Shown here: positions 1 to 64,000 of the stretch, piece after piece | Numbering within the stretch: position 1 is the stretch's first letter | Layout: every line of letters begins with the position of its first letter | Assembly: GCA_030407315.1 (NCBI GenBank) | Contig: JALQPE010000343.1 | Span: 1 to 64,000, forward strand | DNA length: 64,000 nucleotides | Source: Asparagopsis taxiformis | Taxonomy: Eukaryota > Rhodophyta > Florideophyceae > Bonnemaisoniales > Bonnemaisoniaceae | Direction of reading: 5' to 3' | Translations under genes and position numbers: made by a program | Notes under the pieces: generated by a model | The model's database searches: none | What the model was told of the DNA's origin: nothing | The model's input: only the letters and a program-made list of their open reading frames with translations

Positions 1-19
1 GTACCCTCGGTAAGTCTCT

Positions 20-1976
20 TTGAGAGAAATTTCCTTCACAATCATCTTCACGATGCCTCGTAACCCTACAACGGGACCCTCTAGTGAGGACATAGCGCCT
101 GCCAGCGACTTATCCGATTCGGATCTGATCGCCGAAGAAGGCGTGGTGATTAACACCCTGCAAAGACGGGCTGGACCGAATCTTCAACGAACGGTTGGAA
201 GAATTCACGGCTGAATTCAGCACCGTCGTCGAGAAGACTGTTCAAGACCGCAGGGCGGAAATCGTGGACACTACGGTCGAAACCGTCATGGAACTGGTCG
301 ATCGGAAGCTGATGGCCGCCAGCGAGAAGCCACCAAGATCGGAACGCCGAGTTCCTAGCGGAAACTGGAATCAGGTCAAAGCCGAAATCGCTAAACCGCG
401 TATCCCTTTTGGAAAACTCGTCTGGAGGAGCTTTCGATTCACGGCTTTAATGCCAGCATTAGGACAACAGGAGTTTCCTGCTCGCCGCATCCGATCGGCT
501 GACTTCCCTGACCCTACATCCGGTAGGGAGGAAGAAGAAGATCCCCGATTGGATCAAGTCGCAGAAGCAACCCGACATCTGTCCGACCGTGTCGACGCCC
601 TCGCCGAATCACTATCCCAAACAGGGAATATCTCTCGCACGAGACAGCACACTCGTGCCACCGGATCTGCACCGGAAAAACCCCTCGTGGGACGATGAAG
701 AAGGACCTCTTGAGGAAGGCTTAGTGCCCTTGAAGCCCGCGAACCCGCGTTCGACCTAGTGGTCTCCTATCGGTACTACCGACTCAAGAACAAGTCCCTA
801 ACGACCGACACCCCAATGGGTAAATCAAGAAGCTTGTATAAGCTAACGGAGAAGATCCGTAATTTCAACGCTTCATTCACGCCGTTCGATGGTACGGAAC
901 CCATCGATATCCTCCGGTTCCTCGCGGAATTTCAAGATGCATGTGATTCATGCGGAGTCTCGGAGGGAGAAGCTACAAGTTACTCAAGTATTTCCTATGG
1001 AAGGAGAACCTCAAAGGTTTATCGCCGCCGAGGCGCGAAAGCGCAAGCTTCTCAACCATCTGCATCAGCAGATCACTTGGCCTCAAGCCGTTAACGCCCT
1101 TCTGGCTCGCTACGCGACGGACAATGTCCTAGCGGACGCTTATGACGCGGTAACGCGTATACGGCAAGGGCCGGATGAAGATGAAGCTGCATACGCAGAC
1201 AGACTGCAGGACGCTGCCTCCTGTGTGCGAACGTCTTCTCGGAAAGAGACTTGGTCAACTATTACCTCAAGGGCCTACGCCCAGAGGTTAAACACACCGT
1301 CAAGGTTACAATCGGCCGCAGTGGCGGAGAAGATTTTCTCGCTGTCCGTAACCTTGCTAAAGGACTCGGGGACTCTCTAAGAGCTTCGCTACCCGCCAAG
1401 CCGAAGGCTTACCCTACCCGGGAAATTGCCGAACGCAAACGCAAAGCGTTGCTCGCTACCCTACCCGGAGAACCGTCCGTGATACCGCGGACCCCGCCGC
1501 CGACCTTACCTTCCCTACCGGGAACCCAATGGGCGCGCCAATGCAGGCCCCTACCCTAACGGGAGAACATCTTAAACTCGCTGAGAGTATGATCCCCGAA
1601 GGGGCTGTTACTTGGAGATGCTCTGGCTGTCGCCAACCAGGGCACGTGTTGTACACTTGCCCTTACCTACCACCCTCAGTGGGAACTTACTTCGCCTTTG
1701 CGAACTACGCTTACCAGCAAGAACCGGAACAGGTTATGCGCCGCCAACAGCGCCAGTCCAATCGGTTCAACCGGAAAAAGGGATTACCCTAAAGCCGTGC
1801 TCCAACGGTCAAACCCTCCAACACGCATGGTTGCGTTCGCCGATGACGAAAATCATCCCAAATTGGGCCCTCTGAGGCGAGACGTTTTAGAACGTAACGG
1901 ATCTTCCGTAACGGCTCAAGACGTTGCCGACGCCTTGGAAACCTCCGACGACTCCGAAACGTCGTCGGAAAACTAA
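20..1976 (+). pseudogene. gag: Gag pseudogene of family A Ty3 element
   Basis: Gag coats the retroelement RNA. The coding trace runs through several frames: an N-terminal region (20-698), a capsid-like segment with a FxPFDGTEPIDILRFLAEF run (about 870-950), DEDEAAYADRL (about 1180-1205), and LVNYYLKGLRPEVKHTV (about 1250-1300). The same blocks are found in order in the family B Gag (SGRNPITLLGFLAQ, DENQYADRL, VHHYVRGLLPSTR). A CCHC zinc knuckle, CSGCRQPGHVLYTC (CX2CX4HX4C), lies at about 1618-1660. The frame is broken at least five times, so no functional Gag is made. Confidence 0.8.
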
Positions 1977-2195
1977 TGACGGGGAGTGAGGTGTCGCACT
2001 CCCGTCAGGAGGTGGAGCGATTACGCTACTCGGTGGACATCTCACACCACCTCCACAGGAAAAGGCTGCAACTCCCTCTAGGGACCAAAGTCTTTCCCAG
2101 ACACCAACCCTTCGGGTTCCCCCACAGGGACTCGAACCTCAAGGCCGAAAGCCTCATGCCTGCTTAAGGCCGCCCATTACGTAGTAATGGGTTCC

Positions 2196-2660
2196 ATCGG
2201 ACTCGATCCGTCATTCTCACGCCTATGCGTATGGTAATGGACACCGGGTCCGGACCATCGGTCATCCATGAAAGGAGCTTACCCCACAATTGGGAACAAT
2301 TCCAAGTCCCTACGGGGAAAGTTCCGCAACTGGCCGATGCTAACGGCAATCCTCTTCGGATAAAGGCAAGATAAACTGTCTTACAGTTAGGCCACAAGTC
2401 CTTTGAGGAAGAATTCTTCGTCGCGCCTAAGTTGGCCGTACCCCTCATCTTGGGAACTGGGGCAATGAATACCCACGTAGACGCAATTAGGTGCCGGGCC
2501 CAACGAATTGATATTCACGACGGCGGGTCGATAGCTATCCTAGTGATGTCGCCTACGCGTAAAACATCCCCCACCCTTTCGTGCTACGTGGATGCCTCGC
2601 GACCCCCTAATGGGATTAACTTAGACCGCCAGCCTCATGGCATTCGATTGTCACAAATGT
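2196..2660 (+). pseudogene. Retropepsin-like aspartic protease region of family A pol
   Basis: The active-site motif DTGSG is at 2240-2254, inside MVMDTGSGPSVIHERSLLPHNW-like sequence. The second conserved segment, LILGTGAMNTHVDAIRCRAQ, is at 2445-2505 but in another frame. The aligned family B protease reads VIMGTSFMSKHVDAIRC. The two halves are separated by a frameshift near 2370-2430. In an active element this protease would cut Gag-Pol. Confidence 0.7.
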
Positions 2661-4595
2661 GATGTTCCTCCGCGGAGTCAAGTAACAACTACTGTTGTAT
2701 GTGCCGGTGGCGGCTTGAGTATACTCACACCGAGAGATCGGATCCTTCACCGACATCGTGTCTCTATCCCGAATGGGGTTGCGGAAGTCATCCCGCGACA
2801 GGAATTCCTGACTATATTAACTAACTTCGGTACATCCGACAAGTACCTCCCAAAGGGGACAATTATAGGCTATGCCCTTCGGGCACCCGAACGGCCAATG
2901 CGCCCCATGGCTCTCAGCCGTTCTACCCCTTCCTCCCAAGAGGCCTCCACTATGGTGACTACTCTCCCTCAGGAGCAAGAGGCCGAGGCCACACCACCAT
3001 CAAGTTGGAAGCAAGAAGTCTCTCTAGACCACCTTGGTCAAATCCCGTTGAGGGAACGCATCCTTAGCATGCTATCTCGACACGAGTCTATGTGGGATGG
3101 ATCCCTAGGGGACATCCGCGCTACGGAACACCGAATCGATATTATCGAAGGAAGTAAGCCTCGACGGCAACAACCCTACCGGATGGGACCCGCTCGTCGA
3201 GAGATTGCCCGTAAGGAAATAACCAGCATGCTGGAAAAAGGAGTGATCGAACCGTCGACCTCCGAATGGGCTAGCCCAGTGGTTCTGTCCCGAAGAAGGA
3301 TGGTAAATTACGCTTTTGCGTCGACTATAGGGGTCTTAACGACATCACTGTCAATGATGTGTACCCCCTTCCACGAATGGATGATTGTATTGACTCCCTC
3401 GGAGATGCTCAGGTATTCACCACATTGGATTGTAACTTACAATTGAGTCAATTCTGGCTACTGGCAGATCCCTTTTGCACAGGACGACCGTGACAAAACG
3501 GCATTCACCTCCCACTTGGGGACATATCGCTTTAAGCGTTTGCCTTTTGGCTTGAAGAATGCACCGGCAACGTTTCAGCGTGCCATCGACATTATTCTTA
3601 GCAGCGTTCGCTGGCAGACCTGTCTGATTTACTTAGACGATGTGATCGTATTCTCTCGGGACGAGGCCGAACATCTCCACCATGTGGACCAAGTACTCTC
3701 CCTCCTACGGGAAGCAGGTGTCACCCTGAAGTTGACAAAGTGTCATTTCTTCGAGAAGAAGGTTGACTACCTTGGACATGTCGTGATGCCAGGAAAGCTA
3801 GCTGTTGCACAGAACGCCACTTCGGCTATCGCTGACGCGATCTTTCCGCAAACGCCTACGCAAATGCGATCCTTCCTCGGAAGCTGTGGCGTCTTCCGAC
3901 GATTCATCAAAGGGTATGCCGCAATTGCGCACCCCTGGAACGAAATGCTGACCAAAGAAAGCCTCCCTAAATTTGGGAAAGAACCTCCTACCGAGGAACA
4001 ACAGCACGCGTTCAAAGCACTCAAGGAGGCTATGACCAAGCCGCCGATACTGGCTCTACCCAAGTTGGGTCATCCCTACACCATGGATACGGACGCTTCC
4101 GCGTACCAAATAGGATGTGCTCTGCTTCAGCAGCAAGGGGAAGAGAACGATTTCAAGCCAATTGGCTATTGGTCGCGTACGCTGACTAAACCTGAAAGAG
4201 GATACTCCCCTACGGAGCGCGAGTGCTTAGCCTTCGTATGGGCTGTAACTATTCTACGTCCATACTTGGAACAAACAAAGTTTGTAGTCCGGACGGACCA
4301 TAACGCGCTGCGTTGGCTAATGAATATCAACGACCCTTCAGGGAGACTATGCCGCTGGCGCCTCCGACTTGCGGAATTCGATTATCAAATCATCTACCGT
4401 CCCGGTCGGGTTCACCAACTACCGGACGCCCTTTCGCGTGTTGAAACTAACGGCGAGACGCCTGTCATCATCGATGATGAAATACCAACTCTGTTGGCCA
4501 CACATGCACCGCAAGGTGAAACATCCTTTGATGACGACAGATGCATGGTTCTACGACCTTTCTCTAGCAAGAGACCACGCCGAGGGGGCGCCTAA
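2637..4595 (+). pseudogene. pol: Reverse transcriptase and RNase H of family A pol
   Basis: The RT begins with a Ty3-type linker ending in MLEKGVIEPSTSEWASPVVL (about 3225-3290). The palm contains FGLKNAPATFQRAIDII and the catalytic YLDD box at 3630-3641. RNase H follows with MDTDASAYQIGCALLQQQ (about 4083-4135), FVVRTDHNALRWLM, and CRWRLRLAEFDYQI. Frameshifts lie near 3295 (after VVL, in the block reading VPKKDG in family B) and near 3435, where about 15 extra bases interrupt the segment that reads GYWQVP in family B. From 3516 to 4595 the frame is open for 359 codons. It ends in a +1 frame change into the integrase. Confidence 0.85.
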
Positions 4596-6300
4596 TCGCA
4601 ACGGTACCCCCGTCTTAACAACCCATCCGCAAACGGAAAACTACTGCCCGATAACTCTCCAAGAGTGGCTCGAAGAGCAACGAACAGACGACTTCTGTCA
4701 ACAGGCTCTAGCCTCTCAGAAGTCTGACTCGCTCTTCTTCGAAGATGAAGACGGTGTCCTTTGTAGGAAGTCCAAATTGGACGGGTCATCCCAGATTGTG
4801 GTACCCAAAGCCTTACGGCAACGTCTATTGACGATGTGCCACCACGGCATCTTGGCAGGACATCCTGGTCAGAACCGCATGTACGACACGATGCGTCTAT
4901 CTTATTATTGGCCTGCAATTGCTGCGGACATAACCGGAACGGTTGAACGCTGTTCAGCGTGCGCGAGAAACCGATTACGGTTGCGCAAACATGCGAGTAC
5001 CCTTCAGCTGTTCCCAGCTACCAGACCATTGGATGACGTTGCAATTGACCTCCTCGGTCCTCTACCTCGTACCAAGAAGGGTAACGTGCACCTACTGGTG
5101 ATTTCATGTCGCTTCTCCAAGCTCACCCAAGTGGTTTCGCTGCGAAGCATCACGGCTTACCATGTGGCAGTAGCCTTTTGTACACATTGGATGGTTAAGT
5201 ATGGTCCCCCACGGACATTATTATCCGATAACGGTCCGCAGTTTGCGTCGAAGTTCTTCCAGGCCGTCTGCCTCCAGTTAGGAACGAAGAACGTCTTCAC
5301 GACGGCTTACCATCCCCAGACAAATGGGCAAGTCGAACGGTATAACCGTACTCTATTGAGCATGCTACGTAATTACGTCAATGATAACCAGGACGACTGG
5401 GATGTCTACGCATCAGCGTTAACCTATGCGTACAATACGCACGTGCATCGCACAACGGGAACTACACCCTTCGACCTCATCCTAAGCCGACCTCCACCGC
5501 CATATGCGACACACCATTCGGTGAAAAGGAGGGCAACGCCGGACGCGTTCACGAAGCAAGACTTCTTACGCCGTATTACGGACACCATCGAGCTGGCAGG
5601 TAAACGCCTCCACAGCGCGCAAGCACGCTACAAGCGTAACTTCGACCGGTCGATCCGGAAGTCTAAACGACTCATCACGACTGATGATTATGTCTACCTG
5701 GATAACCCAGAAGTCCGTGAACGGAACAAGCTAACTCCAATAGCTCAAGGTCCCTACAGGGTTGTCCGTGCCGGACGGCGAACGGTTTACATCGACCGCG
5801 AGGGTATCACCGAAAAGGTTAGTCTCGATAGAGTTGCACTCGCTCCGCGACCAACCGAGGAACCAACCTTTCCACCTAGGCCACAGTCTGCTAACGCACA
5901 AGCGTCACCATCAGGTGCAGATGCCCTCGCGCCAAATACACAATCACGCCAACCGACTGGCGACGGCCAACAGAACGCACAAAGCGAATCACTTCCGCCA
6001 ACTCCTAATCAGGAATACCCCTTCAGGGATCAACCATCGTCCCCACGACGACCTACAAGTAGGATAACACCGGGAAGTAGTGGTTTGGCACAAACCACCC
6101 TTCAGGAGGGGGCCCCCGACGCAGTGCGCGTAAGCAAAAATTTTGCAACTCCCTCTCGGGATGAACCTTGTAGTCTTTCACCCTTCGGTAACTCACCCAC
6201 AATTGGGAACGACGCACACGACCCAAGTCGTTTACCCACTCAGCCGGTAACTACCAACCGCAATCGCACAATTGCGAAGAAGTCAACAAAGACGCCATGA
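4369..6300 (+). pseudogene. Integrase and C-terminal tail of family A pol
   Basis: The integrase inserts the element cDNA into the genome. The N-terminal zinc site is HHGILAGHPGQ...CSACARNR (about 4843-4975). The DDE core has D in AIDLLGPLPRTKKG (about 5040), D in LLSDNGPQFASKFF (about 5220) and E in NGQVERYNRTLL (about 5320). The typical Ty3 segment AYNTHVHRTTGTTPFDLI follows. The last 200 codons are rich in P, T and Q and show no domain. The frame is open, but it must be entered by frameshift from the RNase H frame, and the chromodomain lies beyond its stop. The core looks undamaged. Confidence 0.85.
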
Positions 6301-6369
6301 CAACTCTGCCGATGCAGACCAAGACCAAGACGTCAACCCAGACCGGGCTCTACATCGCACAAGCGAACG

Positions 6370-6975
6370 TTGCGACAAGACACGACAAATGTCGACGCTG
6401 CTGAAGCGGCCCGAAGACGTTCAAACCGCACAATTGCGACGAGAGGACAACCATACAGGTCACGCGTACAGACGCCGAGTTCTCCACAACGAGATGCGAA
6501 CCCTCCATCGGGAGCCGAACTTCGCATAGCGAACCAAGCAAGTCAAGCACCCGCCCATTTGGCAAAACCCAAACCGGGTCGACACACTCGCTCAAGCGCG
6601 AAGAAAAAGATAGCCACGGCAAACCCCGTAAGGTCTTTGGAAACCACCCCCAATGGGGAACCAGAGAAAGCGCCACAGGGCACGCAGCCGAACTCGGAAC
6701 GAGTAGCTCTCCCTGAAGGGACGAAGGAAACCCCAGAGGGAAGTAGCGACGCCGAACGCGCAACCTCAGAAGAGGAATATCCCATCGATGATCTCATCGA
6801 TTACGTCACTGACGACGATGGGGAACAATGGTTCCTTGTGAAATGGTATGGCTAGCCATGATGGCTACCGGAAGCCGACATGGACGCAACGTGCGAACGT
6901 CCCCCTGAATGGGCATCAAGGTACTTCCGTCGAAGACAACACCGCGAAGGTGACCGGCAACCACGCCGAGCGCGC
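6370..6975 (+). pseudogene. Chromodomain remnant at the end of family A pol
   Basis: After a low-complexity basic stretch, the sequence EEYPIDDLIDYVTDDDGEQW then FLVKWYG appears (about 6773-6855). This matches the start of the chromodomain in the family B element (YVVDDLLNHRVNDDGTLGFLVKW). A stop and frame change follow at 6856, and the rest continues in another frame as GYRKPTWTQRANV. Chromodomains of this class bind histone marks and steer integration. This one is broken. Confidence 0.7.
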
Positions 6976-7307
6976 ACGCGCAAACCCAAGAGAGGGAAGA
7001 AGTTGCGTAACCCCACAGGGATAAGAACCTAACAAGGTACCCACTGGGTGGAGCTACCAAACCTCGGAAGGTCAAGCCAAAAAGGGCGCACTTTATCACC
7101 GCCAACCGGAGCCAGTGTGGAAATTAAGATTTTTCGAAAATGAAATTTGGCCAAAAGGGGTTCAACAAACAAGTTCGCACGTCATCGTGATGATGCATCT
7201 TTAATGTACCTCAGAGGTGCCTCAGGACTACCTGATGAACAATGGCGCAACGCAAAAGCGTGTTCAAACTACCGTTAGAGGTTATTCCCAAAGGCAATTG
7301 CCAGTCC
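6976..7307. other. Untranslated spacer between pol and the antisense ORF
   Basis: No frame of note. The sequence turns AT-richer at 7110-7200. Pol transcription from the left and the antisense ORF from the right would converge here. Confidence 0.5.
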
Positions 7308-10300
7308 TTAGCGACGATAATGGCTAGAAGGCCGAGGCCGATGAGAGGCAGACGGTGCCGTAGGGGCAGGAGCGCGTACATTCGTCGAAGGACGAGGATG
7401 GCGGGGTGCAACCCTTGCGAAGGTAGGATTACGACGCAAACCGCGTTGCGGAACTGCACTAGAACCCCGACGACGGGCAGGCACAGGGCCATGCGAAGAC
7501 GCAACCGCAGAGGCGGATAACCCAACTGCGGGGATGGACGCTGGAGGCGGAGAAACATCTGGCGACTCAGGCGACCCTAGCCGGGCATCAAGACGCGCAA
7601 GTAAAGGATTACTAGCATCCGCAGCACCCACGGGGGAATGAAGTCGAGTACGCACGTTGCGTTCGGGAAAACCCTCATCGGGAGACCTAGCGCGACGACG
7701 CGAGTAACCAGGCTGAACTGCCTCCTCGCCACCCTCTTCGGGAATAACTGCTTGCTGCAGTAGACGCCGGGCGTCCTCCAACTCACCTTCTAATTCCCCG
7801 ATCCGGGTTCGCAATTCTGCTGCCTCCAGGCGTGCGGCCTCAACCTCCCTATCCGCTGTGCGGCGACGCTCTCGGGCGATGTTACGCTGTTCGCGTCCTT
7901 GCTTATAGCGAGCAGCTAACGTGATGCACGACAATGCAAGTCCATCCAACGCGGATCTTACGATGTAACGCCCATTGGCAGAGGCAAAAATGGAAGCCAC
8001 CGTACCATCCCCGAGATCATCGGCCAACCGCCGCACATGCGGAATCGACAGCAACTCGCGACTCGACAATTCCCCACGTAGGATATCCACAGCAGGAGGC
8101 TGACGCGTGACTACATCATCACCGGTTACGGATGGCTCAGAGCCTTAGTCGGATGTTAGAAGCGCCTCCATGGCAGGACCCACTTGGGATGAAGGAGCAG
8201 CTGTAGGCTGAGGGGTTGGCGCGGTTGGCGCGACGGTCATCGGGACCTGACTTTCGTACAAGTCATCAGCACCACTGGGTGGTAAGGAAGCAACAGGAGC
8301 GAAGCTCCGTCCTGCGTAAGGCGAACGCCCAGCTGGGCCTCCCGCCTCGGCGGCAGTCCACCACGGACGCGGCACAAATGCCTCGCCAACAGGCTGATAT
8401 TTGTAAGAATCGGGATGACCGTCGGAATAATTGTCAGGCTCCACGCCGTAATACCCATCTTCGGTGAACTCACCATCTCTGCGATAAGGCGGCAGCTCGG
8501 CGACCGTACCATCTCGATGGTTTAACACGTTAATACGTAACGCCCTACCGGCAAGTCAACAGTCCTGTAGATAACCACCTTCTCCGGTGCCACTCCCGTG
8601 ATGTTGGTACTGACCAATTCCTGCGGATAATCATCACCCCCAAGGGCCACCTTCAGCAACCGACGCACTACCGAACCAGGTAACTCCCGACTATAGGGGA
8701 CCACGTCCGACACCGGAACCTTCGGGATATCGTACCAAGTACTGCTCACCCTATTGAGGAGTTCCTCCGCCATCACCGGCACAAAGCCCCGCGTCTCGGC
8801 GGTACGAGCCAACTCGATCCCTATAAGGATATCCCTCTCCAACTCGAGGTACGATCGGAACCTGTCCATCCGCCATTCGGGCGCGTCGCGAAGAGCGGAA
8901 TTGTGGAAGTACACCAGCGACGGAGGGTCGGCAACGGGCAAACACATCGGTGGAGATGACTGGCCTTCCCAAGTGGGATCATCCCATAGCGGGTCCAAAG
9001 CTTCCCTAGCTACCTTCATGGGTCTAGTAGCCGGCTCAGCAGAGCTACCATGACGGTGCGCGAACACGCGATAATCATTCGCCGTCACCTGACGCTCCAT
9101 CCTTCGGGAAGTAACCCTAGCGTGCAAACGCATATGATGCTCATAGCTACCCGTATCGGGACGTGGAGGGTACGCAAACCAGCGTGACCGAACCATCGGT
9201 AGATCCGCTACGGAGCCTTGGTACGATCCCTCTTGGAACAAGCGACGATTCATACGTTCGACGTAAAGCGCATCTCCGGGATGGAGCAGGAAAGTCCTGT
9301 CGCTACATAGCGTATGGGGGACACGGAAGTGACGCATAGGGCGACTCGAGGGGAGACGGGCGTAAGCCGACCAACATTCGTTTTGAACCTGATGGTTTTG
9401 ACCCCGGAGGGAGCTCATGAGAAGCATATCGCGACGTAACTCGCTTCTCGGGCGATCCGTAAAGTCCCTACGAGGGAGTCGCGCAAACGGGTAGTGTTCC
9501 CAAGGAGCGGCGAGCTCACGCCTGAAAGGCAAGGCTTGCGAGTCGAATACCACCAGTTCATCAGCATTGGCTGGGTAGAATTCTCCCATGGAGCGCCAAT
9601 TGGCAGTCGGCTTAGGTGCCCGAGGGGGAGTGTCGTGTGACGAACAGCTGGTGCTGGGGCAGACGCAACCGCGTAAGGGTCAACTAGGGCGGTGCCCGAC
9701 GGTCTTACGCCTACAGAGGCATCGGCGGCAGCCGCACCAGACCCACTTCGGGTAACTCTGCCAGTAGAGGCATATGGGTCTATGACCTTCTCGACAGGTT
9801 GAGCATTAGCCTTTTCGGCTGCTGCCTTCTCGGCTTCTGCTCGAGCAGCCTCGCGGCGCAATTCTTCTTCCCTACGCTTTCGAGCGTCCGCCAGTATCTG
9901 TTGGTTGCGGCGACCATAGTCCTCATAGGGATTCGCTGAAGCGTCATGACCGGAAGAGGTACGAGCCATCGGGGCGGAAGGACGAGAAGTAATCGGACGC
10001 GAACTTGGCGAAGGCCTGACGTTCGGTTGCCTTGTTGGCCTGGGCGTAGCGCCTCCCTCGGCGACGACTTCTATCACCCCCTCGGTGTCGGCCGGCATAG
10101 CTCCCTTGGGGACGGGCCGGCGGCCTTCGATGACTCACCTTCGCGTGACGGCGGATTAACCGATGACGGTTTTACACTAGCCACTGGGGTGGAAGGCTTC
10201 GGGAAGCAGGCGATTCAGCCGGAACAGAGTCGCGCTCTTGTGCGCTTGCCCTGGTAGGGGGGACCGTCTCTTCGGAACGTGCTTGTATGTTCACAACCTT

Positions 10301-10675
10301 GCCAGCAGGCGACGCTGGATCAGCGGTGCCTTTGGCGGCAGTCGAACGCGTTCGCGTTTGCGATTGAGCCGCGGTCGCTGACGGCGCGCGTGGCACGGAA
10401 GTCGACGAAGACTTAGCCGGTGTCGGCGGAACCCCGGTGCGGGAGGAGGAAGCTTGGTGGCGAGTTGTGGGACGGCGAACGCTGGAGCGTGTGGTAGGAC
10501 GGTTGGGCGAACCCATATTGTCTCCTTCCTCTTCAGAGGATTCGAATTGAATCGGAGCACGAGGGGTCATCCTAAGAGCCAGTAGAGGCGTTGACGGACG
10601 TTGATAAGAACCCTGAAGCGGGACGAATAAGTGGCCTATTGGCTTAAGTCTCCGGGAGGGAGCTGCGCTATTCAA
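7308..10675 (-). pseudogene. Antisense ORF (aORF) of family A Ty3 element, broken
   Basis: This reading trace lies between pol and the 3' LTR on the strand opposite to gag-pol. It is in five pieces (10675-10172, 10098-9415, 9589-8522, 8528-8145, 8090-7308) separated by frameshifts and one in-frame stop. The product is S/P/R/A-rich at the N terminus. The middle has LHPGDALYVERMNRRLF and TANDYRVFAH, which match DAIYVDRMDAFLW and NADDYRVSHA in the 742-residue aORF of the family B element at 36162-38390. A coiled-coil-like, E/R/A-rich stretch lies at 7720-7900. I recognise no known domain. The conserved position, strand and sequence in two families argue that it once encoded a protein. Confidence 0.7.
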
Positions 10676-11054
10676 CCCAGGAAGGGGGATCGCGAGGCAA
10701 TGGGCCGAAACGGCGAATGCAAGCCTCGAATTGGCACCGCTCGTGCGATCACGCGGCTAATTATCTAGCAGATGGACGCAAAAACCCTTTGAGGGATGAT
10801 GGAAAGGACGCGAATGCGTGGACGCAGTTGGACACCGAAGGGGTGAATACGCTGTGCTGCGTTAGGATGATGAGGAACCTGAAACAGGTATTGATTCCAA
10901 TAGGAAACGGTCGGGCGGAACTCGGGAAGAGTCGGATGGACAACACATTTAGTGTGCACGCGCCGCGCGCGGGAAATTTTGAATTGCACAATGCAACGGC
11001 CACAGCCAAAAATTGTAATTTTTATTTGATCAAATTTTGTCGGGACGACAAATC

Positions 11055-11070
11055 TCTCAGGAGGGGGCCA
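11055..11070 (+). promoter_or_regulatory. Polypurine tract of family A element
   Basis: TCTCAGGAGGGGGCCA lies directly before the TG of the LTR, which is where the plus-strand primer of a retroelement is expected. Confidence 0.65.
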
Positions 11071-11755
11071 TGTCGTACCGCCTGGCGGTCCTCGCTGATC
11101 GAGCCGTGTCGTTTCCCTATTGGGTACCCACTTACGGGATGTGCCAATCAGAAGGCACCAGCCAACTGGCGTGTTTCCTATACTTAGGACAAGCTAAGGC
11201 TGACAAATAACCCCACCCGGGCCTATCGGCCCCGGCCATGACCCCACAAGGGGCAAATTTCTAACTTAGGCTGATCAGCCATACATTACAATGTAAGCCT
11301 ATTGGCAATGACCTCGCGGGTAGGCGAGCGCCAGTAATTGGGTTCTGATTGGTCACTAACTGGAAATTTATTCCTAACCACTAACCCTAGCTTACAGTAG
11401 ACTTAGTATAAAACTGCCACTGGAATAGCCAGTAGGCACGGTTTCTAGAGTAACGTAAACTCAAGTGGAATTACGACCCATTGGAACAGTGTTCGCATAC
11501 CTATTGTTCAACCCCTCTCCGGGAAAACCTTAGGGTTAGCCAACAGCTCGACGGATTACGTCACTCGCTCTATCCATACGCCTCTCGCGTGAGCACCCCT
11601 TTGTCGCACAACCCCCTCCGGGTAACGACACCTTCTCTCTTACGAGATTACCCGCTGGGTACCTATAAGGTTCATCTGCTCTACCACTTCCTCTACCGAG
11701 GCTCGGGACACCTGTCGGGTGGTTTGCCGCTCTAGCGGATTTTCTACCTGCTACA
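11071..11755 (+). repeat. 3' LTR, family A (685 bp)
   Basis: It begins TGTCGTACCGCC and ends CTACCTGCTACA (TG...CA). Near-identical copies lie as solo LTRs at 34249-34934 (-) and 25337-26021 (-), and a diverged subfamily copy lies at 35436-36093 (+). Those three have 5-bp target-site duplications, which fixes the LTR ends used here. Confidence 0.9.
11407..11413 (+). promoter_or_regulatory. TATA box in family A LTR
   Basis: TATAAAA inside the LTR. The same site is kept in the solo copy near 35753 (TATAAAA). It is the likely core promoter of the element, so transcription would start about 30 bases downstream. Confidence 0.5.
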
Positions 11756-12004
11756 GCTCGCACGCAAAAAGGGAAATATTTGGGAAAAAGACTTTCGTCA
11801 TAAAAAACCCAAAAAGGGGAAATAAAGGGAAATTCGTAGGATTCGCTACACGTAGCGCCGGGCTCGTAGTTGCACGCGTTCGTGCAGGCGCACCGTGACA
11901 CGTAATCGACTTGCTACACGTACGCTCGCTTACTAACTCAGCGCGGATGCACGCGGACTCATCTCGTCGATATCGCTTCAACCCGTGTTCGCGTTAGCGG
12001 CATA

Positions 12005-12390
12005 AATTGCACCACAGAAGGCCCTGAGTCCGACGCCGCTGCGTCAACGCCACGCGGGGCATCAGTCTTGGCAGCCTCGAAAGGTGGAACAGGCGCCTCG
12101 GGCGAGACGACGAGGCTACGGCCTACGACGTGACGGCTTGAATCGCCCCAACGGACGGGTCGGGCGCGACGGACGCTTCCGTCACTGGCGGCGCACCGGC
12201 CCTGGTGAGGGAGGGAGCGCCCTGTGAAGGGTTCCTCGCTCTACCTCCAGCAGAGCCGGCGGGCCGCGGAGTGTTGGTGTCGTTATAGTGCGTATTAACC
12301 ATCGTGGTTATCTCGTACGCAACAGAAAAGATAAGTGCAACGAGCACGAATACGAAATCCACGCGGGCAAAACGAAACAAGAGAGCGAAG
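12005..12390 (-). pseudogene. aORF N-terminal fragment (family B)
   Basis: TNTPRPAGSAGGRARNPSQG and the following residues match the start of the intact aORF at 36162 (ANTPRPAGSAGGGARNPSQG). After a stop at 12123 the similarity goes on as AVASSSRP and ASDSG blocks. The leader upstream (12400-12480) also matches the leader of the 36162 ORF. Confidence 0.65.
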
Positions 12391-12487
12391 GACGCGGAGG
12401 CAACCAGGAGTACCCAGCGGGGAAAAAGAATGCAAAAGGAAGAGGCTGCGAGCCAACGGGACGGCGAGCGAGTGAAGCGAAAATTCT

Positions 12488-13147
12488 GTTAGTATACGTG
12501 GCTAATTCGAAAAATAGGAAATAATTACGATTTCCGCGGAATTCGAATTTCAGCGGGGGCTCGACCAGCGACAACAATGTACGAGCATTTCTGGCGCATG
12601 CGCGCGCGCAATCGGCACAAGTGTGTAACGAGCGGGGTAGCACGCGGCCAGCGGACTAACGGGCCCACACGCGGGACCCACAAGGTCCTTTCCCATTCGG
12701 GGACGTTACGAACAGTGTTTACACAGTAATGCGATGCCATCGTGGCTAAATAGGTATAAGCATCGTGTCGGTAGGGAAAGGGGTCAAGCATAGAACGAGC
12801 AACGGCTCTATTCTACGACTGACTTCTACGTTTATGTTTCTCCTAACGAGGCTTCGTCTCCGTCGAGCTGTGCACTCCTTACCTATCGCCACACGTGAGG
12901 ATGATTTCATGTACTGTCCACGGGCTGGGTTGAGAGCGCCTCTGGTGACGTGCCACCTTGTTTATCGAACGTGATCCACGCGTGGAACGATTTGCCGAGA
13001 CGCTCGTGTCTACTCGCTAACCACTCTACCTTCTACCTTCCTAACCATACAGTCAAACACCAGCGGGTGCCACTAGTTTTGCTTCGTTCTAAGGACATCG
13101 TGTCTACTAGCTCGTAGCAGCTACACTTAAACGAACTACGTACCACA
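12488..13147 (+). repeat. Family B LTR (660 bp), diverged
   Basis: It starts TGTTAGTATACGTGG and ends TACCACA. It aligns end to end, with many differences, to the reverse complement of the LTRs at 33555-34212 and 47897-48558. Its divergence shows it is older than that element. Confidence 0.75.
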
Positions 13148-16100
13148 AGAATGACAATCGAAATTCCGGTAACTTGACAATCGAAGGACCTGGCGGTTCG
13201 CCATTGAATATATACTATGCTAAAGCACGGCGGACAACCCTAAGTGTCTTTTTACGTTTTTAAATGGATAGGCTAAATACTGGTACAGTAGGGCAGTCGT
13301 AAAACCCTAAATTAGTGGAGTGACTGGAATGGTACATGCACTGTAAGTGAGAAGCAGGATAGTTAGCGTTATTGTACATTACAGAGTGTCACTTTTTCTA
13401 CCTGTAACACGGTCGGTGTTTTACAGTGGTTGGGGTATATATACATCAGATTTTTGGAAAATAAAAGTTTCATATTAAGAAACTTGTTCTCAATCGAATC
13501 ATGCAAGGCGATTCGCCACATGGCATTGCACCACACCGTCGAACTGCATCACACTGCGATACCGCGCGTTGCGTTGTACACCACTAGGCCAGCGATCTAC
13601 GACCCCTGCATGGATCGTGTTGTGTTCGAGTTTACTTGGTAACCTCCCCCTGACATCACGGCTTTTGTCGGCCCGCGAATTCCGTGTTGCAATCAATCCC
13701 TGCGCGTTCCGCCTTTGTACCACCCAGCCGCCACCGCGACCAATCGACGCGCGAAACACAAGTTCAACAGCGCGATCCGGGTTACCTATCCCTATCCCGG
13801 CAAGAAATTTCGAAACTCTCCTTAGCGACTGCCATCCGATCCCGGCTGGTCCTACAAATTGTATCACACTGATATTCTGACACTTTACGCAAACCCACTC
13901 ACGGCTATGTTTTTATTATTGTCTTGCTGGGTAGTAAAGGAAACAAGACATCGACTGAAATCGATTTATAGTCTCCGAGAAGTTTCAAAGTTACGACAAG
14001 TAATTTTTCATGTAATGGTTCTATCTATGTATAGAGATGTTCCTCATATTCACGCCTGACGAAAGGCTAATCGTGTGTGTGTTTTTTGAGCTTGGTCTAG
14101 CAAACCTCCGATTTAGATCCCCTTCGTTTCTGCGTTAGGTCACTTTCGTGCCAGTTTGTTGTTGTGACTCTCGTGTCTACCATCTATCTTTTCTATTTTT
14201 TGCCGTCGCTGTCATATACAATTAATCCGGAACGAAGATGTCATTGCAGCATGTTTGCTAACGAGGGCCAGTCTGGCGACAGCGTGTCTTCTATACTTGA
14301 TAATGGTGGACGAATCACTGGCACTGACGACATTTTTCTCGAGGCCTCATGGGCTAGTGTTACCTCATCCTGGGGAAGGACAGTCTGTCCTGATGGATAG
14401 GACGATCTGAGAGGTGTGCTCCTCTACCGGGCGCTGACGAGTTTGTGACAAGCTGTCTTTTGGTGTCTGTTTAATCCATGTAAGCTGCAATCATAGCCAC
14501 CGTGACATTATGGAGCTCTGTCTGCCCGCGGGGATCATAGCGCAATTCTCCGACTCACACGCACGCGGTGCAAAAAAATTGAACAAGTTTTTTGGCTGCG
14601 CGCACACCTCAAATCGGCGCACGCGCTGGTGATTGGAGATACGACAAGATGTGGTTTGTCCAGCGTATGCGCAGTCGACATTTGTGTGTTGTTGCCGCTT
14701 CTAGGTTTTGAACAAGATTTGCTATCACCCTTGATGAGATATCGTGCAAGTCAACACAGCAAGCTGGTGTGGGCGTGTTTTGGTGTCGGAAAGCAAGTGT
14801 GGGGTCGGAAATTGTTGTGCTTTCAGTGCTCAGGGGAGCACTTGAAGATACGTGGGCGACTGGAATACCATACAAGTTTGGCCAGGCTTACTCCTTTCCT
14901 ACATGTTGTGCAAACCGATGGGTACGCTGCGTCTAGGACTTTGCGCTCGCCTTCATCTGTATTGGCCGAGATGTAATTTGATTTTGTTTGGCCGCGGAGA
15001 TTGGGAGTGTGATATTGCCGTTTCAGAGAGTGGAGAAAAGATGTAGTGTTCTAGAACTTATGAATTACACCGGAAAATTTTGTGGTACGTGCTCACTTCC
15101 AACAAAGTTTTTTTTTCGAACGGATCATCCTTGCGGGAAGAAAAAGAGCGACGAGAAATCTGCGTTGAATTCATGAGTTAAATGCATCGAGAGCTGATGC
15201 TGTCCACGGGAGAAAAGTTTGCTGTGGAATGACAGGCGATCGAGACAGCAATCGCGTCCAAGTATCGAATTGAATTTGATGTTTGCACGAGTGGCATGTA
15301 CTGAACGTGCTTCAACAGCAGGCGATTCGGCGGACAACGATACAGCTGGAAGATGAATTGGTACGGGCAGATTGGCATGGAGAAGCACACGTGTACGGGT
15401 AGATGGCGATAGTGGTAATCTGACCAAGTGATACGCTAGTGGTCGTGCGCTGGTTGGTCTACTCGTGTCGAAAGGATCGATGCGCGCGGCACATATGATA
15501 TCGCGCTGGATGCTTTGGAGCATTTACAGCACGACTTGTGCTGGAAGTTTAAAGCGGTTGCGTCGATATATTTGGTGGCGTCGACAGTATTCCACACCTG
15601 GGAAGCAAATCATCATACATGTATCAACTGTTTAGTGACGATGATGCAACGTTGTTCTGGTACATAACATATAATGTACAGTGCTTACTACGATCTGCAC
15701 ACTGCACTGCACTGCGCTGCGTCGCGTCGCGTCGCGCACTAACAAATTGAAACTCTCAGCAATTCGAAACCTCACGAAACAGCAACGCATGATTTGACAC
15801 GCCTGACGCATACGCGGCGTTATCAGTCAGGACGGCGAGTCAGACGTGACGTGATGGGACGTTGGGACGTCGTGAGCGGCGATGACTGCACATACGTTGC
15901 GATTGTGAACAGCGTGTAGTCCGACCAGACATGGCCGATGTCACGCGAGGACCAAAGCCTCCGACGAAATGTGCGCGCATGTTTTTAATGCGCGTTTTAA
16001 CCTTACATTCCAACGTGCAATGACCATCGTCAGCGCCCAAACGTACAACACACGGGTAATTTGGATCGTTTTGAATTGCGAGTCCACGCAGCGCCGCTCG

Positions 16101-16300
16101 CGTTCATCCTCGCCAATCGTCGTGGCCCACCGTCATCGTAAATCAAACTACAGCCCTCACCTCACCTCTCGCTTTTCTCAATACGCTTCGTTAACGTGGC
16201 AGACATTTAACATTACAAAGAGTTTAACATGAGCATCAAGAAACCCTTACAACAAATCGTTATAACAAATCTATCTACTGTACCATCTACTTCACAATTT
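13148..16300. other. Intergenic, no recognised gene
   Basis: Both strands were read in all frames. The longest open frames (about 120-130 codons at 13499-13867 and 15125-15523, minus strand) are unlike any family I know and overlap open frames on the other strand. A short CTGCG/TCGCG-rich simple repeat lies at 15702-15740. Confidence 0.5.
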
Positions 16301-19300
16301 TCAGTTCTCCATGTACAGAACAGCCTTCTCAAGCTCAGCACTACCGCCTTCAATAGTATCAACACGAAGTCCGACAAGCCCCCCAGCCGGATTAGCGGGT
16401 ACCGTGCATGAAATCTGCGTATCCGAGTTCATCACCACGTTGCAATTTCTTCCTCCAATCTCCACAGTGGGCACCACGCCAAAGTTGCTACCACCGATCA
16501 CAATAGTCGTTCCACCCTGTCGACCATGGCGCATCGGCATAGCACCAGCGATATATACACCGACCTTGGCTGATTGAACCGGTCGTAATACAAACACAGA
16601 TTCCAATGTTAATCTCGGGAATATCAAATCACCATGGGCGGTTTCCACAAATGAAATACCACCATCCACTGATAGAATAGCTGGTCCGCTTGTCTTCCGG
16701 TTACCGTCCACGCCCATTCGGTATGTGCGCCCGTTGCGGTACGACGAAATAATCAAATCACCACGCAGCGCGCCACAGAAATGGTTGGCCCGATATTGCG
16801 AGATACCAGTAATAGACGATCGCACAAGTTCCACAGCTGGTTTGTAGTTGGACGGTGGCGATGCACCTGTCACAGACAAGTCAGTTTCAGGATCGATGTA
16901 TGCACATTCTCCTTCAACACCGCGTCGCATGTTCGAATGTCCGTAGAAAGCTCCCTCCGTCAATGCAAGAACCTTGTCCCGTCTCAGGATGGAGTATTCA
17001 CATGGCGGGTCACCATGTGCAACAAGTCCCTGCCAGTCAACCTGGTCGCCCCAGATAGCAGCGGCAGCTCGATCGTCATCGTATTCCTCACATGAAGTTG
17101 CAACATCACCGAATCCACAGTTTGGTCCTTGGTCTGTTCCATAGATGTCTCCAGAGTCGGTCATGGTCAAGTGGAACATGTTTCGGATTCCAGTAGCGTA
17201 CAGTTCCACATCTCCAGAAATCAAGCGAGCGTTTTGCAAAACGGTGTCGTCACTGTATTGCAGATTTCCATCAAATGAGGCACCGAGGCTCAGTTTGGCA
17301 CGAAGAATTGCGCCAGACAAATGTGTTTCCCATGCGCCACCAAGCTTGTAACCCGGAAGTCCAGCATTCGTAAAGCCACCGACAGAGATCAGCAAGTCTC
17401 CGTTTTGAGTGAACAATATACCATTCACGGAGTGGTCGTGGTTAGATACTGGAAGGTTGCTGACGATACGCTCGTCATAAACCAGACAGATAGAGTCATC
17501 AGATGGATCAGTTCCAGGACGGAATCTATCAATGGCACCATTATGCCATGCTCCCTGGTTGCTCAGGTTGATACGGTTGCGGTCAAACCAGAATAGAGTA
17601 CTGGTACTGACGTAAGGTCTCATTTGAGTGTCACGAGGATCAAACGCAATACCAAGAATATCCCTAACAGCCGGAATTTCAACACCATTTCGTCGTCGCG
17701 TAAAGTTGGGATCGCGAACACTCTTGGAGTGGCACTGAGAAGTGATATGCAAGCTCTCTGTGTCGTATCCAATCACTTGAATAGTTCCGCCGAGAGTTCC
17801 CATGTAGATCTTACCATCCTGTCCAATGGCACAAGAGGTGGGTAGCTCCAAAGTATCAACTGGCTGGCCACCAGGCGTCGTCATCTCCAACTCTTCGAAA
17901 CTGATCGGATCGCATGAAGATCCGAATGCAAAATTCACAGAGTTACTCACAAGGCCCGTGACAGATGTTGCAATAACTTGCACAACTTCCTCACCAGTTG
18001 AAGGGCGAGTGCGGAAGGCAAATTGAGTGTTGGTCGAACCGCTGAGCACTGTTACACGTTGTCCACCAAACGTGACGTCGAGCGGCTGGAAGAGACCGTA
18101 ACCGCTTACGACGACTCTATCATTTCCGCGTGTAGTTCCTGTGTTTGGTGTGATAGAAGAAATGATCGGGAGGATTGTTCGCTGATCATGGCTGAGTTGG
18201 GAGCCTGCTGGAGAGGCACCGTTCACCTTGAAGGCGATGCGAGGCGTGACGGCAAGAGATGTACGAAGATAGACAACTTCGAAAGCAATGAGTCCGGGAG
18301 AAAGAGCGGTGATGGCTTCATCCGAGGTACGAGAGTCGATGAGCAGATCTTCACCCTTGTATACTTGGGCGTCACCAGAGCCGAAGGTGTCGATTTCAAC
18401 ATTCGCGGTAGGGTCGTCGTTGTCAACTTCCAGGAAGAAGTGACATCGCACAGCGAAGAGGGTTTGGTCAAAGCTGAAGGCAGGGAAGCCGAGAGTGGAT
18501 GAACGCGAGACTGCAGCGAACACAGGTTTGGGATCGCTGTTTAGCGCACCACCCACTGGAAGCGTCTCGAGACCGGCGTAGTAGTAACAATATTGACCTG
18601 GTCGCACGGTGCCGACAACGGTAACGGAAGTTTCAGCTTCATCATTTGTGCAGGAGTTATCGACAACACGCAACTTGAGACGCGTCGTGCCGAGCGGGAA
18701 ATCATAATCGAAGACGGCCTTGTTTGATAAAATTTCATTAGTTTCAACGTTTGTCCACTCATACTGTGTGATTTCTCCAATAATATTATTGGCGGCATCG
18801 AAGAAATGCGTGTGGCTACCTTCTCTTCCATTGATGGTCACCCTCTCAAATCCGTCACCATCCGTGTCGACGTATGAGCGATCGCTGCTTCCAGTCACCA
18901 TGGGCGGATACGAGCCTGGAACGGCATGCGCAGCATGGTCAGAGCTGGTCTCTCCATCGGCTGAGACCGGTACACAACCTCCTCGGTCTGTGACAATGCT
19001 GATGTACTGCAGCTGTGCAAGACCTGCGACGCTCACGAGACGAATGACCAGCGGTTGGATGTCCACAGAACCAATCGTTCTGGGGAACGTCATCTCGTAC
19101 GAAGTGTGACATCCCACAGCAGCAAAGATATCAAAGCCTTCCATCTCAACCTGGTCGTTGATCAGGACGTTGAACACGCGACTGCCAGGTGTGATGCAAT
19201 TCTGAGGTGCTGAGTTTTCCATGAAGCCCAGCGTGACATCATATGCACCTGGAGCAAGGTCAAATGAATATTCAAACTCTGTGCCACTCCTGGCCGTTGT

Positions 19301-20872
19301 ATAGTATGTATTCGGAGCCTGGCCATTGTTTGTGAGAGGACCATTGTACACAGATGTTGTTGTTCCAGGAACTGACTGATCATCGGGTCCTCCAACGTTA
19401 ATCTCAATGTTCCTGAAGGGTGGTGGAACCGGGTTCGGAGCACTTGTTTGCGCTGGAGTCATGACGGGCTCTGGAGTTGGTGTCGGCGGTTCAACCATGA
19501 CTGGGGTCGGAGTCGGTGGAGCAGCCATCACTGGAGTCGGAGTCGGTGGTTCAACCATGACTGGGGTTGGAGTCGGTGGAGCAGCCATGGTTGGTGTCGG
19601 AGTCGGTGCCGGCGGTTCAACAAGGGCCGGTGTTGGAGTGGGCGCCGATGGCTCAGCTGGTACAGGCGTTGGCATTGGTGTTGGCACAGGCGTCGGAACC
19701 GGGATAGGCTCTGGCGTCGGCTGCGAGGCCGGCACCGGAGTGTCGACAGGAACGACAGGCGTTGGGATAGCAGGGATGGGAGTCGAAACCGGCATAGCAG
19801 GTGTCGGGGCAATTGGGGTTGACATTGCCATCATCACAGAAGGTTGCACTGGAGAAGTTGGAGTTGCACCTTGGCCCTGTGGAGCGATAACCAGTGTCGA
19901 TAATACGGGTGGCCAACCGCGGATTCTTGACATCGTAACTGATACAATTCCATCTGCTCCAACAACGATGTCCTCGAGCGTAACCAGAAGGACAGATTGA
20001 CATCCTACAGTGCTGAAGATGTCAATATTTTCTGTCTCGACACCGTTGACGGTTCCCTTGAAGACTCTGCGACCAGCGTTGCATGCTCTTGGAATGAACT
20101 CAGCGAATCCTAGTGTGACGGTGTATGTTCCAGGCGGTACCATGTGTTCATAGGTGAACGAGGGACGTTTGGTCACATATGAACGATACTCATCTGGCAA
20201 AGTTCTGATGCCGGTGCGAGGGAAGTGGACACCGTCTTCAAGACCATCTGCGGTAAACTTCTGCCATCCTGGCGGGGCGGCACCGCGGGGGAAGGAGATT
20301 CGCTGCGTACCTGGGACGAAAACCGGGCTGGGTGACGGAGAGGGGCTGACAGTAGCACTTGGGGCACTACCAGGGGTTGGTGCGGGACCGACGCCAACAA
20401 ACTCGATAGTGGAAAGGAAGGAGCTTCCACGGATAGTTCTGGCATCGATTCTGACGTTGCCGTCGTGTGTCACGATGTCGGGCAGGGTGATATGGTACGG
20501 TACGTTGCACCCAGCAGCTGTGAAGACATCGATATTACCAGTGGACACCTGATTGGCAGACAGGGTGAACACTCGGCGATTAGGGCGGCAGACTTGGAAT
20601 TCATTGAATCCGAAAGTTACGTTGTACACGCCAGGTTGCAGGGGCTGGATATAGGTAAAGAATCGACCGTGACGAACATGTGAGCGAAGGGGCTCGAGAA
20701 TAGTCCGGTTGCCTCTGACGATTCGGACATTGTCGGGTGTGAGACGGGAGGTTTGATACTTTTCCCATCCATCGGGGGTGCGAAATCTGGGGAAAGCAAT
20801 ACGAGTAAGGGGTGTTTGCGCAAATGTGAGCGATGTTAGAGTAACGAGGAGAAGAAGGGTTAGTTTGAACAT
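16301..20872 (-). CDS. Secreted multidomain protein: malectin-like x3, PKD-like, IPT/TIG x2, beta-propeller
   Basis: A single uninterrupted frame of 1,523 residues. Residues 1-19 (MFKLTLLLLVTLTSLTFAQ) are a signal peptide. Three malectin-like folds follow at about 22-160, 190-330 and 485-625. Each has a GWEKY/GWQKF or equivalent start, a YxVTLGF core and a final DI(F/V)xxxGC. A Pro/Thr-rich linker of repeated PTPTP(V/A) units lies at about 335-480. A PKD-like domain (about 660-755), a PA14-like segment (about 765-900) and an IPT/TIG domain (ISSITPNTGTTRGNDRVVVSG, about 905-990) come next. A sorbosone-dehydrogenase-like beta-propeller (about 1000-1420, with SNHDHSVNGILFTQNGDLLI and ELYATGIRNMFHL) leads to a second IPT. 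Malectin folds bind carbohydrate, so a cell-wall or extracellular sugar-binding role is likely; enzyme activity is unproven. It is the only clearly intact cellular gene here. Confidence 0.9.
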   Translation of the reverse strand: MFKLTLLLLVTLTSLTFAQTPLTRIAFPRFRTPDGWEKYQTSRLTPDNVRIVRGNRTILEPLRSHVRHGRFFTYIQPLQPGVYNVTFGFNEFQVCRPNRRVFTLSANQVSTGNIDVFTAAGCNVPYHITLPDIVTHDGNVRIDARTIRGSSFLSTIEFVGVGPAPTPGSAPSATVSPSPSPSPVFVPGTQRISFPRGAAPPGWQKFTADGLEDGVHFPRTGIRTLPDEYRSYVTKRPSFTYEHMVPPGTYTVTLGFAEFIPRACNAGRRVFKGTVNGVETENIDIFSTVGCQSVLLVTLEDIVVGADGIVSVTMSRIRGWPPVLSTLVIAPQGQGATPTSPVQPSVMMAMSTPIAPTPAMPVSTPIPAIPTPVVPVDTPVPASQPTPEPIPVPTPVPTPMPTPVPAEPSAPTPTPALVEPPAPTPTPTMAAPPTPTPVMVEPPTPTPVMAAPPTPTPVMVEPPTPTPEPVMTPAQTSAPNPVPPPFRNIEINVGGPDDQSVPGTTTSVYNGPLTNNGQAPNTYYTTARSGTEFEYSFDLAPGAYDVTLGFMENSAPQNCITPGSRVFNVLINDQVEMEGFDIFAAVGCHTSYEMTFPRTIGSVDIQPLVIRLVSVAGLAQLQYISIVTDRGGCVPVSADGETSSDHAAHAVPGSYPPMVTGSSDRSYVDTDGDGFERVTINGREGSHTHFFDAANNIIGEITQYEWTNVETNEILSNKAVFDYDFPLGTTRLKLRVVDNSCTNDEAETSVTVVGTVRPGQYCYYYAGLETLPVGGALNSDPKPVFAAVSRSSTLGFPAFSFDQTLFAVRCHFFLEVDNDDPTANVEIDTFGSGDAQVYKGEDLLIDSRTSDEAITALSPGLIAFEVVYLRTSLAVTPRIAFKVNGASPAGSQLSHDQRTILPIISSITPNTGTTRGNDRVVVSGYGLFQPLDVTFGGQRVTVLSGSTNTQFAFRTRPSTGEEVVQVIATSVTGLVSNSVNFAFGSSCDPISFEELEMTTPGGQPVDTLELPTSCAIGQDGKIYMGTLGGTIQVIGYDTESLHITSQCHSKSVRDPNFTRRRNGVEIPAVRDILGIAFDPRDTQMRPYVSTSTLFWFDRNRINLSNQGAWHNGAIDRFRPGTDPSDDSICLVYDERIVSNLPVSNHDHSVNGILFTQNGDLLISVGGFTNAGLPGYKLGGAWETHLSGAILRAKLSLGASFDGNLQYSDDTVLQNARLISGDVELYATGIRNMFHLTMTDSGDIYGTDQGPNCGFGDVATSCEEYDDDRAAAAIWGDQVDWQGLVAHGDPPCEYSILRRDKVLALTEGAFYGHSNMRRGVEGECAYIDPETDLSVTGASPPSNYKPAVELVRSSITGISQYRANHFCGALRGDLIISSYRNGRTYRMGVDGNRKTSGPAILSVDGGISFVETAHGDLIFPRLTLESVFVLRPVQSAKVGVYIAGAMPMRHGRQGGTTIVIGGSNFGVVPTVEIGGRNCNVVMNSDTQISCTVPANPAGGLVGLRVDTIEGGSAELEKAVLYMEN
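19440..19760 (-). repeat. Coding minisatellite, Pro/Thr linker of the malectin protein
   Basis: In-frame repeats of a unit of about 30-60 bases encode PTPTPVMVEPP / PTPTPVMAAPP and variants. Copy number probably varies between alleles. Confidence 0.75.
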
Positions 20873-21082
20873 GTTGCACAGTTAGGTGGGATGGCAATGG
20901 GGCGTTGGGCGAACTGGAGACGATACGAGGATGGGTGGGTCGGTTAAGAATGAAAACGGGGGCAGCGAACAGCAATGATGCGTGGCGATGGTATGGCATG
21001 TGCCGTGAGTAGGAATGACGGTGAGAAATAGCGGCTGGAATCAGGCGTGTCTCGAGAGAGTTGAGGCGTGACCCTTGCGTGT

Positions 21083-21089
21083 CTTTATA
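21083..21089 (-). promoter_or_regulatory. TATA-like box upstream of the malectin gene
   Basis: TATAAAG on the minus strand, about 210 bases before the ATG. Position and sequence suit a core promoter. No start site is shown by the sequence alone. Confidence 0.35.
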
Positions 21090-21239
21090 ACGGGGCATGA
21101 GAATTTGGACGCGCGGAAAGCAATGAAACATCTTTTTAAAACTCTTCCGTCCTCAATTCCACGTGTTTCAGTACCTTCATGACACGCAATTACATGATTA
21201 TACGTCCTCGTGCACTGTAAGCTACTGTCATGCGATCCA

Positions 21240-23300
21240 TAATGAACTATAACAACACGTCACTTAAAGTACCGAATTGGGTACCACCTGACTTGCTATG
21301 TTTACAGCTACACACATACTTCATCATTGTCGTGCCGTTGCAACGTTCCTGTAAACGGCCCCGCTCCCCCTCTAGCCAGCAGCACATATGGCGCAGACTT
21401 CTTCGACATTCCGTGCATCCCTTCTTCATCCACCTCTGTCACAGCAATGTCATGTACGAATTGTTCCCAGAATAAGCTCCCATCTGTAAATTATGTAATC
21501 CACCGAGCAAACAACAAACCTCATTATGGACCGACATCTATCCTGCCATCGGTGCCCTTTGTGCATCTCTTCGCCAGCCAGCCAGATGCACGCACCCGTA
21601 ACCATTCATCTTGTCGATCCCATGTATTTCAGGTATGTAATGCCAGCGCATGCTTTTCTTCGCAATTCGGTTGCTCCCAGCTATCAAACTTACTGTTCGC
21701 TTGTTACGCCAAACTTTCGAAATGTTGGACATTTCTCGTCGACAATCGCAATGACACTCGAGAGAAACTGCTTGTCCTGCTCCGTCCCACCAAAATTTGC
21801 CCGTTCCGTGTCGTCTCCCCGCTTCAAACAGTTAGGTACATATCGTGATGGCCACTTTCTATGGTTGAATTGTGCACTTCAGCGACATAATGCTTCTGAT
21901 GGCTTTCTTTTTAAAAATACATTCACGGAGAAATCGTCCAGCTGATGCTGGCAATATTCGATGGATGGCACTCATTGCTTTCTCTCTCTCATATTGCTGC
22001 AGAAACCTTTTTACTGTTGGAATAACATGTCTTCTTTCATATGTGGGAATATGTCTGATAGATGCATCATGGTTGTCATGGTATTCTTATCCACCCATGC
22101 CTTTCTGTGAGTCAGGGGTATTTGAAGCTCCATGATTGTCAGCGCGTAATTGTGCAGAAGACAGCAAGCAGTCCACGAGATCATATTGTGCCGCGAGTTT
22201 TTAGAGTACTTGCAACAGCAGTTTGCACCAGTACAGCGATTACCAAATTCAGACAGGAAAAAAAACTTCACGAATTTCTCATCAGTTGCTCGTCATTTGT
22301 GCGATAAATCCGAGAACGACACAACAGTGTTATGGTGTAAGTAGATTTTTACTTTTTTTGTCCTCCGTGATCCACCAATAGGATCAACTTGTCATTACAA
22401 AAATGTGAACCAATCAAATCAACATTTTACTTTTCGCCCAATCATACCTTGCCGCCGAAAACCCTGCCAAGAATTTTAACGGATAGACCCGCCGAAAAAA
22501 AACAAAAAAACCGGGGGGTTTCATATCGTGGCCACACTACGGTATGAATTACTTTTCATCTTGTATGCAGTAGTTTTGCAGGATTTTTAGATATACTGTC
22601 CTTGATGGGGGAAGTTTGAAAATTGGGATACTCAATACTTCAACCCCAAACAAAAAAATGCGGACCAGTGGTGCCGTTGTTTGAGGGCCCTGTTCAAATG
22701 AAATGAGAGTGCATGCATGGACGTGCATGTACGAAAACTGGGCAATTTTGAGGGTTTTTGTGTCAGTCATTGAACTTAATCTTGAATAACAAATAAGTAA
22801 GCTCGAAAGTACTTGTGAGTTCGTGACTAGACAGATTTGAAAGCAATCAGCGCCACATTCGTCAGCTGAGACGGTAGCCTCAGGAGCCCTTTCACATCTT
22901 TGTCGTCATTCGCGTGGTGTTTTCATTGAACTCCAGATCGGCACATCTGCTAGCACATCATGTCATTCTTAACTATCCTAGGATGACTGGTTCCCCCGCT
23001 ACGAAAGAATGAACCTCTGCAATTCCATCACCCTGCCAGAAGAGCGCACCATTCCTTCGTTAGAGTCCTGGTGGTCTGTGATTCTTGGACATCATACTAG
23101 CTTCAAGCTACACTTACAGATTGAAAATCAGAAACTGCGGCTTGCATAATATTATTTTTCAAGGATGAGCTTAGAGCATCGTAATACGTGTTTGACACAA
23201 GAATATAATGAATAACTGTTTAGTAGTGGTGCTCAATGAGTCTGCAAAACTACCGAGAGTACTCGGTTATTTACAGGCTTCCACATGTGAAAATAATGAC
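21240..23300. other. Degenerate region, mostly unassigned
   Basis: No intact gene. A minus-strand frame at 22011-22271 has NMISWTACCLLHNYALTIME, which recalls the ACxxLHN motif near the end of PIF/Harbinger transposases. Frames at 21240-21950 may be more of the same relic but show no DDE residues. A-rich runs lie at 22495-22512. Confidence 0.25.
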
Positions 23301-23544
23301 TACATATAGATGAGTAGATAGCCTGGAGACAGAAAGAAGGACATCGAGAAATCAAGATCTACCAGGTTACGGGTCCAGTGGCTACGACTACTCCATCCAA
23401 CTTGATCTCTGAAAAAGGCAAACGCTGAGGCTCTATTTTTTCCTTTGAAGCTAAAATCAGAAGAGAACAGACTCGATCTCTTTGGTGCACAGAATTTGCA
23501 CAGAACTCGCACAGAATCATCGATGCACTAGTCTCAAAACAAAA

Positions 23545-24110
23545 ATGATGAAAGAGGACGAAGAAAGAATACAAAGATTCCAAGGACGCAGCACAAAAGA
23601 TTATAATCTATGAAGTCTACGTGCAAAAATTGCGCTGAAAGGAAAAGGATATTGGGGGAAGCAAAAAAGGAAGACTGCCCTAATGACATCAAAGAAAAAT
23701 CAACTGCATTGCTCTGTGTATCACTCGGTGAAACACCATTCAGAGTGTGCAGTGTCAAATATAATGATTCAATGGCAATGCTCAGTCTATTGGACCAGAG
23801 ATACGCTTCGGATAGTGCAGCAAAACGCATGTATAAGTTGACAGCAGTATACTCTAAGCGGTTCACATCAAATCACAATATGATATCCTGCATTGATGAA
23901 TTTGAGACCCTGTTCTCGCAACTTGACAGAATGGGTAGCGACTTATCCCTTCCAGATACTCATAAATGACCTCTTTTGTTGGCCAGCATGGGTCAGAAGT
24001 CCGCCCTCGAGCCGACTATTGCTGCGCTGTGACTCAAGGAAGTAGACGAACTTACATGGGATGCAGCTACTGCTGATCCAATTCAAGAATGGAAGCGATT
24101 AAATTAGTCT
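23545..24110 (+). pseudogene. gag: Copia Gag pseudogene
   Basis: The start is ATG at 23545. The opening IQRFQGRSTKDYNLWSLRAK is the typical copia Gag entry (F-x-G...NxxxW). After one frameshift near 23645 the UBN2-like core follows: ALLCVSLGETPFRVC, SAAKRMYKL, and IDEFETLFSQLDRMG (to 23969). Past a stop, LLLASMGQKSALEPTIAAL and ELTWDAATADPIQEW continue in another frame. The lesions make it non-functional. Confidence 0.75.
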
Positions 24111-24204
24111 GGTTGATGTTCTAAACGAGAAAAGTACGTTCGCCACAAGAAAAAAGAGCAACTATAATTCCATTCACTGCTCGCTTCGCAATCCATGAAA
24201 ACCG

Positions 24205-24640
24205 AGCGATGTTCGTTATGCTCGAAAGCATGCCAAGCCTCCTCTACCTGCTACTACAATCCAGAATCTGCCAATTGAAGAATATCTCTGGATGCAATGA
24301 GGAACATAACGGACTACATGTGAATGGCTCGGAGAAAAAAAATTGCTCTGATCAGCAGAAAAACCACAGAATAACTTTTGGCGGAACTGCAGTGATACAA
24401 AACCAACACAGTGCAGTGATATCGTCAAAGAAAGAAACTGCAAAAATAAAAGTACACAAATTCTTGACACTGGAGCTTCTGTTACCTTGTTCAAGGATCG
24501 GTATGAAGTGCAGAGTGATTCGTATAAGCGTGACTCTAACTGCACAGTGCCACTTGCTGTTGGAGATAGCGAGGCCCACTGTATCGGAAAGGAAACGTTA
24601 CACTGAGGAAGAGTCGCACAGACAAACGCTCAACATGTAC
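24205..24640 (+). pseudogene. Copia zinc knuckle and aspartic protease remnant
   Basis: CSLCSKACQASSTCYYNPES (about 24214-24275) looks like a decayed CX2C...C knuckle that has lost its His. ILDTGASVTLF with the DTGA active site lies at about 24458-24490. Stops and frame changes surround both. Confidence 0.65.
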
Positions 24641-24879
24641 ATGGGTTGAACAATACAACGATATCAGTAGGTCAACTATGTGACAAAGGGAACATAGTAT
24701 TATTCACATCTAGCGACGCAATTGTACTCAACAGACACAACTTTACCATCTACCAGTCCGATATCATGTCCATTGCAAGTTGAGACAGGAATAAAGGTTT
24801 GTACACTATAATGCCTACAGGTGGCAGAGAAACACATGAGAATTCAGACATAAAAAAGAATGACTACCTGTCATTTTGG

Positions 24880-25024
24880 CTCCGACGTCGTACGATTGGT
24901 GCATAGAAATGAACGCATATTGAAAAAATTGTCAACTCATGCCATTGGAATTCCTGAACTACGTGGAGAAAAGTAAGTCTGCCATCCATGCAGGCTTGGG
25001 AGAGCGACCAGGAAGGCCTTCAAG
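24880..25024 (+). pseudogene. Copia integrase, first part, before the nested LTR
   Basis: RLVHRNERILKKLSTHAIGI (GAG-pre-integrase, usually LGHRN...) and, after a stop, CHPCRLGRATRKAF (the C-x2-C...KxxR...F block) run to the insertion point at 25024. The frame resumes at 26384. Confidence 0.65.
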
Positions 25025-25029
25025 TCACA
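25025..25029. repeat. Target-site duplication TCACA, left
   Basis: TCACA before the nested family B LTR, repeated after it at 26379-26383. Confidence 0.9.
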
Positions 25030-26378
25030 TGTGGTAGGTAGTTCTAGAGTAGCTGGTACGAGCTATGGACATGCTGTCCTTTAACGAAACGAAGAAACAG
25101 TGCCACCCGCTGGTGTTTGACTGTATTTTGGTAGCTAAGAAAGGATAGGGTAGAGTAAGTTAGCAGGTAGACACGGGCGTCACGAAGCAACGATCCACGC
25201 GAGGATTACGTCAACAAACGAGGTGGTACGTCACCGGAGGCGCTCTCAACCAAACCCGTAGGCACGACACGGGATCAGCCTCACGAGTGGCAATGGGCAG
25301 GGAGTACGCAGCTCGACGGAGACGAAGCCTCGTTAGTATAGCAGGTAGAAAATCCGCTAGAGCGGCAAACCACCCGACAGGTGTCCCGAGCCTCGGTAGA
25401 GGAGATGGTAGAGCAGATGAACCTTATAACGTACCCAGCCGGTAATCTCGTATGAGAGAAGGTATCGCTACCCGGAGGGGGTTGTGCGATTATAGCGCTA
25501 ACGCGAGGTGCGTATTAATGGAGCAAGTGACGTAATCCGTCGAGCTGTTGGCTAACCCTAAGGTTTTCCCGGAGAGGGGTTGAACAATAGGTATGCGAAC
25601 ACAGTTCCAGTGGGTCGTAATTCCACTTGAGATTACGTTACTCTAGAAACCGTGCCTACTGGCTATTCCAGTGGCGTATGTATACTAAGTCTACCGTAAG
25701 CTAGGGTTAGTGGTTAGGAATAAATGTCCAGTTATTGACCAACCAGAGCCCAGTTAACGGCACTCGCCTACCCGCGAGGTTATTGCCAGTTAGGCTTACA
25801 TTGTAATGTACAGCTGGTTAGCTTAAGTTAGAAATTTGCCCCTTGTGGGGTCTTGGCCGGGGCCGATAGGCCCGAGTAGGGTATTTACAGCCTTGCGCTA
25901 GTCCCAATTACAGGAAACACGCCCAGTTGGCTGGTGCCTTGTGATTGGCACATCCCTCAAGTGGGTGCCCAATAGGGAAGCGACACGGCTCAGGTTGAGA
26001 CGTCCGCCTGGCGGTACGACAGTTAGGCGTAAACGTAACGTAGAAGTCAGTCGTAGACTAGAGCACGTTGACCGATCGATGCCTGTCCCCTTTCCCTCCC
26101 GGCACGATGCCAATACCTATTTAGCCACGATGGCATCGCATTACAGTGTAAACACTGCTCGTAACGTCCCCGAATGGGAAAGGACCTTGTGGGTCGCACG
26201 TAGGGACCCGTTGGTCCGGTGGCCGTTGCCAATACGTTCGTTGCACACGTGTGCCGATTGCGCGCGCGCACGCGCCAGCAATGTTCGTGCATTGCTGTTA
26301 TCGCGCGGGTCCGCCGAAATTCGAATTCCGCGGAAAGTCGCAAATAATTGCAATTTCGGAATTGCCACGTATACTACA
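25030..26378 (-). repeat. Solo family B LTR, interrupted by a family A LTR
   Basis: It runs from TGTGGTAGG to ATACTACA. Without the inner insertion (25337-26021) and one copy of its TSD it is 659 bp, the same size as the other family B LTRs. The 5-bp duplication TCACA and lack of internal sequence mark it as a solo LTR left by recombination. Confidence 0.9.
25337..26021 (-). repeat. Solo family A LTR nested in the family B LTR
   Basis: 685 bp, flanked by GTTAG at 25332-25336 and 26022-26026. The expected terminal TG is mutated to TA (TATAGCAGG instead of TGTAGCAGG). It is more diverged than the copies at 11071 and 34249, so it is older. Confidence 0.9.
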
Positions 26379-26383
26379 TCACA

Positions 26384-26990
26384 ATGCGAAAGTGCAAATT
26401 ACGATGGAGAGATTATATAATCAGATCTCGTAGGACTGCTCCCGAAGAGTCACTGCGGACGAAATTTTTTTTGTCAAATTCACTGATCAGTATACAGGGT
26501 ACACCTATGTAATTCCTTTAAACTGCAAGGGTGAAACTGCAGATGCGTTCACAATTTATTCAAAAAGTGCACACGTCCTCAAATTCTTCCGAAACGGTGT
26601 TGAAAGGTTACATACTGACGGGGGAAAGGAGTACACCTCCATTGAATCTACCCAACATACCACTAAAACGCCATATACTCTACAACACAATCCGTTTTCC
26701 GAGCGCATCAATCGAACTCTTTTGGATCCTACCAGAATAATATTGGAGGAGTCCGGCATGGATGCTAGTTGCTGGGAATGGGCGTTCGATCACGTAGCAT
26801 ATGTCAAAAACCGTCTTTCACATTCATCTATTGGCTGTTCTCCATTTGAAAATCTGACCAATAGAGCACCAGAAATCCGTCACCTCCGCATGTTTGGATG
26901 TTCTGCACAGCATGAGCAAAAATGGCTATTTTCCAGCCCAGAAATTAGTTCGTACAGTGGTGAAAAACCAGGCCACGTCGCTGGTTAAAA
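26384..26990 (+). pseudogene. Copia integrase core, second part
   Basis: After the nested LTR the core goes on: SDLVGLLPKSH (first Asp, about 26420), FVKFTDQYTGYTYVIPL, RLHTDGGKEYTS (second Asp, about 26610), NPFSERINRTLLD (Glu, about 26700). Then comes AYVKNRLSHSSIGCSPFENL and a FGCSA motif (about 26800-26910). Several frame changes are present. Sequence likeness to copia stops near 26940. Confidence 0.8.
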
Positions 26991-27665
26991 CGATCCCCAA
27001 CCTCTGGATAAGCCCCATCGAATATTTTAGTAAATTTGCTGGTGAAATTCCAGTGCATGTACAGTACGGGTGGCCTGGTTGAAAACCAGTGGATTGGATG
27101 GTTTGGGCAGGGGGTACTGGTTTGCACCAGGCCACGGCGGTGGGTCGGACAGTGGTTATGATCCAGCGTACTGTGCTGGTTAATTTTAGGAGGTGGTCTG
27201 GATTTAGACCAGCCATTGGAGTGGACTATACCAGTGGTGATGATGGAATATTACCAGAGGGTGCCAGCTGAGAGATGATGGATAAGTTCCAGAGGGTACT
27301 GTGCAGCGTGACGCTGGTGTGCCACCAGTGGGCCCAGTGGATATATGTTCGCTAGCGAGTAGAAATAAACTAGAATTTGTAGTGGTAGAGTACAGTAGCA
27401 GGGCTGGTTTGCAACCAGTGTGTGTGGGCCAGTATGGGATGGTTTAAAACCAAAGGTATCGTCTAGTCCTAGTGATGGGTCATTCCAGCGAGTGTGGTAG
27501 TACAGAGAGTGTCGGGGCTGGTTGTAAACCAGTGGGCAGGCTGGTTTCAGGCACAGTGAGTGCTGGTTGAAAACCAGCACATCAGCTGGTTGAAACCAGC
27601 CTACCCACTGGTTTACAACCAGACCCGACACTGGTTTGAAGCAGTCGAAAGACTGGAATAATTCC
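26945..27665. repeat. Array of degenerate palindromes, core CTGGTTN(3-4)AACCAG
   Basis: At least ten short inverted repeats of the type GGTTTGCAACCAG, GGTTGTAAACC, GGTTGAAAACC, and GGTTTACAACC occur with irregular spacing of roughly 15-60 bases, densest at 27410-27640. No coding frame explains them. The array starts where the copia integrase ends. Confidence 0.7.
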
Positions 27666-28966
27666 ATAGTCTGAAGTAGATTCTACCAATGTACATGTAG
27701 GTTTTTTTCTATCATATTGTATGGATTTTTGTTGCAGCTTAATGGTTGCAAACAAGCAGTATAGGTGGATTGTAGTATTGATTTAACTGGTATAGTACCA
27801 TCAAGAAGGGTGGTTGAAGGGCGGAAAGGAGTGGAAATTTAACAGCGGACGGGACGTAATGGATAGGGTGGGACGCTGGCATTCGAGGGGTGGGAGACGC
27901 CACTATTCCAATCATAGGATCTATAGGATGGAAAGGATAGGACGGATAAGAACTGAAAATAGGACAGATTGGTCATGTCGACCAGAATTACGTTTTCTTC
28001 CTGGTAGGGAAGGAGACAGAAAGTTTATTTTGAAAGAGCTCTGAATTAAACTCTTGATAGTGCTACCATTACAACTCTACAGAACTGCTATCTGTGTACT
28101 ACGAACTATGAACAACTAAGGCCTCTTTCCTATTTCGGAGTAGAGTAGAGACGGAATGAAGTATGGAAATGATCAATAGAGGAAAAGTTAGAAATTGAAA
28201 TGAACCCATAGCAGTTGAAGAGAAGGTGAAAATACATACCGGAAGGGGAGAATGAAAAGAAAGAACCGAAGTATGGGAGAAAGAAAGTCTGTTAGTATTT
28301 GTTGTAGCGTCTAGGCCGGAGTAGAGATGGAGAGAGAGAGAACTTACATGGGAAGGGAAAGGAAATTGAGAAAGCAGAAGGGGATCCCATAGAATGCGAA
28401 GCACGTTATCAACCAGGTTTGCCGCTCTCTACTGAGAGGATAGTAGAGAGCGGAAAAAACTGGGTGATAACGTGAGAGAGTGACGAGAAGAGTGGAAAAG
28501 AGTGACGGTAGGCGCGCTTAAATGTCCAACGAAGGTGGCCGTGGCGGTCAGAAACGACGCTTGGCACGACGCTTGGCGAAACTAAAGCGCGCACTTTTCC
28601 TATTTCAAAAAATGGCGGACAATTGTGCCGCACGGCAGAAGAAGACGTCCAAGATGGCAACGAGACCTACAACGCACCATGCGCCGTGTGTATTGTGGAA
28701 GAACAATTATGTTGAATGAATAGGAATGACGTCAGAAGGATGAAGTCGAAAGGATGCAGTATGGAATAAATGTAAAGAGGGATGTACAAGTAGTTGCTAG
28801 AAAGTATAAAAAGAGATTAGAGTGTAGGTACGTATAGGTTCAATGACTCGTTAACAGTGAACAGAGCAGAAGAGACGTTGAGGTAAAGATTTGATGTTTT
28901 GTGAGGTGGGAAGAGTAGAAAAGGGAAGATAGATTCTTTATTGTATGGAGTAGTAGTAGAAGAAAG
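27666..28966. other. Intergenic, purine-rich
   Basis: The + strand is strongly GA-rich from 27800 to 28960. No supported gene on either strand. It holds one long imperfect hairpin (separate entry). Confidence 0.5.
28402..28475. repeat. Imperfect long hairpin
   Basis: Outer arms CACGTTATCA.. / ..TGATAACGTG and inner arms CCGCTCTCTACT / AGTAGAGAGCGG enclose an 8-base loop, with a few mismatches between them. It could be a foldback insertion, a mini-TIR element or a structured RNA. Confidence 0.55.
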
Positions 28967-30962
28967 CTAGCCAGCCCTGGGAGGGTATCCATGTTCTCTA
29001 GTGATAATAGAAAAAGATCCGCCATCGAGGAAAGATGGACCACCATGTGTCATAGAACGAGTTGTAAAGTTGATGGAGCATATTTCAGGAGTACAGTTGT
29101 GGATAAGACCGAACTTTCGAACTCCAGCGGTAAGAGGAAGAAACCAACTTCCCATGAGCTTCTGTACCTTGTAATTTTGAGATTCATACTTTGAGATAGG
29201 ATAGACCAGGGAACATGGATGTAGAGGACATGAAACGGTTTCGGAATCAGTAGTCTGATTGTTTCTCTGTTCTGGAAGAAATACTTCCAGGACTATCCAG
29301 AGTGTAGGACTAGATGAATTGGAAAGCACAGGACTCGAAGACGGAAACTGATAGCACGCCTGAAGGACAGAGCCCTTTGTGACCTCCTCAGGTTTGGAGA
29401 AATCACGGGAAGCAGAAGCAGTGGAGGTACCGTATGTTTGGTGAGAAGAGGTCCATCGCGCGCCTTTGGCGGGATACCCCGAGATTGCGTGAGAAGTAGT
29501 TTTGCTTGCACATTTGAAAACAGATATAGAACTGGAGAGCTTCACCGTCACACACGAGTACTGGTTGTACGGGGAGGAGAAGCACGGGTGGAAGGATGTG
29601 CGAAGATGATTGAGAAGTGGGTGTTGACAGAGATTAAGGAGGAGATAGTCTGGTATGTCCGAGGTAGAATCGACGTGTTGTCTACCGAAAAGAAGGCGGA
29701 GCAAGAAACGACGATTGACTTTCTTCTGCTCGTTGTATTGTTTGAATGCAGCAAAGACGAGAGTGCAAGGTGCAGTCGTGATTTCCAGTCATTTCCAAGT
29801 GCTGCGAGCATAGCATCGAGCTGTCTATCTGCGCCACCAGCTTGTTCGAGCCCACGCTTCATGGTCTGATGAGTAGCTTCGAAAGCGAGCTCAGCAACTT
29901 GTCTAGCATGACCTACTAGTGGTATTGTGTGTTCGTACGCTTCAACCAGACGATAAAGGTTTGGTTTGTAGTCCAAAGTCCTTCGCGGACGAAATCCTGT
30001 GCCTTTAGTCTCGTAAGCGTCGGCTTCTGAGTCTGGAGCAATAGAAGCTCCAGAGTCTAGCTTTCTTTTCTTTCGAAAAGAACCTTTTCGCTGCCTGGGG
30101 GGTGCAGTGCGAACGAGCTCGTCGACTTTGCGGGCATACTGCTTAGACAGCTGCTGCAAATGTTTAAAGTGAGCTATACCTGAATTCTTTGTTGCATTTT
30201 GAACTGCAGGCTTACCGTCTATGTCCATCCTCGGCAAGTGGTAGCTAGCGGAAATTAGATTGGACAATAGATTAACAAGATAAAGGGAAAGAGTCCTCTG
30301 GTGGTCGGATGCCGCTGTAGAGGAAGATTTGGGTGGGTGGTCGGGGGAGCGGGAGAAGATAAGTGCTTTTTGCAAGCTCGTTGGAGCGACAAGAATGACG
30401 GAGAAGCGCTCGCTCATACCCATTGTGTATGTCTCCGAGCTGGAGTGGTTGTAAACCGTCTTTTGTTGCTGTAGACCGAGTGCTTTCAAAGCATCGACGA
30501 TGAAATGATTAGCAAAATGTCTTGCATCATATGTAGGGAGGCTGCAGAAAGCATTGTCCAACGCATCCTTTGCCAAACCCTGAAGGAGATGGTCGACAAC
30601 AACGAAAGTGGAGCGGTAGCAGTCTATAATAGCTGGCACCACCGGGGATGGTTCTTTTGAACCTGCTTTGAGAGGAACACGTTCGGTGTCACCTGCTTCT
30701 CGAAGGAGGTCTTCAATGAGAAGAAATGGAGTTTGGTTGATGTCTTCTATGGATTTCAAGCCCAGCCTTTTATGGTAGAGAGCAGCTCCTTGATGAACAC
30801 TGGTTCTTAACGCCTTTGTACGCTCTGAAGTGCGGAAAGTGGAGTCTGTAGAGGAATGTATGTTGGGATTATAACCGAATTGGGAGTTTTGTGAAAACTT
30901 ATCGCCCTCGGGAATGTACAAACATGGCACGGGACGTCGCTGATATGCCCCATGACGTCTAG

Positions 30963-31003
30963 CACGTGTGAGCAGGCCGGATGATCCGGCCTGCTCACAC
31001 GTG
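30963..31003. repeat. Perfect inverted repeat, 20-bp arms, 1-base spacer
   Basis: Arms at 30963-30982 and 30984-31003 are exact reverse complements around a single G. The right arm plus flank is the transposase coding sequence; the other arm is its inverted copy. Confidence 0.95.
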
Positions 31004-31006
31004 TTA

Positions 31007-31043
31007 GGTTTCGTTTCCGACTATGATAGTCGGAAACGAAACC
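31007..31043. repeat. Perfect inverted repeat, 18-bp arms, 1-base spacer
   Basis: Arms at 31007-31024 and 31026-31043 are exact reverse complements around a single G. It lies 3 bases from the previous palindrome. Confidence 0.95.
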
Positions 31044-31463
31044 GATAAAGTCGAGGAAGATGACGCAGTCATTACCGTAAGGGTCTTTGTCTCGGAAACC
31101 AGATGTGCAGCCTTGAACGATGTCTCTCGCAATGTAGCGGAGCACATGGTTGGTGCTGACTCCGGGACTGGTGACACCAAGAACGCGGATAGCAGAGGTG
31201 CTACGGAGGCAGTCTAGAGGGAGACCCATGGGGAGCTTGTAACACCCACCTGCGCTTCCTTTTTTCCTGTTGCCTCATTGAAGTCGTCACAGTAGAGTAG
31301 AAAAGGATAGACGTAGTAGATAGTTCCATCGTCTAAAGTTCCTTTGATTGCGTGGCCGGAGAGGCCGGAGAAGGGGCGGGAGAAGTTATAGATATAGCAT
31401 CGACGGATCTAGTTCCACCAATGAGAGACACAGAACCGTTTGAATAGGCGAAGAAAATGATTT

Positions 31464-31502
31464 CTTACAGCAAAGTCATCGTAACGATGACTTTGCTGTA
31501 AG
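31464..31502. repeat. Perfect inverted repeat, 19-bp arms, 1-base spacer
   Basis: Arms at 31464-31482 and 31484-31502 around a single A, in the N-terminal part of the transposase trace. Confidence 0.95.
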
Positions 31503-31750
31503 CACCCAGCGAAACTGCATCATCTGTAAGCCTTCCTCACCTCAATGTTGCAGCCGAAAACGACTGCGACATTACCTTGTTCTATTCTAGTAGTGCCCGC
31601 CATAGTTTACTCCCCTTCTCATATTAAATTGAGTATTGTATATCTCCTGACCCGTCTACATACCCAAACGTATGTACTAGCCTAAGTTTCATCGTTTACT
31701 TGAAGGCGGCCTTGATGCCTGCCATAGAATGCTATTAAGAACTAAGTTCA

Positions 31751-33484
31751 TCAGATATCTAAACGCTCCCAGTAGTTGACATTGAAGGGAGGCTGTAGCA
31801 ACTTCTCCCTGGAAGTTCGAAGTGATAGATGTGACCGGATGGGATGCTGGTACCTCACCGAATAACGACCCTCCGAGAATCCCATTCCTCCGTGATACAC
31901 GTCCGTTCGGCATACAAGCAAGGAATAAGGTGGGATGCGCACGTTCGTCACTGGCACGCGGTACTTGTCTTTCGCTGGATGACTTAGGCACACATGGCTG
32001 AACTTGGCGATACGAATGATGAACCCATCCGCACCAGCAGCCATCATGAAATATGATGGCGAGTTGAGAGGACGGACCAGTTCCAGTTCCCTCACGGACG
32101 GGAACATCGGTATGCATAAGTTGCTCCTGACTACCTTCTGCGGTCAAAATCGGACGAAGACCCGTTTCTGGAAAAACCACCGCTTCTTCTCGTCCAAACC
32201 CGAGCTTCAGGTTCTCCGCACAAATCGCCTTACCTAGCTCCAGAATCAGCTTGTTCCTGTACTGCCGCGCGCTTTCTTGCTCAAGGTCATCGCAGATGCT
32301 TTTCCGGTCCGTCTTGAATACACCAGTGCTGTCTTTCGGTCGAAGTGGTTTCCACGGGTTCTTCTGACTTGCACTTGAGCCACTTGTAGTACCTTGGAAT
32401 GTGCTGGCCATCTATGTGAATAACTCGTGCGTAGCTGCTCCCACTGTAGTAGAAGAGAAAATGTCTTGCAACACCACGTAACCAAGCTCGTCGATCATTC
32501 TTCTCTGGTAGCTGAAGTATTGTTGGCTTTCACAAGAACCGAGGGGACATACCAAAGTAGAGTAGCCTGCAGCTGCTTCCATTATCTCCGTCCGAATTGT
32601 ATCAATGACTTCTTCTGTGATATAATACTTCATTCTCGAGTTGGAAGGAACGCATAAAGGCAGCTTCTCAGGTATCTCCTCTGCGAATGTGCGGTCTGGA
32701 AGGGAGTTTTCTTGCTCGTCAGTGAAGAGTGGTGCTTCTTCTCCAGTCGTTTGTTTCCTTGCATTGACTCTACTCTTCTTTTCCCGGGGAGGCCCAATCT
32801 CAATGTTGTCATCCGGCGTATTGGGCTCAGAAAACTTCGCGCTAGTATCTTCCCTTCTTCGCTTCTTATCCAACCTGGACTCGTTTTCATCGCCGCTTCC
32901 ACCAGAGCTCCTGCTTCTTCCCGAATTCTCCTTGTCCACTTCGGCCGGGCTAGTGCTGTTAGTTTCTGGTGTCCTGATTCGAAGTTTCAATATCACAGAG
33001 CGGTTCTGCGCATCTCCAGCTTGTTTTCCAGTCGTGTCTATGTCCATGCGACCACTATTGTCCAAGTTGATATCCAGACTTTGCGTATCGCCGCTTTGTT
33101 TCCTTCCCTGAGGACGATCTTCTCTGACAATCCTTCCCGGCGAATTATCCCTGGCACGGCTTTCCCGCTCTGCCCTTGAAGCTGAAAGACGTTCCTGTTC
33201 TTTTTGGAGAACAGCCAGACGTTCTGCTTCCCTCTTCTCAGCTGCTGCAAGACGCGTGGCAGGACGTTCCTGTCCTCCCTCTTTTGCTGCGGCAGGACGG
33301 TCTTCTGCTTCTTTCGGGGTGCTCAGAGGTGCCTCTTCTATTGCTTTCGTCGCGACAGCAGGAATCACTTCTTCAGCCACCACATTTGGAGTAATTTCCT
33401 GTTCTTCCTCCACAACAGCACAAACTTCCTGCTCTACTTGGGCTTCGGCAGATATTCCTTCTTCTGCTTGAAGAGGAACACGCT
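31751..33484 (-). pseudogene. 2-oxoglutarate/Fe(II) dioxygenase-like protein of the transposon cassette
   Basis: The N-terminal third is disordered, with an E/R/A-rich coiled-coil-like stretch and basic nuclear-signal-like runs (KKRRRED, REKKSR). The C-terminal catalytic part starts near RRMIDELGYVVLQDIF. It has the iron-binding HTD at 32114-32106, a distal His in VYHGG at 31894-31892, and candidate 2OG-binding Arg residues in GRYSVRYQH just after. This HxD...H...R order is that of 2OG dioxygenases; the subfamily (TET/JBP, AlkB or PhyH-like) cannot be told. An in-frame TAG at 32414-32412 and a +1 frameshift right after HTD break the frame. No ATG is seen at the start: the frame opens at 33484, only about 55 bases after the SET gene stop. 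Confidence 0.65.
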
Positions 33485-33549
33485 ACATTGGTAAAGAAGG
33501 GAATAACATGGTAGAGTGCTCTATTCCACGTGGAATTATCTACGAGGTC

Positions 33550-33554
33550 TTGTT
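33550..33554. repeat. Target-site duplication TTGTT, left
   Basis: TTGTT precedes the LTR at 33555 and is repeated after the far LTR at 48559-48563. It proves that both LTRs belong to one insertion. Confidence 0.95.
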
Positions 33555-34212
33555 TGTGGAACAACGTTAGTTCTAGATAGCTGGTACGAGCTACGGACAC
33601 GCCGTCCTTACGAAACGAAACGAGCAGTCCACCCGCTGGTGTTTTGACTGTATGTTAGGTAGAACGGTAGAGATAGGTTAGCGAGTAGACACGAGCGTCA
33701 CGACGCAACAATCCACGCAAGGATTACGTTAGCAAACGAGGTGGTACGTCACCGGAGGCGCTCTCAACCAAGCCCGGAGGCACTACACGCAATCAGCCTT
33801 ACGTGCGGCGATGGGTAGGGAGTACGCAGCTCGACGGAGACGAAGCCTCGCTAGGCAAAACGTAAACGTAAACGTAGAAGTCAGTCGTAGACTAGAGCCG
33901 TTGCTCGTTCGATGTCTTGTCCCCTTTCCCTCCCGGCACGATGCCAATACCTATTTAGCCACGATGGCATCGCTTTACAGTGTAAACACTGCTCGTAACG
34001 TCCCCGAATGGGAAAGGACCTTGTGGGTCGCACGTAGGGACCCGTTGGTCCGGTGGCCGTTGCCAATACGTTCGTTGCACACGTGTGCCGGTTGCGCGCG
34101 CGCACGCGCCAGCAATGTTCGTGCATTGCTGTTATCGCTCGGGTCCGCGGAAATTCGTAATTCCGCGGAAATCGTAATTATTTGCAATTTCGGAATTGCC
34201 ACGTATACTACA
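33555..34212 (-). repeat. 3' LTR of the family B element (658 bp)
   Basis: Read on the minus strand it starts TGTAGTATACGTGG and ends TTGTTCCACA. Matches 47897-48558 almost throughout. Confidence 0.95.
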
Positions 34213-34229
34213 CAGCCCCACCCCCACAC
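34213..34229 (-). promoter_or_regulatory. Polypurine tract of the family B element
   Basis: On the minus strand GTGTGGGGGTGGGGCTG lies directly before the 3' LTR. Confidence 0.75.
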
Positions 34230-34248
34230 GTGGACGTCCCGGCCACGC

Positions 34249-34934
34249 TGTAGCAGGTAGAAAATCCGCTAGAGCGGCAAACCACCCGACAGGTGTCCCG
34301 AGCCTCGGTAGAGGAAGTGGTAGAGCAGATGAACCTTATAGGTACCCAGCGGGTAGTCTCGTAAGAGAGAAGGTGTCGTTACCCGGAGGGGGTTGTGCGA
34401 CAAAGGGGTGCTCACGCGAGAGGCGTATGGATAGAGCGAGTGACGTAATCCGTCGAGCTGTTGGCTAACCCTAAGGTTTTCCCGGAGAGGGGTTGAACAA
34501 TAGGTATGCGAACACTGTTCCAATGGGTCGTAATTCCACTTGAGTTTACGTTACTCTAGAAACCGTGCCTACTGGCTATTCCAGTGGCGGTTTTATACTA
34601 AGTCTACTGTAAGCTAGGGTTAGTGGTTAGGAATAAATATCCAGTTATTGACCAACCAGAGCCCAGTTAACGGCACTCGCCTACCGGCGAGGTTATTGCC
34701 AGTTAGGCTTACATTGTAATGTACAGCTGGTTAGCTTAAGTTAGAAATTTGCCCCTTGTGGGGTCTTGGCCGGGGCCGATGGGCCCGGATAGGGTTATTT
34801 GTCAGCCTTAGCTTGTCCCAAGTATAGGAAACACGCCAGTTGGCTGGTGCCTTGTGATTGGCACATCCCTTAAGTGGGTACCCAATAGGGAAGCGACACG
34901 CCTCGATCGGCGAGGACCGCCAGGCGGTACGACA
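34249..34934 (-). repeat. Solo family A LTR (686 bp) with TSD CACGC
   Basis: Flanked by CACGC at 34244-34248 and 34935-34939. Very close to the LTR at 11071-11755. It entered after the family B element had inserted. Confidence 0.95.
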
Positions 34935-35435
34935 CACGCGAGGCCCGTCAGGACGCGCCTGAGACACGGGGCCGTGGCGCCTTTTCGGGTACAACTGCGG
35001 ACGTGGCAGTTGTCCCGAAAAATCTCGTTTAAACGTACACGGCCCGGTTGGCTGATCGAATCGCCACGGTGCCGGAGCGCACGCGCGCGCTCCGGCTCTT
35101 TCGTAATCATCGAGGCCCGCCCGTTGGCACCGTTCGTCAATGCCTCGCTTAGGCGTTTCCCTGCATCGAATGCAGTGTCCAATTCCACCACGCGGGTGTG
35201 CTTCAATTCAGCACGATACGTGCGTAGGCCGCGGCCCTTTCGTGAATCTGCCAGCGGGCATTACGACAATGGTCGTCCGAAGGTTATTTAAGCCGCGGCT
35301 TAACGTGATAGCGATCGTCGCTCACCCTTCCTCTCACCATCGTCATCCAGGCCGTTGCCTTTCGTTCTCCCTTACCTCTTTCCCCCGCTGGGTACTGCTA
35401 CCTCCGTTCCTTTCGTTCTCTTGTTTCGTCTAGCC

Positions 35436-36093
35436 TGTCATACCACGGAGTGGTCTGCCCTGGTGGGGTCGTGTCGACATCTTATTGGACGACCCCGGTT
35501 CGGGAATAACCAATGGAAACAGCCTCGCTGTACCTCGGACCAGTGAGGGAGAGGGACCCATTGGGACAACTAAAGACCCCACAAGGGGCAAATTTTAACT
35601 AAGCTGACTCAGCTAACTTTACACTGTAACACTAACAGTCGGTGATCTCGCGGGCTCCCGCAGTCGCCATAATCAGGGATCTGATTGGTGCACATAAGGA
35701 TATTTATTGCTAACTGTCTACCTACCCTAACTGTTTACAGTAACTTAGTCTAGTATAAAATGCCTCTGGATTAGCCAGAGTGCTTAACCTTTAGAGGTAA
35801 CGTAAACTCACGTGGAATTTACGACTCCACTGAACAGTGTTTGCACTGCTCTATTCCATCCTTCCAGGACGAATTAGCTTTAGCTATACAGCTCGATGGG
35901 TTACGTCTTTCGCTCCATCAATACGCACTCCGTGCGTGAGCACCCCCAACCTTCACCCGGCATTACCGGAAGACCTTTCGTGGTATACTCGCTATTGGCG
36001 GTTGACGCAAGATTCGCTTGCTCTACCACACTACCGAGGCTCGGGACACCTGTAGGGTGGTTTTGCCGCTTTGCGGATTTTCTACCTACTACA
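35436..36093 (+). repeat. Solo LTR, diverged family A subtype (658 bp) with TSD TAGCC
   Basis: Flanked by TAGCC at 35431-35435 and 36094-36098. It starts TGTCATACC and ends CTACTACA, with TATAAAA near 35753. It splits the leader of the antisense ORF; the uninterrupted leader can be seen at about 12400-12480 (minus strand). Confidence 0.9.
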
Positions 36094-36161
36094 TAGCCCG
36101 CGTGGCTCTCGTCGTCGTGCTCGTTGCACTCGTCGTAATTATCGTGTACAGCGTAACCACG

Positions 36162-38390
36162 ATGGTTACGACTCGTAGTACCGATGCTAACACTCCGCGG
36201 CCCGCCGGCTCTGCTGGAGGTGGAGCGAGGAACCCTTCGCAGGGCGCTCCCTCCCTCGTCGGAGCCGGTGCGCCGCCAGCGACGGAAGCGTCCATCGCTC
36301 CCGCCCCATCCGTTAGGGCGGGAGAAGCCGTTGCTCCTCAGGCCGTCGCCTCTTCGTCTCGCCCGATGGCTCCGTCTCGCCTGGTGGCTTCCGTGACGCC
36401 TGCCGAGGCTGCTAGGGCCGATGCCCCACGTGATGATGACGCAACGGCGTCCGACTCGGGGAATTCGTCACCCATCATCCCGGATGTCGCGGCCCCATCG
36501 AGGGGCGTAGCCGCGATGGCAGCGGCCGCTCGTTCGCGTCGTGCTGTGGCGGCGGCCCGCACCGGCGTGCCTCGTCGTGACGGTTCGCCTCGTTCTCCTC
36601 GTCAGGATCCCTCGCCGGAGGGTGGTGACCCCGTTGGGACAGTCGGCACCGCCTCACGTGGCGGGGTGGCGCTCAACGTAGGCGTCCTGACCCACGCGTG
36701 GGCTGCGTTGCCCCGCGTGGGCATTACGGATGACGATCTCGCCACGTTGGCAAAAGATCGTCTGGACGCCCGCGCGGTTGTCGACTACATGCTTTCCGCC
36801 GAGGATACGTGGGGGCGGGCAGCCGGGCGTCGTTTCGCCAACGGGCCACCGGGATCGGAACGTTACCAGATCCCGGCGTCGATACGTTGCGACCGCTCGT
36901 GGTTGCGTGACGTCAACGACGCGATCTACGTCGATCGTATGGACGCGTTCCTGTGGAAGGGGACGCCCGAGGAACCGCCGTTCATCTCGGTGGCGTCCGT
37001 CTTCGTATGTCCGCGGACACTTTCCGAAAGGCAACGTGCCGAATGGAAGACTGCTCTTTCGTTGAGCGTCATCTCCAAGAGCGTAGTGTCGTACGACGAC
37101 CATTTCGCGCTCCGTCACGTGAACGCGGACGACTACCGCGTGTCGCACGCGTCGGCTCCGTGGGTCGTCCCGAGCGAGCTCTACTTCCCGCCGTTGCCGG
37201 AAGTAGTAGAGGAGTTTCCGTATCCTCGTGGATCGTCCACATTGCTACCACGCGTGGTGCATTATTTTACCGATGCCGTGAAGGACGCGCCTGCCCCCGT
37301 GAAGGAACGTTTCCTCATGGCCGTGGATATCGAACACGCAGCGATGCTCGCATGCTCGCTGTTCGTGGAACGTCGTGTGTTCGGGCGCGCGTGCCTGCTG
37401 CCGGAGTCCACGTTGGACTTCCTGGCCGACTACGAGATGCTTCGTGCAATCCCGGTGGACGGTTCCGATACGTTCGTCTCCGTTACCAGCGCGTTGGCTG
37501 AGGCTCGCGGCGCCCTTGCGTTGGGGCCGGAGTATCGGGTTATACGTCCCGATTACGCAAGCGGCGATAACCAGGAGTTCGTCTCCGTGCGTAGCGATGG
37601 GGCTTACGTGCCGCGGGTCGCTTCCCGTTCCGAACGCCGTCGTGGCAATCGTACCGGTTATTTCGGTGGCCTCGGGGGCAACGAGCGCCCCCGAGGGACG
37701 CGTTCTGGCCGTCGTGGCCATCAAAACGAAGCGCCGCGTGCGTCGGATCCTCGAGAGATCGTGCCACGCGAGGCTACGGGAGGGGGCAACGTTGCCCGCG
37801 TCGGTCGTCCGGATGTGGCCACGCCGGCCGAGCGCGCGCCACGGTTCGTGAGCCTGGACGACCGCGTCTCCGATGAGGATGCCCGTCGGCTTCTCGGTAC
37901 GTCGATGGCCGCTCCGCCTCGTGTGGGCGGCTGGGTTATTCGTTCCCTCATTACGTCCGTGGCTCGCGCAGCCGAATATTTCAGAGCCCAGACGTTGGAC
38001 CTGACTGCCCGCTTGGCAACGGAGCGCGCGATTTCGGAACGTCTCGCCACGGCGACTCGTGGTTACGCACCGCCCGTTGGTGGTCGTAACGATCCTTACG
38101 CATTTGCGAGTGGCGGCGGCCTCGGCGACCCCGTCGGGTATGGTCACGCAGCGGCGTACCTGCCGCGCGACCCCGCTTCGGCGCGCCCTTCGGATACGCG
38201 CAGTCACGGGACTGCGGACCCTTACGCCAGGGACCCCGCGTCGCGTCGCGAGCGAGCCCCCGTGGTCACGCAGACCGTCGATCCGTACGCGCCGGGCTTC
38301 GTTCAGCCCAGTCGCAGCCGCAGCCACGATAGCCGCGGCGAAGGCCCTGGTCCGTATGACCCTGCGGGCAAGCGTTCTCGTCGCTACTAG
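36162..38390 (+). CDS. Antisense ORF (aORF) of the family B Ty3 element, 742 residues
   Basis: Intact frame from ATG at 36162. The frame is also open upstream, but that part is the end of a solo LTR, so the ATG is the better start. The protein opens MVTTRSTDANTPRPAGSAGG and has an Ala/Ser/Pro-rich N terminus. A folded-looking middle (residues about 170-460, DAIYVDRMDAFLW, NADDYRVSHAS, FTDAVKDAPAPVKERFL) follows, then an Arg/Gly-rich stretch with SERRRGNRTGYFGG and a D-P-Y repeat tail (NDPYAFA, ADPYARD, VDPYAPG). No known domain is recognised. It runs opposite to gag-pol, between pol and the 3' LTR. A homologue lies in the same place in family A, and a fragment at 12005-12390. Function unknown; Gag-like, RNA-binding or Env-like roles are all open. 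Confidence 0.75.
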   Translation: MVTTRSTDANTPRPAGSAGGGARNPSQGAPSLVGAGAPPATEASIAPAPSVRAGEAVAPQAVASSSRPMAPSRLVASVTPAEAARADAPRDDDATASDSGNSSPIIPDVAAPSRGVAAMAAAARSRRAVAAARTGVPRRDGSPRSPRQDPSPEGGDPVGTVGTASRGGVALNVGVLTHAWAALPRVGITDDDLATLAKDRLDARAVVDYMLSAEDTWGRAAGRRFANGPPGSERYQIPASIRCDRSWLRDVNDAIYVDRMDAFLWKGTPEEPPFISVASVFVCPRTLSERQRAEWKTALSLSVISKSVVSYDDHFALRHVNADDYRVSHASAPWVVPSELYFPPLPEVVEEFPYPRGSSTLLPRVVHYFTDAVKDAPAPVKERFLMAVDIEHAAMLACSLFVERRVFGRACLLPESTLDFLADYEMLRAIPVDGSDTFVSVTSALAEARGALALGPEYRVIRPDYASGDNQEFVSVRSDGAYVPRVASRSERRRGNRTGYFGGLGGNERPRGTRSGRRGHQNEAPRASDPREIVPREATGGGNVARVGRPDVATPAERAPRFVSLDDRVSDEDARRLLGTSMAAPPRVGGWVIRSLITSVARAAEYFRAQTLDLTARLATERAISERLATATRGYAPPVGGRNDPYAFASGGGLGDPVGYGHAAAYLPRDPASARPSDTRSHGTADPYARDPASRRERAPVVTQTVDPYAPGFVQPSRSRSHDSRGEGPGPYDPAGKRSRRY

Positions 38391-40861
38391 GTCGTTCCTA
38401 GGTTAGTTCGTAGGCCACGTAGGCTTTAGCATCGTGTTGCTTTCGTAAGCTTTCGTCTTGTTTCTTTGCGTAATCGCATGGCTCCGTTGAGCTTCGTAAT
38501 TCGCGTTTGGCAGGTCGTCTGCAGCGGGGGAGGGGTTAGCGTTAAGCCCCTCCCCACAATTTTTTGTTGTGGCGTCTACCCCGTTGGGCGTCGTAGAGCT
38601 TTCGTAGCTAGTCTTCCGCGTTCGCAGCGGCGTGTGCCCGTTGGCAGGTTCGTACAAATCGTAACTATTCGGCTAAGCGGCGGCGCGTAGCGGCGGCTTT
38701 TCACAACGAGTGGTACGTTAACCTCGATCGTTTAGCCCGTTGGCGTGCGTATCATTTAGTAACTAACTCGGAAATCGTTTCCGCCGTCGCTTCTCGTTCG
38801 AATGACCCCGTCGGGTGTCGAATTCCGTTGAGCATTCGAGCTCTTTAGCGCGTAGCACGTCGGTGCTAATTTTAATTTGCTCCGATGAGCTAGGTGAAAA
38901 TTTCATCGAACGTCAGACCGACTCGCACGTGAGTCGGTTTGACGTTCTACGCCGTGGCGTGTACGCAGCAATTAGTCGCAGTACGTTGCGGTTCCGTTGA
39001 TGACGTGGTTGCCGGCGGGCTTGGCATTTCGTATAGCCATTGACGTCATTAGCGCCGTCGCGCTTCACGTTGGCCAGTGGCGTTATCATTTTGTAACTAA
39101 CTCGGAAATCGTTTCCGCTGTCGCGCCCTGTGCGATTAACCCCGTCGGGTACCGCATATCGTTGAGCGTTCGAGCTCTTTCGCGCGTAGCACGTCGGTGC
39201 CACTTTTAATTTTTGCTCCGATGAGCTGGACGGAGAATTCGTTAAACGTCAGGCCGACTCGCGCGTGAGTTGGTTTGACGTTTCACGCCGTTGCGTGTGC
39301 GCGGCAGTGCGTCGTGGTGCGTCGCGGTTCTGTTGGCAACGTCTTTGCCGGCGGGCTTGGCATTTCGTATAGCCGTTAACACCGTTAGCGCCGTCGCGCT
39401 TCACGTTACCGCGGCTTCACCTTAGCCGGTGGCGCAATCGTTGCGCAGGTCCGCTTCGCGTAGCAGCGTCGTTGGAGCGTTTCATTAGCTCGTCCGTTTT
39501 GTGGTGCGTCGTGCACCTGGGCATACGTAATGCTCGTCTTTACGCCGTGGCGTCACTTTCGTTCATTCGCCTTGCGAACCCGACGGGGAAACGATTGACG
39601 AAGTCGTTTCGTGTGCCCGCGGGCGTTCAGGGCTACTACGTGAGTCAATTTTTCGTCGGCTCGTTGCCTTCAGCTGTGCCGTTTCCGTTGGCTACTAGCT
39701 TGTTCGCCGTTGCGTATTCGTATTTCGTTTCGCGGGGTCGACCCGTTGGCGTACGTCGTTATCGTTGGCGACGCCCGCGTACGCGCTCGTATCCTGGCCA
39801 ACGTGGCCGGTGGCGCGTGTGCCTTCGAGTTCGAACGGGGTCTAAGCTCGTTAGCTTCTCGTTTTGCGACGCGGACGTGCGCGTCTTAGCCTTCGTGACC
39901 CTACGTGGTCTACCCGCCTTTCGGGTTTGTTCGTGCGTTTCGACTAGCCGGCGGGCTTTTCGCTTTCGCGCGTCGTTCGTTATGCCCGCGTGGCAGGACA
40001 CCGTTGTGTCGTTCCGTGGTTGCCGTACGTGGCTACCGTGTTCGGCGTCGTGCCTCACGATGGCGATACGGTTCGCCGTCCGTCGTCGCGGCCTCGTTGG
40101 CTCGTCGTTCGCACGCTTTACTCGCGCGCTTCGTGCGCTGAGACCCGTTGGTCTTGTTCGTCGGCTAACGTATAGCTTCGCTCCGCTTCGTGCGTGGAGT
40201 TTCGTAATGAGGCCGTTGCCATCTTCGTTGGGGACGCGTCCGTTCTACGTCGTTTCTCCGCCTTCCGGCGTCACGTTGCCGTTAGCTCGCGAGCTGTTGG
40301 CGTTGACCACGTTGGTCGATGCGACTCATTGTCAGCGGCTGTCCACGGGGACGTACGATGGCTCACGTGACATGCCAAAATTACGAAATTTTCGGGGCAC
40401 GCGTGTCCCGAGATTTGGCCGGATTAGCGCACTGTAATCGGCCCGATTTTTCGTACCGTGCGTCCATGGCCCGCTGGCCCAAGTATAATTTTTCGCGCGA
40501 AAAATCTGACGTGTTGTCCGTCCGTGGCCCGTGGTGTCGTCACCTTTGCCCGTGGGACGGTCAACACTGTCGAGCCAGTCGTGGCTCTTCACATCGTGTG
40601 AATCGTCCGCGCGTGGACTCGTCGTCCAATCTTTCGTTGGCGCTCGTGCCTCCACCAACGTATGGTGTCGAAAACGAAAAGAGCGACGGCTCTAGCACGC
40701 ATCGCCCCCCCCCAACGCAAGGGTGGACGTCCCGGCCACTCGTTGTGCCTTCGCTTCTCGTTCATGCGGCTCGTCGCCTTCGTTTGTTGCATCGTGCAAC
40801 GCCGCGCACGCGTGCGCTTAGCTTGACGCTCGTGTGCGTTTTCGGGGGCCGTCGTGGCCTT
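38391..40861. repeat. Untranslated part of the family B element with a 336-bp tandem duplication
   Basis: Two direct copies of about 336 bp lie at about 38749-39080 and 39085-39420. Marker: CCGGCGGGCTTGGC at 39013 and 39349. Open frames here overlap on several frames and both strands, as expected of CG-rich DNA, and no family is recognised. A G9 tract (minus strand) with the 17-bp flank found at the true polypurine tract is at 40697-40739. Confidence 0.6.
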
Positions 40862-43800
40862 TCACGTTGTTGCTCGTCGCACGCGTGCGAAGTATCGAGA
40901 GACGCTCTCTTCAGATACGTTCCGGCGGGGCTCCCACGTAGGGTTACGATACCCGACCCACTTCACGAGGAAGCCTAGGGTGCCGTCATCGTTTACGCGA
41001 TGGTTCAGTAGGTCGTCTACTACATACGCCGGACCGTCGCGGTTCTTGTCGAGGTCTGCCTCGGTGGCATCGTATGGCTCCGGCGGGGGCGCGTTCGCCG
41101 GCGTTGGCGCGTACGCAACGCGGTCCGAGTTGACACGTTCAACTACGTCTCCTCGTTGGATGACGAACGTACGTACGTCGTTACGTAGTACGCGGAACGG
41201 TCCCAACGCGTGGTTGCCGAGCTTCGTGCCCTTCGTGGTCCCGTCCGTCGGGTCGATGAATACGTATTCTCCCGCGCGGATGTTTCGATTCGAGACACGG
41301 ACTCGTTTGTCGAAATTTCGTTTATAACGTGCCTGCGCGGCCTTCAGCGTTCGATACGCGTTATCCATCGTTGTGGCGAGCTCACGAACGTAAGTGGCTC
41401 GCCCTCCCCCGTCGGGTAGTTCGCGGTTCGTTACCGACGTGTGTAGCGCCAGCGGTGGCCGTGGATTCGTGAGAATCAAATCGAAGGGCGTCGTGCCCGT
41501 GCTCGAATGCACATGCGTGTTGTACGCAAACGTTAACGCCGATGCGTATCGATCCCAGTCGTTCTGGTTTTCGTTCACGTAATTGCGCAGCATCGCCAGG
41601 ATCGTCCTGTTGTAGCGCTCCACCTGCCCGTTCGTTTGGGGGTGGTACGTCGACGTAAAGACGTTCGTTACGCCAATCTCGTTGCAAACGCGCTGGAAGA
41701 ACTTAGCAGCGAACTGCTTTCCGTTGTCGCTTATGAGCGTCCGTGGGGGTCCATACGAGAAGACCCACGCGTTGACGAACGCACTCGCCACGTTGGCGGA
41801 ATCGATATTTCGTAGAGGTACGACTCTGGTTAGCTTCGTAAAGCGGTCCGTTATAACGAGGATAAATCGGTTACCACGCGTGGTCTTCGTAAGCGGACCT
41901 AGTATGTCGATACATAGGTCTCGCAACGGCTCCGTAGCCGGGAATAAACGTAACGGGTTCGTCCGTTTGCGAAGCTTCACGCGGTTCTTCGCACATCCAA
42001 CGCAGTTTCGTACCGTTGCGTGGATGTCGGCGGCCATCGCGGGCCAGTAGTACGTCCTCCGTAGGGTGTAGTACATAAGTGTTTGTCCGGGATGTCCAGC
42101 GAGGACGTGGTGGTGCGTTAACTCCAGCAGCCGCGGCCGCAACGAAGCCGGCACAACGATTTGTGTACGTTCCTCGTCGTGAGGGTTCCGGCGTCGGAGT
42201 AAGCCATCGTGGCCTTCGAAGAATGCAGCGTCCTGCGTCTCGGACTGTCGTGTCAGTATCGTTTGACAGAACGCGTCCTCGCGTTGAGCTTCGATAAGCT
42301 CGTCCCTCGTAATGGGAAGCTGAACGTCAGCTGGTGGCACGCGTGCCGAATCGTCTTCAGCAGCGCGCTGTTCGTCGAGGAAATCCGGTTCCTCGTCGAG
42401 AACGTCATCGAGCGACGCGTCGCGGTTGAACTCGAGTCCCTCGTTGCCAGCCGTCGCGGCTGGTGCTCGTTCGTCACGAGTCTCGTTCGACGGGTCGTCG
42501 TGACCCCTGGCATTCGGTGCCTCTTTACGTACGGACGTCGTTCGTCCTTGCCCTTTTCGTGTGGGTTGTCGCCGACTGCGAGTCGTCACGAGGACTGCGT
42601 CCCCGTACGATGGTACGTCATCGTCAACGGGTCGACCGTCGTCATACGTAGATATCACGCGTGATAAAGCGTCAGGTACCTGGTGCACGCGCCCAGGCCT
42701 GTACGTAACTTCGAAATCGAATTCGGCAACGCGTAGCCTCCATCGTAGTAGTCGTCCGGACGCGTCCGTAAGCGTCATCAGCCAACGCAAGGCTTCGTGG
42801 TCCGTACGTACGGTGAACCGCTGACCCTCTACGTAGGGTCGGAGCGACGTTATCGCCCAGACGACGGAGTAGCACTCGCGCTCGGTCGCTGAGTAACCGC
42901 GTTCGGTTTCGTTAAGGGTCTTCGACCAGTACCCAATCGGCACCCATTCGTTGGGCTTATCTTCGTTCTGCTGTTGGAGCAACGTAGCTCCCAGCTGATA
43001 CGCCGACGCGTCGGTATCGATCATGAACGGACGTCCCGCCTTCGGAAGGTGCAATACTGGTGGCGACACCAGTATTGTCTTCAACGTTTCGAACGCATTC
43101 GTTTGCGCGTCAGTTGGATTCGTCCAATCGGGGGAAGCGTCCTTCTTCAACATCGTGTTGAGTGGCCGAGCGATCTCGGCGTACGCCTTTACGAAACGGC
43201 GGTAAACGTTGGCCGCGCCCAAAAACGATCGACATTGCGTCTTGTCGCGTGGGAACGTAGCCGTACGAAAGGCTTCCTTGTTCCGAGCTGCGACGTGCAG
43301 CTTCCCTGGGGTGATCACGTGCCCCAGGTAGTCAACTCGTGGTTGAAAGAACGAGCACTTCGTGAGCTTTAACGTTACTCCCGCTGCGCGTAGCAGGGAA
43401 AGCACCTGGTCAACGTGACCCAGGTGAGACTCGAGGTCTTTCGAAAAGACGATTACGTCGTCTAAGTAAACAAGGCACGATTGCCAACGTACTCCGGAGA
43501 GGATGATGTCCAACGTCCGCTGAAACGTAGCGGGGGCGTTTCGTAGCCCGAATGGCATTCGCACGTAGCGATACGTTCCCATGAAAGACGTAAACGTTGT
43601 CTTATCACGGTCCTCGGCGGAGACGGGCACTTGCCAGTAACCGGCGTTACAATCGAGTGTCGTAAAGATAGCCGCGTCGCCAAGCGAATCTAGGCAGTCT
43701 TCCATACGAGGAAGCGGGTACGAATCAGCGATCGTTTTCGCGTTCAAACGCCTGTAGTCGACACAGAAACGTAAGGATCCGTCCTTCTTCGGCACCAACA

Positions 43801-44310
43801 CGATTGGTGACGCCCATTCGCTGGACGCGGGTTCGATAACCCCTTCGTTGAGCATCTTCGTGATCTGCTCCTCGGCTATCGTACGTAGAGCCGGACCCTG
43901 ACGATAGGGCATTGAACGTATGGGCCGCGTGCCCGGTTCTAGTTCGATTCGATGCTCCGTAGCATTGATTTCGCCGAGGCGTCCGCTCGTCCACATTGAC
44001 GAATGTGTGGCTAGCATCTCGTTGATGCGCTTTCGTAAGTCCTCGTCGTCGAGGTGCGACAAATCGATTGTCGACTGCCAATCCGTGGCGGAGTCGTTCC
44101 CCTTTTCGTTGACCAACGGGTCTGGCGTTTCGCCGCCCAACCCGTTCGTATTTATCCGCGTCGTCGCGTCGACTAGCGGTAGGTTCAAAACCTTCGCGAG
44201 GGCTTCGCCGCCCTCACGCTTGAGTGGGACGATTCCCAACGGGGAGCGTACCGCGTACGCAATCGTCGCGCCTTTCGGCAGCTCGCGGTCCTTCTTCGTG
44301 TAGATACGAT
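40862..44310 (-). CDS. pol: Pol: RT, RNase H, integrase, chromodomain (family B)
   Basis: Over 1,125 codons stay open. RT: YRRLNAKTIADSYPLPRMED, FGLRNAPATFQR and YLDD at 43468-43457. RNase H: FMIDTDASAYQLGATLLQQ, TVRTDHEALRWLM. Integrase: HHVLAGHPGQ...CVGCAKNR zinc site, then D in DILGPLTKTTRG, D in LISDNGKQFAAKFF and E in NGQVERYNRTIL. A chromodomain closes the protein (DDLLNHRVNDDGTLGFLVKW and NPTWEPRRNV, about 41040-40880). All catalytic residues are present. The frame starts without an ATG and is reached from the protease frame by a -1 change near 44310. Family A has that junction in one frame, so an indel at a TTTT run is likely. Confidence 0.9.
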
Positions 44311-45460
44311 AATAGAAAACGTCTCTCTGGGTCCTACGTCGACCACTCCGTTGGCTATACGAAGCCCATGCCGGAATTGCACCGACGCTTTCGGTTCGAG
44401 GAACACGAGTCCGGTCGCATCCGTCGTCACGTTGACGGTCCGTTGCGACATCGCCGGTACACGCGTGTACTTCGTCAGGCGAACCGAAAACGTTCGGCTC
44501 GGCCGATTCGAGGCCGCGTTACGCTCGCGGCGCTTCGGGTGTTCCACGTTTGGATTCGTTTCCCCTTCCTCCTCGTACGGAGTTTTCGAATCACCCTCCG
44601 CGATAATGGGTATCGTATCTCCTCGGTGGAGCTCGATCGTCTGCGCTCGACAGCGTATAGCATCGACATGTTTCGACATGAACGATGTACCCATTATGAC
44701 GGGGACAGCCAGCGTGTTGGCTACGAGGAATTTTACGCGGAACAGCGAGTTCCCAAGCCTGACACGAAGCAGGATGGCGCCTTCGATAGGCAAGCGTCGC
44801 CCGTTGGCGTCTCCGAGCTTCGGTAGCTCTTCGTCACGTAGACAGCGGTCAACCCAGTTGTAGGGTAGCAAACTTGTTCGTATCAAGTTGTAGCCGCTGC
44901 ACGTATCCATCGCGATGGTAATCGCCCTCATCACGTTGAGGTCTAGTCCGATCGTTCCGGACACGATGTAATGCTTCGAAGCAAGTAGGCACGTGTGCCT
45001 GTCGAGAACCAACGGTTCGGTTCTGACCGGCGCGCGGTCTCCGTCTCCGTTGACGGTTCTTTGCTTCACCGTATGAGCCTGTATGGCTTCTTTTGCGTCG
45101 ACACGCTTCGTATAAGCCGCGTGCTTGGCTTTCTCGCGCTCGGAAGCGTCGTGCTTCCGGGTAGCGCGTCTCGCTCGTCTGCGAGACTTCCTCTTCGTGT
45201 GAGGTTCGTTCGTCCCGTTGGACTTCGTGTCTCTCCCCACGTCGGGTATCGTTTGACTCGAGTTGGCCTTCGCGGCCGTGAGCTTTTCGTAACTCTCGTT
45301 CGTCGGTGAGCCTGCGGAGGACCAATCATCGATGCCGGTCGTCCCCCTTTCACGTAAGGGTTCAGGCGATGTGGGTGGCTCGTGACCTACATCGCCTGGT
45401 CGTTTTCCGGTGCGAGGCCGTTCGACACGTCGTCGTCGCGAGCCCACGAAGCTCGTTCGT
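44185..45460 (-). CDS. Protease-containing N-terminal part of Pol (family B)
   Basis: Open frame in the -1 phase of gag. Basic N-terminal half, then an aspartic protease with DTCSG at 44907-44890 in place of the usual DTGSG, and VPVIMGTSFMSKHVDAIRC downstream. No ATG opens it: it overlaps the end of gag by about 70 bases, after a TGA near 45463. It is therefore probably made by frameshift from gag. The swap of Gly to Cys in the active-site loop is unusual and might lower activity. Confidence 0.7.
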
Positions 45461-47792
45461 CATCGTGACTCGTCTCCACCTCGAGTGGTGTTTCGTCAGC
45501 GGAGGTCGTCACGTAGACTCCGCTGCGGCCATTACGCTGGCCATTTCGTTCGTTCGCCCACGGGCGGGGGTCACGTCGGTCATTACGAAAGTCGCCGCGG
45601 CGCCTGTCGAAGGGCCTTCCCCCGTCACGATTGGGGTTTCGGAGTATCGTAGGCGGCGTGCCGTACCTCCGCGGGGTCACGTTCCCTCGCTCGCCAGGTC
45701 GTTCCTGGTTACGTTTGGCCATTCGTTGGCGGAAGTACTCAGCCTGACGTGGGTTGCTCTTCACGTGGAAGAAGTAGTACTTGTACGCGAAAAAGATCCG
45801 TTGATCTGGCGTCAGACGCGGACACGTGAACGTCGAGTGGCCATCTTCGCGGCATGACCAACACGACAGCGTCCAGTAATCATTCGGGATTACGGAGTGC
45901 GCTAATTGCGTCTGCTCGCTCGTGAGCTTCGGCACGTCCTCGCATGGACGGTTCAATCGAGCTTCGAGCTCGTCCGGCTTTTCGTTTGCCGTTTTCGTGT
46001 CGTTGGGCGGCGGCCCGTTCGTGAAGAGGATCGCCTCTAGATTCTCGGCAACGTGAACCGCAGCGAGCGACACGTCGTCATCATCCCTCGCGGGGATATT
46101 CGGGTTACCATCGTGGTAACTGGGCTCGTTAGCCCATTCGTTACGTAAGTACGCGGACTCATCGTAGTCCGCGAACTTCTTCGACTCGTGGTCGGAAATA
46201 GCCAACGTAGGCTTCACCGGAAACCGCACTTTCGGTTTCGCGGCTGACGCGACAGCTGCCGTACGTGCACGGAAGGTCGTTCCTTCGGCCGTCGCCAATC
46301 GTCTCACAACGGTGAGGTCGTTCCTCTCTCGTTCGGGGAGTGACCGGAGTCGTTCCGTCACGGCTGCCCGCGTCGAGGGCAGTAAACCACGCACGTAGTG
46401 GTGAACGAGGAGTCGATCCGTAAACACGTAGTTGCACGCCCGCGTGGCAGTGTCGAGTCTATCAGCGTACTGATTCTCGTCCTCGTTAGGACTCTGCGTG
46501 ATCATCGTGACCTTTTCGTAGGCCTCCTGCAGCACATCGTCTTGCAGGTATCGTTTGATCAACGCGTTGATCACGTGAGGCCACGAGAACCTCTTCGTCG
46601 GATCAGTCGTGATCACACCAGTCGTACACTGGGAATCGTAGAACCGTCGGGCGTCCCCTTCGAGGAAGAAGTGCAGCGCACGTACTGCCACTCCCTCGCA
46701 CACTCCGAGTGTGCTGAACCCATCACGTATTTGGGCGAGGAATCCGAGTAACGTAATCGGATTCCGGCCGGAGAACGGCTTTAACGTAGGGAAAAGTCCC
46801 TCCAGCTCACGTTTGAGCTTATGTACGCTTTGACTCTCGTTCACGTAGAGATGTTCACGTACATCGTTAAGTCGGTACATACGGTACGACACCACGTTCG
46901 CAAATGCGTCGAGCATTGTCGTGTGCTCTGCCAACGCGTGGCAAACGGGTTCGAGGGCGTTCCCTGGTAAGCGTACCGCGTCGGCACGTTCGTTTTCGTG
47001 GACTCGCGTGTCCGTCGTGCCGAACGTACCCAGCCACGGAATGTACGTTTCACGTGGCGGGGGAGCTCTCGTATCGAATTGCGCAGCTCGTGCTGCGTCC
47101 GCCGACCGCGCATGGTCTGGCGTATCGTTAAAACGTAATTGCCTTCGTGGCGTCTCGTCGGGGTTGGCGATGGCTCGTTGCACTGTCGCCCCCCTTCCGT
47201 ACGTTGTCGGGGTCGTCGGACCGGGTGTTGGTGGGTATCCTCCCGGAACGGCCGGGGAGGATTGCGAGTTATAGGCGCGCGAGCCTTCTTCGTAATTCGG
47301 ATCGCTTCCGCTCGGCGGAGCGGAACGTCCGGCGACGATTTCGTTGAATACTACGACAAACGAGTCGAGTCTTCCCTCCACGGCGGAGAGGCGGTTTCGT
47401 AAATCTTCGTTTTCCCGTTCGAGGGTCGCTGAGCGTTCACGTAACGCAAGAGCTTCGCGCTCCGAGACTCCGAGTCTCTGCCTTACGGCTTCGTCGACGG
47501 CCGCGTCGCTCGCCCTTTCGATGTGACCTCGAAGGTCTTCGTACACTACGCGTAGTGCCGTGGGAGTCACGTTCCCTTCGTTGAGCTGACCGCGCGTTGC
47601 GGGGTCCATACTCACGGACTCAAACGGGCTTACCGTACGTGGTAGCTGGCCGATCGCCTCGATATCCGGCGGGATAGATCGATCAGTCGCGAAGATCGCT
47701 TCTGCTGACAAGGCCACGTCGGCTTCGGCGTCCGCTGACGTTGGCAACGGTTGCCTGGGCGACGCGCTGGAATTCGACACAGCGTAATTCAT
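45387..47792 (-). CDS. gag: Gag polyprotein (family B)
   Basis: 801 residues from ATG at 47792 (MNYAVSNSSASPRQPL); the frame is open upstream but without an earlier ATG. A coiled-coil-like segment (SEREALALRERSATLERE) lies in the first 150 residues. The capsid-like region spans about 320-520 (FSGRNPITLLGFLAQIRDGF, DENQYADRLDTATRAC, VHHYVRGLLPSTRAAV). A CCHC knuckle CWSCREDGHSTFTC (CX2CX4HX4C) is near 45870-45825. The R/N/G-rich tail is typical of nucleocapsids. The stop at 45387 lies within the overlap with the protease frame. Confidence 0.85.
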   Translation of the reverse strand: MNYAVSNSSASPRQPLPTSADAEADVALSAEAIFATDRSIPPDIEAIGQLPRTVSPFESVSMDPATRGQLNEGNVTPTALRVVYEDLRGHIERASDAAVDEAVRQRLGVSEREALALRERSATLERENEDLRNRLSAVEGRLDSFVVVFNEIVAGRSAPPSGSDPNYEEGSRAYNSQSSPAVPGGYPPTPGPTTPTTYGRGATVQRAIANPDETPRRQLRFNDTPDHARSADAARAAQFDTRAPPPRETYIPWLGTFGTTDTRVHENERADAVRLPGNALEPVCHALAEHTTMLDAFANVVSYRMYRLNDVREHLYVNESQSVHKLKRELEGLFPTLKPFSGRNPITLLGFLAQIRDGFSTLGVCEGVAVRALHFFLEGDARRFYDSQCTTGVITTDPTKRFSWPHVINALIKRYLQDDVLQEAYEKVTMITQSPNEDENQYADRLDTATRACNYVFTDRLLVHHYVRGLLPSTRAAVTERLRSLPERERNDLTVVRRLATAEGTTFRARTAAVASAAKPKVRFPVKPTLAISDHESKKFADYDESAYLRNEWANEPSYHDGNPNIPARDDDDVSLAAVHVAENLEAILFTNGPPPNDTKTANEKPDELEARLNRPCEDVPKLTSEQTQLAHSVIPNDYWTLSCWSCREDGHSTFTCPRLTPDQRIFFAYKYYFFHVKSNPRQAEYFRQRMAKRNQERPGERGNVTPRRYGTPPTILRNPNRDGGRPFDRRRGDFRNDRRDPRPWANERNGQRNGRSGVYVTTSADETPLEVETSHDDERASWARDDDVSNGLAPENDQAM

Positions 47793-47877
47793 AGACCGTC
47801 GTCTGTAGCGTAGCACGTAGCTTTTCGTTAACGTAAAAGAGCTCAACCTCGTTGGTTGTCGTTATGCTCGTAGCAAC

Positions 47878-47895
47878 CTCTAGGTCGAGAGACCA
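47878..47895 (-). promoter_or_regulatory. Putative primer-binding site of the family B element
   Basis: On the minus strand, one base after the 5' LTR, TGGTCTCTCGACCTAGAG begins with TGG as complement of a tRNA CCA end. The cognate tRNA is not identified. Confidence 0.5.
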
Positions 47896-47896
47896 G

Positions 47897-48558
47897 TGTG
47901 GAACAACGTTAGTTCTAGATAGCTGGTACGAGCTAGTGGACACGCTGTCCTTACGAAACGAAACGAACGAACAGTCCACCCGCTGGTGTTTGACTGTATG
48001 TTAGGTAGAACGTTAGAGATAGGTTAGCGAGTAGACACGAGCGTCACGACGCAACAATCCACGCAAGGATTACGTTAGCAAACGAAGTGGTACGTCACCG
48101 GAGGCGCTCTCAACCAAGCCCGGAGGCACTACACGCAATCAGCCTTACGTGCGGCGATGGGTAGGGAGTACGCAGCTCGACGGAGACGAAGCCTCGCTAG
48201 GCAAAACGTAAACGTAAACGTAGAAGTCAGTCGTAGACTAGAGCCGTTGCTCGTTCGATGTCTTGTCCCCTTTCCCTCCCGGCACGATGCCAATACCTAT
48301 TTAGCCACGATGGCATCGCTTTACAGTGTAAACACTGCTCGTAACGTCCCCGAATGGGAAAGGACCTTGTGGGTCGCACGTAGGGACCCGTTGGTCCGGT
48401 GGCCGTTGCCAATACGTTCGTTGCACACGTGTGCCGGTTGCGCGCGCGCACGCGCCAGCAATGTTCGTGCATTGCTGTTATCGCTCGGGTCCGCGGAAAT
48501 TCGAAATTCCGCGGAAATCGTAATTATTTGCAATTTCGGAATTGCCACGTATACTACA
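47897..48558 (-). repeat. 5' LTR of the family B element (662 bp)
   Basis: Same ends as 33555-34212. The target duplication TTGTT follows at 48559-48563. Confidence 0.95.
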
Positions 48559-50131
48559 TTGTTGAAATACTCAGGACCGTAGTCAAGGAGTAGTTCCTCA
48601 TTGGGTGAGATAGGTCGAGTGGCAATTATTCTAACAGAAGAGTACTTCTGAAGCATATCGAAATCAAGAATATCTTCATCGGGACACTCAAAATCAACGT
48701 TGGGCTCTCGGAAGTCAGCTTCCATGCTTTCGACAGAGCTGATCCTTTTCGGATCATTACTCATCGCACAGACGCAGAATTCGAAAGGGATAAGGAAGAT
48801 GGGAAGCTTTCGAGCCGAGGGAATGAGGCAGCTACGATCTGCGTGCTTGATTTGAAGGGCATAATCACGAAAGCGGGCCGTGTTGAAAGCAGTGGCATCG
48901 CGTCCATGTGACGAGCGCTTCGAATTGTACAGATTACTATACGCGAGAGACCCGTAATAGTAGCCCACCAAGTATCCAACTTCGAAACCATCTCTTGAAA
49001 AAAGACCGTTGCCTGCGTTCGGAATGGAGGATGGAGCAACGTAAACATTTTGGTATATTGCGTCCACGGCGAGGAGATAGGAAGATTCAACGGTGAGAAG
49101 GTTTGCCCTGACGGATTGAGCCCAGTTGTCCACTGGTGTGGACTGAAGGGCAGGGTAGTGCGAAGGGGACTTCCAAATTCCGCAGAGAACACTGGTAAGG
49201 TGTTCGGGGATTGTCGTAGACTGGGGAAGGTGTGCACCAGGCGGGGTGTTATTGCGAACCTCAGCACGATATTTTTGGACGTGTGCAGTTGCCAGGCTCT
49301 GAACTTCGGAGGAGGAATGAGAGGCAAAATTTCCGTCGGAGAGCTGTTCGCAAAACGCGAGCTGTAGCTTGGGAAAGGAGACGTCGTGGCAGTATTGTTG
49401 CTGCTCACACCGGACGAAAGTGCGGTACTGACCGTCGTTCATGGTGAGGGCGGCTATACCGGTAGAGTATGTGCCCGCGAACATGTCGACGACGACATCA
49501 CCAGGCTGTGAGAAACGAGCGACAATTTCCTTGAGAAGAGCACTTGTCTTCTGCTTTGGTCGGAGAGCCATCTTGCGCTTGGCGTTGCGAGGGTCCACGA
49601 CGGTGATTCGTTCTTCATGAGACAAACGGGGGATGTTGTTGATTATGTTTGTCCAGGGTTGAAAGGTGGAACAAACGTAACCGTGTGGGGAATAGATGAC
49701 GAGTCCCCAGCCGGCGGTACCGGCGCCCAGCTTTGTGACGTGGACAACTACCTCAACCATATTCATTAGACTTTTCGTCATGCGAAGGGGCGAGGAAGAA
49801 TAGTTGGTCCGGTGGCGGATGCAGAAGAGCGGCTGGTTGTCCACGGAGAAATCTGAGTGTGATCCGGGTAAACCACTTCGCTCAGAGCCTGGGACCATTT
49901 GGAGAAAAGAACCGACGAGGTGAAAATGAGACCATGACCACCTGGACGGAGTATCCTGGACATCATTGCGACGCAATCTTCTATATCCCGGTCAGTGAGG
50001 ATGTCATACTGTGAGTTACGGAGACCAGAATTCCTCCTTGTGTTGTACGGAGGGTCGGTGAGAACGAGTTGGACGTTGTCTTCGAGAGGGGGTACGTCTG
50101 TGTTCTCGGAAATGGACGCGGACGTCCACAA
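48559..50131 (-). pseudogene. DPPY-type DNA methylase fused to a SET domain
   Basis: The N-terminal piece (50131-49860) has DPPY at 50056-50045 in VLTDPPYNTRRNSG, then ILRPGGHGLIFTS. After one frameshift near 49860 the second half continues. Residues QKTSALLKEIVARFSQPGDV and then VVDMFAGTYSTG form the SAM-binding FxGxG block (about 49500-49470). DPPY before FxGxG is the beta-class order of prokaryotic N6-adenine/N4-cytosine methylases. A SET domain follows (about 49046-48560) with SSIPNAGNGLFS, AMSNDP, EPNVDF and EELLLDYGPEYF, the set expected of a lysine methyltransferase. A stop sits two codons before the first residue, beside palindromic repeats, so the N terminus is lost. The LTR at 48558 removed only the last few codons: across the element the frame ends after four residues, with the stop at 33542-33540. 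Confidence 0.85.
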
Positions 50132-50330
50132 CCTCTAGTACACCTAGTATTACTAGGCGGACGTCCATGTTCTCTAGTATTTTTGGATGTCCGCCTAGAA
50201 CCGGACGTCCATGCGGTCTAGTACGTCTATTATTAATAGGACGACATTCATTGTTTCTAGTACCACGGATGTCCCCCTGGGGATGGACTTCCACCATGTC
50301 TATGTCCACCTAGGACGGGCGCCGGTTCAG
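50100..50330. repeat. Cluster of GGACGTCC-type palindromes and tiny hairpins
   Basis: GCGGACGTCCAC, GGCGGACGTCCATG, and CCGGACGTCCATG occur within 120 bases, along with CTAGTAC runs. CCTAGTA-T-TACTAGG (50143-50157) and CTATTA-T-TAATAG (near 50228) are hairpins with one-base loops. Related GGACGTCC sites go on at 51790-53225. The cluster replaces the missing 5' end of the methylase gene. Confidence 0.65.
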
Positions 50331-51690
50331 AAATTCAAAAATTTCGACCCCAGAAATTTCTGCCGCCGTGCTCGACATGGATGTCCGCATCCATCACGGC
50401 GACCACTCTATTTTTCCTTGCCGGTCGCCTCCAATTTTGTCTTTAATTTTTTCATCATCTCGCTCACACCCCCTTCCAGTTGGAGCTCACTTCCCCCGTA
50501 CTGTACCTCAAACACCCCCAAAACCACTCTAGCACGCATTTTCAGCTACCTATCCCCGCTTCTACGGTGCACACCTCCATTCCATACCTACTTTTCTGCT
50601 CTACCGTACAGATTTCGTATAACCAGTCCTCATACTACCTCAGAATAGGGAATAACACCCCCTATCTCCTCGACCATGCTCTCCCCCATCACCTTTGCAA
50701 CGTATTTTTCGTCAATACCCTCTCTCCTCTACCTTCAACCCCTCTCCTTCGCCCTCTCCACAAACTTCCCCTGCAGCTTACTACTAGTAGGAGCAGGTCG
50801 AATAGTATTCGACCTGCTCCACCCCTCCCTCCCTCACCTGCTACATGCCCGCCACGCCATCCGCATCTTCGATACCGTATACACCACCACCACCGGCCCA
50901 CCACCACCGGCCCACGCTCCCGCTCCCCCGCCGTCTCCCCAGAAACCTCCCCGCTCTGAGCCACATATCAACCCCCCACTTCGCACCCATCCTCCCACTC
51001 CCCTCCCTCCCCAAATACAATAACCCCCTTCTTCTCCATCACATCCCCACTCACCACAGCCAAAACAGAAGCCACCCCCTTCCCGCCTCTTTCTCCTCAC
51101 TTTCCTAAAACCCCCTCCTCTCGGCGCCTTCAACCGCACCCTCCTACGGTCCCACCTAAACACCTCCTCCGCCCTCACTACCCCAACACCCCGCAGCGTC
51201 TCCCCAGTCCCCATAATATGCTCGTCGGCACTCCTCTCCGAATCACACTCCAATCTAAACCCGCACTCCGTACATTTCCACTTCCCCCTGTACCATCCCA
51301 AGATTGCATCCCCCCACAGAACACATCCTCATACCACAGAACAATTTTCTTCCTCTCATACCTCATCCCTAAAACCTCCATCTCTTCCATGTAAATTTCG
51401 ATGTAGATATTTTCTCCACTATGCAATCTCAAACATGTATGAACGTATGCCTTTCCGCTTTGTCAACCCTGAATATTTGTATTCATGTATTCATAAAATA
51501 GAGCCACCCACATCCCTATCCCGTTCTGCAAGCTTTACAAACCACCAGACGCATACTCCACAACTATACAACAAACACTACTCGCTATTTCAGACGACAC
51601 GGTACACAAGTAGCGTAGTCTCAACCTTCCGTGACGCCTTCCCTGATGCGTACAAGTGCGAAACACGTCTAGACGTATACGAGAAGTGAG
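50331..51690. other. C-rich strand region with a possible zinc-finger ORF
   Basis: From 50460 to 51250 the + strand is very poor in G. On the minus strand a frame at 51301-50834 includes KWKCTECGFRLECDSERSAD followed by EHIM, which could be a C2H2-like unit, then a Gly/Arg-rich tail. Strong base bias makes long open frames likely by chance, so I do not call a gene. Confidence 0.3.
50790..50820. repeat. Perfect inverted repeat, 15-bp arms, 1-base spacer
   Basis: Arms 50790-50804 and 50806-50820 around a single G; same type as those at 30963, 31007 and 31464. Confidence 0.95.
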
Positions 51691-51729
51691 TGCGGGAATT
51701 TTCGGCACAGGAGATGCTGGGCCACCAAA

Positions 51730-53232
51730 TTGATTTTTCAGAAATTTTAGAATTTCTGGGCTGGCCAGCAGTGCAATCGAGCTGGACATCCACCGGACGT
51801 CCATTTCAGGTTGATCGTGAGAGAGTAGGGCGGGACCATGATGAAACAAGGACCAAGACGTGTCCCTGACGTATTGAGCCTGGAATCGACCCTTCGTCAG
51901 ACGCGATTTTGGCTTACAGTTGGTGCTTACAGAAGCCAGTGGTGACCCCGCTCGGGGCGGCGGCTGGTTTCTGGGACCGTTGTGGCCAAAATTAGATACC
52001 TTGATTTGAATTAAAATTCGGGCTATTCTCAAAAACATGCACATGTGAACATGTTTTTGAGATGGGGGTGTGCCGTACGGCACTTTCGACCGCCCAAATC
52101 GATGTATTTTTGCATTTTTATTCTGACTGAAATTTTAGAATTTCTGGGCTCGCCAGCAATGCAATTGAGCTGGACATTCACTGGACGTCCATTTCAGGTT
52201 GGTCGAGTATTGCACATGGATACAGTTTTGCAGCTATTTCGCAGCCCAACATTTTAGAATTTCAGGGCTGACCAGCAATGTAACCGAGGCGGACTTCCAC
52301 TGGACGTCCATTTCAAGTTAGGCGAGTGCTGCACATTTGCTCGCATCGCAGCAACTAAGCAAGTGTTGAGAGCACCGAGATGCCATGCAGACAAGGGGGA
52401 ATCGGCTGCAAACGGCTTCCCTGGTCGGCGGCTGGATGTCTGGATGTCAATGGCTGCAAGCATGGAAATCTTGCTACCGCACAGCGCATACACACTGCAG
52501 CAGCACATCACTGACGCATGCGAAAGTTGGGTGCTGCAGTGCGTGGTTGTTTGTGTGTTTGTGTGTGTACGACGAACCTTGTGGTATCCCTAGGCGTGCA
52601 CTGGTGCAAAACGTTTGGACTGCCCCATCGGTCGTACTTTGACGCATTTACATGCATCGGAGAACGACCAAGGAGGTAGAGCAGCAATCGCTGTTGGCTG
52701 AGCGTCCAAACTGGAGGGCTTGGGGCAATGGTTCTATAGCAGTCATTTATAGGACGCCCACCGTTGATGACTGAGATCCACGGTGGGTTTAGTATTCATG
52801 GTGTTGTCCTGCATTGGCGGACGTCGAAGACGAGTACTTCCAGTGAGCGTCCAAGGTGAACAGCTCAGCAGAGGATTATGATGTGGATGTGAAGGCATGG
52901 ATGAGGCCAGCAGGAACGTTTCTGCAAGATGGGCGTGAGTGGGTAAGTGAGCGGGGAGGGGCCGCTCGGGGCGCTCGGTAGCTTCTGGGGCCGTTGTGGC
53001 CAAATTAGAATCAAGCCTATGTCCGGCGGACGTCCTGAATTGCTTTATTTTTTGGGTTATTCTCAAAAACATGCACATGTGAACATGTTTTTGAGATGGG
53101 GGTGTGCCGTACGGCACTTTCGACCGCCCAAATCGATGTATTTTTGCATTTTTATTCTGACTGAAATTTTAGAATTTCTGGGCTCGCCAGCAATGCAATT
53201 GCGCTGGTCATTCACCAGACGTCCATTTTCAT
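51730..53232. repeat. Four copies of a ~75-bp unit, plus a ~280-bp segmental duplication
   Basis: A unit with TTTTAGAATTTCTGGGCT, CCAGCAATGCAA and GGACGTCCATTTCAG lies at about 51730-51815, 52126-52203, 52250-52322 and 53158-53232. A longer block is duplicated at about 51945-52195 and 52957-53229. Each long copy holds a hairpin with 13-bp arms TCTCAAAAACATG / CATGTTTTTGAGA (52027 and 53061). No gene is supported between the copies. Confidence 0.75.
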
Positions 53233-53239
53233 TTCAGAT

Positions 53240-54908
53240 CTAAACAACCATTTCGCTAATTTCGGACCAGAATTATTTTAGCGGACCAAAACTTTTTTTG
53301 CATGAAAGCGAAAAAAAAGATATGTATGGGAAGCTCTCAGTGTGCTGAATGCTGTGGTGTACATTTAGAATAGATTCAAACATTATTCCATTAGTTATTA
53401 CAATAATAAATTTTAACGATCTCAAAGTTTGAAGCTAAAAATTTCCGCAAGTTTTCGAAAGTTTGGGAATTTGTAACTGGACTGCTACATTATGCACAGA
53501 TGACTTCAGCGCTGATTCCATCCAAGGCTGTCCAGAGCGGCGATCGCCAGTGATGCCGTATTAAAATCTACCCTGGTAGATTTGATGGCCGTCTCGTCGG
53601 CGATTCAAGGCTGCAAATCACTTTGGTGCTCCTTAGCTAATCGCCTTCCTATCGCTGCACATCACAATGACAGCCACACACACCGCTACAAGTCGCTGCA
53701 CATTTCGCAAATCGCCCGCCCATCATTCGAAAACGCGCGTTTTCACTGCGCAGTGATCGCCACAAATCCCGCCGCAAGTCGCCGCACATCTCTGCGAATT
53801 GCTTCCCCACGGCTGCACATCTCAGTGACAGACATACACACACCGCTACAAGTCGCTGCGTATTTCCGAAATCGCCTGCCCATCGCTGGAAAACACAGTG
53901 ATCGTCGCACATACCGCTTCAAGTCGCCGCACATCAGATGTGTCAACAGATTCTGTTCAAATTGCTTCCCTACTGCTACAGGCTACTGCTTGAAAGTTGC
54001 TATACTAGTACGCAAAAGCTGCTGTTTCGTGGTAAGTGTCACATGTGTGATACAATGTGCCAATTGTACGGCTATCAACACACTTTGTCACAGATCACTG
54101 CAAGCTGCGTCACGATGTGCCAATAATGTTGCTTCACTACAAGATACACTGCATGCCATGTATCATGCTCTGTTGCCAAGAAACTCACAGCTTTTCACGA
54201 ATCGGTGCTCATCGTTACACTAGAAATGCGCTTACGCTACAGTGTGCACACAGAAAAGTGAACTGCAAACCACGATCACATGCATGTGACACTGCCACAT
54301 GTTGGTTAGCTCATTTGCATTTGTTGACACCCATTCTGCAGTTTGGAAAGGCTAAGTAATATGTAGTCGTCTCTACTCTTATAGTCTTCGCGGCCGAAAA
54401 GGGCCCAGTTTTATGTATGCATCCAGCATTCCTCGGCTACAAATACTCATTTAGACACAGCTTTCGTTCGTTGAACGAAGCTTATCTTGTGCAATCAATA
54501 TGCAGTGTATGCCACAAAAATTGCGCATGCCAAATATACAACTGTGCACAGTCGGCTCCAAAGAACTTCCTAGCTTCAACCTGAATCCATTGGGACAAGA
54601 TGCTGCTAAAAGTACCAACTTAATGAGGTCAACGTCAAGATGCTTCAATGCGCGTTCATTCATGGGCGTACACAGACGTTTAGCTAGCGTTCTGTGAATA
54701 AAAGTTGGCGCACGACAACGCGTTCTACAAACAACTCTTTCGAGCTGGCTATCATGCATCATTGCGTTTGCATCGGGAACATGGCAGAATATTACAGAGT
54801 TTAAATGCAATGTTTGTTCATAAGAAGAGATTTATGTTCATGTTGACGTCTCAGAGACACTATTTTATCAACATAACCAGTTGTGTTGCACGATGGAGTT
54901 TCTTGTTG
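53240..54908. repeat. Spacer with a ~70-90-bp minisatellite (53640-53935)
   Basis: About four diverged copies of a unit with CCGCTACAAGTCGCTGCACAT and AAATCGCCTGCCCATCG. A + strand open frame of 213 codons (53582-54223) runs through the repeats but has no recognisable features. The rest shows nothing I can assign. Confidence 0.55.
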
Positions 54909-57149
54909 TCAGAGAAATCCTATGGAAGCCCTTATTGTCTTCTTGTCATTAGCGCTAATTCTATTGTCTCTTTTCAAAGATGAGAATCTTACCAGCACGG
55001 TTTCCACACTTATTGTTTGTCTGAACGGAACCCGTCTCCCTTTCACCATCGTTGTGCTGACAGTATATTGCGCATCGAACAAGTTTTCATATTGATTATA
55101 TGGTTCATACCAAGTGATAGAAAGAGTTGACGCTACCCCATCTTCCGTCCGCGAACTGACAGAGAAAATCTCTGCAATCCAGAACTGACAACGTTCGTCG
55201 TTTGTCTTAACGGCAACCATTTCTCCGGGATTGTACTCAAAATCAAATCTTGGTTCAGAAACTACCTTGCACTCTGAAGTTTCATTCCTTTCTATGTCGG
55301 CGTCTGCAACGTAATTAGTCTCAAACGTCCTGCTCTGATCCCAATGGAACTGTTCTTCTCTTGTATTGTAGATCCGATCCCTCAGCGATCTCAGAGACTC
55401 CATTTTCGAAGTAGAAGCAATTCTTTCTTCATTGGATTCCAGACATTTGTTAATATTCACCACGTTATCTGGTGCTTCGAGAAATGTAGGAGGTGTCTTG
55501 TGCAGCGAAGGAACAAACTTCAGAAACCCAGACTCCGCGTTTCTGATGTTAAGTGGAATCCAGTTGTCCTCACTGTTGACACGGACTAAGCATCTGGTTT
55601 CGTGATAGTTTTTGATCCCCATCGAAACAGATGGATCTCCACCAGTTCCAGAACCCCGACATAATTTGAAATATCGGTAATGACTGAACGAACTTATCTT
55701 ATGCAAACAACTCTGGGAAACGCATAAAGCAGAAAAATTCGCCATACGGAGCATCTGTGACACATATGGTCGAGGAGTATATGACTCTCTCAACTGCTCT
55801 ATCATGTTCTCCATTGTGATAGCTTTGTTGATCCGCAATCGTTGCGAAGTGCGACTAAAGCATTGGTCTATGTCGCAGTGAGTATGGCCAATAGGGAGGA
55901 ACGATACAACTATCTCCTCAAATATATTCCGTGCAATCAACATTTCGAGATACGCGAGAATAAATCTATTTTTGTTCTCGCGGGTGCAATTATCCAACTG
56001 AAGAAACATAGTAGGCGGTAGCTTGCTATCAGTGTCCACCTTGCGTTGAAGGACTCGGTGAATGGTCTCAATCACGTGGTTGCCACCAGTTTCATATTCT
56101 TCTGTCAGCAGAAAAAGAGTCAGATGGTTACACGGACCGTGCTCGAGAGCTCCAACGAGTTTGACTTTGATTTTCTCCCCTCGCGAAGATTTGGTGCCAA
56201 AAACATAATGGGCTATTCCAAAAGCTGACTGATCAGCTCCATCAATGACAAACGAGCAGAAAAAAGATGGATTTCGCTGCGCTTTCATGCGATTGTTCTC
56301 GTAAGCCATCCGTTCCTTTCTTATAAAGCTGAGATGCATTCTGTGTCGCTCACGAAGCACTGCAGACCTTTCCTCGTTTAGTCCACATCTACTCAGCCCC
56401 GATCTGAGGAATTCGCACTCACTACATTTTGCAAAACGGTGGTGTTTTCTTACCTTGATAGTACTGCAATCCTGCTTCCAGACACGCAGAAAGTAGCTTT
56501 CACTAGGTGGTAACGGGTTTTGTTCCTTTCCATGCACATGGGAGAAGTCCTCCAGAAACTTTCTGTATACAGTAGACTTGTTGAAAAATGGAAGATGTTG
56601 TTCAACTCTGTCGGGCATGAGTTGTGCGGTTGTCTCAGCAAGTGTCTTCAGGAAGTTGACTATCAAACATTTCCTGTCTGCATTCCCTCGGGATTCTCTA
56701 TGCATGGGAGAAATAGAACCAGAAGCAGCTGCAGATGGAGTTCCTTTAATACAGCTTTGAAGCGTCTTCGAAAATCCCAGACCATTTGCCAGGAAACGAC
56801 TGCAAACTCGATCGCCATTGAATAGGAATAAATTGTCTTCCGCCTAAAACATTGATATCAATATTCTTTTCCTTTCTGCACGGCTCACAGAGGATATACG
56901 TTTGAATTGAGCGAATGCATAGTGCCTATCAACAGCTTCAAAGCATTTAAGCTTCTTGCAGCATGATAAATTGTTCTGGAAGGGATTACTCTTCATCTGT
57001 AACGCTTTCGTTCGTTTTGCTCGAAGCGCACTGATATTGACATCAGTTACCTCCTTGCGACGGTTGTAGTGGTAACGCCTTGTTTCTCGTTTTCGATTGC
57101 CGTTTGGCAAAGGATTTGAAGCTCGTGAGGTATCTCCAGATAATTCCAT
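54909..57149 (-). pseudogene. DUF7869-type DDE transposase
   Basis: 745 codons in one frame from ATG at 57149, interrupted only by TAG at 56846-56844. The N-terminal part has KCFEAVDRHYAFAQFKRISS and, after the TAG, NGDRVCSRFLANGLGFSKT, as in this family. The catalytic core shows the acidic residues in FVIDGADQSAFG (first Asp, about 56235), FLQLDNCTRENKNRF (second Asp, about 56000) and PIGHTHCDIDQCFSRTSQRL (about 55890-55830). DUF7869 proteins are widespread, poorly studied transposase-like proteins. The last 150 residues include a putative reader-like fold (PGEMVAVKTNDERCQFWIAE). The gene is divergent from the ParB-methylase gene at 58728. Apart from the single stop it looks well kept. No terminal inverted repeats were found by eye. 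Confidence 0.8.
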
Positions 57150-57249
57150 CTTATCCGCTCGTGTTTCAGTCCGATTGATTTGGGGAAATACTCGGATACT
57201 CGTCGTGACAGCACCAGACTCAGGCTTCTTTGTTGATGAGAACTCCTCA

Positions 57250-58727
57250 TGAAGTTAAAAGGAAATACCTTCTTTTATACTCTCATTTGGTGAACAATCT
57301 TTCTAACCTGAATGTGTTCAAACAGATCTAGATCAAGGAGATTCATGACCAAATGTAGTTTTACTGTCAGCTCAAGCTCGCAACGACAAGATATAGACAG
57401 GAACGTCTCAAATTTCAGGACACTTGCGATATGATGAGATCAACCTGTACGTATATGTGGTGAAATATGCTGAACGCGTATAGGAGCTTTTATGAGCCGT
57501 TTCTGATCTTCTGCCGGATGATCATCCCTTTCCAACCGTTTGATTTCAATATGTCATGACATGAACGACTTCATTCTTTAATTTCAATAGCCGATCGATA
57601 TGTCAATATAAAACTGACAACTGCATTCAATTTATGCTTCGTCGAGTCTTCGTTTCATCCATGATCGGGCACACGGAATACTATTTGTGTCAGCAGTCAA
57701 CCTTTTCCGTAATGAAAATTTTGTATATGTACAACAGGAGAATGTTTAAGGACGCTTCATACGTTGGAAAGAATGGAAGATAATCAAGTGAGAGTGGACT
57801 AAGGAATTTGAACTGTCATTCTGGAATGAAAACACCGAAGTATGGCTCTATTTCCAAGGACTGAAAATTTCTGAAGCCCTTTGTGCCAGTGGATGTCTGC
57901 ACGTACATACCCACGTGGACATGTCCACTCTCTTGGATACAAGTAAGTAAATATCCCCAACGATATTAGCAGCGTCTTTCTGCTGATGGGCCAATCGACC
58001 TTGCACCATTCACGGGACGTACATCATCCATTGCGTACATATCTACATGGACATATCCGTTCTCTTGGATTTATGCAAGAAAATACCCACAAAGATATCA
58101 GCAGCTTCGTACTGATTATGGGCCAGTCGAACTTGCGCCATTCACTTCACGTACGTCATCCGCTGCCAGTGAGTTATCAACGTGGCTGTTACACAGCATT
58201 ACAGCCCACGCCATTCTCACGTTGTGATGATACATCATTTAAGGCCCGCTGAGCTGCTTCATATCTATCAATGCTTACACACATCGAGTGACTTGTAAAT
58301 TATAGTAATTGTGTCATCTCAATATGAAAGTATAGATGGATGACAACTACATCTCCATGGGCTTTCGAAAACACATATTTGAATCACTCTGTCGATATTG
58401 CTGTATGCGCAAAGATGCAGTTCTCCCTCGGGACATCTAATTGCGTGTTCACGACGCATTTCAGGAGTACATGACATCATATCACTACAGATGAACGAAA
58501 GAACAATACGTTTATGGAACGCGCGAATATTTTCAGTTCGTTAGAGCCTTTCAGGTCATCTCAATATTGGAACATAGATACATTTGACTTCATTCTGTTC
58601 GTGCAATAAATTCCAATAAAGTACCCTGAAACTGGCACTTTTTCATTGAGGGGAATGCTCCTTCACCTTGATGATGCCAAATAACTTCATCTAACCATCA
58701 ATCAATCATCTCCTTCCGAAGTTAAAC
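57250..58727. repeat. Divergent intergenic region with a ~130-bp tandem duplication
   Basis: 57897-58035 and 58037-58165 are diverged direct copies (CTCTCTTGGATACAAG / CTCTCTTGGATTTATG, TGGGCCAATCGACC / TGGGCCAGTCGAAC). GTGGACATGTCCAC near 57918 is a perfect 14-base palindrome. The region must hold the promoters of both flanking genes, but I see no certain TATA box. Confidence 0.55.
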
Positions 58728-60993
58728 ATGGGCAGAACTACAGGAAGAGAATCGGCTCGAAAGAGAGCTGCACAACCCCGACCATCCCTTAAAAAGGTGA
58801 ACATCATGTTCGCTGATATTGAAGACAACAGTGTTATGCATTCAGTCGATCCCCGTGCTTGCATCCCCCTAACAAATCCTCGAACGATATCTACCTCTGG
58901 TTTGAATCGCCTGGAACACAGCTTCAGATGGATCTCAAACTTCGACAACTTCACCAGGATATAGTGCTGCGGGAGGAAAAGCTGTCGTTATACGACTAGA
59001 AGGTGCGTTCGCCCACTATCCCAAGACCTATTTCACTGAAGTGAAATGTATGGCAGCATCAGAGATTGACATATTGATGAAAGAGACATCTGAGTGGTTT
59101 GGTGTTGTGGACGGGCATCATAGACTTTTGGTCATTCAACGACTCATGGAGCGGAGACCTGAGCAATGGTGCGGATTTCAATGGAATGTTCTGCTTATTC
59201 AACCCGCTCCCCTGGAAAAGCTTCGTGCGTACGCTAGAGCACGAAATGCCCTACAAGAAGACACTTTCATTAAGAAAACATCAGTGTATGACATTATGAG
59301 AGCACTTAAAGGCGATGCAAATACCCTCATCCGAGAGAAAAGCCTTGACAAGGAAAACTTACCCAAAGGATTTATATCTGATGTAGCGGATTTATACGCT
59401 GGTGGGAAAGGAAGATCCACGAACACACAGAAACAGCTAGCTGGGTGTGTCATACGTCTTTCGGATGCTGTAATGGATACAATCCGTGACATTGTCAATG
59501 GAGAATTCATTGATCTTGCAAAGGCATTCAACAAACGCTCTTCTTGCTTCAGTGGGGTCTCCTTGAAAGATGGATATTCTCTAGAGTGCAGGGTCTATAT
59601 TGACATGATATCTACAAATACTCTAAAAGGATCTTCAGCGTTCATGTCTGCCTGCGAGGTAGACCAGATTAATGTATTGTACCGTGTACAGCGGCACTGC
59701 AGGGATCACTCTTTCAAGAGCATCCATGCGACAGTAATGCAGAAGCAGGTGATAGCTGCAAAGGCAGCTCGTCTCGAGGCCGAAAAGTTCGAGAGGTTCA
59801 TGGATACTGGAGGAAAATGGCCAAAAGAGCTGGAGCTGGCTCGCAGAAATCTATTGCAAACTACTATTCTCGACGAAGATGTGGAAAAAAATAATGGAAA
59901 TGATAATGAGCTGTTACCCTCTCTCCTCAACATACATTCTACTGCATTCCCTTCGAAGCATTATTGGAGACTCAAGAAGTACCAAGCACAAACCAATTCG
60001 TCCCCAGGAGAGGAAATAAATAGCTCTCATCCGCAAGAAAACAATGAAGCTGAGCTTCTTCCGAATGAAGGGGATGCACGAGAGCCAATGAAGGAGGCGG
60101 AAATGAATCAAACTGCGTGCCCTCATCCAGTTGCTCTTGATGAAAACGAAGTTCCTATGAGGGAAGATAGTGATATCGTGCACGGAGAGGCCACTACAGA
60201 CGGAGAGATTGGGGATGTACATCGGTCTAAGAGGAAATCTAAAAAGCGCCAAGCACCTCCAGGAGAATTACTGCTTGCTTCATCGTGCCCATCAGAAAAC
60301 TCTAACGACAGGTTGGAAACAGAAAGGGAGAAACGCGAGTCATGTCCTATCGAAGTTCTCAAAAGCGCACGAATGCAATGTTACCAGATGTCCTGGCAGC
60401 AATATCAAAATACCGTTGCAATAGACGATCAATGTTTTGACTTAATCCTCACCGACCCTCCATACTGTCTTAAACCTAATGCTTCTCGAACGGGGAAAAA
60501 TTACAGTGACTATATCGATGACCGGGAGATGAAGTCATTTGCTCAGTTATGCCGGAGAATGATCAAACCGGGAGGTCACGTGGTTATATTTTCTTCATTT
60601 CTTCTCATGTCGAGATGGTTTGAAGCATTTGGTTCTACAGACATGACTATTATGTCTCATCCGTTGACAATCATCAAGGACAGTTCTGGCCTCCAGCGCA
60701 CAAGAAATGTCTCTTTTCCCCAAAACGCCTTTGAGTATGCTCTGGTCGTCAGGGCAGCTGGAAGGCACCCCAATGGATTTTCAGTGGACTTGGAATCCCA
60801 ATACTGCTTGTTGAGACCATCTCATCATCGAAAGTTCAACGTGATCGACCGTGTTCCTATCGCTAGAAACAAGCTCACATACCCCACTAGGAAGGCACGA
60901 AATGCGCTGAGAACAGTGAAACAGTGTTTTATTGTGTCACCAAACACTGTTCATGGAACAAGAAGAGCACTGTTCAGAGAACAGTATATTTAA
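58728..60993 (+). pseudogene. ParB-domain / DPPY DNA methylase, N-terminal frames broken, C terminus truncated
   Basis: The main frame is 650 codons (59041-60993), open upstream to about 58925. Upstream pieces lie in two other frames (MGRTTGRESARKRAAQPRPS from 58728; LRQLHQDIVLREEKLSLYD near 58975). WFGVVDGHHRLLVIQRLMER (about 59095-59155) is a ParB/Srx motif. A long basic linker follows (RSKRKSKKRQ, nuclear-signal-like). DPPY is at 60454-60465 in DLILTDPPYCL, then MIKPGGHVVIFSSFLLMSRW. The methylase half aligns with that at 50131-49860. The FxGxG SAM-binding block that should come next is missing; the frame runs into palindromic repeats and stops. ParB-methylase fusions are typical of bacteria and phages, which suggests old lateral transfer. 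The protein as encoded here would lack a full SAM site. Confidence 0.75.
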
Positions 60994-62110
60994 AACTGAG
61001 AATAGTATGGACAATATCCAGAACGATATTTCAAACATGAGAAACGATGAAGACTGTTCCTGAGAGTGCTGTATTGGACAGCCAGGAACCAATCATACTG
61101 TTCTAAGAACACTATGTTTACATACTGGGACAGTAATCATTGTTCTGGGAACAGTGTGGTTGAGTACCCGGAACAGCTTCGAATACTCCAGGAAGTATAC
61201 AAACGACACCACATGAACGGTGTAGACTGACGTAATGTCGAAACTGCGAACAATAACAACCGTTCTGTGGAGCAATGTAGTGAGAGGAGCAAAACGGAAC
61301 ATAGCGTTCGTGGAAAAGTGAACTTGGGAACAGGAACGACAAGGATTATTATAGGAATACAGACATGGAACGCAACAAAACAGCAAAGACAGTCCCTGAA
61401 GTGGTATAGATGGAAACTGGGATCACCGAAGATTGATCCGGAGCCAGCGTGCATAGAAACCAGGAACACTGTTGAAAGGCCTGGGAACAATGAATCCAAC
61501 TAACAAGGACACCATATACTGTCCTGGGAAGAGCAAAAAAGACGGCATGGATTATCACAGACTGTTCTTGGAATACTAAAGGAGCAATATAGAGACGATG
61601 ATGGATGTTCCATGAACAGTGATAAGTGTAGAGAGGTTCAGTAGAGACTGTTCCCGGAGATGAAGAAGTATATAGCCAGGAACAGCACATACCGGCAGAG
61701 GAATACTAAGAAGTGTATTCAAGAAACCCGCGGACAATTCCCAGAACGGTGTTTTGAGGAGCCGAGAACGGTGTAGACTGTTCTGTGAAGTAAGAAAGTC
61801 GGAACCTGGAACATCACGGACCGTACCAAGAAGAGCCTGAGAAGTTCTGAGAACAGTGAACATCGAAATGGGGAACAATAGAGAGCGTTCTGTGATTAAT
61901 GGAAGTTGAAGTCATGAACAGTATATATCGTTCCAGGAACAATGCCACTCGAAAACAGGAACGTCATAAATTGCTCTGGGACCACTATCCCTAAAAGAAA
62001 TGGATGCTGTGCACCGTTCTAGGAGCTCTAAATTACGGAACCAGAACTACCATAACGGTGTAAATTGAAACCTAATTTTCAAACTAGAAATGCCACAATG
62101 TGCTCTGGGA
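60925..62110. repeat. Array of degenerate palindromes, core ACTGTTCTNNGAACAGT
   Basis: About twenty-five full or half sites are spaced irregularly over 1.2 kb. Examples are ACTGTTCAGAGAACAGT (60980), TGTTCTAAGAACA (61098), TGTTCTGGGAACAGT (61141), TGTTCCATGAACA (61608), GTTCTGAGAAC (61844) and CGTTCCAGGAAC (61932). The first units form the last codons of the methylase frame. The different core from the 26945 array shows independent origin with the same design. Confidence 0.75.
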
Positions 62111-64000
62111 ACATTAGATTTCGGGATGTTTTGAAGACAGATATGGTAAAGAAGTGTAGGTGTATAGGAAACAGAAGCTCTGAAGCAATATTTATTGGGA
62201 AGGAAAGATCACCATAGCTATATTAACGATAATGAAGAGTAATAGATGCATCACCAAAACAGTATCCGGCTCTTGGTATTTAAATTTTGAGATGGAGGGA
62301 GTGTGGTTGATGTACAGACTGTGGAGAGAATGAAGAAATGTACAAGGAAAGAAAAGAATTGGTGAGCCTGGGTAATGATATTGGAGAGTGATATCAGGAA
62401 ACACCGGTTGCATAACCACTGGCGGGTTTATGAGCGTCTGAGAATGGTGAGTACAAATCCACGGACGGACACAATCTCATGCCATGAACAAGTAGTAAAG
62501 TACCAACGAAATATGGTTACTTGAAGGGAGCAAAATAGTTTGAAAGTAGTGCTGTCTCCATTGAATCGATCAATGCGCATTCGGAGTTGGGATAAATGTG
62601 AGTCGGCAAAATCATACAATGATGAAGATGATATGTGAAGTAGTTGATTGATGAGGAAAATGAACCTGCAAAGAAGCGTGCAACAGGTAGAAGGTGTTCG
62701 GAACGATAGTGTCAGGAAATTGCATGAGCGAAATTTTCCTGGAGAGAGGTTATTGAGTTCTCTCTCTATTTATATGAGGCAAGAAGGAGTGGAGGATCGT
62801 CTAGGAGCAGAATTGGGAACTTGCGGCAGGTGTCAGGAGTAGAGAAAAACCTAGGTTCGTGGGCTGAGTGATTTGGCAAGCTTGTTGGTCGTTGGCCCGG
62901 AAGACACAATGTGAATTGGGACGTACAACTTGCCAGCGGTTTGTATCGCTTGCCAAGTCACAGCTGTGAACGGTGGAACTCAATCATCTGTCAATTTATT
63001 TGAGTAGACTGGCCTGGCAATACAATCATGGTTGAATATTAAAAATAGAATCATCGTAGAAAGGAGGAAATAACCACTCTCACGCCCTGTTGAAGCAATG
63101 ACCTGGCACAGTCTGGGAACATTAATGCCAAGTGATATAGAAGTTTGTGATGACGGTTAGAGATACGCCTTGGGATGTGTGTGATGTGGCCCGTATTAGG
63201 TACTGTGGAAAACCCATGATGGAGGATGTCATCGGCAGGAGAACCTCTGACAAGCATGTGTGTTTGTCGGTATATTGATTGGTATGCACAGCAGTGAAAC
63301 ATGAGATGGAGGGCTGCAGTTGTTGAAGAGACCATGGGTTGCACAACCAATGACAGCTGAGGGCAGCGGTTTAGCGCAAATGTAGTTTAGCTGGAGAAGG
63401 AAAGCCTCAGACGTCGGAGGATTTCCTTCTCAAGTGCACTTGCATTTCATGAAATGCAAGAAAGAAAGAAAGCTGCACCTTTCACGCGAGAATAGAAGAG
63501 CGTCAAAATATGCAAGGGCTGCCTAATGTAACCAATTTATCGTAATAGAACGATGGCAGTTGTTTCGAAACCAGTGACGAACACACATAAGCAGAAACAG
63601 GTTTTGAAACCGGTGACTGCCGAAACGAATTGTATATTTCGGGTTGTGGATCAGTACAGTTTATGCCGTTCTAGGAGGGTAACCCAGGGATCTATCTACG
63701 ACGTAATGTGAAACGCCATCCAGGAGTGCTGATAAGTGGCTGACCTGGTGGAGGGTATTGTTTGCAGAACATTTGTGTTCTGTGGAACATGCATGTATAG
63801 TTGCAACTCGAATCACGGAAGAAGTGAGGCGTAAAAGCTGTAAGCCAGATGTCCTAGCATGTACAACCGTGGAACCTTTCGAAAGGATGCGGGGAAAGGG
63901 CCACACCGCTGCGAACGGCACAGAAGTTCCACCCTCTATATCAACACTAAGAATTGAGCATACCAGGAAGGTATATGCCTTGCTTATGTCGAAGAAGAAG
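62111..64000. other. Intergenic, no recognised gene
   Basis: A perfect 22-base palindrome lies at 63439-63460. TTTCGAAACCAGTGAC and TTTTGAAACCGGTGAC (63560-63625) form another small palindromic pair. A minus-strand frame at 63051-63350 resembles no family I know. Confidence 0.45.

What the first reader, a model, noticed from the sequence alone, without database searches (positions are those of the whole stretch)
28967..50131. Transposon-type cassette with DNA methylase-SET, 2OG dioxygenase and transposase, split by a retroelement
Seen: on the minus strand, removing the 15-kb element with its TTGTT duplication puts a DPPY/FxGxG methylase fused to SET about 55 bases ahead of a 2OG-Fe(II) oxygenase ORF, followed by a Tnp2-like transposase. 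Known: fungal KDZ and related transposons carry TET/JBP oxygenases, and beta-class methylases are prokaryote-type. Inference: a mobile element carrying a DNA methyl writer, a histone-type SET writer and a possible oxidative eraser. This combination is not one I know as described.
Basis: partly seen in the sequence, partly recalled or inferred. Interest (0 to 1): 0.92.

Follow-up and report, generated by a model that had tools for sequence, protein, structure and literature searches.

The report
Giant transposon with epigenetic writer genes
The stretch is a broken jumble of several jumping genes, but intact relatives elsewhere in the same genome form a giant transposon, present in hundreds of near-identical copies, that carries a DNA methylase fused to a histone-methylase-type domain and a second protein that looks like an oxidative eraser.

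Summary
The layout is real, but in the window it is a chimera of relics. The methylase-SET gene (subtype W, 52 copies) is cut at 50095 by another transposon's end, is frameshifted, and is split from what follows by an LTR retroelement (33555-48558, TSD TTGTT; empty site seen in another copy). The '2OG ORF' is the C-terminal half of a ParB-like/2OG-like fusion from another element family (437 copies); in capped lists 0 of 14 other W copies have it within 20 kb.

A 21,374-bp element (C192) with inverted ends and a 2-bp TSD carries ParB-2OG, DNA methylase-SET, an unknown protein and a Plavaka transposase. Copy numbers match (928, 945, 1018; 2734 termini), spacings are fixed, and three of the four genes show purifying selection. 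A second lineage pairs a Plavaka-like transposase (430) with ParB-2OG (437).

The parts
50095..53228 (+). Terminal region of a type-A-like giant transposon: terminus CGTCTGTGTTCTCGGAAATGGACG at 50095, subterminal GGACGTCC/CTAGTA motifs, ~200-bp R repeats; it interrupts the methylase-SET W gene just before DPPY
   Evidence: 92.7% identical over 1.9 kb to L025:7379-9255; the same junction in L024, L025 and the window, later also C516, C340, C192, C310; R-like repeats at 51741-53228
48564..50092 (-). Relic of beta-class DNA methylase-SET gene, subtype W: DPPY part in one frame, FxGT and SET in another; N-terminal half missing
   Evidence: Pfam; tblastn to the open B-type protein, 46.5% over 430 aa and 53% over 73 aa; 48 other loci at 77-95% identity
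48559..48563 (.). TTGTT target-site duplication, right copy
   Evidence: empty site in L036
33555..48558 (-). LTR retroelement (gag, RT, RNaseH, integrase, chromodomain) with LTRs 33555-34212 and 47897-48558; splits the W gene in its last codons
33550..33554 (.). TTGTT target-site duplication, left copy
33480..33549 (-). Tail of the W element after the SET stop; its terminus (about 87 bp further on in C2322) is missing here
   Evidence: 98.7% to L036:87-161; R-type terminus at L036:215-248
31458..33480 (-). C-terminal half of a ParB-like/2OG-like gene (type B), frameshifted, ParB half deleted
   Evidence: 97.4% over 2025 bp to C348 = L028, where the 1078-aa frame is open
29548..31328 (-). Fragmented Plavaka-like transposase relic
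   Evidence: 27% over 374 aa and 33% over 151 aa to L024:505-1920, which matches Pfam Plavaka at 9.6e-5 (22.2 bits, below the 26.3 cut-off); 39-42% over 62-72 aa to the frame upstream of ParB-2OG-B at C1569

Best explanation
The window holds wreckage of a large family of giant Plavaka-type DNA transposons. Shown: in intact members (type A; example C192:125923-147296, 21,374 bp) the ends are imperfect inverted repeats starting CGTCTGTGTTYTCGGAARTGGACG, insertion duplicates 2 bp, and four long frames lie inside: ParB-like/2OG-like (1403 aa frame, minus), beta-class DNA methylase-SET (plus; frameshifted in C192, 1064-1068 aa open in 14 other copies), an unknown protein (794 aa, plus) and a Plavaka transposase (1077 aa, minus). 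Inferred: the element marks itself. ParB-like domains bind the palindromic GGACGTCC and CTAGTA arrays packed into the ends and the GGACRTCC pairs in the intergenic repeats; the methylase-SET enzyme then writes 6mA or 4mC on the element's DNA and a methyl mark on nearby histones; the ParB-2OG protein, aimed the same way, removes a host or element mark. The result would be an open state that keeps copies transcribed and recognisable to their own transposase, that is, an anti-silencing kit. In the window one such gene was cut by another element's end, hit by an LTR retroelement, and joined by a deletion or rearrangement to a fragment of a second element family.
Against: No functional data; which base or histone residue is modified is unknown. 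The 2OG domain has no Pfam, NCBIfam or PDB-sequence match and its AlphaFold model failed (pLDDT 35.9). ParB support is a motif plus weak phage-family hits (E 0.018-0.29 in 3 of the 8 proteins scanned; none in the C192 piece, P0046 or P0047). ORF794 shows no purifying selection (pN/pS 1.22, 5 copies, first 400 aa). Copies used for pN/pS were chosen for long open frames. 4 of 11 terminus pairs lack a 2-bp TSD. The contig-permutation control still puts ParB-2OG within 15 kb of 21.6 of 85 methylase copies, so the fixed spacing, not mere proximity, is the evidence. The window genes themselves are not one unit.
Confidence: 0.55

Rival explanations
1. The window's own order (methylase-SET, then 2OG, then transposase) is one mobile cassette.
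For: Same strand and about 60 bp between the SET stop and the 2OG frame once the retroelement is discounted.
Against: In the intact W copy C2322 the element ends about 150 bp after the SET stop and no 2OG gene follows; copy numbers 52 and 437; no other listed W copy within 20 kb of a listed ParB-2OG-B (0 of 14).
Confidence: 0.04
2. The accessory proteins serve transposition rather than anti-silencing: methylation of the subterminal motifs by the element's own enzyme licenses transposase binding or replication-timed excision (as Dam does for Tn10, and as TnpA binding does for maize Spm; both recalled), with SET and 2OG as chromatin openers at the donor site.
For: Motif arrays are concentrated in the last few hundred bases; all three enzymes are kept with the transposase at fixed spacing.
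Against: Nothing distinguishes it from anti-silencing by sequence; motif arrays are also typical transposase sites without methylation (recalled).
Confidence: 0.22
3. Self-restraint: the element methylates itself and its histones to silence extra copies (copy-number control) and ParB-2OG lifts this in the germ line.
For: Writer and possible eraser encoded together; very high copy number tolerated in one genome.
Against: More than 900 near-identical copies of a gene whose mean pS is about 1.4% do not look like restraint.
Confidence: 0.1
4. Passenger genes: methylase-SET and ParB-2OG are captured host or viral genes hitch-hiking without function for the element.
For: Some TIR-bounded units are much shorter (10-12 kb pairs), so the genes are not needed in every copy.
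Against: pN/pS 0.19-0.23; two diverged lineages keep ParB-2OG with a transposase; homologous methylase-SET and ParB-2OG proteins exist in other records.
Confidence: 0.07

Closest known systems
[quoted passage not shown] passages read)
   Same: Giant eukaryotic DNA transposon; ParB-like domain; prokaryote-type N4C/N6A methylase; proposed to modify its own transposon
   Different: Here Plavaka, not Sola1; the methylase is fused to a SET domain, and a second ParB-like protein carries a 2OG-like domain; the passages seen mention neither
Giant EnSpm/Plavaka elements of red algae (Petroll et al. 2025, Bostrychia moritziana; cited in PMC12477816; paper not held; name and abstract recalled)
   Same: Giant CACTA-related elements with several accessory genes in red algae
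   Different: Could not be compared: the paper was not readable here and may already describe some of these genes
TET/JBP-carrying fungal transposons, including PlavakaB (Kojima 2025, PMC12730594; passages read)
   Same: Plavaka-type transposase with an Fe/2OG dioxygenase on board, read as escape from methylation-based silencing
   Different: Our dioxygenase-like domain is fused to ParB and has no detectable TET/JBP relationship; a DNA methylase-SET is also carried; termini CGTCTGTG..CACAGACG instead of TGT..ACA or CATCA..TGATG
SET-carrying transposons HarbingerS and MuDR of Phytophthora (named in the introduction of PMC12730594)
   Same: A SET histone-methylase gene on a DNA transposon
   Different: There a SET gene in other superfamilies; here SET is fused to a DNA methylase
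N4CMT of bdelloid rotifers (PMC8885841, listing and start of abstract only; structure 8s9m)
   Different: Single host gene with a chromodomain (recalled), not a SET fusion on a transposon

Membership tests
Plavaka (CACTA/EnSpm-related) DNA transposons | Plavaka transposase domain | tested here: met
   PF18759 4e-24, 85.9 bits, cut-off 26.3, in the 1077-aa type-A protein; the second lineage is only below cut-off (L024, 22.2 bits)
Plavaka (CACTA/EnSpm-related) DNA transposons | 2-3 bp target-site duplication | tested here: met
   2 bp in 7 of 11 pairs; 7 of 90 among non-partners
Fungal PlavakaA/PlavakaB sublineages (as defined in PMC12730594) | Termini 5'-TGT..ACA-3' or 5'-CATCA..TGATG-3' | tested here: not met
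   Termini are CGTCTGTG..CACAGACG; the duplicated 2 bp lie outside CGTC. So it is not filed in either fungal sublineage; TGT does occur 4 nt inside
Beta-class (N6A/N4C) DNA methyltransferases | DPPY motif before the SAM-binding FxGxG region, class fold | tested here: met
SET-domain lysine methyltransferases | SET fold with GxG, Asn and catalytic Tyr | tested here: met
   PF00856 28.7 bits (L009) and 23.5 bits (L027), cut-off 22.4; in 23 aligned proteins Asn and Tyr of the IND and ELxxxYG motifs are over 90% conserved; SET7/9 by Foldseek 8.1e-7, TM normalised by target 0.43. The window relic itself is below cut-off (19.8 bits); substrate untested
Fe(II)/2OG dioxygenases | HxD...H...R facial triad and 2OG-binding Arg | tested here: inconclusive
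   HxD invariant in 4 of 4 aligned sequences; distal H and R readable in 3 (the fourth, P0047, is truncated); no family or PDB match
Fe(II)/2OG dioxygenases | Double-stranded beta-helix fold | tested here: inconclusive
   AlphaFold model from 4 sequences failed, pLDDT 35.9
TET/JBP | Sequence membership of the TET/JBP family | tested here: inconclusive
   No Pfam or NCBIfam hit up to E 10; no TET/JBP profile search beyond these
ParB/Srx-like DNA-binding domain | ParB-like profile match with (V/I)DGxHR motif | tested here: inconclusive
   Motif in proteins A, B, P0046, P0047 and P0003; phrog_1033 ParB-like at E 0.018, 0.13 and 0.29 in three proteins, none in P0046, P0047 or the C192 piece; no Pfam ParB match

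The most novel reading that the evidence does not exclude
A eukaryotic transposon lineage carries a complete, self-addressed chromatin programme: ParB-like readers of its own end motifs aim a combined DNA-and-histone methyl writer and an oxidative eraser, and the writer gene sits in an invertible module between inverted repeats, so that its orientation may switch expression on and off between copies. Both orientations are found at fixed spacings.
Probability: 0.25. Interest if true: 0.92.

Novelty: new variant of a known kind. Interest (0 to 1): 0.72.

Why it matters
Transposons with a single epigenetic enzyme are known. One that keeps a DNA writer, a histone-type writer and a possible eraser together, under purifying selection, in more than 900 gene copies of one genome would make self-marking by mobile DNA directly testable by methylation-aware long reads, and would offer a bacterial-type 6mA/4mC system acting in a eukaryotic nucleus.

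Tried and rejected
GGACGTCC as a whole-genome palindrome signal: the first count was confounded by redundant copies; kept only as end enrichment within one element. 2OG by Pfam, NCBIfam and PDB profiles: no match (the best PDB rows were nitrite reductases at E 0.34). Viral relatives of the 2OG domain: 24 pattern matches in viral contigs, none confirmed. AlphaFold of the 2OG domain failed; no fold search was run on it. ParB by Pfam: none. Methylase-SET B as partner of ParB-2OG-B: 1 of 14 listed, so not accepted. In VIA-align the 50 rows shown cover only the methylase part; SET support comes from Foldseek and Pfam. A protein search with ParB-2OG-B returned only its near-identical self. Literature: 8 searches; within the open library none of the titles, abstracts or passages I saw describes a methylase-SET plus ParB-2OG element; the Bostrychia paper was not held. 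Hosts of the homologues are mostly unnamed; P0031 is labelled Pyropia vietnamensis.

Limits of the counts: copy numbers are pattern matches with 2 (3 for W and B) mismatches in an assembly of 3156 contigs, so collapsed or duplicated contigs bias them; only the first 100 places per pattern are listed (for the high-copy patterns all with 0 mismatches), and linkage counts use only those. In one search places beyond contig C262 were dropped (99 ParB-2OG-A, 85 methylase and 97 transposase places used), 7 of 100 ParB-2OG-B places were dropped. One search scored 150 of 1661 candidates; 140 of these lie at 33.4-35.5 bits.
Full report
What the window shows. The window lies on contig C343 of an unnamed 141-Mb eukaryotic assembly of 3156 contigs; the best named relative of its methylase is from the red alga Pyropia vietnamensis (P0031), so a red alga is likely but not shown. 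On the minus strand there is an LTR retroelement (33555-48558) with 98.3% identical LTRs and a TTGTT duplication. To its right is a methylase-SET relic, to its left the '2OG' frames and transposase fragments. An intact relative of the methylase-SET gene at C2322 shows the empty site of the retroelement.

Why it is a chimera. The relic starts at 50095, where the terminus of another transposon begins; the same terminus lies against unrelated flanks in L024, L025, C516, C340, C192 and C310. At C2322 the methylase-SET (W) element ends about 150 bp behind the SET stop, at a terminus of the same family. In the window this end is missing: W-like sequence stops at 33480, and there a fragment begins that is 97.4% identical to the C-terminal half of a 1078-aa ParB-like/2OG-like gene at C348. 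W has 52 copies, ParB-2OG-B 437. Among 15 W places on contigs where both lists can be compared, only the window has both within 20 kb.

The intact element. A SET search of the genome gave 140 hits of nearly equal score in long frames (150 of 1661 candidates scored). Eighteen stretches were fetched; 17 of them carry a methylase-SET gene that I call type A (the eighteenth is the contig continuation of the window). The large shared blocks are about 97-100% identical. Extending some of them gave a complete unit on C192: 21,374 bp from C192:125923 to 147296, with a 2-bp TT duplication. Its frames are ParB-2OG (1403 aa, minus), methylase-SET (937 aa of it open here, frameshifted upstream; 14 other copies are open over 1064-1068 aa from the putative start), ORF794 (plus) and a 1077-aa transposase (minus). 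The transposase is Plavaka by Pfam at 4e-24. By the listed places, two further units bounded by facing termini, C52:39208-59251 (TSD TA) and C88:1468-22241 (no 2-bp TSD), hold all three genes in the same order (read off the lists by eye).

Is it one element? Termini: 2734 matches, reversed-pattern control 0. TSD: 7 of 11 pairs against 7 of 90 non-partners. Copy numbers: ParB-2OG 928, methylase-SET 945, transposase 1018. Of 85 listed methylase-SET places, 56 have ParB-2OG and 55 the transposase within 15 kb; 34 have both and 8 neither. The distance methylase-transposase is 5756-5847 bp, opposite strands, in 41 of 55; another group (10, mostly near 7.6 kb) is on the same strand. For ParB-2OG, 13 lie at 4419-4438 bp on the same strand and 39 on the opposite strand at 3.7-11.2 kb. 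The permutation control gives 21.6 of 85, so nearness alone says little in this dense genome, but the fixed distances do.

Two orientations. The order ParB-2OG(-) methylase(+) transposase(-) occurs 26 times, transposase(+) methylase(+) ParB-2OG(+) 5 times, and the partial form methylase(+) ParB-2OG(+) 12 times. The methylase gene is flanked by inverted copies of a repeat of about 210 bp. One ancestral inversion that was then amplified is the plain reading; repeated flipping is possible and untested.

Selection. Mean pN/pS is 0.23 for methylase-SET (14 copies, 91 pairs, pS 0.014), 0.19 for ParB-2OG (6 copies, first 950 aa), 0.19 for the transposase (6 copies, C-terminal part) and 1.22 for ORF794 (5 copies, first 400 aa). 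Open copies were chosen, which biases the values down, and differences are few; still, ORF794 handled the same way shows no constraint.

A second lineage. ParB-2OG-B (437 copies; 43 of 43 scored copies open over the full length, 98-100% identical) lies behind a frame related to the Plavaka-like transposase of L024 and of the window (45% over 84 aa to L024). That frame has 430 copies, and in 65 of 93 places it sits 4.8-5.3 kb upstream on the same strand; no other arrangement was found within 8 kb. A ParB-2OG gene thus travels with two separate transposase lineages, in one of them without a methylase-SET gene as a regular neighbour.

How it probably works. Shown: gene content, ends, linkage, constraint, methylase and SET folds. 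Inferred: ParB-like domains read the motif arrays at the ends (8 GGAYGTCC-type sites in 1 kb of ends against 11 in 20.4 kb; CTAGTA 22 against 1), the writer methylates element DNA and histones, and the 2OG protein removes marks. I give 0.55 to this whole reading; that the four genes form one transposon I hold at about 0.95, that the C-terminal domain is a working 2OG enzyme at about 0.7.

Compared with what is known. Ectocarpus Sola1 carries a ParB-methylase said to modify its own transposon, with counterparts in green and red algae, and giant EnSpm elements with accessory genes are reported for red algae (PMC12477816, passages). Fungal transposons, Plavaka among them, carry TET/JBP dioxygenases, and SET genes ride on HarbingerS and MuDR of Phytophthora (PMC12730594, passages). 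New here, as far as the 8 searches of an open-access library show, are the methylase-SET fusion and the ParB-2OG partner on one Plavaka-type element. The Bostrychia paper could not be read and may hold part of this.

Noticed in passing
window 58906-60990 (+): Another ParB-like (VVDGHHR) plus N6_N4 methylase frame (PF01555 5.9e-6, just above cut-off), 24% to the type-A methylase over 176 aa; frame ends at 60990 and no SET was found behind it.
   Followed up: partly
C343:64505-65920 (-), L024:505-1920: Plavaka-like transposase frame beyond the window (PF18759 9.6e-5, below cut-off), same lineage as the window relic and as the frame next to ParB-2OG-B.
   Followed up: partly
L024:3819 onward (C343:67819): A second transposon terminus of the same family near the contig end, in the same orientation as the one at 50095.
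   Followed up: partly
window 54909-56843 (-): Long frame with DUF7869 (1.4e-49).
   Followed up: no
window 11071-13027, 25125-26379: Further copies of sequences of the LTR retroelement (LTR and neighbouring parts), direct and inverted.
   Followed up: no
C348:141217-142905 (-), L028:2817-4505: A third ParB-like frame (563 aa, 31% to the ParB half of ParB-2OG-B over 410 aa) just downstream of ParB-2OG-B; sequence between them is conserved at C1569.
   Followed up: partly
C310 and C348 (ORFs of about 580 aa): Unknown proteins of 578-584 aa and a 575-580 aa protein recur near methylase-SET genes.
   Followed up: no
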